From positions 40,532,372 to 40,596,371 of the forward strand of contig CM040089.1 in assembly GCA_022496805.1 (NCBI GenBank): 64,000 nt of DNA. Reading direction: 5' to 3'. The notes below the pieces were generated by a model, which saw only the letters and a program-made list of their open reading frames with translations, ran no database searches and was not told the origin of the DNA. A program made the position numbers and the translations under genes. The DNA is from Pohlia nutans (taxonomy: Eukaryota; Streptophyta; Bryopsida; Bryales; Mniaceae). Of this stretch, positions 1 through 64,000 are shown piece by piece. Positions within the stretch are counted from its first letter, which is position 1. Each line of letters begins with the position of its first letter.

Positions 1-779
1 TTCCATTTCGATACAGCCGTCCGATTCGTCCGTTTGGACCGCCCACAGTCAGATCCCATGAAGTTGTTCAACTCAACAACTTCCCAAAACGGAATAAATG
101 CAATGAGGAATCCAATGATTGTGTTTAAGTCAGCCAAAGAATCCTATTAACCCGTACATGCCTAGAGCCCTCTTCAAATTCGGCAGTTTTGCAAAGATGC
201 ATTATAAAATGCAACCTAGAGGGATATTTTGAACTTTATAAATGAATATAAGTTGTACATTATGAATTTTACATTCTATCCATACGGTTAGATCTATGAT
301 TACTATTACCAATAATTTTGCATAAAATTTGAAACATGAAATTCAAAATTATTTTGTAATTCAATTACGAATAAGATATTGACAATCTACAATTATTTTG
401 TAATTCAATTACAAATGAAATCTTTTGTGATTGGTTGAACTGTAATACTCTAAATGTAGTGATTTTTGGAGATGTTTTGGTTGCTTAATTTTATGAGTTG
501 ACTTTTTTTAGAATTGAATGTTGGTATGGTGAAATCACTACAATTTGCATACTTGAAATATCACATTGGATGATTTATAATTTTTCATTGATAGTCATCA
601 ACACTATGAAGGTATGACAAAAAATTCAACATGATTGGAAGATATAATTTGAATATTTACAAATTGTATTATGTAAACAAGATAAAATTTCAAAATAAAT
701 ATATTTTTGTCAAATTTTATATCAAATTTTATATTTAAGGTAGATAAAAGTTACATTCACAAGTAGTAAAAATATGAAA

Positions 780-1020
780 GCGAAAGATCTAAAAGAGTCC
801 TATGATTGGAGCATTTGTAAAAAGCCCTCTGTATTTAGGGCACTCCAATTTCAAATTTCTCAACGTTGGAAAAACTTCAATAGATTTTCTACTTTCCAAT
901 CCCAACAGTCAAAATATGTATCATAACTTAACTTAAACATCTAACGAAAACACCAACTACAAAAAAGCTAAAACACTTGATTTTAAGGACGTTGGACCAA
1001 AAATCAAGCATGCTATGGTT
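780..1020 (+). repeat. Dispersed repeat, copy also inverted at 12.5 kb
   Basis: This stretch reappears as its reverse complement at about 12494-12740, with many substitutions. The 12.5 kb copy ends in TTAACCCCTAAAGG, so both are probably arms of the same TTAA-targeting family, here nested inside a larger element. No coding potential is seen. Confidence 0.5.
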
Positions 1021-1554
1021 GATTGGGCACTTAGGTTATACATATGAATTTTAGATTCTATCCATACGTTAAGATCAACGGTTACAAATACCAATTAAGT
1101 TGTATAAATATAGAATGACTTGGAATTCTGAAATAAGTGAATTTCAATGGTTGAAATCATATATTGATATTGACTAAGTGAAGTGATTTTAACAAATGCT
1201 GTCACACAACAATATAACATGCATGATTTAAAATTCAAAACTAATAAAATAATAGGTGAATTACTATCTTCATATCATACAAATGGTTTTCTACTATTTT
1301 CTTCAGTTGAGAATAATTCAAACCCCTTAGTAGTTACATATTCTATATATTCTTATTATTTCCTAGTGACATTGTATACTTGTAAATTAATAAAATTTAG
1401 CATTTTTTACTGGTAAAAGTCCCAAAATATAAAACACCAAGCTTTTGCACAATAAACAATAATATTCCACCAAGATCGTTCCTTTTTGAAACTATTTCAA
1501 TTTTACTGATAACAAATTTCAGACTATATTACGGGCTACATTGTTCAGAGAAGA

Positions 1555-2700
1555 TTATTCATACATTCGCACATGTGTACACAATATATTTATATTCTGG
1601 ACATATAAATTTATGTATACATAAAAATACATTTGGATATATACATACATATATATATATATTTGTACAAGTATGTGTATGTGAATGAGTGGAGGTAAAT
1701 ATGTGTGTGTGTGTATATATATATATCGACCATTTATAGATGTATATATTTATATATACACATACATGTATGCACATACGCATACACAAACATTATTTTA
1801 TTTATATGTATGTAAATATAAATATATTGTACATGTGCTTTTAATATGTTCAACTGTAATTTAATTTCATATATACTATTCATATGAACATGCATACAAT
1901 AGGTTCAAATCTAATTTAATATCAAGTTTTCCCCTCTAACTAGGTTTCTAAAATATAAATTATATCATATATTTTTGTAATAATTTGTTTCTGCAAATTG
2001 GCGTGGTCTTTCCCTCTAAAATTATGATTGTGATTCCATTGAATGAAGTTGATCTATTAGGTTCGAAGTAATGTATGCATAAAAAATTGCTAACTCTTAT
2101 GGAATTCAAATTGGAACCCATTGCTTCATTATTTTGCCTTTATATTTGAATATCTTGCCTATTTATTCAATTGGTAAGTAATTACAAGTGTAGTCATGAA
2201 ATTGGCCAAAAGTGGGAGGGAGAATGAACAAAGGAGGAAAGGAAGAAGGGCATGGTAGGGGGGGGGGGGGGCGGAGTTAGCTAACAACAAAGAGGTAAGA
2301 GACATTATGAATGAGGTAGGACGGACCGCTCTCCTAATAGAGAAGCACTAGTAGAATTCAATGCGAAACACAATAAATGTTGGAACATTCTTTGACCGTA
2401 CTCATAATATGCCTCGAAGTACGTGAGGATTCTTGAAGCGCGTGTAGATTCTTGAAGTGCGTGTAGACCCAAGGAGTTGGGCTGAAGGAGGAGGAAGGGA
2501 GAGCAATGGAAGTATGGAACACCAAAACCCATGGGCTGCTGCCCCTCGCCGTCCGCCGGCGGCCCGTCCGATTCTGCCGTCCGATCCGCGTCCTTCTGCC
2601 GTCCGCCCCTGTCCGTCCGTCTGCCGTCCGATCCGACGGTTTCGTCCGATGGATCCTGTCCGTGTTTTCTCATCCGTCCGTGTTTTCTCATCCGTCATGC
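1555..2700. repeat. Direct duplication, copy A (inside the TTAA element)
   Basis: The segment matches 3545-4750 in the same orientation: a cacatgtgtacacaat block, a TA/TG-rich microsatellite, a long poly-G run followed by GGAGTTAGCTAACAA, a run of GTGCGTGTAG units and the start of a CCGTCCG island. Copy A has a shorter island and no gene after it. Copy B leads directly into the gene at 5206, so copy A looks like a captured or duplicated upstream region. Confidence 0.65.
2560..2700. repeat. Short CCGTCCG island 1
   Basis: GC-rich block of irregular CCGTCCGAT and CCGTCCG repeats in AT-rich surroundings. It is the truncated counterpart of the island at 4640-5000 and has no TATA box or gene behind it. 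Confidence 0.7.
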
Positions 2701-3204
2701 AATTTTTGCAGTGCAGATTTTTTACTCTAAATTCTATGGGAAGTTAGCTTCATGAATGTGTGATCTGATTAGAAAGGGAATGATTTGTGAAATTTTTATG
2801 CCTCATTTCATGTTGTAGTGATTCACCAAAATTTTTGAAGATTTCAATGTAAAAAAGCTCTTGAAAAAGTTTACTCATAAAATTAAGCAACCAAAAAATC
2901 TCCAAAAATCACTATACTTAGAGTATTACATTTCAACCAATCACAACAAATTTCATCTACAGATTGTGAATATCTTATTCGTAATCGAATTACAAAAGAA
3001 TTTTGAATTTTGAGTTTCAAATTTTATTCAAAAATATTGGTGATAGTAGTCATAGATCTAACCGTATGGATAGAATCTAAAACTCATAATGTACAACTTT
3101 TATTCATACATGAAGTTCAAAATATCCCTCTAAGTTGCATTTTATAATGCATCTTTGCAAAACTGCTGAATTTGGAGAGGGCTTTAGGCATTTAGGGGTT
3201 AATA

Positions 3205-3544
3205 CTTTAGGACTAATTGGAAACATACAATTTCCTGCATGTATAAACTTTAATTAAAAAATTTAACCAATCCCAAAGGTAAAATGGATATAAAAGTGTA
3301 TTCATTGTTGTCAAAGGCGATATTAAACCAACATTAAAACTAGCATAACAAATAGAAGTTGTGATGTATAATTTGTATATCCCATCTATATGACTGATTA
3401 TCGTCAAATCCATTTGAATTAATTATAAATTAAGACAGATAGAAGTAGTTTGATTGATCACGGGACTTCTCCGCCGATGCTTAACGTTTTCAATTTCCGA
3501 CAATAACAAATAAGATCATATTTTTTATTTTGTCTACAGAATAT
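3205..3544. other. AT-rich spacer, no gene seen
   Basis: AT-rich sequence between the TTAA element and copy B of the direct duplication. No convincing reading frame or RNA gene is visible. Confidence 0.5.
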
Positions 3545-3644
3545 TATCCGTCCAATCGCACATGTGTACACAATATCTTTATATCGTGGACATATAAGTG
3601 TATATAAACATAGAAATACATGAGCATACATACATACATGTGTG

Positions 3645-3674
3645 TATATATAGATATATATATATATATATATA

Positions 3675-3711
<37 letters not shown>

Positions 3712-3738
3712 ATATATATATATATATATATATATATC

Positions 3739-3770
<32 letters not shown>
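3645..3770. repeat. TA microsatellite
   Basis: About 125 bp of almost pure TA repeat with occasional TC interruptions. Confidence 0.95.
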
Positions 3771-3771
<1 letters not shown>

Positions 3772-3871
3772 GTATGTATGTATGTACCTACATGTATGTA
3801 TATGTAAATATGTGGGTGGATATTTGTATGTACATATACATGCAAGCAATTACGAATATACATGCACTACA

Positions 3872-4190
3872 AACATGTCTTCCACGATGTTGTACTATCA
3901 TGCAAATGTGTATTATATTACCAATGGGCATATGATATTATTCCAAGTTTATTAGAGATGATAATATGCCTTCCACGATGTTCCACCATCATCCAAATGG
4001 CATGGCACATGTGTTTTATATTACCAATGGGCATATATTATTATTCCAAGCTTATTAGAGATGATAATATGCCTTCCACGATGTTCCACCATCATCCAAA
4101 TGGCATGGCACATGTGTTTTATATTACCAATGGGCATATATTATTATTCCAAGCTTATTAGAGATGATAATATGCCTTCTACGATTTATG
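3872..4190. repeat. Tandem repeat of about 103 bp
   Basis: Three to four head-to-tail units, each starting CTTCCACGATGTT and ending GAGATGATAATATGC. The second and third units are 103 bp apart and almost identical. The first is shorter and more diverged. Confidence 0.85.
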
Positions 4191-4639
4191 AAATTCAAAG
4201 TGGAATCCATTGCTTGAATATTTTGCCTATTTATTCAATTGGTAAGTAATTACAAGTGAAGTCATGAAATTGGCCAAGAGTGGGAGGGAGAATGAATAAT
4301 GGAGGAAAGGGAGAAGGGCAAGGTGGGGGGGGGGGGGAGGGGGCGGAGTTAGCTAACAATGGAGAAGTAAGAGACATCATGAATGAGGTATGACGGACCG
4401 CTCTCCTAGTAGTGAAGCACTACTAGAATTCAATGAGAAACACAATAAATGTTGGAACATTCTTTGACCGTACTTATAATAGGCCTCGAAGTACGTGAGG
4501 ATTCTTGAAGTGCGTGTAGATTCTTGAAGTGCGTGTAGATTCTTGAAGTGCGTGTAGACCCAAGGAGTTGGAGGAGGAGGAGGAAGGGAGAGCAATGGAA
4601 GTATGGAACACCGAAACACAATAAACCCCATGGGCTGTT

Positions 4640-5000
4640 CCCCACGCCGTCCGCGGGCGGCCCGTCCGGTTCTGCCGTCCGCCCCTGTCCGTCCGATCGT
4701 GTCCTGTCCGTTCGATCGTCTCCTGTCCGTCCGCCCCTGTCCGTGTGCCGTCCGCACCTGTCCGTTCGATATGCCGTCCGCCCCTGTCCGTTCGATCGTG
4801 CGCCCCTGGCCGTCCGATCTGCCGTCCGCCCCTGTCTGTCCGATCGTGCGCACCTGGCCGTCCGATTGGAGGGTCGATACGTACGGCTGGGAATCGGCCG
4901 TCCGATGCGACTGTCCGCACCTATGCCGTCCGATGGAGATGATCTGGGCCATCCGATCAGTCATGTGTCCGCAGTACGCTTCGTCCGCCCTAGGCGGACA
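4640..5000 (+). repeat. CCGTCCG island 2, directly upstream of a TATA box
   Basis: Long irregular array of CCGTCCG, CCGTCCGAT and CCGTCCGCCCCTGT units. It ends in a short inverted GGCGGAC/GTCCGCC arrangement around TATAAA at 5002. The long open frames through it on both strands follow from the repeat composition and are not genes. Confidence 0.85.
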
Positions 5001-5001
5001 G

Positions 5002-5007
5002 TATAAA
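5002..5007 (+). promoter_or_regulatory. TATA box of the 5.2 kb gene
   Basis: TATAAA lies between CCTAGGCGGACAG and GGACGGACGG, about 200 bp before the first ATG of the downstream gene. The same arrangement occurs before the gene at 10164. Confidence 0.55.
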
Positions 5008-5205
5008 GGACGGACGGCCATATTCGTCCGCTCAGAGAGGCGGTGGGCACGGTGATGTTCCGACAGCACCTGCACCGACTCTGTCATGTGTTTTTTGAGT
5101 CACTGCGTCACGCTGTACGCACGTTTGACTTCATTTCAGGACGTTTGTAGCACGTTGCGCTTCTACCTTCCACGCGGTTTCTCAGCGTTGTTTTGACTTC
5201 TCACA

Positions 5206-6285
5206 ATGTTTCAGCGAAGCAGAAGTAGTAGGAGATCTTCACAAGGGACTCCTCAAGTTATGAACTGGGATCAAGTCGTTGACCCCAATTGTGTTGCGGA
5301 GCCGGGATGGGACACTGAGCCTACGAGAACGTGGAGTTGTAAAACATGCAAAGAATACGTGAAGATGACGCATTTAGCCAAGATTTGGCCACGAACTCGA
5401 ATGCAAGTGTCTGGCCCTCGTTGGGAAGACCCAACTTCGACGTGCCAAAGCGACCATTTCCGACAATGGTATTGGGAGGTGTACGATTTCGTTGGGTTGC
5501 CTAACTCAAAGCCAACCATCATGAAATATTCCTTAATGGCAATGGTTTGGGCTGAGATTGTATTGCACAAGGATGTGGATTGGAGTACGGTGCCTGGGAA
5601 AAACGTTGAACGTTTGAATCGTTCACAAAACTTTATTCCCACCAACTGGCTTGGACCGAGTGATTGTGTGCCGCAATGGTCTAATCGTCGAGCGAATGCG
5701 ACAAATGTTGTTGTACCTGATGATGACACCTCGCAATAGGAAGTACGTCCACGCAATACATATCGGCAACACGACGTTGAGAACTATCCCGTGACGTTCG
5801 GAACTCCTGCTCAGCATGACTATGAATATCATCAAGGAACTTCACGTCCAGTAGGCAGGGGTGATCAAAGGGGAGTTAACCATGGTTACGATGATAATGC
5901 ATACGCTGTACACAATGATGAACGGGTTCCGTACCCGGACAGATACAATACCCCGCGAGCATATTCTCCCGAGAGGACCCACAACAATCTTGGACATCAT
6001 GGGTTTCAAAGCCATCCTCCTATTTATTCTGGCCCCGGCAAAAGCTCAGCAAGCGGTGCACCCGTGAGTTTTGGTAGGGATATGTATAGTGCTGCAGACG
6101 GCCCCCCTAACGGATTTGCTGCTGGGCCATCGAGTCAGTACGATCAAGATGATGAGTACGAAAGAGATCTTCAAGAAGCGATAAGACGGAGCGAAGAGGA
6201 AGAGAATGAAAGGCGGCTGATAGATCAACGTTATTTTGAGCAACAGTGGGACGCGGAACGTGGGACATTTCGGGGACATCGGTGA
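5206..6285 (+). pseudogene. Uncharacterised protein gene with one in-frame TAG and a UIM-like C-terminus
   Basis: A single reading frame runs from the ATG at 5206 to 6285 and is broken only by TAG at 5737-5739. The first part (177 residues) has a CKTC pair near residue 46 and a tryptophan-rich core, and I do not recognise it. The second part is rich in Gly, Tyr, His, Pro and Asp. It ends with an acidic patch followed by LQEAIRRSEEE, which fits a ubiquitin-interacting motif (conserved Ala and Ser). The preceding codon is CAA, and CAG to TAG by one C-to-T change would explain the stop. It could be a recently dead gene or a readthrough gene. Two separate proteins are less likely because the frame is shared and no new ATG follows closely. 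Promoter and CCGTCCG island lie directly upstream. Confidence 0.55.
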
Positions 6286-6549
6286 TATTATCGGATTTAA
6301 CAGGACTGTCTATGCTCCAGTGGAAGTTGAAACCTAGCCTAGACCGTAGAATCCAATGTCTTCAATTTTGCTTTGTATAGACCAAGACATGTCCTTAGTT
6401 TGAATTTTGTTAGGATGCTACAAACTTTGGATATATTGTAGGCTGCTAGCGCTAATGCTCTAGGCTTATAAAGGATGTACATGGCTCATTGTGTGAACAT
6501 TATTAGCACAAATATTTATATATATACATATATAATCACGAAGAGTAAA

Positions 6550-8300
6550 CTGGTCATGAGTACATAACCCATTCCTATTTCCATTGATAAGAGATCGAGT
6601 TCATGACTTACAAAAAGATTTATAAATTGTCTTGGTGTCGCCTTGACTTTTATAGTAGACCTTACATACCCGGTTGAAAACAAAATGAGTTTAGTTCACA
6701 TGCAATGGAAGGGCTAGAAGCTTATCTTAGAACTTGGTTGTGCACAACACAGTTGACTTTCCAAGAAGGACTCCCATCACATTCTCATTTCCTACTCCTT
6801 TTATAACTACCTTGTGCAACGAAAACCTCCTTCACGAATAAAGTTATTTATGAAAAACATCTTGTCTCACTATCCTGAGAAGTTCATGGCGGCGAACGAA
6901 CCACCAAAAGTGCACTTTATTGAACCCCTCTTTATGTTAGGTCCTTGTTACACACTCTCCACTTGAATTAAGTGGCTTCCCGTATTTACTTTTGGCTGAG
7001 CACTTTCTTTGAACCGTCTTCATCATCGAACAACCTCATGAGCTTCTGTGCTTCAAGTGCAGTTCGGCAACATCAGAGTTTCGAAAAAGACCATCGTGAA
7101 GATTGTAACGAACGCCTTTGAAGTGCATACTCTCGTAGCTTGAGATTCAGCTTGCCTAAACCCTACACTTTAGTCCCGGTTGAATCACTAGAGAGGGTTC
7201 AATAGTATCATAGTACTACATTCTAATCTGACTTTAGACACCGAGTCCCGTGACACCCTAAACCCTACTAGTGTTAGTGTCCCATTGAGAATTTGGAATG
7301 ATACAAAGAGCATTGCCATGTGTAGTCAAAGGGTGTAGTACTATGGTAGGGTGTAGTACTGTGGTACTATCATGGTGCATGAGGGAGGACTAGGCACCAC
7401 TAAGGTTTGGATGAAGTCTATGAGGAAGGTATTAAGGTGTCAATCTTGTGGCATGGCACTTGGAATGAGGTTGTCACCTCATCTTGATGCCTCATGCTAG
7501 AAAAGGCTTAGAAACCCTAGAATGTTCATATTTGTCTAGTGGGGCCTTTGGAAAGTGACTCGGTGAGTGTGTGAGAGAGTAGCTCGGCTCTAGCGACTAC
7601 AGCCCTTTTCAAAGGCGGAAAGACAAAGCATGCGTCGATAAAGCAGGGGGCAAATGGGCAATACCCTCTCTAGCGTTTCAATCGAGATTAAAGTTTAGGA
7701 TATGCAAAGTGGACCTCAAGGTACGAGAGTATGCACTTCAAAGGTGTGCGTTCCGATCTTCACGATTGTGTTTTTCTGAGATTTGGTATTGCCGAACAGC
7801 ACTTATAGCACAGAAGCTCGTGAGGTTGTTTGATGATGAAGAGGGTTTGAAGAAAGTGTTGGGCCAAAGGTATGTATGGGAAGCCACATGATTCAAGTGG
7901 GGAGTATGTAACGTGGAACAAATATGAAGAGGGGTTGAAGAATGTGCACTTTTGGTAGTTCAATTGTCCTATTGAACTTCTTATTATAGCGAAGCAAGAT
8001 TTTTTTTCAGAATTAACCCTATTCGTGATGGACGTTTTCATTGTACAAGGTAGCTATGGAAGGGGAGGAAATGAGAATGCGGTGGGAGTCCTTCTTGGAA
8101 AGGCCTTTGTGCTATGCACCACCAAGTTATAGGATCAGCTCAGACCTTCTAAATTGCAGTAAGGGTAAAGTGAACTCATTTCGTTGTCAACCATGTATAG
8201 AAGGTCCGATAAGAGAATGGAGAGAACATCAATGAAATTGATATATCTTTTGATGAGACACAAACTTAATCAATGACCAATGGAAATAACGCTTGATTAG
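6550..8300. repeat. Large inverted repeat (hairpin of about 1.75 kb)
   Basis: The left arm (about 6550-7160) is the diverged reverse complement of the right arm (about 7690-8300). Anchors are CCAAGAAGGACTCCCA with its complement at about 8090, and GTGCATACTCTCGTA with its complement at about 7725. The roughly 500-bp loop contains short direct repeats of TAGGGTGTAGTACT. No transposase is seen and the exact ends are unclear. A foldback element or an inverted duplication are both possible. Confidence 0.7.
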
Positions 8301-9597
8301 GTACTTAATGAGGTTTACAATTTGCGAGACAGATTTTTCAATATTATGTTGAGTTATTGCACGGCGCGAATCTTTGAAAACAAGATGTGGTTCTTGGAAA
8401 ATAACAATAGAAATTGACGGAAGTCAAGTTTTTTTATAACTCATAAGAGTGAGAGCTTATTTCCAATTCTTTCATACTTGTGTATAAAAAAAACCGAGCT
8501 TATAAATAAGTACGCCCACTTTAGCTAAAAAAAGATGGCCATATAATTTATGAACTGCACCCTTTCTATAAACCCTACAATTTCATGGCACTTTGCCGGA
8601 GAGAAGGGGATGGTTGTTAAATATTTAGTGCCTATGATTACTCAGTGGCGGACCAAGCCGTGTATATCACATTAGTGATCACACGTGCTCTACTAATATC
8701 GAACTTTGGTCTCAAAGTCTTGACATATAGTCATAATTAACCCCTAAATTTTTGAGCGACCATATTCTGATCGTTCCACTTTTTGGGCAGCCTCCAGGGA
8801 CCTCATACTTTTAAAAATTTCAATGAGAATTTCAGTGTAGCTTTCAAAAAGTACACTCTACATGTCGCACTTTGTTTCATGTCATTCCCATAAGTATTGC
8901 AAAAGTTATAAGCATTTGAAGTTTTTAAAGCGAGATCGGGTAGCAAATTTTTGATTTATGATTGGTTGATCTTTATCTACAAATGTAGCTTTAAATCTAC
9001 CCATTTTGAGCAATGGGATAAAAGTTATGAGGAGATCTGTTTTTTGGGCAGTTTGGACAAAAAAATCTTTGAAGCTCATTTCTAAACTCAATTCTCAATA
9101 TGTTTTAATGAAATAAAAGGCACTAGGTAAAGATTTCTAAGTACAACATTCTCACTGTAAGATTGACATTTTACAATTCCATGTCAAAGTTATTAATGAT
9201 TTTCTTTTTCCTTTCACTTTGTACCCACTTCTAGTAATTGTTTTATGAAAAAATTAATATTAGCTTTTTTCTTTCAAGATTTTATATTTGAAGACTTCAC
9301 TCAATTGTTAACATGGCCTTGCCATTCATTGAATTTCTAACCCATTCAAAAAAAAGATATTAATTTCAAAAGTTCAAATTTGTCACCGGATTGAACCCCA
9401 AAAAATCTTCTTTTGCAACTTTGATCCTTATAATCTAAGAATCTAATGGTCATTTTGCTCTCAAATTTTGTGCTCACATGAAAATTCAAGTTGGGTATTA
9501 GATCTTACGGTTGAATGATGAAAAAACAAAAAAACATATGATTTCTTCTTCAACTTCCAAATGCTGCGTTTTTCATGGTTTTTTATGAGAATACGGT
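8301..9597. other. AT-rich intergenic stretch with one TTAA-element end
   Basis: No gene is seen. At 8737 there is TTAACCCCTAAATTTTTGAG, followed by a match to the GGTCGCTC end of the element at 16620-17396. This looks like one terminus of the same TTAA family, and I cannot place the other end. Confidence 0.4.
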
Positions 9598-9960
9598 CGT
9601 CCGATCTGGGGGCCGTCCGATCTGGGGGCCGTCCGATTTGGAGGCCGTCCGATCTGGGGCCGTCCGATCTGGGGGCCGTCCGATTTGGGGCCGTCCGATC
9701 TGTGCCGCCCCGTCTGTGCCGTCCGATCGGGGGGCCGTCGGATCTGTGGTCCGATGGGCGGACCGTCGGATCTGCGGGCCGTCCGATGTGTGCCGTCCGA
9801 TCAAGGGGCCGTCCGATCTGCGGTCCGATGGGCGGACCGTCGGATCTGCGGGCCGTCTGATATGTGCCGTCCGATTCTGCGGCGGACAGCGCGACCCGTC
9901 CGATCGGGTGGCGGACGGCGCGGGCCATCCGATTGGCTGTCCGACCTGATCGGACAGCAC
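9598..9960 (+). repeat. CCGTCCG island 3, directly upstream of a TATA box
   Basis: Array of GGCCGTCCGATCTG-type units (11-14 bp) with variants GCGGACCGTCGGAT and GTGCCGTCCGATC. It runs into the promoter of the gene at 10164, as island 2 does for the gene at 5206. Confidence 0.9.
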
Positions 9961-9967
9961 GTCCGCC

Positions 9968-9974
9968 TATATAG
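9968..9974 (+). promoter_or_regulatory. TATA box of the 10.2 kb kinase-like gene
   Basis: TATATAG is flanked by GTCCGCC on the left and CCGTCCGCC on the right, about 190 bp before the ATG. The likely start of transcription lies in the pyrimidine-rich stretch near 10000. A poly-G run follows in the leader. Confidence 0.5.
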
Positions 9975-10163
9975 CCGTCCGCCTAGAGCGGACGGCTCAC
10001 TTTTTCCTCCCTACTCACTTGATTGTAAGAGTAGTTAGGGGTTGTTGTTGGCAGGGTTATCCCATCCTCTGGCCCCTCACTCGGGGAGGAAGAAGTCAGC
10101 GTTGTCGGGGGGGGGGGGAGTATATTTTGCCAATTTTTTTTACAATTCCGGAGCTCCGTCACC

Positions 10164-11657
10164 ATGTCGAAGGGAAAAAAACAGAAAACAGGTAAGACGA
10201 CGGAACAGAAATCTCTTGAAGATGACATTCACATGCCCTCGGAAGCGTGTAAGAAGTTTCTGCAGAAGTTTACGGTGGATTTTTACCGAAGCAACACGCT
10301 TATGGCGTTGGAGAGTAAATTTGTTCGGTACAAAGAGCGTAGCGTGGAAAAATTTCAAGAAGACATGACGAGGAATATGTTGCAGGCTCTTCAGGATGGA
10401 CTTTGGTACCGGGAGATGGAGAAGCGTGATTTCACAAAGTGGTTGGAGTGGAGGGTGAATGATTGTTTGTGGAATATCCAAGGAGTGTTAACCAAGTATG
10501 GGAAGGACCATGGACTGCTTGAGGACAATACGTATATTGAGGAAGTCATGAAGAAAGCAGACGACTTTGTGGGGTTGATGAAACAATACACCCTTGGACG
10601 CCAGCGCAGACAGCAAATCGGTTGGTGGAGAGACGTTCCCGGTGGATCCGAGGAGTTAATGAAGAATAAGTTGGTCCACGCATTGCCTGCTACGGCCAAT
10701 GTCATTGAAGTGGAGCACACATCACTGAAGGGTGCATATGCTACCGTCAAGAGGGTTCGAATTGAAGGAGCTCCAGGGTTAGAACCTCATTGGGAGTTTG
10801 CGGCAAAACTTTCAAAACAGGCGAGGACTAGACCGGATCTTGCGAAATTGGAACACCAAAATGAAACGATGGTCGTTCGAATTGAACATCCAGGTGTTAT
10901 ACGATACGTGGCTATTCATGCTTCGAAATATGAGGGTTATGCATATTGGTGGAATGGTGGGACATTGCGACAGATGCTGAATTTAGACAACACATACGGA
11001 GACAATATCTACGCGCGTATGTTGCATGCACCTATGTCAGCGGACGATGTGATCAAAGCAAGTTATCTGAGGTGGTTCCGTAAAAAAAGAACGGAATTGG
11101 CGTGGGCATTGGTGATCATCATGCATGAGGTACACATGACCAACAACCTGTACAATAATTTATCTCCCGATAATATCCTTTTTCATTTCCCTGCGGATGA
11201 AACGCGTGTATACATCGGGGTATGTGACTGGGGCATGTTATCCTTTTCGACGGAGCCAATGGAGTCACCATATGGGTACAACAATACAGAGGAAATGCAG
11301 AAGGATCTTGCAGAACGGTGGTGGGTGGATCCTACGATTGCTTATGTACGTAAGCCAGATGCAGATGTGGAGATACGCCCACCAGTGACAAAGACAACTG
11401 AGGCATATGGAGTTGCAAAAATTGCTATGCGCATCAACAAGGGCAACATGTCAGAGGAGTACTGGAAGTTGCAGACGCCTGGAGAAACTTCAGCAACATA
11501 TGAACAACATGATTTGGCAAGCGTGTTCGAGAACTATTTGAATCGATTGTGCAGCACGGATCGAGCAAATATTGGAGGTTTAGCTCATATAGTGACATGT
11601 TTTAGGCTTACATACAAGTGGCCAGTACCGTACGAGCATTTTAGAAATGTGTATTAG
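10164..11657 (+). CDS. Intact kinase-like (probable pseudokinase) gene, 497 aa, no intron
   Basis: One uninterrupted frame begins at an ATG in the context GTCACCATGTCG and opens with a lysine-rich start (MSKGKKQKTGK). The first 180 residues are helical and unrecognised. A diverged protein-kinase fold follows. A beta-strand Lys may be in AAKLSKQ. The HRD-type catalytic loop is replaced by NNLSPDNILF, which keeps the Asn. The DFG motif reads CDWG. A WWNGGTLRQ block precedes the C-lobe. Loss of the HRD aspartate context and the glycine-rich loop suggests a pseudokinase or a highly modified kinase. A related but truncated copy lies at 26770-27501 with the same WWN-GTLRQ, DNIL and VCDWG blocks. 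Regulation is presumably from the TATA box and CCGTCCG island just upstream. Confidence 0.8.
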   Translation: MSKGKKQKTGKTTEQKSLEDDIHMPSEACKKFLQKFTVDFYRSNTLMALESKFVRYKERSVEKFQEDMTRNMLQALQDGLWYREMEKRDFTKWLEWRVNDCLWNIQGVLTKYGKDHGLLEDNTYIEEVMKKADDFVGLMKQYTLGRQRRQQIGWWRDVPGGSEELMKNKLVHALPATANVIEVEHTSLKGAYATVKRVRIEGAPGLEPHWEFAAKLSKQARTRPDLAKLEHQNETMVVRIEHPGVIRYVAIHASKYEGYAYWWNGGTLRQMLNLDNTYGDNIYARMLHAPMSADDVIKASYLRWFRKKRTELAWALVIIMHEVHMTNNLYNNLSPDNILFHFPADETRVYIGVCDWGMLSFSTEPMESPYGYNNTEEMQKDLAERWWVDPTIAYVRKPDADVEIRPPVTKTTEAYGVAKIAMRINKGNMSEEYWKLQTPGETSATYEQHDLASVFENYLNRLCSTDRANIGGLAHIVTCFRLTYKWPVPYEHFRNVY

Positions 11658-12309
11658 GCAAAACATAGTGATATAGTTCTTTTTGGTTTAGAATAGTAGT
11701 AACAGTATTGAATTGTTCTATGGCTATTGTTGTGTGCTTATGCATAGAACACCTGGACTTCTGTCCGACTACTAGGAAAATATTTTTTTTTTTGACATTT
11801 ACGGAAAAAAAAATTCTATATGTTTTATTGTTTGTTGGGATTTTGCTATCTCTATGTTCATTGATATAAGTGGGTTTTGCAGCCATGAGTCCCGGGACTC
11901 CAATTTGGAATTGTTTTGCACACATGGATACCTAACGTTATTAGAATTTAGAAACACCCTCAAATTTCCTTAATATTAACAAAAATAGTTCTTCCATGTG
12001 TTATTGGAATTTTGCTAAATCTATGGTTTTTGACTAGGATTTGCAATCTGTGGATTTGTGTTGACAATTTGAATTAAACATACGACACTGTGGACCAATG
12101 TATCCAACGGTACAAGTGTTACCATCACACCCTCGTTTACAACTTTGCTTTGTACATCAACTCCATTCCTGTCTGGCTGTTTTCCAGCACCCATTTGTAA
12201 ACAATTGTTTGAAAACAATGTTGTATTGGCACCTAAACCCCTAAACGCTCTAGCGTTCTACTTGTGGATGATATACATAGTTCATCACAAATTACCCTAC
12301 ACCGTCATG
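11658..12309. other. 3' flank and spacer, no gene seen
   Basis: AT-rich sequence after the stop codon of the kinase-like gene. No reading frame with family features and no RNA gene is visible. Confidence 0.5.
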
Positions 12310-12738
12310 CACTTTTGTAGTGTGGACTATATACTGTAAATTCGATGGGAAGTAAGCTTTGCACGTATGTGCTCCAAATACGAAGGGATGATTTGTGAAT
12401 TTATTATGCTCCATTTCATGTTGTAGTGATTCAATCGATTTTTTTTAGATTTTAGGGTAAAAGCTCTTTAGAATAAGCAAACTTATAATTTTAACCCCTA
12501 AAGGACCAATCAACCATATTATGCTTGTTTTTTGGTCAAACGCCCCAAAAATCAAGTGTTTTAACTTTATTGTAGTTGGTGTTTTTATTAGATGTTTTAG
12601 TTCAATTATGATACATATTTTGACCGTTGGAATTGGAGAATAGACTTCATTTGAAGATTTTCCACCGTCGAGAAATTTGAATTTTGAGTGTCCATAATAC
12701 AAAGGGATTTCTAAAGATGCTCCTATCATAGGTCTTTT
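12310..12738. repeat. Relics of TTAA-family arms
   Basis: Bases 12310-12490 match the arm seen at 2700-2900 and 15215-15370 (GGAAGT-AGCTT, TTTCATGTTGTAGTGATTCA). Bases 12494-12738 are an inverted copy of 780-1020. TTAACCCCTAAAGG at the join marks an element end. No coding content. Confidence 0.55.
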
Positions 12739-13685
12739 TTAACCCTTTAACGTCCCAATTCAACACTGTTTTTAAAGAAGTGTTATAAAATGTTTGATGC
12801 AAACCGAAAATGGAATTGACGTATAAAGAAAATTTGTAAATGCCAATGTGAAGATCACATTTGTACGGTTAAATTTATCATATTTTTTATTAATAAATTA
12901 AAACTAATTTTGCAAGGTTTTCTCTTGAAATTCAATTAAAAATCCCGAATTAACACAAAAAAATTGAAAATATTGGAATGAAATTGGAATAACATGCACT
13001 ACGCGATGATATGGTTTCCATTATTTGATTCTACTTATTTTGGAAAATCATGTCTCAGGTCTCACTTTTTGAACTAAGAATGAAACTTGACATAAACCAA
13101 TTGTGTAATTTTTCCAAAATTCATGATAACCTATTTTGAAGATCCACACCATACAAAGGATAGTCAACTTGCACAAGAACCCAAAAAGAAATTGGTGGAT
13201 GAAAACTGTCCACTTTGGATGGAAATCGAACAACTTTAATCTGTTCGTCATCCACAGAAAATACACAGTGGACGCTTAGGGTTAATAAAGAGAGCACAAT
13301 GTGGCTGGGTACCTGGTACACGGGCGGAGAGAATGGCTCCGAGCAGACGGGGCACTCAAGAATGTCAAGATCGAGGTCATACTTCCGGTCCACAAGCTTC
13401 TCTATGTCTGAAGGAGCCTCGATTTCGCGCTTCCTCTTCGCAGAGGCCTCTGTTGGTTGGCCCCTGTCAATGCTCGCAATGTGTGTGGGAGTGGTCATCG
13501 CGAGCTTGCCCAAGATCATCCACCTTGCGAGAATATGAGGACCAAAGGACGTTGATTTCAAAGCCCGACACTATCTGGTCACTAAATCATACTGTGTTTT
13601 GCTCTAATTCCCCCGCCTGATCTCTCCTCTCGGGTCCTGCGCGCTCTAGACCAGAAAGCCATGGGCCGGGGCGCTAAAGGGTTAA
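12739..13685. mobile_element. TTAA-flanked element carrying a gene fragment
   Basis: The outer ends are TTAACCCTTTAACGTCCC on the left and the complement of TTAACCCTTTAGCGCCCC on the right. The middle (12880-13120) is an inverted copy of 46550-46790. A further TTAACCCTAAGCGTCC lies inside at about 13266-13283, so a shorter element ending there with a neighbouring host exon is an alternative. The right 400 bp are GC-rich and contain a RING gene exon. Confidence 0.55.
13314..13498 (-). pseudogene. SINA/SIAH-like RING E3 ligase, first-exon fragment
   Basis: Reading on the minus strand from the ATG at 13498, a short basic region (KRKRE) is followed by ILECPVCSEPFSPPVYQ. This is the first CxxC of the RING in SINA-type ubiquitin ligases, which typically have DCPICLEPL-PPV. 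The frame ends exactly at a good splice donor (CAG/GTACCC at 13313-13311), as expected for exon 1. No second exon with the other RING cysteines follows, because repeat sequence begins within 30 bp. It is therefore a captured or abandoned exon, probably with the 5' leader of its source gene. Confidence 0.6.
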
Positions 13686-13849
13686 TTTATTCACTCTCAG
13701 TTTTTTACTCCTTGTAAATATAACTTTTATCTACATTAAATATAATTTTTGATATTAAATTTGACTAAAATAAATTTATTTTGAATTTTTCGCTTGTTTA
13801 CATAATAAAATTTGTAAATATTCAAAATATCTTTGAAAACTGTGATCGG

Positions 13850-14195
13850 ACGTCCTCTAAACCGCCCGATCGGGTCCGCCGTCCGATCTGCCTAAACCGC
13901 CGTCCGACCTGTCCACCGTCCGATCTGCCTAAACCACCGTCCGATCTGCCTAAACCACCGTCCGATCTGCCTAAACCGCCGTCCGACATGTCCGCCGTCC
14001 GATCGGCCTAAACCGCCGTCCGACCTGTCTGATCTGTCCGTCCGATCGCCGTTCGCTGGGGTAAAACCCCCGTCCGCCTTGGTAAATTCGCCGTCCGCTG
14101 TGCTTTTTTCAAAGTCACCGGACGCTGGGACGGGAACGTCTACCTCCAGCGGACGTCCGGACGCGAACGTCCGCGTCCCAGCGTCCGAACAACCC
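13850..14195. repeat. CCGTCCG island 4
   Basis: Tandem CCGTCCGATCTGCCTAAAC units, then CCGTCCGCTG and GGACGCTGGGACGG variants. No TATA box or clear gene follows, unlike islands 2 and 3. Confidence 0.85.
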
Positions 14196-14788
14196 TGATT
14201 GGAACTAGATACTATTCTACTACTAGCGGTTAGCTTTGGCAGTTAGCGGTTAGGGTTAGAGTGCATTCATGATTGTGGAGTCGGGACGGTTATTCGATAA
14301 CCGACGGTTGAGGAATAGAGATGTGGGATTTAAGGCGGGGAAAGAGGTGATTTTCGTGGGCCGAACTCATGTGGGAGTGGCCGGAGTGACGGAGGAAAGT
14401 GGGTGGAAAATCAAAGAAAGTGTACGCAAGATTATAAGTGAATAAAGTGCTGAATTAGCAAGCTTCTCTGGACTTGTGTGTGTGTGCGCAAACCCATGTG
14501 TGTGTGTGAGTGGACTCAGTGTATACATGCGAGATTCCGTGAGGAAATTATTTTGCTATTCACAGTACACCTCTTTCTGTCTAGAGAAGATCTGTATTGC
14601 ACACATTAAAGATGCTTAAACCAACAACAACGAATCCATAATCACACTTACATATACTAAAACCAACAAGAGAGAACCCATTACCAACTGTAACTCAAGC
14701 TACAACCAACATCATTGCAGCATTGATTGTGGATAATGCCACTAGCTGTTGGTGAAAGGAGCCATTTGATAATGGGGTAACCACCTTA
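14196..14788. other. Spacer, no gene seen
   Basis: Mixed-composition spacer with GCGGTTAG direct repeats near 14225-14255 and a TG microsatellite near 14478-14510. No convincing gene. Confidence 0.4.
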
Positions 14789-16289
14789 CTCCCTCCGTCC
14801 CGCAGAAAGACCATGGCATCGACTTAAATTTTGTCCCAAAATAAAACTATGATTTCGTGTGTGTTTGACAACTGCTTGAGGGCATTGTAGACAACCTAGC
14901 ACCTTAATTCATGGATATAAATCATGTTAATCATGGATTTTGATTATGTTGATCCTGGATTATTGTCATAGATTTTGGTCATGTATACACTTTTTGGCAC
15001 TCGAAATACTCCCTCTGTGCTCATTTAATCCATGGATTTGCATCACAATCAACATACTCCCTTTGTAATCATGGGGTTAAGCTTAATTCATGAATTTTAG
15101 TCAAAACAACACTTAATCCCTAACTGCCTAAGCGTCCATTTTTTGGACGATGTACAGATTTCATCCATAATTTCTCATCCATAATTTCTCATCCGTCATG
15201 CACTTTTTGCAGTGTGGAATTTTTACTGTAGATTCTATAGGAAGTTAGCTTCATGCATATGTGATTCGATTAGAAAGGGGATGATTTGTCAAAATTTTAT
15301 GCCTCATTTCATGTTGTAGTGATTCACCCAAAATTTTGAAGATTTCAGTGTAAAAGTGCTATAAAAAAGTCAACTCATAAATTTAAGCAACCAAAAAATC
15401 TCCAAAAATCACTAGAGTATTACATTTCAACCAATCACAACAAATTTCATCCGTAGATTGTCAATATCTTATCCGTAATTGAATTACAAAATAATTTTGA
15501 ATTTCACGTTTCAAATTTTATACAAAATTATTAGTGATAGCAATCATAGATCTAACCATATGGATAGAATCTAAAATTCATAATGTCCAACTTTTATTCA
15601 TATATCAAGTTCAAAATATCCCTCTAGATTGCATTTTATAATGCATCTTTGCAAAACTGCCGAATTGGAGAGGGCTCTAGGCATTTAGGGGTTAACTCCT
15701 AAGCATGCAAGGAGCATCGTGGGACCATGTTTGGTAGTTTTTCAATCAAACACAATTTTTCACCTAGTTCCTAATTTCAAATGAAAATAGATCCAACCAA
15801 GAAAGTGTGGGGGCTATTTTTTACTTTCTAGTCCAATTTACCATTCTCCAAAATTGATAAAATTGCGATTTTTACAGCACTTTAAAGTTGAAAACCCTAA
15901 AATTCAATATACACTATAAAAAGTTTCTCTATCGAATTCCTCTGTACGTAAGCTCAAGAAGCATGGCACCTACACCTTGGTGTTCATCACTATTATTTAC
16001 ATTTTCCCTAAAATTTTCATACTATCATAAACATTTATTTTGATTATTATGATTTCTACAAGAAAAAAAATTTGAAAATATTATAAGATTCATTTTTATT
16101 TACATAATTGTGAAAAAATCAAGATAAACCTGTTTAACAATAGCTCATATAAAAAAAAATACCAAAAAATATAATGCATTTTACAATATGAGAAATTGAC
16201 GAGGTTTGACCATGTAAGCTTAGTGTGGACGCTTAAGGGTCAAACCATGGATTTCAGTGAAAACAAGGTCTTTTGCGGGATGGAGGGAG
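14789..16289. mobile_element. Stowaway-like element (TA target), with nested insertions
   Basis: The left end is TA/CTCCCTCCGTCCCGCAGAAAG and the right end is CTTTTGCGGGATGGAGGGAG/TA, the classic Stowaway (Tc1/mariner MITE) terminus with a TA duplication. Extra CTCCCT termini near 15008 and 15056 and the TTAA element at 15113 show nesting. No transposase is present. Confidence 0.75.
15113..15695. mobile_element. TTAA-family element copy nested in the Stowaway-like element
   Basis: Begins TTAATCCCTAACTGCC and ends with the complement of TTAACCCCTAAATGCC. Bases 15215-15695 are a close copy of the right arm of the element at 147-3202, so this is probably a solo-arm derivative. Confidence 0.6.
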
Positions 16290-16327
16290 TATATTGATAA
16301 GGTGAGAAAAGAAAGCATATGTCATTG

Positions 16328-18773
16328 GGGTGGCGTTAAACCTCCCCCATCGAACTTCTTGGGGGAGGTAGAGCCCACCAGGTAGAGGAAGCCGGACAAC
16401 CCGCCTACTCTGGCTTCATCCGGTCGGGGTCTTCACATCGTGGTCTTCATAGTGGTCTCCATCCTCTTCATCGTTTGCATCGCCGGACCTTGCGGATCCC
16501 TAATTCCCCTGGCTTCTTCCTCTCTTTTCTCTGCGGCGCTCCTCTCCTCTCTCTCATGCGGCCGCCGCTGCATTCTGGCTCTCACTTTAGTAGGGTTAAC
16601 ACACGCTCGAGATATACTGTTAACCCCTAAGTGCCCAAGGGTTTTCTTAAGAAACTAGACATGTTATAATGTCCATCGTACTCATCTTTTATGACTTACA
16701 AACCTTAAATATATGTAGAACATAACAATAAGACAACATCCATACAATTTAATTTTGGAAAAATGCTATGAACTATTTAATAATCAATTTGTAAAAATTA
16801 TCTTTGAAAATTCATAAAAAATGCACGTTTAGTCATTTTGACTTGGAATCAAGTATGATAGGTCAAAAACATTGGTTTTACATGGTGGTTACCTTGTTCA
16901 TGTTAGAGCTAATCTTATTTGATAAAAAACCTAAAGATTTCATTCCGAGCAAATTTTCAAATTTGTGACAATTTAAGATATTGTCACTTTGAGGGCTTTA
17001 GAGGATATCAATAAATATTTTTAAAAGTTTTTTATTTGGAAAGGTTGATCAATTTGAATATCTACAAGGGAAAAGAAATCACGCTCAAAAATTGTTATTT
17101 TTGCATAAGATATGGACATTTAAGGTTGCCATGGTTGAAATTTTGGTAATCTTGAAATTTTGATGGACCAAATATGGTCGGTTAGGCAGTTAGGGGTTGA
17201 GACATAAGTGCCTTCGAGTCTCTCCCTAAAATAAAAAATTTACCTTTTTTGGTTGAAAATAAAAAAATCTAAAATTTAACTCTTAGTACTGCCCGTAAAA
17301 AAATTTAAACTGGTCAGGGAAATTGAACTGCCCTCACAGATTTGAGCTGAAATTTTCGGGCGACCATATTTGGTCGCTCAGGCAGTTAGGGGTTAATCAT
17401 AGAACTTGATATATTTCCGTTCCATCATGTAGTTTTTGAAAATCCTAAAGTTGGTAGATAATGAATGTAGTGATTGAATTAAAAATATTCTCATGTCCAA
17501 GTGAAACATTCAACTCGAGACGTTCAAAAATTTGACGAGCCAGGCTCCCTCATCTAGTTGCATAAAATACACAGTTAGCTTCAAAATCATATGGAGAAGA
17601 GGATAACTCACCCTGCTAAATAATTAACTTTGAGAACAGTCTCTCATGACTGATATAATTTTCCAATAATTAAAAGTACTATTCAATAGTGCATGTACGT
17701 AAATTTGCGTTTAAACTCATTTTCATTGAGAATCTGAATATAAGATATATTTAAAACATCAAGATCAGAAGAAATGATATGTCATAGACTGAAAAACTTG
17801 TGGCTCAAGCTCATGGATCATACTGGTCATTTTTTGAGAAAATTTTGTGCCCTGTGTGTGACATGTTGAAGAAGGTTATCTAGAGTTGTAACTGCTAGGG
17901 AAAAGGGGAGATACGAGAAGTGAATCAAGATGACGTACATGTGTAGGTACCTGTCAAGTAGCAATGCGAATTCAGACGATATCGTTGGTCTGCTATTATT
18001 GTTCTCAGACACATGATGCAACACAGGTGATGGAAGTGTGTCTTCATGGAGACCAACAAACACGTCGATCGTGTATTTTAAAGACAAGTTAGTATTTTTC
18101 AGATTTACGGAAGATGAATAAGTTGGCGTGATCATTATTATTCCTTCTCGAGCCAGTCACGTATTCTAGAGCTCAGCTCCTGTCTACATTCCATGGCAGT
18201 TTGCTGGAACCGAATCTGCGTCCCAAAATGTTGCCTGCGGTGAGAGCCAGAATGCAGCGGCGGCCGCATGCGAGAGAGGAACACCACAGAGGAGAGAGAG
18301 GAAGAAGCCATGGAGATTAGGGATCTGCAGGGTCGGACGATGCAAAAGATGAAGAGGATGGAGACCACGATGAAGACCACAACATGGAGACCCCGACTGG
18401 ATGAAGCAAGAGTAGGCAGGCTGCCTAGCTTCCTCCGCCTGGTGGGCTCGAATTTCTCTAAATCCCCCCGGACGTTAATGCAAGAGGACGAAAACTGCCC
18501 CCTATTTTGAACATGTAGGGACCCACCTTAAAAAATAACTCCCTCTTCCAAGGGTTTAAAATTTCCAAAAGGGTCACATTAAACCAAATTTGGGCCGTAG
18601 GTCTCAAATTTGCAAAAAAATTTGTCAAAAAAAGGCCCTAGGATGCCCGAAATGAAAATTTCAGAAAGTGGGACCCATGGATAAACAGTGTTGGCATTAA
18701 CGTCCCGGGCTTTAGAGTCGGGGGTGGGCTCTACCTCCCCGAGAAGTTCGATGGGTGAGGTTTAATGCGACCC
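16328..18773. mobile_element. Mutator-like (MULE) non-autonomous element with a 9-bp target duplication
   Basis: ATGTCATTG occurs at 16319-16327 and again at 18774-18782. Between them are terminal inverted repeats: the left starts GGGTGGCGTTAAACCTCCCC and the right starts, on the other strand, GGGTCGCATTAAACCTCACC. Inverted similarity continues through GC-rich segments 16370-16590 and 18245-18450. A 9-bp duplication with long inverted ends is diagnostic of Mutator-like elements. No MuDR-type transposase is seen. Confidence 0.8.
16620..17396. mobile_element. TTAA element nested in the MULE
   Basis: Left end TTAACCCCTAAGTGCCCAAG, right end on the other strand TTAACCCCTAACTGCCTGAG. A similar end (GGCAGTTAGGGGTTGA) at 17181-17200 suggests two overlapping copies. 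No coding content. Confidence 0.6.
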
Positions 18774-19059
18774 ATGTCATTGCATGGGATTGCCAAGCTG
18801 TCCTCGCCTCCTCGGCGGTGTACTGTGGATCAGAACCACGTTTCAGAGTCTGAGCTGTTTGACACTGTGCACAGATTTATTATAATCATTCTTTGACTCG
18901 GCTAGCCTGCCAGACTTGACTTCCACAAACGCGTGTTGGACTCCGCACCAACTTGCAGAACAGTACAGTACTGTAGAGGGTCTCGGGCATGCGCGTGGAT
19001 GGACCAGAGGCTTCTGCGGCATGCATGAGCTCGGCACCTAGGATCTTAGCTTTGCAGCG

Positions 19060-20435
19060 TCCTTCTGTTCCACCGCTTCATTGCAGCTGTGTCGGAGGCG
19101 AGTGCGCAAGGGCAACGAGCAGGGTGATGTGCTCCTTGCGATCGGGAAGCGTTGTTGCTCCTCACTGCTGTCTTCTTTTGCTGAGCCAATCCCGAGAGTT
19201 TGCGACACGTTTTCGACAAGGCGTTGGAAGGGAGGAATGGAGTAAGTTATCTGAAGGCTTCGTGGTCTGCGCTGGAGGTGGTCGACGACAGAGGTGGAAG
19301 CATCTGGCGATGTACGGGTTGTGATTGTAAGTGAAGCTTGGCCTGAGTTTTCCTGTGAGGCATGTCAAATATTGTCTTTCACTTGAAGTGAGGTAGAACT
19401 GGATGAAAACCAGGGCGGAATCGGATCAAAACCAAGGGTGAAATTGGGGATCCATAATGGGGTATGTTGGGCGGAGTTTGGTCTGATTGTCCACGGTATA
19501 TTGCCACCACTTGTGCGTCGTTGCAGCTAGGAGGTCACTGTGGCCTGATGTGATCCTTTAGTTGGCTCGGGAAGCATTGTTGCTCCTATCGATCTGCTTC
19601 TGTCTACTCCTGATGGACTAGTTGCATTAGAGTTCGATGCTTCCGCTGTGCATTTTCTAGTTTTAGTTCCGGCATACATATTCGACAATTTGACTTATCG
19701 AACTTTTGCAATCTTGTAGGTACAGCACACATCTCACCAGCCTCGTTTTTGCAGGTGTTTATTCCGTCTTCCTCACAGGCCCGGTTTTTGTCACTGCTGG
19801 AGGAGGTAAATGTTTTGAGCTTGGTTCATCCACTTGCACCTCATGCAGGTGATGGCTAAAGGCTATAATCTACGCGCACATGCACATCGTGATCGACACA
19901 TGAATGTTACTGACTGCAGGATTTGCAGCATGCGACTTGCTTCTCAAGATTGGGCATAAACGTGTAAATTGCACAAATGTGTTAGTGACCAGATTGTTAT
20001 CTTCTTTTGTCTCCTTTTGTCTCAAGGTGTAGGGAAATGCATGTAATAACATAGAAACATGTGGTTGTTGATGTCCATGGCCAGCCAGTTTATCTAGCAT
20101 GAGATAACAGCTTGTGCTTCTCGTTCTATCGCTTCATTGCGGCTGTGTCGGAGGAGTGTGTGGAAGGGCAACGAGCAGGATGGTGCTCTCCATGTGATCG
20201 GGAGGCGTTGGTACTCGTTGCTGTTTGCTTTTGCTGAGCCAATCTCGAGAGTTTGCAACACGTTTTAGAGAAGGCATTGGAAGGGAGGGATGGAATAAGT
20301 TATCCAAAAGCCTTGTGGTCTGCATTGGGGATGGTCAACGCTTGAGGTGGAAACAGCTAACGATGCATGGGTTGTGATTGTAAGTGAAATCTGGCCTGAG
20401 CTTTTATGAGACCATGTCAAGTATAGTCCTTGACG
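19060..20435 (+). repeat. Tandem segmental duplication of about 320 bp
   Basis: Bases 19060-19385 recur at 20122-20432 in the same orientation (GCTGTGTCGGAGG, TTTTGCTGAGCCAATC, GGGTTGTGATTGTAAGTGAA). The roughly 740-bp spacer is unique. This lies upstream of the tandem kinase gene and may be its leader region. An intron acceptor-like sequence occurs at about 21094 (TTTTGAACAG). Confidence 0.75.
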
Positions 20436-21162
20436 TGAGAGCCTTTGAATCCTTTTGCGATGTTGGTGTGATGGAGTTGATTAGAGGCTTGCGACTTTTG
20501 TTGTGCGGAGAATGATTATTAATGTGTTCGAAGATTCAGTGCGCTTTCTTGTGACGTCCAGTTTGTTGAGGTCCAAGATGCCTTCTGAAATTTCCGCATT
20601 TTACGCACTCTATTTTGTTGTGAACGTATCTTGTCTTACTGAACGTATCTTGTGTTACTGCATTGGGTGGGATTCTGCATTGGGTGGGATTCAAGCCCTG
20701 CAGTGAGGCATAAAATTTGTTGGGCATGGAGTGAGTGGATTTAGGGTTAGGGTTTTGGTTCTCTAATGTCCATTGTTGCCATTGGTAGGTTTTGGTATTT
20801 CTTTAAGCCAACTGCAGAGATATAATTGATTGTCATTTTATTCTTTACTGAAAGAATAAAACATTCAACAACCACACACGATGTTTAGTTCACTCACTAG
20901 CATTGACGGAAAACTACTTTTTTTGAATCCTTTTCAAGTACCATAATTGTGCTTTATAAGGATGGACATGGTTGATCTTGACAATGAGTTGTTTGGCACC
21001 AGAAATTTGTTGGCCATAAATGAATGATTTGTATATTGTTATTTATTTCTAATGTATATGGTGCTAACAAAACTTATCTGCGTTTTGAACAGGGTATTGT
21101 AGACGGATTACTTCTTACTTTCTTGGAGTTCACAATCTCTTTCTTTGGTGCGGTAACAAATC

Positions 21163-22793
21163 ATGGGCCCAGGAATTAGTTCACACTTTTGGGCAATGTT
21201 AGGTCATTGTTGGAACATGCCAAATGGTCCTATTACGGATGACTATGAAGTTCCTCATTTGCCACAGCCATCGTCGCAAACTGTTGATGAGGGACGTTCG
21301 TCAAAGAGTATTGATCCAGGCAAGATGTGTGATTTTTACCTAAATCGCACCATTGAATGTTCATCCCGAGCTCGGAAAATGATAATGGGATCAAGTGAAT
21401 ATGGCAGAGTGAAATTGAATCCCTACCAATGTGGATATCTTGTGGGGAGATTGGAATCTGCCGTGGAGGATACTCGAAAGTCCTCTATTCATTCCTCTCG
21501 TGAACATGAAGAAGAGTGCCTTGAAGCACTCAAATTTCTCCATCGGTTGGCAAAAGAGGTCGCAAGCTTCATAAAGACGTGTTGTTGCAATGATAATACA
21601 TGGTTGCAAATTGCACTCACATCGGGAAGTGTAGCTATGCGTGTGTCTTCAATAGCATACTATTTGAAGTTTTGTACTATGGTCTTGCGTGATTGGAATA
21701 AATTGGGAGGTGCATGGCTAACATTTTCTGAGATGAAGTGCTTGTGGGAAGCTAATTTTTGTCCAGAAGAGATAGCTTTACTTGATGAACAAAGATTGTT
21801 GACATTATTGGAAGATGGTACGATGGTGTTATCCACTTCAAGGATTGCAAACATTCTTCGTATGAGATTAAAATCAAAGCAACAAGAACAAATGTCAGTT
21901 CTAGGAACTTGGGAAATAGACTTGAAAAGTGATGTTCAAGGGTCCATAATAGGTAGGGGTTCAACTGGTGAGGTGTCTAAAGTCTATTGGGCAGAAGCTA
22001 ACATGAAAGTTGCAAGGAAAGTGCATCGTGGTAGCAATGAATATGAATCCTCATTTATGGTTGAGTTCCTATCATTAGCAGAGTTATCGCATCCCAATAT
22101 TGTATCCCTTCTTGGCATTATAAAGGGAGATACAGAGAATGGTCATTCAATTGTAATGGAGTTAATGGATGGAGACTTGCGCACTCTGATGCAACAAAGA
22201 TTGCAGGATGATAGAAGTTCTCCGATGCCCTTCAGCATCTATGAAGCATGTGACATCATTCTTCAAGTGGCAGAGGGTGTGCATTACATGCACGAGAATG
22301 GGGTTATACATAGAGATTTGAAAAGTCGCAGTATTCTTGTCCGAACTTTCAAAGAAAAAGACAAATAAGTTTGTATGTGCTAAAGTGTCAAACATGGAGG
22401 TCTCAAAGATGAATGCTAGGAACATCACTTTTTCTCAACCAACTTTGAATATGAGTACAACCAGATGGATGGCTCCGAAGTTAATTTCGAGAGTAGAAGA
22501 ACAAGTAATAAGAGATGGAGAAACAAATACTTGGTATCCACTCAAAAGTGATGTGTACAGCTTTAGCATGGTGTGTTTTGAAATATTGACCGGAGATATA
22601 CCATTTTCTACCCAGTCGCCTCGAGAATTCAGGAATATGATATTGGCTGGAGAGCGGCCACCTTTACCATCTCATTGCCCTCCAAATTTGCAGAATTTGA
22701 TTAAGTTATGTTGGGACCATGAGCCTAATGTGCGCCCTTCTTTTGCGGAAATCTGTGAGGAACTGAGGTATATCAAATGCTCATTATTTCTAG
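21163..22793 (+). CDS. Tandem kinase gene, exon with helical N-terminus and first (degenerate) kinase domain; frameshifted
   Basis: The ATG at 21163 starts an N-terminal helical region of about 240 residues. Its Cys-rich block (LEALKFLHRLAKEVASFI, then KTCCC) recalls MLKL/MCA-type four-helix domains, but I hold that loosely. A protein kinase-like domain follows: glycine-rich loop GRGSTGEV, Lys in KVARKV, and catalytic loop HRDLKS. The DFG position is lost (VSNMEVSK), then RWMAPK, SDVYSFSMVCFEILTG and a C-lobe. This makes domain 1 a probable pseudokinase. The frame shifts by one base within the A-rich stretch 22350-22366 (stop at 22366). The remainder resumes in the next frame to a donor G/GTATGT at 22793. 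That donor matches in phase with the acceptor at 23764, joining this exon to the second kinase. Confidence 0.7.
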
Positions 22794-23764
22794 GTATGTA
22801 TCTGTTTACATCCTTATATTTAATATCCGTAGTTACTTGAAACTTAGCTGTGGTTGTAGGAACAATGCCGAGACCAAACAACAACCTTTTGATGGCGATC
22901 TGCTTTCTTTTGAATGACATTGTCTTTGATCTTGGTTGACGTTTGTTCACTATTGATGTTGGGCCATGACGATGAATTCAATCTTAGTCATATCTTAGAG
23001 GTTAATACAGTATCTCAAAAAATGTTTTTAAGATTAGACAATTTTTGTATCTTTGATATAATTAATACTTACTTTTTAAAACTATATACACTGTTTTGAA
23101 TAAATAATTGAAAGTTCTCATAAATATGGAAATATAGTAATACATCAAATTAAGAGTTTGATAAATTGTAAATTGAACGAATTGTAAATTTTGGAACCCA
23201 TATCGTGCCATTGCCCTTAAAATTTTGTAAATTGGATGAATACATTTCAACCATGTGGCAGCCCCATCCTGAAAGAATGAGATGGGATGGCAGAAAAAAT
23301 TTAGAGCCTTTGAAATCCTGAAATCTTCTCTAATGTTCATTACTCATTTGATATTGGTTTCTCACTTTTTACTACTAAGTGTTGTCTTTTTATTTGAACA
23401 TTGAATATACAAGCATGTTATATAATGACTTAGTTTCTCCTTCTTTTATCATCTCTAATACAGATTTTGTGTTTGAATTTTTGGTTCTTTAAACAATGAA
23501 TTATAAAATGAGTATTTCTCACTTTCGTAATATACTTTAGTAATATGTTATTGCTATATTCAAATAATGTTGTCAATCTTTCAATGATGTTGACATTTTT
23601 GTTGCTTTTTCATATTTGTGCTTTCAAACATTTTTTCCAATATGATTAATTTTCATTTATGAGGGTATTTGCTTAACAACTTGTCATCACATGCATTGAG
23701 AATAATCTACAATGGGGTATTTGATGCACATGATTAACATTCAAAAATGTAATGTGGTTATCAG
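22794..23764 (+). other. Intron of the tandem kinase gene
   Basis: AT-rich 971-bp stretch bounded by TAG/GTATGT and TTATCAG/AG. Both ends are phase 1, so exon 1 and exon 2 read through in frame. No gene is seen inside. Confidence 0.65.
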
Positions 23765-24777
23765 AGCCTATTGATCAAAGACTACAAACAACCCTGCCAA
23801 TTCCAAAGTCTCTTGATTTACCACCAAGGGTATTGGCATTCGAAATTGACTATGCATCCCTAAAAGTGGTGAGGCTATTAGCAAAAGGTGGATCTGATGT
23901 GGTAACTCTATACGTATCAAGTTGGCAAAATGATGCTGGAGAGAAGAAAGACGTTGCACAAAAGTTGTTTCTAGGAGCATGCAACAAGTCCTTTGTGAAT
24001 GAGGTTTCCATTCTGGCTGGTTTGAAGGATGATAACATCATACGCTTGCTTTGTTATGCAAGGGATAGGCGTACTTGTTCTATTGTTATGGACTTGATGG
24101 ATGAAGACCTTTCTTACTTTCTAAATTTGAGGAAGCCAAATTTGAAGCACAATTCGACGTGTACATCATTGTTCTCTATGTCGGAAGCTCTACATATTAT
24201 GGTCCAAATAGCACAAGGTGTGCAATACATCCATGAGAAAAGAATTGTTCATAGAGATTTGAAATCGATGAACATTTTGGTCAAAGCAAGGGGGAAGACA
24301 CATGATGATATTAACGGTTGGGATGTTAAATTGGCTGATTTTGGATTCTCTCAAAAAATGAACTATGGAGCTATTTTGAAGAAGGCCAGAGCAGTTGGCA
24401 CAATCAGATGGACAGCCCCCGAAATAGTGCAAGAAGTAATGAATTATGTGGACAATGCACCTAAAGTCCTGGGATCAAATTGTAACTATGACCCATTCAA
24501 GTGTGATGTTTATTCTTTTGGGATGGTGTGTTATGAGATTTTGACTGGGAATGTGCCTTTCCACGAGATTGAAGACCTTGAGGAAGTGAAAAAGAAAATA
24601 TTGGGTGGTAGTCACCCACCTCTAAGCTTACCAGAAGGGACATCACCAAAGGTCAGGGATCTTGTTGAGAAATGTTGGTTGAGAAAGGCATGTAAACGCC
24701 CATCTTTTGTGAAAATTGTAGAGGTGTTGAAAGCGGAGCAACATGTTTTATGTTCAAGGCTTTACTCTCGCAAGTAG
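23765..24777 (+). CDS. Tandem kinase gene, second (complete) protein kinase domain
   Basis: About 337 residues encode an apparently catalytically competent plant-type kinase. Present are Lys in DVAQKLF, a Glu in VNEVSIL, HRDLKSMNIL, LADFGFS, RWTAPEI, CDVYSFGMVCYEILTGNVPF and a final Arg in CKRPSF. The glycine-rich loop is unusual (LAKGGSDVVTLY). The frame ends at TAG 24775. Joined to the upstream exon this is a pseudokinase-kinase tandem, an architecture known from plant immunity and signalling proteins. An independent gene starting near 23752 is the alternative, but the matching splice phase favours one gene. Confidence 0.8.
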
Positions 24778-26769
24778 ATGCAATGTTCTACAAATTCTAT
24801 GAGTTTGCTATAAAAGACACTTGGAGATCACCATCTTTTTCAACTTTAGACTAAATGGCATGCATCATTTCTTACACTCAAGGGGTATTGAAAGATATTG
24901 TTTTATTTTATTTTACTTTACATGTCAATTATATTGTTCATGTTCCTTTTGCTATTATGAGCTTATTGTTATCGGCTTTGATTTACGATATTAGTAATTA
25001 AAAGACAATAGAGTATATAGATTCTTTTGAGGTTTAGACTTGACTTGATTTGGGCAAAATTTCTTAGAATAGACTTCTGTAACAACATATCCAAGACTTT
25101 CTAGAAAGTGTTTGTAGTATTTTCAAAAGACTAATAGGTATATGTTAACTCATTCGTTATAAGCTTCATATTACAAACTAGATTATTACCTTGAATTGTA
25201 ATGGTAAAGGCACTCATTGCGATACACTCATTGCTCTAGCAAAATGTGATGCATTGTCCTTGTTGCGTATTGTGATGCCTTATCTGTAAGGCTTATGGAA
25301 GTGTTTTGTTCTTTGTATAATTGGCATATTCTACTATTTGGCGTACGAAGGGTATTAATGGGGGCTATGAAATAATTGGAATATTCTACTATTTGTAGTA
25401 TATTTATGGTATATTCAAACACCTTATACTACTATAAATTTATAATTTTTATCTCAAATGAATAATAGACACCCTATATTTGTTCTCTCGTAGTTATCTA
25501 AATTCTTGACAGTAACTTCCCCGGGTTCATAATGCATCGGATTGTCAAAATTAGTACTCATCCAATAGAAGAAGTAGATTATAACATGTATTTAGCACTA
25601 TATAATTTTTTGAATTTTGAATCATGCATACACTTCCTTTTACTTCAATTAATTTTGTGATTTAGAAATTTAATATTGATGAAGTTGATTTTGGACATAA
25701 AAAAAGAGAGTAGTGTTTTTTTCTAGTCATACATGAAGAGACTTGCTTGATTGCTTGATGCATTTTGGTTGAATATTGAAACTCACAAGGCAAAGTTGTA
25801 TATATAACATTTGTTTTTGACATTGTGTTGATATTTCTCAACATCCTCTTTTAATGCAATGTGAATATATGTAAATGGAAAGTTTGAAAAAATATAACTA
25901 CCTTGGTCAAAAATTAATAGGACATTATTAGTGCTAGCATTTTGGAAATTATTCTAATGTATAAGCAATTTAGTACTGGGAAATAAATCTTATAGAGCCA
26001 TACACATAGATTACTATAGGATGTCTACAATGTGTTGAATATGGTGGATGATGTCATGATGACTGTCTAGGTCTAGTAGACGGAATGTTCAAGAAATTGT
26101 GTGTTCATGTTGAAATAATTTGATTGGTATGAAGGAATTAATAATAGCTTAAGTTCTCTACTTTCAATTGTTTAATTTGATTAATTTCTTAATTGACAAG
26201 GGGTAAGGTATCATGAACCTAGCTTAAAGAAATTTGTTGTAGAACGGTGATGCAAACTTTAAATTTGGTTGTAAATAAAATACATGTTTTTGGAACCCCC
26301 TATGTTTATATCATCAAGACATAGGAAAGATGAATAGAAATATTTTACTTGAATTTTATTTTCATGAACGATTGATGAGTCTAGAAATCTCACAAATAAT
26401 CTATAATACAATACAGCTCAGTTTGTCTCACTCGACTGTTTCGCGCTGGAATCCGTCGAGGAGACAACCCAAGCTCAAAAACAAGTGGTTGTCCTTCATC
26501 TGCGTTCCTTCTTTCACGGTGTTCCTTCTTTCTGCGTTGATGCGCCTCTGGTCACGGCGCTTCTATATCTGCTGTGCTCTTCTCCCTGATGACTCTCTTC
26601 CACAATGATCGAAACTTCAGGCTGAACCCTAAGCGTCCACTGTGTAATTGGACTCCTTGCTACAAATCTTCTCAGGGCGAAGTGATGGGGAAAGAAAAGG
26701 TTTGAAGAAAAGGTTGAAAGGTTTATTGTTACTAGAGGTTTATTGTTACTAGGTTGAAAGGTTTATTGG
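24778..26769. other. AT-rich spacer with relics near its right end
   Basis: No gene is seen in 24778-26400. Bases 26420-26690 are more GC-rich and end near ATGGGGAAAGAAAAGG at 26684, resembling the basic start of the 10 kb kinase-like gene, so they may be the leader of the truncated gene that follows. GAACCCTAAGCGTCCACTG at 26624 matches a TTAA-family end. Short AGGTTGAAAGGTTTATTG repeats lie at 26710-26785. Confidence 0.4.
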
Positions 26770-27501
26770 TTGAAAGGTTTATTGAACATAGAGTCAATGA
26801 GCTGTCCTCTTGTTCATCCTCTATTCATAAAGTTGTTTGCTATCCATCCCACCAAAGCCCATGGATATATGCGATGGTGGAATGCCGGAACATTGAGACA
26901 AATGGTTAATAAGTGTAATAAGAAATTACCTACATCGCCAGGGGTTGACGAGGAAAATGTGAGGATGTTTCAACGACTACGTATACGATTATCTTGGCAT
27001 TTTTTACACGGTATGCTATTTTTGTATCAGAATGGTAGTATACATTGTGGTTTGTCTCTAGACAATATATTGTTGCATAGAGAAGGAAATAACATGTATA
27101 TAGGTGTTTGTGATTGGGGATTTGCATGTAGGGTAGACTTTCCTCTCCAATCCAATTATCAATATGGATCACAAAGGGAAATGGAAGCAGATAAATTGAA
27201 ATGCCCTTGGGTGGATCCTTCTTTAATGAGTCTCCATAGATCAGAATTAGCTAAATGTAGTTTAGTACATGATGTGTATGCTACATCAAAATTAGCTCTT
27301 TGGATTATAGGCTATGATGAACAAGAAATTGGAATTTCAAAGGATCTCTTTGAAATGTACACTACGGGCCTACGAAATGTGCATTATGCACCTCCACACG
27401 AATGTTATGATGTGCTTTTAAAAAAAATAGATACATTTCAACGGTCAATAACTATGTTGAAGATTGATCCAGTAGAATGTTATCGAAAAATTGAATTCTA
27501 A
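26770..27501 (+). pseudogene. 5'-truncated paralogue of the 10 kb kinase-like gene
   Basis: About 243 codons remain open and align with the C-terminal half of the gene at 10164. Shared blocks are HP-xI-AIH, WWN-GTLRQ, LS-DNILLH, YIGVCDWG and WVDPSL. The catalytic-loop HRD is HCGLSLDN, so no catalytic Asp is in place, and DFG is CDWG, as in the other copy. The N-terminal 240 residues and most of the N-lobe are missing, replaced by short repeats. The C-terminal codons are duplicated just downstream. It is probably a dead partial copy, although the remaining frame is intact. Confidence 0.65.
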
Positions 27502-27640
27502 GGTGGATTGTACAAGAGATAAATATCTATACAACAAAGGAAATGTTTGAGGCCTTCAATGTATATTTTATTGAAGATTGATCCAATAGAATGTTATCAA
27601 AAAATTGAATTCTAAGGTGAATTGTACAAAAGATAAATAA
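27461..27640 (+). repeat. Tandem duplication of the gene's 3' end
   Basis: TTGAAGATTGATCCAGTAGA at 27459 recurs with small changes at about 27566. Both copies run through the last codons, the stop and about 35 bp of 3' flank. Confidence 0.85.
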
Positions 27641-29261
27641 ATAGCTAGATGGAAGCTTGCTCCCACTCTCACTTGTCTGCCAACCGTCATTTGGGACCCT
27701 GGTTGATTGTTTTTTCTTCCTTGCACTTTAATTAATTTTGTCCTTTGTCTTTCAAGATTAAAAAAAAAGAAAGATAAATAAATAAAATAGAGGCAATGTC
27801 TGAGGCCTTCAATGTATATTTTATTTTACTAAATAAATAATATTCATATATATTATTTATTTCTTGAATCAACATATTTGAAGTCCATAAAAGTTCTTAA
27901 CATTAAACTAACGTCAATGTTCTCAACGGCACGGGTCCCACTAGTATGTAATAAGGTGTATTTGTTATCATTTAGAGCTCCAAATCATTTGATTTTTTTC
28001 ATTTGATGTTTTGTGTGTCATTGAACTCCTATTCATCCCAATTGCTGCACATTATTTTTTAAATCAAGTTTCCATAAACTGAAATTTGAACAATGAATTC
28101 TAAGAACTTTACTTCTACATGAAAACTAAATTTTGGGAGGCTAAACAAAAGGGCATGTTAACCCCTTGAGGGATATTGGACAAAACATAGATGTGTTATA
28201 ATATGTGCCTTCTGTATGTTTGATGAAGTTTGGTTCAATAGACAAAATGTAGGGCATCATCTCTACAAATTATCCGTATGGTCAAACTTCCAAAAGTAAC
28301 TTTAGATTTATTTTTTTAATGAACTTAAAGCATTCACCTTTGAAAATTTGTATAAATTATAATTTTCAATTTTAGAGTTTAAAATTTAGCATGATTGGTT
28401 AAAGTTGGTTTATCTATTGTAAACTTCAAAAAAGAAAAAGAAATGGAGGGAACATCATTACTTTTCCCAAATAATTTTTTACAACACTGAGACAATGTTG
28501 ATCCACTTTGAAAAGGTGATCCACTTTGAAAATTTCTCCTGGGTGGAGTTTAATTTGGATTGGCATTTAATTCAAAGTACATTGGAAAGTAGACTTGATG
28601 TAGTATTTTAAAATATTTTATTATAATTCCAAAAACATACTTTTTTGTTTCGGGCAGGCTATTAGATTCGGGCAACGATTAGAAAATGGTCATTTGAGCG
28701 TTTCGAGGTTAAGGTGATCAAAGAATGGGGCTTGTTGACTAAGCAAAATTGATGTATGAGCATGAAGTGGGGAAAGTGAAGTGAAAATTACTAAGGTGAA
28801 ATTACTAGTGCCTTGATTTTAAGGAAATGGACGTTTGTAGAGAACTTGTATAGGAGAGAACTTGTGTAGGAATATATATAAACACTTGCATTACAAGAAT
28901 AATGAAAAATAATGAAATTTTGTATGTGCTATATCCGTATTAGTTGTTTGTGTTATGCAATGTAGAGCTAGAGTAGAACAAAAATTGTTTAAAATAGTGT
29001 AGATAGAAAATTAACCAATTGTTGAGTTCAATATGAAACTTTAACCTAATCATTTTTGGAAATAAATAATATTAAAAGCTTAACAAAATTTAGCGTGGCC
29101 AAAATGGAAATGTACTTTTCAAACCCTTTTAACCTCTAAAAGGACCGGGACTATTTTGATCAAAAACCACTGCCATTTGTAATCCCTAGGGCTCAATCAT
29201 AAGAAGAAATTCTTTTTTTCACAATCGAAGTGTAGAAACTTGTCTTTCAATACCAAAGGAA
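27641..29261. other. AT-rich spacer, no gene seen
   Basis: Low-complexity AT-rich sequence. TTAACCCCTTGAGG at 28158 may be another TTAA-family terminus. No convincing frame or RNA gene. Confidence 0.4.
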
Positions 29262-30260
29262 TGTACAGTGGGGTGACACCGAAATTGGCACCTTGTGCAA
29301 TTCCAGGGATAGTGCCCACACTACTGCGAACTATGACACCCTCCCGAGGGCTGGAAAATTGTTATTTTAACATGGAGTTTTAGAAACAAAATCACTATTA
29401 TGTTGAAAACATGTGTACCAAATTTCAAGGCCAGAAGATTGATACAAAAAAGATATTCAAGATTTACTAACAAGGGGTAGCTGTAAGGAATGTTTCACAA
29501 CTGCCAACTTTGACACCCTACCAAGGATTGAAGAAATTTTTTTTTCCCATGGAATTTTTGGAGTAGGAATATCTTTATGTTGTTTACACATTTGAAAAAA
29601 TTCAAGTCCAAAAGACTCACAAAAGAAACTGATATTCCAAATCTACCAACAGGTGTAGTTGTGAGAAACAAAGAGGAAAATCGTCTCACAACTTTGACAG
29701 CCTCCCTAGAGTTGAGTATTTGTTATTTCAACATGAAAGTTTTTTCACGTGTTATCAACTAAAAAGTGATTTTGTGCCAAAAAATCCATTTTAAAATAAC
29801 AAATTCCCAACCCTAGAGAGGCAATCAAAGTTGTGAGACAATTTTCCTCTTTGTTTCTCACAACTACACATGTTAGTAGATTTGGAATATCAGTTTTTTT
29901 GTGGGTCTTTTGGACTTGAATTTTTTCAAATGTGTAAACAACATAAAGATATTCCTGCTCCAAAAATTCCATGGGAAAAAAAATTTTCTTCAATCCTTGG
30001 TAGGGTGTCAAAGTTGGCAGTTGTGAAACATTTCTTACAGCTACCCCTTGTTAGTAAATCTTGAATATCTTTTTTTGTATCAATCTTCTGGCCTTGAAAT
30101 TTGGTACACATGTTTTCAACATAATAATGATTTTGTTTCTAATATTTCATGTTAAAATAACAATTTTCCAGCCCTCGGGAGGGTGTCAAAGTTGGCAGCA
30201 GTGTGGGCACTATCCCTGGAATTGCACAAGGTGCCAATTTCGGTGTCACCCCACTGTACA
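29262..30260. mobile_element. Near-perfect 1-kb palindromic element
   Basis: The left end TGTACAGTGGGGTGACACC and the right end are exact complements, and complementarity continues through both arms to a centre near 29765. Each arm itself contains two diverged units of about 200 bp, recognisable by AACTTTGACACCCT-type boundaries. No coding content and no clear target duplication. It is a foldback or long-TIR MITE of unassigned superfamily. Confidence 0.75.
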
Positions 30261-30656
30261 AAAACATTTTTACAGTCTTTGATGGTATAGATTAGAAGAT
30301 ATTTAGGTTTGAAGTGAGAATGTGTGAGGAAAATAAAAACTGTCTTAAAATTTTCACCTACGTATTTTTCTTCCTATTTTGAAAATGTTCCACTACGAGA
30401 ACTTGTCACTCTTCACTTTCACAATCTACACAATGTTTGTTACTTGTAAACCCATTTTGAGAAGTAGGAGAATGATTTAACATATTGCGAACAATAATGC
30501 AAGTGGAGGACGAAACCATTGCCAACCACATTTAATTTTATTGTGAACTTGGTTGTGTACAATATCTCAATCCAAATGGTAAAGACAAAGATCCTTATAT
30601 CTCTTTTTGAAGTAGAATAATAAAATACAAAAAATAAAAAAATCTCTAATTTTTAT

Positions 30657-30786
30657 AGGCCCCGTTAGAGTCTCTGAATATGCTCTCCTGACAAGAACTT
30701 CAAAGTTCCCAATGGTGGGAACGTGAGTTGGGGGTTTGGTCGAGTGTTCGAGATCAACTTTGTTGTTGTACGTATTCAGAGACCTT
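30657..30786. repeat. Small inverted repeat abutting the giant element
   Basis: GAGTCTCTGAATATG at about 30670 pairs with CGTATTCAGAGAC near 30772. The right side touches the left boundary of the giant element, so this may be the sequence into which the giant element inserted. Confidence 0.5.
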
Positions 30787-31597
30787 AAGGCCATATTCGC
30801 TAAAATGGGACTATTCCGGAGATTTGGGACCTTTTCAACCCCTCGAAGTTGCCATATCTAGTACTTTGAATTTTGACAACTTCGAGAATTTTTTACTACG
30901 ATGTCGCTAATTATAGTTGCACGTGAACTTCCGTGAAGAAGCTTGGATCCCTTAATTGTCCCCCGAGATAACAGCTACGCATTTCATTTACTTTCGGATT
31001 TCTTGTTTGCGCAGAATCCAAGAATCCTCCTAAGTATGTTCGAACATTTGGATGATGTCTTTGGTCGCTCTCTTTCATCGTGCACCTTTATTGAATGATG
31101 TATACTCTATTCGTACTATGTCTAGTAACACTCGTCCCAGACGTGTCGAACCTCGTTCAACCTAGAAGTAGAGAGTTAGGGTTTTAGAGTGGCTAGGAGT
31201 AGCCCGGATCCCCATAAAGGAGTGTGGTAGTGACCATAATGGCACATTTAGTTATTTATGTAGAAGAGGCGCTCGCGCGCGCTGTAGAGTTATTGCTAGG
31301 GTCCGGTTTTGACAGCTGGTATCCGGATTGGGCACGGGACCCGGACTGGAAACCGGGTAGGGGATGGACGGGTCAGGGATGGACCCGGCCGCGTTTCGCG
31401 CCTTGAAATGGGCGGCTTTAATTAGGGCAGTTCACTGTTCATTTTCGCATAGTGTTTCCAGTCCACCCCTGCGCCAGATTTTTGTGTTTCCGGATGCTGT
31501 GAGAGATCAGGGAGAGCGACCAGGTGGTGAGCAGGTATCCTGGGAGATTAGGCGGAGCGCGCGCAGTCGAGGGAAAGAAGTTTTGGAGCCAGCAGCG

Positions 31598-32552
31598 ATG
31601 GGACGGAACGACGATTGGAGGCTCGGGCTGCCGGTTCCGGATAAGTTGGTGCGCCCGGTTGCTCCGGCCAGTGCGGAACATAGGGAGCAGCTGCGGAAGG
31701 ATTTGCACAAGATGGGTTGTGAGGAATTGCTGTACCTGCCTTGGGATCTCCACAGTAATGCTATGTTGCAGGAGCTAGGTGGAAAGCCGGTACGGGCGGA
31801 ATTCCGGGACAGCGAAATCCGGGGGCAATGGACGGCGTGGAACTCGATACATTGGCGCTTGACGTACAAGTTCCCCAACAGCCCGTTTGGGTATGACAAG
31901 ACCAAGACGGATTCCGGATGGGTGAAGGAGAGATTTTCAAAACCGGTTTCAGAGAAGGACGGATTCCGGGTGGAGGACTGCAAGAACGACCGGGAGAAGC
32001 GCCTGCTGCGGTTCCTGGTGCCCATTTTTAGCCCGGACAAATCCACCACCTGCACAATCAAGCTGATGAAGGCCATTTATGAGGCCTACCTCCACGACCG
32101 GAATACCGGATGGGGAGGCCCAGACGAAGGCCCGGTTGTACCAAGAGAAGGTGGTCGAATCCGGATTGGACGGTGCTGCCCGAGTGACGAACGTGGTGAA
32201 GAAGTACGCCGCGAGGGTAGAGACAGAGGTGGTGGATTTCCGAAAACTACTGGCGGAGAATCAGGCGAGATTCCCATCCGGGTCCGGACCGGATGAGAAG
32301 GTGGCACATCAGGGAGGTATGAATGCACCCTTAGCTAGTAGTGAATTGTTGGCCGCATTTCATGTATCACAGGATGCGCCCGGAATGGAGGAGTTGGAAA
32401 GGATGATGGCCGGGGGTCAATCTACCCCGGAACAGACTTCGAGACCGGCTGCAGGTCCAATAGTGAGCATGCCAAGGGGGAATCCGGATGCCAGTACCGG
32501 AGGGGACCAGTCGGAGGCCAGCCTGGCCAACTTGGCCAACTTGGCAGACTAG
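31598..32552 (+). pseudogene. Gag-like or retroelement-type protein, frameshifted
   Basis: From the ATG at 31598 (the open frame extends back to 31364) the protein has a conserved-looking core: W-DLHSN, RGQWTAWNSIHWRL and LLRFLVPIFSPDKST, then an amphipathic helix. The frame shifts by one base at the GGGG run 32112-32115. It then continues in a second frame (ARVTNVVKKYAARVETEVVD) to TAG at 32550. A further acidic, Glu-rich segment (32616-32869, with one TGA) probably was its C-terminal tail. I recall similar cores in uncharacterised plant retroelement proteins, but I cannot name the family. The breaks make it a pseudogene. Confidence 0.5.
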
Positions 32553-32869
32553 GCTGCTGATTTGGTGGAGACGGGGTCACTCAGGGTAGGGAGTTAGAAT
32601 CCGGAGAGGACCAAGAGGTGGACGGACAACCGGAGACGGGTGGTCAGGAGGAGTGAGAAGTGGAGGCCAGCGAACCGGAGGAACACGAGACCCAAGAGGA
32701 CGAGTCGGACGGGAGTCAACCGGAGTCCGAGGAAGAAGGCGACCGGGAAGAGGTCCGAGAGCGCTGGTCCAAGATGAAAGAGGATGCTTTCCCGCAGTCC
32801 AACCAGGAAGAGGAGGGGGATTCCGACGGCGACCGGGCCAGTAGTCCGGAGGGGCAGGAAGATCAGTAG

Positions 32870-34074
32870 GATCCGGGTTGCAGTGAGAACCGGATCAGGC
32901 TAGGGAGTAGGCTTTAAGCTAGGTAGGCTAGCCCACGTGTGTATAGGACTCTTTTTGTGTGGTAGGTAAGGCGCTTTTTGCCAGTAGGTAGGATTGGGAT
33001 CTTTTGATGTGATTTCCCTTGATTTCCGGATCCCGGGTTTGTAGGATCTGGGCGGGAAATCCGGTCTGGTGGTTGAGGACCACTATTTTCCCAGGAATGC
33101 TTGGCATTCTTGGGGTCTTCTTGTATTACTGTTTCCTTAAAAGCAAACTGCTGTAGAGCATTATCCGGAAATTGTGTATGTGCTGTGGTATTGTTTGTGG
33201 ACTGGTACAGTGGTCAAGAGTCCCTTGGTAACCGGGTAGGCAGTCCGGGTTCTCGAGCGATTCGGGTGTGAAGTCTGAATGTGGTTCTTGGGTGGTTTGA
33301 GGACTATTTGAAAGAGTGGTTTCTAAGTTCCGTACGCTAGGTAATCCGGGTTAGTGGCTGGGCAGTCAGGAGGGGGTACTCCAGGTTGCACTGAACTCCT
33401 GGACGGGTAGTCCGATTGAGGTGCCAGCACTCGGAAGGTCCAGGCGAGGGGAAATACGGGGTTCACGGGAGTAAGACAGGGCGCTAGAATTCCTAAAGGC
33501 TTAGTTTCGGACTCCCCGGATAGTGGCTATCCCGGTTAGTAAGTCGTTGTAGTAATTGAAAGAAAGGGGAAACCGGATTGCACTTGCGTGACACGGCTGC
33601 CGGTTGTGTAAAACTAGCAGTTGAAGGGCAGCACGGTAAGTACCCGGGATTAGGAGTTTTGTGAGTTAAACCGGAAGGTAGTGAAGTTCCCATCACTTGA
33701 ATCAGTAGAGAGGGGTGTGTCTTTCAATCCAGCACCACTAATGTGAATGGAGAACCCTCTGAGGGGAAACAGAGGTTAAACGAAACCGGATCAGGTTACC
33801 AAGGTAGACCGGGGAGAGGAGGGATAGTGAAGAGTCCTCCCCGGAAGGATACCGGATCTAGTTGCAACCGGGTCAGTCAGTAGGAAAAGACCCGGTTCAG
33901 TAGGAAAGAGGAATTCAGCAGGTGACGAGAGAGAGAGAGAGATCACCAGTCCGGGACCATCTCCGGAAACTTCCCACTTCACAGAATCTCCGCGGAACGA
34001 TAACCCGGAAATCACCTCTACGAGCGTTCTTGACACAAAAAAGTGCGTTCTAGGGGAATATCCGGTATCACGTG
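32870..34074. other. Non-coding right part of the gag-like insertion
   Basis: No gene is seen. The stretch remains rich in CCGG words and has a short GA microsatellite at about 33928-33943. Confidence 0.45.
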
Positions 34075-34595
34075 CTACGACAAGACGCACGACAATCTTT
34101 GATTGCAATATGTAATGACGTTCATGGTCACCTACGTTGTGGTGTAGGGTATACGTGATTATGACTTTACATAGTGTATAATAATAACCTACAGAGTGGT
34201 TTAGGGTACACTATACACAGATAATGTCTACTTTTGGTTGCATATCTGCTCCAAATTAAATCCACCATTTTTTGCGAAAGTTTAGTACTGATTCTTGTAT
34301 TCCATTCCTATTTTCACTTCATATACAATCATTGTATATACTACCTTCCGTTCTCATTCGTCTCTGCTTTATATTCGCTGGTCACAAATCATTCAAAACT
34401 ATTCTGTTTTAAAATCCAACATATAAAGGTGATTTGAGTACAACACCTCTTAAGTTAAGTGCCGGGTTTGATTTAGAATATATTCCCCCAACATTCCTTG
34501 AAACCGAGGATGGCTCGTATGTTTTTCACATGCTCACCCCCTTCCCACAGTCACACCAAGTATTAATAATTCTCAACACCACAACACCGTGCAAA

Positions 34596-34764
34596 CTCAG
34601 AGATGTCACTCTTTGTATCTTTTGAGTATCACGTGTGAAAAAAGGGTATTTAAAAGTACCCTAAAAATTAAAAATTATTTCTTACTATAGTTAGTAATAT
34701 TTCAAAAATATGCTCATAGTTTTATTTTTGTAATTAAGAAATATTTGGAAGTGACCTCCTAGAG
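34596..34764. mobile_element. 169-bp hAT-type MITE
   Basis: CGTGCAAA flanks it at 34588-34595 and 34765-34772, a perfect 8-bp duplication. The ends are CTCAGAGATGTCACT and, on the other strand, CTCTAGGAGGTCACT. The right TIR of the giant element has CGTACAGG at this point without the insert, so the empty site is visible. An 8-bp duplication with short TIRs fits hAT. Confidence 0.85.
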
Positions 34765-34845
34765 CGTGCAAAAACAAAATATAACATACATCCTCTTCAT
34801 GTGTACATGATAATCCAACTACCATGGCATGAAGTAATGATTCAT

Positions 34846-35223
34846 AGGTTAAGATTACATTTTAGCGCGTGACAATGTTCACGGCAAATAGACCATGACA
34901 TATAATTTAGGAAATGAATCATACATTTTGTTAAGGGTTTGAGTTGTTTGGGTAACAATTACTCTTCACCCAATCTCCTACGCGTACACAAATTTTGTGC
35001 TTCTACGGGCTGGTGTTTCTGTGGTAAACAATCACCAAGAACTGAAGAGTATGTCTTGTGTTTCTAGAATGTGCGTCTGCCAATTGCTATTTTCAATTTT
35101 TTCCCTACATTCTTGAGTTCACTTCAATCCCCTACTCGACTTTGCATGCACAATCCATTTGTCATCTCATGAGACATGTCGAGTGAACTCATGATGATGA
35201 CTCGCTGTCAGATACACACCTAT
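34846..35223. other. Spacer between the left TIR and the 3' end of the minus-strand gene
   Basis: AT-rich, no gene seen. It would hold the 3' UTR of the minus-strand gene. Confidence 0.4.
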
Positions 35224-35275
35224 TCAACTTCCGCCGTCTATGCAATTTGCCATCGGCAGAAATTTGAAGAACACG
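35224..35275 (-). CDS. Minus-strand gene, last exon
   Basis: Acceptor TTTGCAG at 35276, then 52 nt ending in GGAAGTTGA. Phase 2 matches the donor at 35389, giving 18 codons including the stop. Confidence 0.45.
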
Positions 35276-35388
35276 CTGCAAATTGCATAAAATTTGATCC
35301 ATGTCAAGTTCCTACATCACATTACAGTTTAGGGAAAAATTGAACATGGTAAGATGTAAATGATGAAACTCTGCTACAATACGCTTAC

Positions 35389-35567
35389 CTTGCGAAGACG
35401 GTATTCATCCACACATGGTCTATTCTCCTGAAAATTTCCAAACCAGATACGTTATCAAAACTTGGTATTGCCACACATTTACAATTAATGTTTATATTCA
35501 CCGAGTCCTCTAGCGGTCGTCTAATAATTTGTAAAAAATCGGTTTTCACATGGGCGCTTCCTTCCAC
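35389..35567 (-). CDS. Minus-strand gene, exon 5
   Basis: Bounded by acceptor AGCACAG and donor CGCAAG/GTAAGCG, an excellent donor. It encodes about 59 residues (KTDFLQIIRRPLEDS and so on). No recognised domain. Confidence 0.5.
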
Positions 35568-35805
35568 CTGTGCTGATGAAAAATAAATAAAATTCTAGTG
35601 CCACGCTAGATTATGGTGGAAGGCGCCTAGTCAATACTTATATATCTACAACTGAAGTCTTCGTGGTGCCCGAATCTTCAACTTGATGCGCCCTACGAAG
35701 AAACTCAAATTTCTTGTACAGACCGGGCACCATTTCATTCAAAACTGACGCTCACATCCACTAATCACAAACAGCTTCAATGCAATAATACGACAGAAAA
35801 CTAAC

Positions 35806-35859
35806 CTCGTTTGTCCTCGCTGCTTGTATGGCTGCATGCTGCTCAATAACATCACATTC
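35806..35859 (-). CDS. Minus-strand gene, exon 4
   Basis: A 54-nt exon between ATCGCAG and ACGAG/GTTAG, phase 0 at both ends. The peptide (ECDVIEQHAAIQAARTNE) continues the helical, charged character of the preceding coiled coil. Confidence 0.45.
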
Positions 35860-35960
35860 CTGCGATTACCAGTAAGCGTGGTCAACATCTCATGACTTTC
35901 GTGAATATAACATAGAACATCCAGCAGAACTTTTGAATCAAGGACGCAAATCTAATATAC

Positions 35961-38309
35961 CTGTGTGGCTGGGATAATGTTGTCTACGGGACCTTCAGAT
36001 ACCTCCGCCTCATGGTCCGAGACTTCTCTTGCTGATGCAATCAAGGTGGTTTGATGGGTAATGTGCGTGGAAGGGGAGTCTGTGAACTCACTCGCACTCA
36101 CTACCTGACTCATCCGAATTGCCTCCTCCAACTTCAATTCCCTCTGCCTTGATTCCTCGCGGACCCTCTCCAACTCCATTCTCAATACCTTGTTCTGTGT
36201 TGCCAGCTCCCTGTTCGCCCGTAGTGCCTCTCGATTCATGGCCAATTTCTTCTTCGAGATCTTCTGCAGTTGTAATCTCAACGCTCTTTGTGCAGAGACC
36301 TTCTGCTCTCCACCGTCTGCTGGCACGACGTCGTTGGGACCATCTGACAAGTCGGACTCCCCTTCGGATGGGAAATCTAACAAGGATTCCCTATACGCAT
36401 CATCATCTGATCCGCTGTCAATCTCAATGGGATTGTCCTTATTAGACGGCAGGGAGACCGTCACCTCCTCCTTCACGGTCCTCAGAGCTGGAATGGGTGG
36501 GACTTCAGGTGGAGGCACAGCAGATGCCTCAGAAGTTGGACCCGGAACCGCAGCAAGCACAAGTCCCTCATCGTGTTGAGCAAGCACAAGTCCCTCATCG
36601 TTCTTGATGGTTACCAATGGTCAATTGACCACTGGCACCGGAGAGGGAGTGAAACCCAACAAGTCTTCTGACTCAGCGGCCGTTGAAGAATTCGGGATTT
36701 CCATAGGGGCCACGCGTGCATCGTCCTTAGCTTCTGATACCATCGAGCAATGGATGGAATCAACGGCAACTGGGAGTTTTTCGGTATCGATAGTGCGCTC
36801 GTCGGTAGCAGGAAAACTCTCCTGGGGAACGGAAGCTCCCTCAGTGGTTGCCAGTGGGCAATTGACCACTGGCACCAGAGAGGGAGTGAACCCCAACGCG
36901 TCCTCTGACTCACCGACCGTTGAGGAATTCGGGTTCTCCGTAGGCGCCACGCGTGCATCGTCCTCACCTTCCGATACCATCGAGGAATGGAGGGAATCAA
37001 CGACAACTCGGAGTTTGTCCCCATCTACAGTGTGATCGTTGGTAGTAGGAAAACTCTTCTGGGGAACGGAAACTTCCTCAGTGGTTGCCACTGGGCAATT
37101 GACCACTGGCGCCAGAGAGGGAGTGAACCCCAACGTGTCTTCTGCCTCAGAAACAGGTGTTTCATTAATCTGCGCTGGGGCCATGCTTGCCTCGTGCCCT
37201 CCAACTCGATGCAAAACCATGAACTGCGGGTTGGAGTTCACCTCTGCCCTATCGCCCGCTGCTCCGGAATGACTTCCCAGTTCGTCCTCAATGTCTGCCG
37301 GAGGCGCACTCTCATCATGACGGATTTCCAAATCATTGTATAGTTCATGGGCAGGGATACTGCCTTCACTGACCACGTCGCTGTCAACTCCAGTGGCCGC
37401 ATGCACTGGCGACTTTTCTTGCTCAACAGTGACCAGTGGGCAATTAACTACTGGCGGTTGTGCATCACATGTGATCTCTTCACGCGCAGGTGGCGAGAGT
37501 ATGCGCACTCTGGAAGGAGAGGGTTCGGGTGATAACAGACCAGCACATTCCCCAAGAAGAGCCATTCCTTCGTTCAAATTCCTGGATTCAACGACCGGGC
37601 TCAAGGGTTGAGGCGATTCATGATCGCCTCCTGCTTGCCAAGGAGGGCTGCACGGAGTCAGAGGTACTGGAGTACAGTGCTCTACAGTCTACGCTGGTGC
37701 ATCCCTTGGAGGCGAAAAGTGGTGCTCATTCTTTACGTCCATGTCATTGCTTGGAGCCGAGGCTTCCAGATGTGTTGCCGTGTTCTCGGAAGCGTCGTCC
37801 TCGTCCTCACCGCTTGCTGCATCTGAGCTGCTGACGTTATCAAAACCCTCTTCATCATCTCCCTGCAACGCACTTCCCGAAGGCTCATCCGCGTCGCTCT
37901 CTTGGGATGGTAGAAACTGCCTGGGCTTGCGTTTTATGGTAGAAGGAGGTCACTCCCCCTCGCTCCCTGCCCCTTCATCACTATGGTCACCGTCACGGTC
38001 CTCGCCTGATTCTCCGCCGCTCGCGCCAGAGTCCACATTCAATGCGTCAGTGTGTGTCTTACCCCGGTCTACAGAACTCTTGCACCGGAGTTCCCGGCGA
38101 CGGACACCCGAAGTTTCTGCTTCTTCAGTTGGCGGAGTATGCTTCAATGGATACCACGTGCCGTCTTTCTGTGGCTCATCCAATGTGTCTATGGACGTCT
38201 CGTAGACGTGCTCGAACTTTTGAAGTTCGCAGCCGAGTTGGTGGCTGCTGACCATGATTTGGAAGTTATCCTCCGCCGTACCCACAGCAACGGGTTGGAG
38301 ATCAAACAT
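35961..38309 (-). CDS. Minus-strand gene, exon 3: acidic repeats and coiled coil
   Basis: One frame runs throughout, with stops at 37950-37952 (TGA), 37689-37691 (TAG) and 36621-36623 (TGA). The first part (VGTAEDNFQIMVSSHQLGCE) looks folded. A long acidic Ser-rich region follows, then tandem 79-residue repeats at about 37340-36624, each starting PVVNCP. The end is a helical coiled coil (KLAMNREALRANRELAT) to the donor ACACAG/GTATAT at 35960. Four palindromes are translated here in one frame. Confidence 0.55.
36614..36635. repeat. 22-bp palindrome copy 1
   Basis: Half-site CCAATGGTCAA on the left and an exact consensus right half. Exonic. On the coding strand its centre reads AAT TGA, a premature stop. 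Confidence 0.9.
36851..36872. repeat. 22-bp palindrome copy 2
   Basis: CCAGTGGGCAA plus TTGACCACTGG. Exonic, in the frame that gives PVVNCPL. One 79-codon unit (237 bp) from copy 1. Confidence 0.9.
37088..37109. repeat. 22-bp palindrome copy 3
   Basis: CCACTGGGCAA plus TTGACCACTGG. Exonic, again 237 bp from copy 2, so copies 1-3 share a tandem coding duplication. Confidence 0.9.
37433..37454. repeat. 22-bp palindrome copy 4
   Basis: CCAGTGGGCAA plus TTAACTACTGG, the only copy whose central CAATTG is changed. Exonic, same frame as copies 1-3, 345 bp from copy 3. Confidence 0.85.
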
Positions 38310-38381
38310 CTGCACAACGACTGATTAGGTTAGCAATTGTCAACAATGGTGAGATGTAGTGTCAGATAACAGTAGACGATG

Positions 38382-38403
38382 CCAGTGGTCAATTGACTAC
38401 TGG
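38382..38403. repeat. 22-bp palindrome copy 5
   Basis: CCAGTGGTCAA plus TTGACTACTGG. It lies in the 113-bp intron 38310-38422 of the minus-strand gene. Confidence 0.9.
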
Positions 38404-38422
38404 CACAAGCAAACGAGCGTAC

Positions 38423-39839
38423 CATGGCCGCGATCATGCACTTCAGCCCGGCGGCCACGCATTCGTGGGTTTTTGCTCTCGTGGTCAATGTGTAGAAGTA
38501 GCATAATGAATTGCATGTACACCTCCATCCTAAGTTCGTCTTCATGCATGTCCACCTCCTTTACAGATCCCACCCGCTTTGTCGACTCCGAAGAACGAAT
38601 TTCCTTCTTCCAATTTATTGCGTTTGCCACCTTGGGATTCCAGAAGTACAAGATGCTCACACCGTTGCCTTTTTTCAAGATCCGGGGGGAGAAGAAATAC
38701 GTCTCTGCTGACGCTGGCACGTATCGGCTGTGCATATGCTCATACCCTTTCAATTGCCCACTCACCGCCTTAAGGGTCTCATTCTCATTCGTGCAATGGC
38801 AAATGACCAGCCAATGCGCTGGCCACCTGCCATAGCGGCTCTATTGCAGTATCTTAGGAAGAATCGACTCGTATGAAGAATCCACACCCACATCGTCGCG
38901 CTCCAGCCATCGGTCGATTGCACGCATGTCCATTATGGCTCTATCAAAATGAAGATCTTCGGAATTAACAACGCACCATGATGAAGGGTCAGTGACATTT
39001 ACTGTGGCGCCGGGTCCAAAAGCACCGGTTGGAAATTTCTCAAATCTTGAGAGTGTCTTGTCTGCCAGGACCTTGCTCAGTACCGGAGTTATGTTGGACT
39101 TCAACACATACTCCTTTTCCAATATTCTCTCCATCTCCGCCAAGAATGCATCCGAGGGGGGCTCCTGTTTCCTTCTAGGAGTGTCGCTTACTTTCAAGGA
39201 CTTCAACAAGAACAGTTTTGTCGCCCGCCTGATGAGCTCGTCCATGTGGGCTGAGTTGAACCCATGCTTGCGTTTGAATTCGACCCATGCCGCTCGATTT
39301 ACGTCGTTGTTGACCCATAGTCTCTCGGGCGACTTCTTATTCAGCCACCGAACAACGGAATTCTTCACCTTCTTCCTATCCGTCCAGTCCTTCAAACTAC
39401 AGCAGTGTTTGCTTCTGGGCCGAGTACTCCCCAGATACACCTTGGGAACTTCGTTGGACTCCTTATCCAGCTCCCCTTCGGCTGTCAAGCCAGCGGTAAT
39501 TTTCTGCACCAGCTCCAGGAGTGTTGGCACTCCTAAGCCACGCAGACACTTGAACGCGAATGCCTTCGTGAGTCTTCTGACCCACTTCTCCTTGCAGTCG
39601 TCCTTCATTTTATTCCCAGTGTCGGGGTTCACGAGGTCGCTTGTCTCGTACCATTGAAATGCGTTGTGGATGCCCCTGTACAAGTTATCCGATCCACAAA
39701 TGATCAAGAACTCACCCTGGTACTCCTTGGAGGTCTTGTTGGCATGATTGGGAGTCATAGCGTTTAAAGTCTCCACTGCTTTCTCTTGAAAATTCTGCAA
39801 AACGCCATCGTGCCAGTAGTCAATTGACCACTGGTTCAA
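38423..39839 (-). CDS. Minus-strand gene, exon 2
   Basis: Starts at acceptor ATCTCAG/TTGAAC with a palindrome in its first codons. A second in-phase acceptor (TTTTGCAG) lies at about 39796. It encodes a basic region of about 470 residues with conserved-looking blocks (EYQGEFLIICGSDNLYRGIH, KSPERLWVNNDVNRAAW). TAG at 38841-38843 interrupts it. Another 140 residues follow, shifting frame by one base at the T run 38470-38474. It ends at CATG/GTACGC. No family recognised. Confidence 0.55.
39813..39834. repeat. 22-bp palindrome copy 6
   Basis: CCAGTAGTCAA plus TTGACCACTGG. Lies five bases inside the exon acceptor at 39840 and is read in a second frame (NQWSIDYW). Confidence 0.9.
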
Positions 39840-39921
39840 CTGAGATGCAATCTGAATGCAAATTTGACATGAACAAACGGCACAAAGTCAATATACTAAT
39901 GTACAATCCATGCCCGCGCAC

Positions 39922-41699
39922 CTTGCAGATCTTCCATTCCTGAGACCTTGGTTTGCCGGGGTTCTTTAGATCCGGTCTCCCATAATTGATCCACAGATCT
40001 CGGCAATACTGCACGTGCAGAAGATACTCTGGCGAATCCCACTTGTGTTGATTCGTGTTATTTGTGCGCCGTGACAGCTCCGACAACAGCATCTTATCCT
40101 CGGTCCACACGAAGTCACACTGCCAGGTCCTGAACTTCTCCTTGCGCTCGGGATCCACTTCTTCAAGTGCCAACAGTTTCTTTGCAGCCGCCACAGAATG
40201 TTGCCCATTGATAATGTAAAACTCTCCATTTTTTATATTCTCAAAGTAGAATGGCTCTCTGTCTACCTTGGGCATGAGAGTCAAGGTCTGCTTGGGCGGG
40301 TGTATCCCAGTCAAGTAAATCTCCAGCAGACTCTTGGCAAGTAATTCGTGGAATGGGCGGTACTTGAATTCTATTGGTGCATTGATCATCTGATCCACGT
40401 CGATCTCTTTCGTGAAGTCTTGCCCCCATATGTACATTGGCGCACTTCTGATCTTGAATTGCTTGAGCTCTTCTCGACAGTCGTCGTAGTCTATGACCTT
40501 CCCCTCAGCCGACTTTACCGGGTGCTGATACCGCCGTTCCTTCTTTCGTCTCTTGAGTGGGCTGGGTGCACCAGGTGTGGCCGATGCGTTTCCTTCCCTC
40601 TTCGTGTTCTCGGCTGGGATCGTTCCTGCATCGTTCGGAACTAGGGTACTAGAGAACTTCACTGTGGACGTCTGCTTTCGCCGGCGTTTTGCTGGTCCAG
40701 GTGATCCTGCAACTATGTCTCCCTCGACGTTGCCAGTGGGCAATTGACTACCGGCGACGGAGCCAATTATTTTGGGGCTATCGTCACCCTGGCCGACTTC
40801 ATGCTGTTCCTCATCCTCCAAACTGACCACCATCGCCTGTTCGGGTGAATCTAACTCCACTACCTCGGTCTGTGCCTCTTGCACTTCCTTGCCTCTTGCA
40901 CTTCCTTGTTTGCCCTTCTTTGATTTAGCACGGCTAGGGGCAGGACTATAAGACACTGGAGCGGGCTGTGGCCGTTTCTTGGAGCGGGTTTTCTCCTGTA
41001 CCCCTTCAGTAGGGTTTTGCTGTAGTGTGACCTTATTCACCTTATCAAGAGTTCGCAGCACGGCCGTCAGCACCCTAGTCAACTGATGATTGTCTTCCGA
41101 GTTCAGGTATGCAATATTGCAATAGCCTTAGGAGTAAGAATAGGAGTGAGAAGGGTGTCATCTCCTTCCACCTTAAGGTCTCCCTCATGCTCAGTAAGGC
41201 TGGTTGTGAACGGTTTAGCTTGGAACAAATCCTCTCCTTCCGTGAAATATAGATTTGCCACCATCCCGGAGTTGTTTGCAATCCATAGAATCACGTATGG
41301 GTGGAAGTGCTTGATGTCGGTGACTACGAGGTTGGCCACGCACGAAAAAACAGGAACCGTGGATGGAGCGATCGCACCATTCACATACACCCTGAGACCA
41401 AACTTGAGGGGGTGTGTCTGCTTGACAACTTCGACGAACCATTAGCGAGGTGCGGTGAGGCTTTGCTTTGGCCAATATCTCTTTCCTCCATTGGTCTCAC
41501 CTCGCATGTTGGCATCCAAGATGGGCTCGAACACTTTCTTCAGTTGTCCAGCATACGGGACATGAGCCACAGGGTCCGTTGTGTTTTTCCCCATGACCTG
41601 CAGATCCAAATGTGCGGGACTCATGAGACAGGCTACTGCATTTGACGAGTGGTTGTCAAACTGCATTCTGAATGCTAAGGCTTCAAAGCGAGAGCCTTC
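39922..41699 (-). CDS. Minus-strand gene, exon 1 region with the ParB/DGQHR-like motif
   Basis: The usable start may be the ATG at 41666. An upstream exon is possible because an acceptor-like TTACAGTAG precedes 41699. About 190 residues with TAA at 41442-41444 lead, through an 8-bp duplication (ATTGCAAT repeated, 41111-41123), into a Lys/Arg-rich linker (KRRRK, KRRKKERR). The domain with FYIINGQHSVAAAKKLL follows at about 40180-40235. That motif is the signature position of ParB-N/sulfiredoxin and DGQHR (DndB-type) folds, where it binds nucleotide or contacts DNA. The exon ends at TGCAAG/GTGCGC. Confidence 0.6.
40733..40754. repeat. 22-bp palindrome copy 7
   Basis: CCAGTGGGCAA plus TTGACTACCGG. 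Exonic, read in the third frame (GSQLPTGN) within the basic linker. Confidence 0.9.
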
Positions 41700-41721
41700 C
41701 TACTGTAATTCAACCACCATT

Positions 41722-41743
41722 CTAGTAGTCAATTGACCACTGG
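41722..41743. repeat. 22-bp palindrome copy 8
   Basis: CTAGTAGTCAA plus TTGACCACTGG. Just upstream of the first traceable exon and its acceptor-like sequence at 41700. Confidence 0.85.
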
Positions 41744-42029
41744 CAACCAGAATTTTGGCCCGTACGTACGTACATTTCCACTGAATGCTATACTCGAGCT
41801 ATACGGTTTCGTGTACATGCTCTCCTATTTAATGCAAATATAAGTTGGAAAGATATACTGCCATATGTAAAAGATTAACGCATTCATACTGAACGACCAC
41901 CGACGCTGCTGATCCGCTCACACCGCGAGTTCACTACACGCAATTTCTAGATGGCTTATGTTTTTTCAGTAAAGCAAATTAAAGTTCTTTCAGTGTAGCG
42001 CTTGAATCAAATAATGGAGAAAAAACAAC

Positions 42030-42545
42030 ATACCTCTTGATCTCAGAGGAGTAAAAAAATCCCGGCGTGAACTCTAGTCGTACCTCGGCTGCAAGTGCGT
42101 AAACCCTAGCTGCACCAAGTCCAAAACTTTACAGCTGTAGAGTAGGGTAATTCAAGATTCGAAAACAGACCTCTTGATCTCAGAGGAGCAAAAAAACCCC
42201 GTGACTACTCTAGTTGTACCGGAACCAAAAGTGCATAAACCCTAGCTGGATATTGCAATCAAAACTGTGCTGCAAGGAAGCATATCTCTACTGCGGATAA
42301 TCACGACTCTGACCTGATTCAGCCGAACACGCTTTACGAACACCCGCACATGATTCACGAAAACCCTAGCTGCACCAAGATTCACGAACGGGCTTCCGGA
42401 ACGGGATTCAGCCGACCACGCTTCAGGAACACCCGCACAGGATTCAGCCGCTTCAGCACTTCAGCACCCGCACAGGATACAGCCGCACATGATACAGCCA
42501 CTTCAGCACAGGATTCAGCGCTTCAGCAAGCACAGGAAGTGCATG
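42030..42545. repeat. Leader-region tandem duplications
   Basis: A block of about 138 bp beginning CCTCTTGATCTCAGAGGAG at 42032 recurs at about 42171. It ends in AAACCCTAGCTG. From 42345 to 42540 there are irregular repeats of ACAGGATTCAGC and CTTCAGCAC. This is probably the 5' leader or promoter of the minus-strand gene. Confidence 0.6.
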
Positions 42546-42838
42546 GAGACGCAATCTAGCAATCGCCTCGGCCACAAGTACGTTCGCCTCGGCCACAATC
42601 TCCTACGCACAGCTTCGACACGGGAATGAGGGCTGGGAGTGACGACGGGCTGGGAGGGGCGACGGGCAGGGCCAAAATTTTGGCCGGGCTGCCCGAGGTC
42701 GTCATCGTCATTAATGTCATCCAAGACTGATTCACATTAGCCACCATCCATTAATGTCATTATTAATAGCATGATTAAAGTCACTAAATTTTTCCATCAT
42801 CGTGAGTTCATCATCGTCACTAAATTTTTCCATCATCG

Positions 42839-44043
42839 TAGTCTCAAAAACACACCCATGAATAGAAAAAATAAAAAAAAGGATTCATTCTATACTTATG
42901 TAATTTAAAAAACACACCCATGAATAGAAAATTAAAAAAAGGATTGATTCTATACTTACGGAATCTCAAAAACTCACCCATGAATAGAGAAAAAAAAAAA
43001 AAAAGGATTCATTCTATACTTATGTAATTTAAAAAACTCACCCATGAATACAAAATATTAAAAAAAGGATTGATTCTATACTTACGTAGTCTCAAAGACT
43101 CACCCATGAATATAAAATATAAAAAGGGATGGATTCTATACTTATGTAATCTCAAAAACTCACCAATGAATATTAAAAAAGGATTGATTCTATACTTACG
43201 TAGTCTCAAAAACACACCCATGAATAGAAAAAATAAAAAAAAGGATTCATTCTATACTTATGTAATTTAAAAAACACACCCATGAATAGAAAATTAAAAA
43301 AAGGATTGATTCTATACTTACGGAATCTCAAAAACTCACCCATGAATAGAAAATATAAAAAGGGATTGATTCTATACTTATCTAATTTAAAAAACACACC
43401 CATGAATATTAAAAAGGGATTGAATCTATACTTACGTAGTCTCAAAAACTCACCCATGAATTGAAAATATAAAAATAAGGATTCATTCTATACTTATGTA
43501 ATTTAAAAAACACACCCATGAATATTAAAAAGGGATTGATTCTATACTTACGTAATCTCAAAAACTCACCCATGAATAGAAAATATAAAAAAGGATTGAT
43601 TCTATACTTACGTAGTCTCAAAAACACACCCATGAATAGAAAAAATAAAAAAAAGGATTCATTCTATACTTATGTAATTTAAAAAACACACCCATGAATA
43701 GAAAATTAAAAAAAGGATTGATTCTATACTTACGGAATCTCAAAAACTCACCCATGAATAGAAAATATAAAAAGGGATTGATTCTATACTTATGTAATTT
43801 TAAAAACACACCCATGAATATTAAAAAGGGATTGAATCTATACTTACGTAATCTCAAAAACTCACCCATGAATAGAAAATATAAAAATAAGGATTCATTC
43901 TATACTTATGTAATTTAAAAGACACACCCATGAATAGAAAATAAAAAAAGGATTGATTCTATACTTACGGAATCTCAAAAACTCACCATTGAATATTAAA
44001 AAAGGATTGATTCTATACTTACGTAATCTCAAAAACACATCAT
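42839..44043. repeat. Central minisatellite of the giant element
   Basis: About 20 units of roughly 55-65 bp, each containing CACCCATGAATA, then AAAAAGGATTGATTCTATAC, then TTACGTAATCTC or TTATGTAATTT. A multi-unit block (GTCTCAAAAACACACCC first) recurs at 42839, 43201 and 43613, giving a higher-order period of about 360-410 bp. It separates the two divergent genes. Confidence 0.95.
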
Positions 44044-44064
44044 TAAAAAAAAAAATTAAAATTT

Positions 44065-44065
<1 letters not shown>

Positions 44066-44108
<43 letters not shown>
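44066..44108. repeat. TA microsatellite
   Basis: About 40 bp of TA repeat next to the minisatellite. Confidence 0.9.
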
Positions 44109-44112
<4 letters not shown>

Positions 44113-44639
44113 TATATTTGCTTATATACTCATGAAACATCATGAGACCTCGTGAATTTCAAGACATCATGAATTACAAGACATCATGAAATAAGCCGTC
44201 ATGAAATATGACATCATGAAATAAGCCGCCCCTATGATTTAGGAGACAAGATTCGTAATGAATTGGCAAATCATGAATCCAACATGTTGAATCATTAGAT
44301 TTTCTAATCCGGTGGAAATGAGTGTTCACCTTCATTACCTAAAACCCTATTCCTATAACTTGCCTTTGTTTATAAAATCCAAAATATTATTCTAAAAACT
44401 AGTGCATAATTGTTTATAAAATCCCTCAATTAATACCCTGAACCCTCAAATACTGCAGGTGCGTGAGTGGAGTGTCCAGATACTTGTATCCATTTCATCT
44501 GTTTTCAAAAAATTCCATACAAAGAAAATTTTGTCATTGATTTTCCCTAAATATGGTCTGATGAAAATTACTTTACTATTGTTAGCCATATACTCTAAAC
44601 CCTGCTGGCGTGGTTCAAGTATTTCAAGATTGTGGATGA

Positions 44640-45720
44640 AAATGATACAAAATTCTGGACAATGTACAATTTCTAGACGATGTACAAATTTCATCCACGT
44701 TTTCTCATCCGACACTCATATTGAGACTTAGAGCATATATGGACTTAGGCATACTTAGATCCTTTCATTTAGGAAACGATATCTATCATGCCATTGCTTC
44801 ACATGCTTTTAGTTTTGTTGGCTTTGTTGAAAGAGATGTTCATTTTGAGCATTGGAATGGACAATGTTATGACATCGTCCAATAATGTATATATAGATTA
44901 CATTTAATTCAAATGTAGCTCACTTATAGAATTGGGCTCAACAGATTACCTATGCAATTATTCAAAGGCGGGTATAAAACCTATCAATGAGGAGTTTTAA
45001 ACAAATTTTGTATCTGAATCGTATAAATTAGATGGCAATTTATGAAAACTATACACTCTATACTTTGTATAGAGCCAAGTCACTTTCAGTCATAAAAGTC
45101 TCCATAAAATGTAACCAAGATCCTTTTAAATTTCAAGTTCCACACCCTTTGATTGATTTGCATGTTTCAAAGTGCATTACACAATTCACAGACGTCTTAT
45201 ACAGTTACCTTCTATTTTAATACATTCTATATCTTGTAGTGTACGTCGTGCTGGAAAGAAGTAGTAAAGACCAGTGCATCCATCTATGGAGCCCTCGGTA
45301 CTAAACGGTTTGAAGTTTGACATCCATGAGCATGAGCAACCAAAGTTGCCAAGTTAGAATTCACAAATTGTGCCATAAAGTGTAGAAAAGAAATACGACA
45401 ATTAGCGGTTGTAATGTTTCTTTTTTGATCATGGACTCATGTACATGAAGCTAATTTTCCATAAACAATTCAGTAAACAAATCACAATACAAAAACCACA
45501 TGTCGGATGAGACAGTATGGATGAAATTTGGATTAGGGTACCGGGTATACGGGTTTAGGTTTTCAAAGAACTCCCTTGCATGGATGGCAATTAGTAAGAT
45601 GTTCAATACTTACATATACAACACATACGATGTACGTACAACTTTTATCCATGCATTAAGTTCAAAAGATCCCTCTTATTTGCATTTTATAATACATGTA
45701 GGAGTCATAAGATGAATTTA
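44640..45720. repeat. Diverged TTAA-family-like inverted arms in the element centre
   Basis: GATGTACAAATTTCATCCACG near 44680 is the complement of sequence near 45520. GTTCAAAAGATCCCTCTTATTTGCATTTTATAATAC-type sequence near 45660 resembles the arm at 3115-3160. The ends are not clear. No gene is seen. Confidence 0.35.
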
Positions 45721-46537
45721 AACTCAATTTATTATTAGGTGTGTTAGAGCTTGATGGTCTTCAATCTCATGGAAAACTAGGTGAGCCGTCTTTCTTAACG
45801 GCCAAATACGTTTTTTATAAGTTTATATCCTAGCTTGCTTAATAATGATAATCAACCAAGCGCTGTCATGCTCTTTAAACTATTTGAGGTGCACAAATAA
45901 AAGTAAGGTATAGCAAAATTCACAGTATCTTATTAAAACAGAAGGTGACTTTACATTTTACAAAGGCAATGTCTAAGCATTTTACTTTATAGTAAACATC
46001 ACGCATAACTAATGCCACTATCTCTAAAAATAGTTAATGGTATTCTTCACACATGACATTGAATTTAAAATCAAGTGTCACTGACATCACTAACCATTGT
46101 TTTAGGGGTCGGCGACAGTAGTCACACGTGATGGGTTCTCCATTTGATCATTCATTTTCATCATGTTTTTATGTAGTTTTTTCTACGATAATTATATATG
46201 TGCTATAATTTTGTTGTGAATTAGTGGGCATGATAAAATTTATGAATGTTTAAAATATCGTCCAATCATATTGAAAGTTTTGTATAAATATATTTTTGAC
46301 AATTGGAATAGGGAAAATTATATTTAAGGTATGTAACGGTTATGGTTACACGCATATTAAAAATGAAAGGGAATAAATTATCAAACGCATGTCAAATGAC
46401 CACCCTTGAGAAACCCTTTGTATTTAGAACACTAAATTTTTGAAATTTCTTGATGGTGTGAAATCTTCATACAACGTCTAATATTCTCTAATTTCAACGG
46501 TCGAACAATTCACCCATAACTCAACTGTAACACCTAA
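45721..46537. other. AT-rich spacer, no gene seen
   Basis: AT-rich sequence inside the giant element. The last 130 bp resemble the repeat at 800-930. No convincing gene. Confidence 0.35.
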
Positions 46538-46800
46538 TTAACCCTTTGACGCGCTACTGTACAACAGTGGTTTATGTGACGTTTCAAACTTAGTTCAAAA
46601 AGTGAGGCCTTAAACATGATTTTCCATAATAATTAGAATCAAATAATGGACACCATACCATCTTGTACTGTATGTTATTCCAATTTCATTACAATATTGA
46701 AAAAACAATCGTGTTAATTTTGGAATTTTAATTGAAATTCAAAAGAAACCCTTGCAAAACTAATTTAAAAATATTAATATGGCGATAGTAAACTATAATG
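46538..46800. repeat. Inverted copy of the 12.9-13.1 kb repeat, TTAA end
   Basis: Starts TTAACCCTTTGACGCG. The following 240 bp are the complement of 12880-13120 (TTTCCATAATAATTAGAATC, CCCTTGCAAAACTAATTT). The other end is not seen. Confidence 0.6.
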
Positions 46801-47108
46801 TAAATAAATAAAGTTGCAACTCGATGCGAAAGCAAAATTGTGGAATTTCCAAATGTGCCCCTCCACCCAAGCCAAAAGGTTGGTAAAGGTTGGTAAACCT
46901 GAGTTACCTGACCCCACCCATCGAGGAAACGTGGCCAAAAGTTCAGTTTCAGCACGACCCCCCAAAAGCGAATTCAATGGTTCACAGTTTCATCCAGCCG
47001 CCAATCCTAAACCGCCTGCATGCGTTCATCCAGTGCCTAGGGCTGAGTCTCTGGTTCTGTCCGTCACTCTTGGTCACATTTTCTTTGGTGCCTCATTGCG
47101 GCGCGCAC

Positions 47109-47180
47109 GGAGGTGCTGGAGCAAGCGGCAAGCGATTTACGGCCGGAGGTGCTGGAACAAGCGGCAAGCGATTCACGGCC
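47109..47180 (+). repeat. 36-bp duplication in the leader of the plus-strand gene
   Basis: GGAGGTGCTGGAGCAAGCGG with its following 16 bp occurs twice in tandem with two differences. This GC-richer stretch (46990-47460) is a plausible promoter or leader. A short ATG frame at 47460 ends at a GTGAGT donor. Confidence 0.6.
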
Positions 47181-47690
47181 ATCGTTATCAAAACCCTGGT
47201 ATGCACCCACATCGTCGCTTTTCTGCGGTTTAGGGTTTTCGATCCGTTGTCAATCTCACCGAGCTGCTCCTGTTGTTGATGAAATTTGTCATTGCCTCTT
47301 TTAGTTTTTGTCCTAGTCCAGATCCATTGCGGATTGTAGAATAATTGCACGCACAGACTGAGGGTCGTGGTTTGTGTTGCCATCGGAAGGCCGAGTTTGT
47401 TTTCTGGCGGAGTTGCGGTTGCTGCATTTCATGGAAACGTCCATTGATTGTGCACTGAGATGGACACGGACAAGCTGCTGACCATCGGCCTCAACGTATT
47501 TTTTGTGAGTCGTACATTTCTTTACGCTTGATACTCAATCTTTATACTGCTGAAAGAAAATGGAATTTGTTGTGATATTTTAATTACCGTATATATGTGA
47601 AATGATTACGGTGGTGAGTACGAACGCTATACGGAAATTTTACGAATACATGGTAATTCGTAGTGTTAGGGTATCCCGAGGGCAGTGCAG

Positions 47691-47712
47691 CCAGTGGTCA
47701 ATTGACTACTGG
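47691..47712. repeat. 22-bp palindrome copy 9
   Basis: CCAGTGGTCAA plus TTGACTACTGG. In the leader or first-intron region of the plus-strand transposase-like gene. Identical to copy 5. Confidence 0.9.
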
Positions 47713-48075
47713 CAGTGCAAAAATTGGTATGATCAACAGAGGCGGACGGCACTGTATAGAATTTCGATGGCAGTCCTAGGAGACTTTGAGTGTCTGTTGA
47801 GTTCGGGTATGGTAGCTTCATAATCTCACAATGTGTATGTGTTGTCGGGCCTCGGATAAGAAAACCACTTGGCACATGAGTGGTTGGAAGTAGCCCACAA
47901 TGGTATGAGTTGTCCGGTTGCATTTTTTGAGTATGTGGACCATAGCGCTGGAGACCACGTTGGGTGTTTTATAAAAACCACTTCAATGAAGTCCTTCGTC
48001 TGTGGTAACTTGGCATTAATCTGTGGATAGTCGTTGTCTATGGTGCTGATGCAAACAATAATGCATATGCACGAT

Positions 48076-48097
48076 CTAGTGGGCAATTGACTACAGG
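48076..48097. repeat. 22-bp palindrome copy 10
   Basis: CTAGTGGGCAA plus TTGACTACAGG, the most diverged at its tips. Non-coding, upstream of the transposase-like gene. Confidence 0.8.
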
Positions 48098-48343
48098 TCG
48101 GATGCTTCCTACTGGTTTTGGTAGCGTCTCACGTAGGAATCAGAATTGGTAGCGTCTCACGTAGGATTGTGTCGAAGGAAACAGGTAATGAATGTTGATA
48201 GTACACAGAAGAGGGCCGATGAAATGCATCCTCCAACCTGCCGGTGGAGACTTGACAGGGGTTTATAAAACCAGGCATCAAAGGCTCGTCCTATTATAAG
48301 TCAACTAATCGGTGTCACTGATGGGACAATGGATAAGTGGTTG

Positions 48344-48365
48344 CCAGTGGGCAATTGACTACTGG
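48344..48365. repeat. 22-bp palindrome copy 11
   Basis: CCAGTGGGCAA plus TTGACTACTGG. Non-coding, about 300 bp before the first coding exon of the plus-strand gene. Confidence 0.9.
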
Positions 48366-48665
48366 TTAGTGTTTCTAAGCATTCCTAAAATCTAAGATAC
48401 GCTAATGTGGGGATTATGTACAACACTAAACGTGTTGGTACTCAATTATGATCAACGGTTTTTTTGGCCGCGTTGTGCAGGCACGTCGTCGAAGTTGAGC
48501 AATGATGGATAGTGATTCAGATTACAGTGATGTGGTAAGAGTGATGAACCAAGTGTGGATCTTCAATGTGGCAGCACAAGTGAGGGGTTTGAGTTCTTTT
48601 AGATGGGCACTCTCTTTGTATAGGTTCAGCACTGAAGTATCCTCTGCTATGCATACACAACGTAT

Positions 48666-49670
48666 ATGAATGCAGCTATGATCAATACACGTTGTGGTTT
48701 ACAGAGAGTTGACCTTGACGTAGAAGATGCAGATGAGGTGTATCACATTCCGGATGAAGATATGCCAATCCCCAACTGCAAAGGTATTTGCAGAGATGAT
48801 TGGTGTAAAAAGGAAGTTCAGCTAGTCCACTCAACTGGAGTGTGTGTGGCTACAGCGTATGTGGAGTTTGCAAAACTGTGGCAGTCTATTGATGGTAGAT
48901 CACCTTTAGGAGAGGAGTTTGTAGGGGTTGTGGTTTGTGAAGTATTACAAGCGGGTGCTTCATTGGAAACTCGCACCCTTCGCAGGTGGTCTATAAAGTT
49001 CACACTATTCGAAGGAGTCAGTCTTTACAACCATGAACGCAAATTCAACAAAGATATTAAAATAAAAGCAGCCAAATTGGGTGATCGTAGGGGAAGTCGT
49101 CAATATTCATCATTGCGACATGCACAACCCCGTGAAATGTCGCGAAAAGACAGTCTCGTACATAAACAATCAATTCGTGAGACATTACAAACTACTTGTT
49201 GCAAGCGGCAATGCTTGAGTCAATTCAACCACGCAATGGTGGAGACCCTGCGTTATGAAATGCATCACTTTGACTCGAAGTCAAAAGATAGTATGAAACT
49301 TGCAGTGCATAGAAACTTTCACTGCATACCAAACACATCTAAAAGAGTGTGTGTTGTGGAAGGGAAGACGGTATGTATGCATGCATGGCGTTTGATTTAT
49401 GGCGTATCGAAGACTGATTTTTATCGGTATCGGGACTATGCCGCCACTGGTCGACGACCTCAACATCATGGAACCCTCGGGAAGAAGAAGATTTTAAGTA
49501 GCACTGCACAGGCCACACAAACAATGTCCATGATATTGTCGTCAACGGCAGATGCAATGCTGCACAGAACACACACAAAAACAAGCGGCATAATGAAAGG
49601 AAAAAAGGTGGTTGAGAAAGTACTTCCAAATGGTACAAAGTGGAAGCATACTCTCGAGGAAGTGAACAAG
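48666..49670 (+). CDS. DUF7869-like transposase-like protein, N-terminal exon
   Basis: 335 codons from the ATG at 48666 to the donor AACAAG/GTAGGA. The protein has an unrecognised N-terminus. A Cys/His-rich region leads to VCVVEGKTVCMHAWRLIYGV with a following basic helix (SKTDFYRYRDYA). This is the short VC-x-F/W-x-GIS-like block that precedes the catalytic region in DUF7869 proteins. Upstream non-coding exons are possible (for example 48481-48534 with donor GTG/GTAAGA), but I could not connect them in frame. Confidence 0.65.
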
Positions 49671-49778
49671 GTAGGAACAGTTAACAAAGATTGCGCTGAC
49701 TTTGAAAGCTGAAGATGTGTTTGGTTGGTTGATGGATACCGTCAGTGGGTGTATTGAACATTACCATGTATTGTGCAG

Positions 49779-51679
49779 GTGCAAAAAGAATGTGGAAAGA
49801 GGGCTATATCACAATCATTATGCAGTAAGTTGAGGAAAGAACACTTTTCAGAGTACCAAATCAAGCGCAGAGGAGATAGTTTTGCTCGGTGCTCTCGTTG
49901 TGATCAACTCACAAAAATGCGGAATGTTCATGCATATGGATCACTAGGATATAACCACACAACCCAAATGCTTGAAGCACACCTACGTGAGCTAGAGGCT
50001 TCGCGCGCTCACTATTACTTGAGTAGAGCGTTAGCATGCTATCGATCATCGCAAGTACTTTGTATTATGCATGACAAAGTTGATCATTCCAAAACAGCTT
50101 CTCCTTACTTTGCAGCAAAGAACAAGGCTGTGGATGGACTTATGAAGCTTCCAGTTTCAGTTACACAGGGATGTTGGCTCATGGACATGGGGATAAAAAG
50201 TACACGCACTATTCGTTAGACTTATATCCTGCTGACAGCAATCAGACCATTGGTTCCATTGCAAGGTTGCTAAGGGACCTTGAAAACCCTTCGAAGTGCA
50301 TAAATCCAAGCAATTTGTTTTTGGGAGCAGGGTCAACGGAACTATATGAGGCTATTCTTGTAGGGTCGGAGCAATGCATCGGCTCCATACCTTGCAAACT
50401 CGCCGAAGAAGGGACCACGTTTACGAAATTGCCTCCAATATTACATGTCCAGTTAGATAACTGTTGGAAGGACAACAAAAGCCGGCACATAAAATGTTTT
50501 TGGTCGCTTCTAGTTGCGAAGGGCATTTTTGAAGAAATTCAGGTGTCGTTTATGGTTGTTGGCCACACCCATGACGACGTTGATGCGTCGTTTGGCCGTT
50601 GGAGCATGAAGTTGCGAGAAAAGGATTATCCAACAATTCCCTTGTTGATGAAATCGTACATGGATTTGGATGACGAACCGTTCATTCCCGGATTGATTGA
50701 AGAGGTACCTGATTTCAAGTCTTTCATCATTGGATTTATTAGCGACAACGACCTTATTGGCCATTCGAAAGGGCGCCAATTTCGATTTTACAGGGATGGT
50801 ACAGGATGGCCTCTGATGCAGTATAAATTGCGATGCACTGATCCGCAATGGCGTCCAGAGCAAGGCATTAAGTTATGGAAGGAGGATGAAGAAGGGAAGC
50901 CGAAATTGCCGAGTGGCACTCCACGTCCTTTGTTGCCGCGGCCAATGAAAGGGCAAGCTAAAATAGTGAAAGGCATCAAAGGCTTTATACAACATTGGAA
51001 GGTTGTGGGTGAAGCAGATGCCACGGGGGAATTTGCCCGCCACAATTCTTCCCTTGTACAATACTGGAGTGGAGTAAAGGAGGCGCTGGAGCAAAGCGAG
51101 ATGGAAGCAGTGGACGTCTTGTGCATGGGATTTTGGCCTCAAACCAGACAATCGTTTGATGTTCAGACACTCTATGATGTTGACGGTGTACTACGTGACG
51201 AATTTGCCGAGGATGAGCATTACATAGGACCACGTAGTTTGCGTCCTAGACAGTCGTTTCGGGTAGGTCGAGATTGTCATGCAGGGTATTTTATGTTAGT
51301 ACGTCCTGCAACCGATAGCAATGCACCCATTTGGCTCGGTGAAGCACGTTTAGATCCAATACTAACGTATGGCGATATCAACCAAAAGAAGATTAAAGTA
51401 CAATGGTATAAGCCTTGTGTACGACGAAGGAAAGAACGCACACTATATGAGAATTGGGACACATTGCCAAACTTTAAATGGGAGGAAGACGAAGAGTATG
51501 AAGAGCAAATGACCAGCACAACTTCTGTGTTAACATCGTGGAAGCCAAGAGGAGGAAATCGTGGTGTTGCCATTACTATTCCAAAACGGCATATACTAGA
51601 AGCGTTGGCTAGAATAGCATATAGCATTCAAGCAACTCCAAATGCCCCGGAAGAAGCGAGCTCATCCGACAGTGAGTAA
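49779..51679 (+). CDS. DUF7869-like transposase-like protein, catalytic exon, frameshifted
   Basis: The acceptor TTGTGCAG at 49778 joins in phase 0 to the previous exon. A CSRCDQL zinc-knuckle pair precedes IMHDKVDHSKT (first acidic site), VQLDNCWKDNKS (second) and VGHTHDDVDASFG (third acidic cluster). This is the D-D-D/E-like order of an RNase H-fold nuclease. The frame moves by two bases within ACACAGG at 50163-50169. Both sides clearly code (LPVSVT before, LAHGHGDKKYTHYS after), so a 2-bp CA duplication is likely. The C-terminus has an aromatic region resembling a reader-type fold (GYFMLVRPATDSNAPIWLGE) and an acidic tail. The stop is TAA at 51677. It is probably the mobility enzyme of the giant element, and probably inactive in this copy. 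Confidence 0.65.
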
Positions 51680-52155
51680 CATCTATAATACAATCTGATA
51701 TGGGATGTATAGGCGATGCAATCTTAGTGCATTCCAACGTTGGAACCAGTGTGTATAAGACATGAAGTTCTGAAATATATACTCTTGCTTGAGTCCGACT
51801 CTTGATGACATTATTTTCCTTTTTACGCTGTGCACTTAATATGATGTTTTTTGACCTTGAAATTGTGCAACTTGATGTTTAATAGGGCATTCTTCTTAGT
51901 GATGACAATGGTGTATCGTCTCGAGGGGTGCATTGTACATTATGTTCATGAATCCCTTCTAAAAATCCCCTTCTATACGAGAGGTTATATGTCTAAATAC
52001 ATTTGTATACAAATGTTTTACCTGTTTAAATGTCATTGGTTTAAATGTTCAAAGTAATACCACTATTGTGCACTCACATGTACTCGTACATGTTTAGTAC
52101 CACCCAACCCCCGAGTATAAGAAAAAGAAATTAGTAACTATTGTGCAACTAGTGT
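51680..52155. other. 3' flank of the transposase-like gene
   Basis: AT-rich, no gene seen. Confidence 0.4.
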
Positions 52156-52159
52156 TGTA

Positions 52160-52528
52160 GGGTACATTCACAGTAACACGACCCAAGGAAACTGTAACCA
52201 GTGATTAATTTAACAAATTGTTAAGCAATAATCTTATCATTTGAATTGATAATGCAATATAAATTAGTAACTACATATGATATATGTCATTATACAATAT
52301 ACTAAAGTTTGACGATGTTTGGGATGTTATTAGTACTCCAAAACGACTAAAATATGGTCGTAACCAGTCGTTTATAACGACTAAAATGTGCTCAAATGTT
52401 CAAAATATGTTACAAAATGTCCTTAAATTTTTCTAATATCTACATAAATTGAAGATATTATTTTCTAAGCACTCATCGAGAGTCGTTATAATTGGGCGGG
52501 GTTGGGTCGTGTTACTGTGAATGTACCC
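52160..52528. mobile_element. 369-bp MITE with 25-bp TIRs
   Basis: The left end GGGTACATTCACAGTAACAC is exactly complementary to the right end. TGTA flanks both sides (52156-52159 and 52529-52532). It sits just inside the right TIR of the giant element. Superfamily unassigned. Confidence 0.8.
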
Positions 52529-52582
52529 TGTAGAACAAAAAAGTACAACGTAATACTAGAGTTCTTTTTAACTCTAGTGAAT

Positions 52583-53567
52583 TACTTCATGCCATGGTAG
52601 TTGGGTATGGAAACCATGTACACATGAAGAGGATGTATGTTTTATTCTGTCCTGTACGGTGTTGTGGTGTTGGGATGATTCGCATAGTAGGATCTCCTGA
52701 ACCGGACGAAAATTGTAATGAAGAGGGGAGGCACGGATTACATTTTCTCGCAGGATGACCTGTAGTAGAAAGGCTACAATGGAATTTCAAAGTGTTCATA
52801 ATATCACCTAGAAGCCTCTAGATTTTATGAAGTGTTGTGCTCAAATCACATTTATATGCTAGGTTTAAACACTGTATAGGTTTGAATGATTATTTTGTGA
52901 CCAGCCAATATAAGGCAGAGACGAATGTATCATGGAAGGTAGACAATATAATTATACAATGTTTGTATATGAAGTGAAAATGGGAATGGAATACATGAAT
53001 CAGCACTAAACTTTCGCAAAAATGGTGGATTTAATTTGGAGCAGATATGCCGCCGAAAGTAGACATTAGCTGTGTATAGTGTACCCTAAACCACTCTGTA
53101 GGTTAATTTATAATTATACATGAATCAAAGTCGTAATCACGTATACCCTAATGCACAACGTAGGTGACCGTGAACGCCGTTACATATTGCAATCCAAGAT
53201 TGTCGTGCCACGAGTATCAAGTGTTACTAAACATAGTACAAATAAAGTATAAATCATTCAATGAAGGTGCACAATGAAAGAGAGCGACCAAAGACATCAT
53301 GCAGCTATTCGAGCATCCTTAGCAGGATTGTTGGATTTTGCCCACTTGACAAAAAGCCCGAAGTAATTGAAATGCGTAGCTGTTATCTCGGGGGACAATT
53401 AAGGGATCCAAGCTTCTTCACGGAAGTTCACGTGCAACTATAATTAGCGACATCGTAGTAAAAAATTCTCCAAGTTGTCAGAATTCAAAGTACTAGATAT
53501 GGCAACTTCGAGGGGTTGAAAAGGTCCCAAATCTCCGGAATAGTCCCATTTTAGCGAATATGGCCTT
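52583..53567 (-). repeat. Right terminal inverted repeat of the giant element
   Basis: About 985 bp, complementary to the left TIR segments. Its inner limit is the GGCATGAAGTAAT block shared with 34833-34845. It lacks both left-arm insertions and so shows the older state. Confidence 0.85.
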
Positions 53568-54276
53568 CCTTGGATTCAAGATTGCACAGGATTTTTGCAG
53601 GAAGAGGTGCTAGAGGTGGTCCGCACCCAGACTCGCCACTTGTCGATTCCTCAAAGCCAATCATTGTCCAAAATGCTCAAGCATGGTATGTTGCATGCTT
53701 CACATTGTTGCGGGATTGCTCAATCATTTATTGTGCATGTTTTTGGGTGTCTTTTACATTTTTGAAGGAATTAGAGTTTTATTGATTATGTTGGTTGGTT
53801 GTACCTAGAAGACTGCTATAGATATGTCCCGAGGGAGTTTCATACTTTACAACTCGTTTTTGGTTCCACCGTTCACATGGTTTGTGTAGTCCGACAATAG
53901 TTGTACGTGTAATACATAGTTCTTTGTTGTTAATGAGAAATTCGGTTTTGGCCGCAAGGTCATTGGATGATCCAAGCAAGGGATTCTCACAACTCTATCA
54001 GCTGAACAACTCTTTCTGTTTCTTCCGTCATATGTTGGCATTGCCGATTTTATCTTTGGCTATGTGGCTCGTTATACAGTGTGTAGCCAAACTCAATCAA
54101 CAATGTAGAGAATTGGCAATAGGTTATTACAAACCGTAAATTGTTCACGATAATAGTTTTTGCAAGCTACATTTTGATGGGAAATAATGTCTGTTTTTAC
54201 ATTAATATGTACAAGAAAATTATGTTTAACAGAAATTATGTTACTTGACTCACTTTTGCATCTATCACAAAACAAC
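53568..54276. other. Right flank of the giant element, possible exon remnant
   Basis: A Gly/Arg-rich short frame (GRGARGGPHPDSP) ends at a donor-like AGCATG/GTATGT near 53695. It may be a host or transposon exon. Too little is left to name it. Confidence 0.25.
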
Positions 54277-55240
54277 TTAATACTTTGTCCACTTGCCTTT
54301 ACTAGCTAAAACAACTTGGATTCACCTTGGCATGCTCTCATACAACCTTCTACACTCCTTTGTTGTAATGGAAGCCCAACATTCCACAATACCCTCCCAC
54401 AACTCTAAAATTCATGTTGGAGCACTTTGATACCGATTTAAACGGCATTTTAGCCATGTCCAAAGATGCTTAATTGGATTTAGATCTAGAGATTGCGCAG
54501 GCTACTTAAGAACATCAAACTTTTGAAATATCAACCATTTGCAGACACTTTTTGCTATACATTAGGGATCATCATCACATTGTACAATAAACCTCTCTTC
54601 AAGATTTCTTTGTATTGATGGTGTACCATTTTTCTTTCGACTCTACGAAAGATGTAAGGGCTTTGGAACGTCAAGCAACTCCACAGCATCACCTTACCAC
54701 CACCTAACTTATTGTCTACTCAACTTGTCTTGAATCGAAAGATTGTCTATCACAAATCCAACACCAATTGCGACCATCTGAGCAAAATCGTTTTACCCTT
54801 GTCTCATTAGAGAAGATAACGCGTTCCTAGTTACAAATGGTCCAATAATGTTCATGGCGTCTAGCAAATTCGGCTTCTTTTGCTTCACTTTTGATTTGAG
54901 CCTTGTAGCACGTACAACCCTTCTCACTATATCGACACTTACAGTAACTTGGCATTCTCTACACACATGTTGGGCAACCTATGTCGCAACTTCAATACCT
55001 CCTAACATAGCAACTTTGACATATATTCTCCTCTATGCATTTGTGAGCATTTGTGGTCTACCACCACTGCTAGCTCGAAGATTGGACAGTCTCTTCCTTC
55101 TAATTCGTGCAACATGACTCTGAGTCACCTGCAACTCCCTTGCTACATCCCTCGTAGACCTACCAGCTTGCAACTTCACAAAATAGAGTTATCACGATCT
55201 ATTCTAGTACTAGCAAAAAGCTCATTTAGGTACACTATGT
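54277..55240 (-). pseudogene. Dead Tc1-like (DD34E) transposase
   Basis: Reading on the minus strand, a paired-type helix-turn-helix (QAGRSTRDVARELQVTQSHV) is followed by VRRVVRATRLKSKVKQKKPNLL. Then come FSNETRVKRF (first Asp replaced by Asn), QCDDDP (second Asp), and SLDLNPIKHLW where the catalytic Glu is Lys. The C-terminal LWEGIVECW and ESMP blocks are typical. From the first Asp of DDDP to the Lys there are 34 residues, the Tc1 spacing. At least seven internal stops and shifts make it inactive. Terminal repeats were not identified. Confidence 0.8.
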
Positions 55241-57523
55241 TCAATAATCAAGATCCACAGACAACATCTAGAGAGCTTGGAGCTGAAGTATAGTCCAAAA
55301 TTACATGAGAATCTAGATTTTCCAATGATAAATTCCTCTTCTTCAACCCTATTCTGTTTGATGTGGGGAGGCATACAAAAGTGAGTTATGACAAGTGAAA
55401 GAGCTGAAATAGCAGTTTCTATTTGCAACTTGTGTATTTGTTGATATAGATTGAGTGCCAAGTAGCAAACTTAGAATAATATCTTCTGCCTTTGGAAATA
55501 TACAAGTTCATTCATTGAGTTGTCAACAAATGACGCTTGAATTTCCATTTTTGGATGGTCGACTTAGTTTTGCTAGACACTGAATGTCTCACGATATCTT
55601 CTAGTTTCACAAAATTTTCAGTTGGTTTCAAACTGGATATGACTACTGCAATGAGAGCTAGAGTACCCATGGAAGTGATGGGTAGGGTTTAGCAAAAGTC
55701 CATGATATGTAATAGGTCCACAAGCACGGGCTACCCGTTCAAAAGTACAAGTCACATGCGGTTGAGGTCAGGTCACCCGTAGTCGAGCTTCGGGCACCCG
55801 TGGTCCAGGGTATAGCTGCTAAAATTGTAAATTTTTGACCTGCCTGCTCGAATTTATCATCCATTGTTTATTTTGTCATTCATTTGAGAAGCTCTTTGAA
55901 ACACACACCGCGACACTCAACGTCTTCTCTTTGTTGCAGCTCCAAATACAGAGAGGCTACTCTCGAGCAATGATCGAGATGCTCAAGAGAATAGGTTGAA
56001 GCCCAAGTGTGTTAGAGTGCAGGTGAAGCTTTAATAAGCTGGAAGATGTAATTTTATGTCACTGAATTTTTTTTTATAGGGTTGGCATGCACGTCTTGAC
56101 CTACGACAAAGCCTCCAGTCTTCTTGTTCTTCATATCATTTCCATTTCCTTTCTTTTTCAATCGCAAATCATCAAAACCCTTTGCAGATTAGGGTTTAGC
56201 TTGCAATGATTTTTTATTCTCGGAGTTGATCATCTCTTCAGCCTAGGCTTCTTGAACCGTACTGTAAAAATGAAGTTTGTAAGCCATTAGTGTTTTTCTT
56301 TAGCTCCAAAAAAAATTCATCTGTTCTAATGGAAATTTTGACAGACTCTGAAATTTTCTCAAGTTGAAGGAGAACTCTACTTGAGTTTGTTGAGACAATG
56401 CAATTTTTTTGTGAGTTCATAGGGCTTTCTTATATTTATTGTTTGAATTCGTTCTTTCTGTTGCTTGACTTTGTTGCAGGTTACCGACTGCCCACACATG
56501 CTTTAATATCCTCATGCTCCCCAACTATGCAATGATGTGGCTATTTTTTTACGTAGATGGAGATCTTTGTTTTGAGGTACTGGGAGCAAGCATCCTAGGG
56601 TGAGCTACCAAGAACCAAAGAGCAAGGAACATTAGGTATGTTGGAGAATTTCTAATTTCCTTAAATTGTTTTTTTTTATTGACCCATAACAAGTATGAGC
56701 AGGTACTGCCTCGTCGTTGTCTTATTGTCTTCCTTGTGGATTCATGGATCATGCGTATGTCTTGCACTTCTTTCTTGTCGAGACAGTGAGCTGCGATCCT
56801 CTTCTTTGCTTCTCTTAGTTTCCTTCGCCTTCGCTCTCGCATCAACTCTCCGGCCAAATCGCAAGTTGCCTAACTATTATAAGTGGCTATCAAAGTTTGT
56901 AGCAACGTCTATTTAGCAATTCTAATATTTAGAGCATAAAGGACTAAGTAATGGTGCACTATTTTCTCCTTTCATCCAATTCCATTTTCAAGCTGCTGTA
57001 AGTCTGATTTTTTCGACATGGATTCGGTAATCCTCTCGCTTGTGCTTCGAGTGATTGTGCACAGTTACGTGTGAATTGTGGTTAGAGTGATTTTGCACAA
57101 CATTTGGACTTCCTTATGGTTGCAACTTCATTCTAGGGCTCGGGGAGGTGACTATCAGAATTTTAGAAAACCGCGTGAGATAAATAATAGGGTCAATTTA
57201 ATTTTTTTAGGGTAAAATTTATAATTTCGTTAGATCTACTATAGCATTGGAAATATGTCCCCTACATGTTTATATGTAAAATAGGGTGGTGGATAATTCC
57301 TCCATTTTAGTAACCATTAGAAAAAAAATAGGGTCATAGACATAGGATCCTTCTAAAAGTGTGTAGTAGGATCAGTAGAATAATTATGGGTTTGACTACT
57401 TGGATGAAGAAGTGCGTAGTTCTTGTCCAAATTTGAATCAAGCACGTTAGTATGGAGGGAAATGTCGTGGGATTTTTTTTGGGGAAGGAATGTGCTGGAG
57501 CTCCTCCACAGCCGGTGGGTTTT
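55241..57523. other. Spacer, no gene seen
   Basis: Mostly unique-looking AT-rich sequence. Splice-like and short-frame segments around 55920-56010 and 56700-56910 do not add up to a recognisable gene. Confidence 0.35.
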
Positions 57524-57699
57524 GCACACTACTAAAAAATATGTGTCCAAAACAACAAAAAATCAACAGAGAATTGTTGCTAATGGGAGTTGATTTGGAC
57601 AAGTTGATCTGGACATCTTTCAACAGAGATATGTTGTTTGATTTTTGTTGTTTTGGTCAAAAAAATTCAACTACACAAAAATAATAATTCTACTACCCG

Positions 57700-57865
57700 A
57701 AATAAAAATTTCAGCTTCCCATACCATAATTTTCCGGCTGCCCGGACGAAAATTTCCGGCTACCCAAACAGAAATTTTCAACTGCCCGGAAAAAATTCCC
57801 GCTGCCCGGGCCCTAATATCCAACTGCCCGAGCCACAATTTCCGGTTGCCAAGACTACCATATCC
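57700..57865. repeat. Minisatellite of about 20-25 bp units
   Basis: Seven or so irregular units around TGCCCGGACGAAAATTTCCGG, alternating CTGCCCG and AAATTTCC words, inside the CACTA element and next to the SINE head. Confidence 0.75.
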
Positions 57866-57874
57866 TAACATCTC

Positions 57875-57955
57875 CGCCCACCGGGTTTGATCACGAGACC
57901 TCCTACATGATGACTACAAGATCTTACCAACACACCATTGGTGAGCTACTTTGTG
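57875..57955 (-). ncRNA. tRNA-derived SINE head
   Basis: On the minus strand GTAGCTCACCAATGGTGTG (A-box-like) is followed about 45 bp later by GGTCTCGTGATCAAACCCGG (B-box-like), the internal Pol III promoter layout. It does not fold as a full tRNA, so a SINE is preferred. Confidence 0.5.
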
Positions 57956-58249
57956 CCACAACCGATTACTTATTGTAACTTATAAATGCTGACATCAAAA
58001 ATTTGGACTTTTGACAATTTCAATAAACTTTGAAGGCTTGTTTGATGTTTCTCCTTCATACAGTGTCCGATTTTAATAAAAAATATTGGAAAAGTTGCAT
58101 TTTAAAGTCTAGTATTAGTGGTAAAGTTTTTACTTTGATCCAATATGTTGTGAAGTTGTTATAGACATTTTAGTAGAAGGGGGTTCAACAAAAAATAACT
58201 TTTGTCTTTGATACCCAAAAAATATGTTTTTAGAAAATTTTAGAATTTT

Positions 58250-58800
58250 TTTATAGATATAAAAAAAAAGCCTCCCTAATCCACTTCAAAAAATAATTTG
58301 AAAAAAAAAAAGTTTTTGACATCGCTAAAATTATCCAAAGTCTGCTGTGGAAATAAAAACAGCTCCCAGCCATCAAAATTTCGTCGAAAAAAATATATTT
58401 TTGGAATTTTTGGAATCTTTTTGTACATATAGAAAAAAGCATGCCTGATCCACTGCAAAAAGAGAAATTGAAAAAAGAAAAAATTTGACATCGCTAAAAT
58501 ATCCAAAGTGTGCTGTGGAAAAAAAACAGCTCCCAGCCATCAAAATTTAGTCGAAAAATAAGTATTTTTTGAAATTTTCGAAACTTTTTCTAGGTACAGA
58601 AAAAAGCTTGCCTGATCCAATGCAAAAAAAAATTGAAGAAAAAAATGTTTTTGACATCGCTAAAAATATCCAAAGTCTACTATAGAAAAAAAAACAGCTC
58701 CCAGTCATCAAAATTTTGTTGAAAAAGAAATATTTCTGGAATTTTTTGAAACTTTTTGTAAGTACAAATAGAAGCCTACCTGATCCACTCCCAAAAAAAA
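58250..58800. repeat. Tandem repeat of about 165 bp, first array
   Basis: Three to four units recognised by AACAGCTCCCAGCCATCAAA at 58350, 58526 and 58692. The same unit family forms a second array at 60785-61330 in the next element. Confidence 0.8.
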
Positions 58801-59169
58801 TTGATTTTTTTTTTTTTTTTGTTATGTTTGTAATTAAAATTAATTTGAATTTTTTATAATTTTTTAATAAAATAATAATATTAAGTATTACAAAATGTTT
58901 AAAAAATGTTTTTATAATGCTCAAAAATTATTTTAAAACTGTTTTATTTTATTTTTATTTTGTTTTATATTAAGAATATATTAAAAAATTATTAAAGAAT
59001 TATTATCCAACCTGATGTGGCCGATATCCTGCCAGAGATCCACATGAGATTTCATTTTTATTTTTATTTTTTATTTTTAAAATTATTTGATTTTTTTATA
59101 TTATATTATTTTATTAATTTATATGCATGAGAATTTGCGGTTTTGATGAGGCTCTAGATTTCCTCTAAT

Positions 59170-59365
59170 ATTACAGAAAGTTAAAAATTTGTGAAAAAAG
59201 CACTTATAGTGCACAAATCAACAGAAATCAGTGAAAAAGGCATTTACAGTGCACGGACCAACAAAAATCAGGCAACTTCTGTTGTTGCATTTACAGAAAG
59301 TTAGAAATCAGTGAAAAAGGCACTTACGGTGCACGGACCAACAGAAATGAGTTGATTTTCTGTTG
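59170..59365. repeat. Subterminal short tandem repeats of the CACTA element
   Basis: Units of about 60 bp contain AAATCAGTGAAAAAGGCA, GTGCACGGACCAACA and ACAGAAAGTTA. Repeated subterminal motifs are transposase-binding sites in CACTA elements. Confidence 0.7.
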
Positions 59366-60784
59366 ATTTGGTTGTGATTTTCTAGTAGTGGCAATGGCGC
59401 TGAACATATGGAACCTCGCTGGATGCTTAGAACCTAACAGCCTCCACCGTCATCCTCAACCGCTTTTTGCGATCGGTTTTGGTTTTGTCACAACCTCAGT
59501 CCTCGATCGCAAGCTCACGTTTATTTTGAACATTTTCTAGGATTTCTTTTATGCAAATTTATGCTGCAGAGTGGCCACTTCCTTTGCAATGTTTTCCACA
59601 TCATCAAGAATTTCGGACCCCATTGATTTCGCACGATTTCAGTGCGTTTATTGTTGAACACTGATTCCGCACGTCATACGTGCATTTAGAAATGTTGTTA
59701 TGGTACGGAAGTGACATGCATTACTAGGATGTCAATGCAGTGTCTTTTCAATGATTATGAAAAAAGTGTTGTTTTCGCACGAAAGTCGTGCTTGACGGAA
59801 TCCGTGCGTTAATCGTGTATCTACATTACATGACTAATAAGACACGGATAACATGCGGTTTTAGTTAATGCGGATTTAGTATCGTATACGTATCATATTA
59901 ATGCCTTTTATTATATCCGTGCGATTTCAGTATCTATTATAATGCAAATTATTGTCGTATGACATCCGTGTAGTTATCGTACAAGTTTTCAATTTGAGAA
60001 TGAGTGACTTATATTTCTCGACGTCATTCGCGTTCAAGGATGTGTTTTCGCACTACAGTAGCATGTCATACTTCTCGACAAAAAAAGTTTATAGTGTTTT
60101 AAAACTATTGATTTATTGATGAAATATAATAAATAGAGAAAATACCAAAAATATTTTAGTATTCTCTTTTGGAATCTTTTGGAATCTTTTGGAATCTTGC
60201 AAATTATTTTATATTATTTTGGAATATTTTAGAATATTCCAAGAATCTTTTAAAATTATCCTTACGGTCTAATTTCCCAAAATATTTTTAGATCTTCATT
60301 TATAGAATTTAGAAGCAATGAACATTAAAATTTCAATGAAATGACGTTTTATATTTTTAGAATTCAAATTTGGTATTATTGGTTATCATTGTACTTTTCA
60401 TCATGGGAGAAAAAAATTGTACAGAAAAGGACAACATTACTTTTTCAAAATAGTAAAATTTGTAACACGAGACAATGTAGAGGTGTTGTTTTTTTGAAAG
60501 TTTCCCTAGGCGGAGTTTAACTTGGATTGGCACGATTCAAATTGGGTTTGAAAGCATACTTGATTTCCTATTAGAAAATAATTGTAATTTAATTTAATTT
60601 TTAATGTTTTAAATCTCGGGCAGCTCATAAGGGGGCATCGACCAAAACATGATCTCTCGAAGCATTGCAAGTTAAATTGAGTTTAAAATCAGACTTTCTT
60701 TGAACTCAATTTGAGCAACTTTTCAAAAAATAAAATTGCAAGAGCTTTTAATTGTTTGCTACAACATTCGAACCATTGAATTTT

Positions 60785-61330
60785 TTTTCTAGGTATAGAA
60801 AAAGCTTGTATAATGGAGTGCAAAAAACATTTGGAATAGAAAGAGTTTTTTACATTGCTAAAAACATCTAAAGTCTACTGAAAATAAAAAAACAGCTAAC
60901 AGCCTTTAAGATTTTGGCAAAACAAAAAAAAAGTTCAAAAAAATTTGAAATTTTTTTAGATATAGAAACATGCTTCCATGATCTACTGAAAAAAAAATGG
61001 ATATTTTTTTTTACATCGCAAAAAAGCATCCAAAGTCTGCTTAAAAAAAATAGCTCACAGCCAACACAATTTTGGCAAAAAATAAATAAATTCATAATAT
61101 TCTGAAAAAAAATCCTTGATATAGAAAAAGTCCTGCATAATCTAGTGCAAAAAAATTTGGAAAAAAAGATTTTTTCACATTGTTAAAAACATTCAAAATC
61201 CGCTGAAAAGAAAAAAACAGCTCACAGCCATGATCTGCCATCACGAATCTAGCCAAAAAATAAATAAAATCAAAATATTCTGAAAAATTTTCTAGATATA
61301 GAAAAGGCCTGCGTGTTGTAGTGCAAAAAA
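60785..61330. repeat. Tandem repeat of about 165 bp, second array
   Basis: Units with AGATATAGAAAAAG-C-TG, TGCAAAAAAA, CATTGCTAAAAACAT-CAAA and AACAGCTCACAGCC. Clearly related to the array at 58250-58800 but inside a different transposon. Confidence 0.75.
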
Positions 61331-61460
61331 AAATTGAAAAAAGAATTACATATACATGGCAAAAAAATTCGAGTACTTGAGTTCAAGCAAACAAGTTTCG
61401 AGACTTTAAGATTGCAAGCTTCGAGACTTTAAGAGTTCGAGTGGAGCTTTCAAGACTTTA

Positions 61461-61640
61461 AGGTGGTTTGGTGGTTTGGTGGTTTAAAGCATGGTTTGTA
61501 GTTGGAAGGTCTCAAGTTCAATTCCTATCACCGGCAATAGAGCTTGGGAAACTGTGGTGGGCCCCACTGTGGGTTCGTACAGTGCGAGTAGTTGGTCGGG
61601 CAACCCGAAATAATGTTCGGGTAGAGAAAAAAATACATTT
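61461..61640 (+). ncRNA. tRNA-derived SINE
   Basis: GGTTTGGTGGTTTAAAGCATGG (A-box region, split by repeats of GGTTTGGT) and the B-box-like GGTCTCAAGTTCAATTCCT at 61508-61526. The body contains TGGGCCCCACTGTGGG and ends in a T/A-rich tail. It lies inside the 2.4-kb TIR element. Confidence 0.5.
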
Positions 61641-62613
61641 TTATTTTTATTTTTTTAATAAAATTATTTTTACCAAATTTAGATATAGAAAGAAAAAAAA
61701 TCTAGATATAGAAAAGATGATGTCGCACGGAAAACACACTGAATCAGTGTGGGTTTAAAGACGATTAAGACACGACATTTGACAACTGTACAGAGTGAAG
61801 AATTCGCACGCTTTCAATAGATGTATCAATCGTGTCGAATCAATACTATATCCGCTTGTACGATCATGATGTCATATCAGTGCAGTTGCGATAGATGACG
61901 CAACGATGCAGAATCAGTGCAAAAAATACACGTACCTATGCAATATCGGAAATCGCACTGAAATCGTGCGAAATCAGTGGGGTCCGAAATTCCTGATGGT
62001 GTATTTGGTTTAGGATTTAGCTTTCATGGTTCGTCTCTTCTTTGTTGGTTTTGTGATTAAAATTTTGCTCAAGTTTTGGTAGAGCGATTTCAAGGTAAGG
62101 CTTGCTTAGAATTTGGGTAAGCATAAATGGTTAGGTGAAGCGTGGAGTTTGGTTTCGCAATGCTATACTATTCCGTCCACTATTTGGTACTTGTACGGTT
62201 TATAAAAAAAAAATTGTGCCAAAAATTTACTTCTCTAAACAATTACAAATAAATATAGGGTGCCAAAAAATACATCCAAGTAGCTTTTTATCTACAAATA
62301 AGGAGGGAAAAAATATTGAAAGGTGCATAAATATCCCCCTACTAAATACTCCATTATCGCACGTGGTTACAAAATGTAACGGGCTATGATTGCCCCGAGT
62401 TCTAGGGTTGCTTTTTGTAATGCTATGCCGGACGTGGCAAGAGACCAACCCGGCCGTTTCTTCACAGTTTCACTCTGCTTGTGACTGAAGTTGTGGGATG
62501 TGCTTATTGGTCGAAAGTTGATGACCTGTAGAGGTTTGAGAGTAGTTACATTTGACACGAGTAGGGATTTTATGAATTTTTTTCGATCGATCAATCGATC
62601 CACACTCTCGAGT

Positions 62614-62744
62614 CACTACTAGAAAATCCAACTGTTCTGTTGATTCGGTCGCGTTGATATGGTCGCGTTTTTGTCCAAATCAACATAAAAGTGTCCTGCA
62701 TCAACGCGACCGAATCAACAGAACAGTTGGATTTTCTAATAGTG
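62614..62744. mobile_element. 131-bp CACTA-type MITE, nearly all stem
   Basis: CACTACTAGAAAATCCAACT at the left pairs with the right end over about 45 bp (including TTGATTCGGTCGCGTTGAT). The flanks AGT and GGT are a near match for a 3-bp duplication. Another copy of the same tips bounds the element at 57527. Confidence 0.8.
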
Positions 62745-62861
62745 GGTTCCAAGCACTGCATATTATTCACACAGGCTCTTAATTTTCCTTTAGAAAATCC
62801 TCCTACATTGCTTTACGCCTTGGGAATCTAACTCTCTCTTTTGTCTATACAATTCTTGTAG

Positions 62862-63135
62862 GTTGATTACGACTTGCAATTTGTCACAAAGAGACAAGGT
62901 TTGCGTGGGGAAAGGACGTGTTGGGAAGTCATTGGAAGATGTTGTAATTGTAGAAGAAATCACGCAGTTTCTTGGCCCCCGATTTGATAAGAATGGGTGG
63001 AAGATATTGCGTGCCCTTGTGAGTACTGAAGCCCAACTTTGGATTTCCGACTTATACCGCCGCGTGTTCCGGAAGGACATATGCTCTATCAATGATACTA
63101 TTTCATTAGAATTTGCAAGAGGAGTCATAGCATAG
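62862..63135 (+). CDS. Orphan exon of an unrecognised protein
   Basis: An acceptor-like TTCTTGTAG precedes a frame whose second half looks conserved (FLGPRFDKNGWKILRALV, LWISDLYRRVFRKD). It ends at TAG 63133. A short reversed overlap is ignored. It could be the last exon of a gene or transposon protein, and I do not recognise it. Confidence 0.35.
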
Positions 63136-64000
63136 TCGAAGAAGATTACAGTAAATTGGGTGGCCTATGCCATTTTTGCAAGTTCTAAACTGAGGAATTT
63201 GATATTGACGAGGAGGGCTAGATCCTGACAACTCGGACTCCCCCTGAATCGTGTTATTCCAAGACTTGTTGCAGCATCGCCACTTCCATTGGCAGTGGGC
63301 ATATCATCTGCACCTGATGTTCCGTTGGTTTCTTAATTTCCCAATGCAGGAATTCTAGAAAATGGAGTAGGAGCACGTTCTGTAATTTCTAAGCCCAACT
63401 CTACTGTCACTTCCGAGGTTTGTGCAGGAAGAAGTTTAGGGTTTAGGGAACCTCGCCCTGTTCATCCATCACCGTGTCCTTCAGTTCCAAGCCGTGTTGT
63501 TCGAAGTAGTCTTCATAGTCACTGCCTTTCTTTCGTGCATCATCTTGGGACTCCATCTGTCGTGTTAGCTACTGATTTGGTCTTGTTGGGTGTGGAATAT
63601 GTTGCACCATCTACTGTGGGGCAAAGCAGAGCCAATACAAACTATTGAAAGTTTTCCATGACTGACGTAAATGTGTGTAACAACTCACAACGTCACAAGT
63701 CACAACATACCTCTAACTAGCAGTTCATCAGTCAACAAACCCATCTGATTGACTACAACATAGACAATTCTTATTGTGTATTTCCCCTCCCGGTCCCATA
63801 ATAGATGATGCTTTTGAGAAAAAAAAATTATCCCAAATTACTTGATGCAAATCATTTATTCAATCATAGCATAATAGAGTAGTACAATGAAGCACCCTTT
63901 TGAAAATTGGATCAACAAAAAATCTTCACTTAGATTCATTATTCTAAGTAATGAGGGAATGCTATTTGTATTCCATAAATTTTGGGACTATCGTATCATT
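63136..64000. other. Right edge of the window, no gene seen
   Basis: Mixed-composition sequence. TTCCACTGGC-like and short repeats only. No convincing frame or RNA gene. Confidence 0.35.

Follow-up and report, generated by a model that had tools for sequence, protein, structure and literature searches.

The window analysed here, a stretch of 64,000 nucleotides from the moss Pohlia nutans, carries at positions 30787-53567 a damaged, full-length, 23-kb copy of a giant DNA transposon, which is one member of a large family in this genome. Its two genes encode a ParB-like protein and a DUF7869 protein, a pairing already known from algae; the new part, overlooked by an earlier sequence-only reading, is a set of palindromes whose versions are matched to the clades of the ParB-like protein. 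As a whole, these features are probably best explained by a giant element of Sola type, in which DUF7869 would be the transposase and the ParB-like protein would bind the palindromes.

Both ends of the element were located as the sequence-only reading had described them. The tip AAGGCCATATTCGC starts at 30787, its reverse complement ends at 53567, and CCTT stands outside the left tip (30783-30786) as well as outside the right one (53568-53571). When the two ends were aligned as reverse complements, the terminal inverted repeats (TIRs) resolved into three matched blocks. The outer block with the tip (30787-31132, forward strand) pairs with 53567-53220 at 92% over 349 columns, while the inner blocks of the left arm (34087-34838, forward strand) pair at 85% (34087-34453 with 53208-52825) and 86% (34774-34838 with 52650-52581). 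In the right TIR (52581-53567, reverse strand), the matched blocks extend over about 987 bp. The roughly 1 kb of inverted homology claimed before is thus present in blocks, and the interruption of its left arm had gone unreported. This interrupting stretch (31133-34086, 2,954 bp) has a GC content of 55% vs 40% in the outer TIR block, with no TIRs of its own seen and no Pfam match for its open frames. It is probably an insert specific to the window copy, because, going by coordinates, the tip lies 9.0 kb from the ParB-like match in this copy; of nine other copies, six have 6.1-6.6 kb between the two and three have more (11-28 kb).

The exact tip has 55 matches in the 698-Mb genome and none when read backwards as a control; it was not found in IMG/VR. 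When the best 50 of 104 ParB-like matches were considered, 16 of the 55 tips had such a match within 40 kb, all 16 inward and none outward. Two further loci hold both genes between TIRs, each over about 20.5 kb (C17:11722930-11743500 and C5:254351-274847). Among six tip pairs examined, the flanking 4 bp are identical at two (CCTT in the window, ACAT on C19) and share three of four bases at three others (CTTT/CTTA on C1, CATG/CATC on C17, TAAC/CAAC on C5). The pair on C3 was rejected as a single element owing to its unlike flanks. Tips, TIRs, CCTT, the two genes and the further copies together confirm the giant transposon that the sequence-only reading had observed.

The two genes are divergent and spliced, as had been claimed, and lie on either side of a minisatellite of about 20 units of some 60 bp, detected as a repeat at 42837-44039. 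The ParB-like gene runs to the left (35952-41666, reverse strand) from an ATG at 41666 through the exon of the ParB fold to an uncertain 3' end, with introns placed by eye at 39921-39795 and 38422-38310 and a 237-bp tandem repeat within it. Compared with the homologue P0122, it has a stop at about 41442-41444 and a frame break near 41110, and its C-terminal part contains in-frame stop codons, such as that at 38841-38843. The DUF7869 gene runs to the right (48636-51679, forward strand; 5' end uncertain), its first coding part lying in the frame 48636-49712 with an intron placed by eye at 49671-49778, and its catalytic frame (50084-51679) matches the Pfam profile PF25273 (E 9.2e-41), so that the DUF7869-like assignment made from sequence was borne out. 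A frame break at 50159-50165 against the homologue P0001 shows that this gene, too, is damaged. A tRNA search found none.

A structure model predicts the fold of the ParB N-domain for the ParB-like protein. The ParB part of the claimed ParB/DGQHR-like gene agrees with the modelled fold. The protein's NGQHS resembles the DGQHR motif of DGQHR/DndB-like proteins, but no NCBIfam profile matched the protein at its cut-off, which sets it apart from them. The phosphate-binding motif of ParB, GERRxR (PMC11790492), is absent; GQHS(W/V)(A/S) takes its place in the alignment rows that reach it, in a register set by eye. The arginines of the CTP motif are missing, and canonical use of CTP by this protein is not supported by its sequence. 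No relatives were found in IMG/VR and the protein was not found in phages; a second homologue search with an alignment returned the same 8 proteins and nothing further, PDB sequence searches were without result, and a viral fold library gave nothing under E 0.001.

The palindrome CAGTRGTCAATTGACYACTG occurs 11 times inside the element and not once in the remaining 41 kb of the window. Eight of these sites belong to the ParB-like gene, whose exons and introns both contain some, or to the DNA immediately before its start. Three lie in its 237-bp tandem repeat (36614-36635, 36851-36872, 37088-37109), one in coding sequence (37433-37454), one each, as judged by eye, in the second intron (38382-38403) and the first (39813-39834), one in coding sequence for the peptide GSQLPTG of the linker (40733-40754) and one about 55 bp upstream of the ATG (41722-41743). 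The other three are upstream of the transposase gene (47691-47712; 48076-48097, with 3 mismatches; 48344-48365). Sites of this kind, 20-26 bp long, were present in 48 of 48 ParB-like loci examined, where three versions (A, B and C) track three ParB clades, each locus being classed by the version of the majority of its sites. A control showed that the 6-mismatch limit for sites is loose, which weakens the case slightly, while the counts held under strict matching. Version B is near version A, the sites of L044, L045, L049-L051, L054 and L056 matching the A pattern at no more than 2 mismatches, and among the 11 B loci, 5 include one site that is closer to A. In class A, a gapped comparison gave 96% identity for sites vs 84% for flanks, and a site persists in an intron although its flanks no longer align between clades. 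A single palindrome-like site on an IMG/VR contig (L001), which looks like tailed-phage DNA, was taken as chance. No earlier description of clade-matched palindromes was found in the open-licence PMC literature, as far as its available text goes.

Bacterial ParB/parS and KorB/OB offer the nearest comparison: they have the modelled N-domain fold in common with the ParB-like protein, and the dispersed palindromes in and near its own gene resemble their cognate sites (available part of PMC11790492). In contrast to the bacterial genes described there, the ParB-like gene is eukaryotic, interrupted by introns and carried in a transposon, its product is without GERRxR, and no ParA was noticed. By analogy, the ParB-like protein probably recognises the palindromes in its own gene and introns, in its own upstream region and in that of the transposase gene. 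Loaded there, it would mark and package the element and control its two genes, as bacterial ParB and KorB do from parS and OB sites. parS sites are located near parB. It is rather unlikely that the palindromes serve instead as internal elements for transposition or as promoter elements, bound by the N-terminal part of the transposase or by a transcription factor of the host, while the ParB-like protein has another task. Sites do stand upstream of the transposase gene in the window and in two other copies, and a transposase relative (L002, 4.3 kb) has a different palindrome array on both sides of that gene, with no ParB-like gene noticed in these 4.3 kb; however, the TIRs of the window copy contain no site, the sites concentrate on the ParB-like gene, and long palindromes of even length are what a dimer of ParB type would be expected to bind.

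In the model of the DUF7869 domain, strands and helices follow one another as in RNase H, and D101/D104, D228 and D268/D270 are conserved, as are other acidic residues. Because of this fold and these aspartates, DUF7869 looks like a transposase, whose substrate would be the tips and whose action would leave the 4-bp duplications. As regards a KDZ transposase domain, Pfam scans gave DUF7869 plus weak chance matches only; the transposase had no relatives in IMG/VR and was not found in plasmids, and no mention of DUF7869 was found in open-licence PMC. Sola elements have a DDD transposase, a 4-bp target-site duplication and TIRs of 11-1124 bp (PMC10741241), and have been reported in the moss Physcomitrella (PMC10741241, PMC3627910). 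With its 4-bp duplications (two perfect, three with three bases alike and one unlike at the six tip pairs) and conserved aspartates that may form a DDD triad, the present family fits giant DNA transposons of Sola type, a likeness of described features. The TIR of about 987 bp, in blocks, is within the Sola range, while Sola elements are mostly 2-9 kb according to the available text (PMC10741241, PMC3627910) and the 23-kb window element is larger. A giant of more than 20 kb is known, however, in Sola1-1_Ec32 of Ectocarpus, a Sola1 transposon whose ParB-like gene lies on the strand opposite to its transposase (PMC12477816). The same pair, in the same opposite orientation, is found in the window and the two further loci. 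In Sola1-1_Ec32, the 1104-aa protein includes a DNA methyltransferase domain in addition; no such domain was found above the Pfam cut-off in the gene frames here, where the C-terminal part is broken, or in six ParB-like homologues. Palindromic sites are unmentioned in the available part of the description of Sola1-1_Ec32.

The transposon with its gene pair was thus read correctly from sequence, and the accompanying view that no named superfamily has this pair and these ends is not supported. A new superfamily that carries a gene pair of this kind without being related to Sola is unlikely. DUF7869 is without an established sequence link to any curated Sola transposase, and tips in AAGGCC are not described in the available Sola literature, but conserved aspartates, duplication, TIR length, size and the occurrence of Sola in a moss match the Sola description (PMC10741241), and Sola1-1_Ec32 has the two genes in opposite orientation (PMC12477816).

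It is very improbable that the palindromic motif reflects a peptide constraint (GQLPTG, VNCPLAT) or the spread of small nested repeats rather than a protein-binding site. Four of the 11 sites can be read as peptides in the frame of the ParB-like gene, no 6-residue stretch of the linker is better conserved than the one with GQLPT, and three sites are inside the tandem repeat; however, introns, upstream regions and other reading frames contain the same DNA, so that peptide constraint was rejected as the sole cause, and flanks outside the tandem copies have little in common beyond about four bases. A segmental inversion in place of transposon ends, which no observation favours, was ruled out by the genome-wide tips with their inward ParB-like matches and by the two further elements with both genes.

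For the ParB-like proteins of giant transposons in algae, a role in binding and marking the element that encodes them has been proposed, with no binding site given in the available text (PMC12477816), the only work found in open-licence PMC, among the matches listed, to link ParB-like proteins with transposons of eukaryotes. The palindromes are candidate binding sites for such self-marking, and because a single genome offers three natural versions and roughly a hundred ParB-like matches, three proteins and three oligonucleotides would suffice to test the idea directly. The modelled fold also argues for DUF7869 as a transposase domain. More tentatively, and with some doubt on our part, the element may carry a eukaryotic partition-like system, in which a ParB-type clamp would load at element-specific palindromes and spread over the 20-kb element. 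It would thereby label self DNA, in the service of regulation, of synapsis or of a defence against silencing, and one genome would house at least three specificities insulated from one another. If true, a parS-like recognition system would be operating within plant chromatin.

The ends of the giant transposon copy (window 30787-53567) were inspected, and its tips, TIRs and CCTT duplications lie where the sequence-only reading had placed them. The ~1 kb of inverted homology claimed there is made of three blocks, which cover ~987 bp of the right arm and are 92, 85 and 86% identical between the arms, and the minisatellite described between the diverging ParB-like gene (35952..41666, minus strand) and DUF7869 gene (48636..51679, plus strand; the proposed transposase) has 20 copies. 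The left arm is interrupted at 31133-34086 by a GC-richer stretch of 2,954 bp, with no TIRs or clear TSD visible for it. From the coordinates, 9.0 kb separate the ParB-side tip and the ParB match in the window copy. Of nine other copies, six have a spacing of 6.1-6.6 kb and three one of 11-28 kb. Because the spacing is shorter in those six copies, this stretch is probably an insert specific to the window copy. It holds two open frames (31361-32296 and 32070-32552), and its open frames matched no Pfam families. A short way left of the element is a 1 kb inverted repeat onto itself (29262-30260; 92.5% over 1003 columns), and protein-kinase-like open frames lie farther left at 21157-27501, with Pkinase in three frames, one below the Pkinase cut-off. 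A small nested repeat, 82% alike, has one member outside (12888-13107) and one inside the element (46560-46779).

The genome-wide tip search suggested in the sequence-only reading gave 55 exact matches of the 14-base tip in the 698-Mb assembly, against 0 for the backwards tip. The ParB-like frame has at least 104 matches in the assembly, with identity from 100 down to ~40%, a lower bound with 97 of 1,089 candidates scored. When the best 50 of these 104 matches are considered, 16 of the 55 tips, two of them the window's own, have a ParB-like match within 40 kb, lying inward of the tip in 16/16. The claim of a mobile unit carrying both genes is backed by two other loci with both genes between both TIRs, C17:11722930-11743500 and C5:254351-274847, each ~20.5 kb long. 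The DUF7869 match in each is full-length, 634 residues at 96% in one piece (alignment extent, internal stops aside), and the ParB match has no internal stop in C5 and one in C17. Among six tip pairs, the TSDs are perfect in two, share 3/4 bases in three and are unlike in one.

A repeat search inside the element revealed one palindrome that is found again and again at exonic, intronic and upstream positions. Its 11 sites at ≤3 mismatches, three of which share a tandem repeat and could be regarded as a single site, all fall within 36614-48365; at the same limit it occurs neither in the rest of the window nor in 100 shuffles. Palindromic sites are also present in a 16.3-kb element on contig C19 (G000:C19:21079049-21095330; L065, L066), which is flanked by a perfect ACAT duplication. 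They lie in its mirrored ends, which carry the same transposase fragment (the tail) in opposite orientation. No ParB match was found within these 16.3 kb, and the element is probably a fold-back derivative belonging to the transposon family of the window copy.

The palindrome exists in several versions. The 30 nearer ParB loci, including the window's own, have 1 to 8 sites each (≤4 mismatches). Six distant loci were searched for repeated palindromes with no preset motif, and five had other ones: CAGTGGGCAATTGCCCACTG is repeated in L044 and L045, with a weaker form in L042, and CACTGTGCAATTGCACAGTG in L043 and L046, while this search found no repeated palindrome in L041. With twelve further loci added, covering 18 of the 35 matches of ≤54% identity, each of the 18 distant loci carries one or more sites in one of these versions, and L041, L052, L057 and L058 carry a single one. 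Classing each locus by the majority of its sites gives 30 A, 11 B and 7 C loci; identity to the window's ParB-like protein is 40-46% for B and 43-54% for C. Own-class sites (≤3 mismatches) number 176 over 48/48 loci, against 0 in each of 10 draws of shuffled palindromes of the same letters. In the ParB-domain tree, a branch separates each class from the rest (support 99, 94 and 100). The tree needs two class changes in total, the fewest possible, compared with an average of 16.4 after shuffling; the element copies behind the tree and the counts are not independent of each other. This shows that palindrome version and ParB clade diverged jointly; since sites and gene travel together, binding does not follow from it alone.

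A site in the first intron is a stronger sign than tree agreement. An own-class site (≤2 mismatches) is found there in 29/30 A, 7/11 B and 7/7 C loci, and 200 draws of shuffled palindromes gave none at ≤3 mismatches. It is absent from L020, L042, L047 and L048, and the first intron of L041 has a weak site. Compared across classes, the flanks of this intron site agree at 48-51%, which does not exceed shuffled sequence, and the sites at 69-78%, a value raised by motif picking at ≤6 mismatches. Within classes the site-versus-flank contrast is small because the flanks are already 67-84% alike. At the loose limit of ≤6 mismatches, a linker site occurs in 30/30 A, 11/11 B and 0/7 C loci, and an upstream site in 24/30, 10/11 and 1/5, respectively.

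The collection of bacterial and archaeal genomes yielded one relative, L002, a 4.3-kb contig assigned to a cyanobacterial metagenome bin. Its DUF7869 frame, a plant-like transposon gene, is open over 963 codons (best segment 47% identity), and the contig is probably a eukaryotic contaminant. Its palindrome, TTTAGCTCGANTCGAGCTAAA, has three near-perfect sites upstream and four weaker ones downstream of the frame and none inside it; these seven (≤5 mismatches) compare with 0 in 40 shuffles, and the window has none at ≤4 mismatches. L002 independently shows a DUF7869 gene surrounded by multiple sites of one long palindrome, so this arrangement is not peculiar to the window element. Among the 120 matches listed, three transposase homologues are named by organism, from the mosses Ceratodon and Physcomitrium (41-48% identity). 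The transposase C-terminus (residues ~490-607 of the homologue P0001) has a weak BAH-like match (ORC1 BAH, EBS), and a chromatin reader is possible.

Sola transposons are described with DDD, a 4-bp TSD and TIRs of 11-1124 bp, some exceeding 15 kb, and are present in the moss Physcomitrella (PMC10741241). The pairing of a transposase with a ParB-like gene is already known from the Ectocarpus element Sola1-1_Ec32 (PMC12477816). Compared with this ParB-carrying giant Sola1, as the available portion of PMC12477816 describes it, the window element has no methylase domain recognised by Pfam and has palindromic sites. In bacteria, the ParB-fold protein KorB is able to act from operators at a distance (PMC11790492). 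The altered motif of the plant ParB-like protein, GQHS(W/V)(A/S) in place of GERRxR, argues for caution on sliding or nucleotide use. Beyond the site positions and the KorB precedent, we infer a working in which the transposase would cut at the tips of the element and the ParB-like protein, from the other gene, would bind as a dimer to the palindromes inside its own gene and in the upstream regions of both genes. Such binding would place both genes under self-control and may leave the element marked and possibly compacted.
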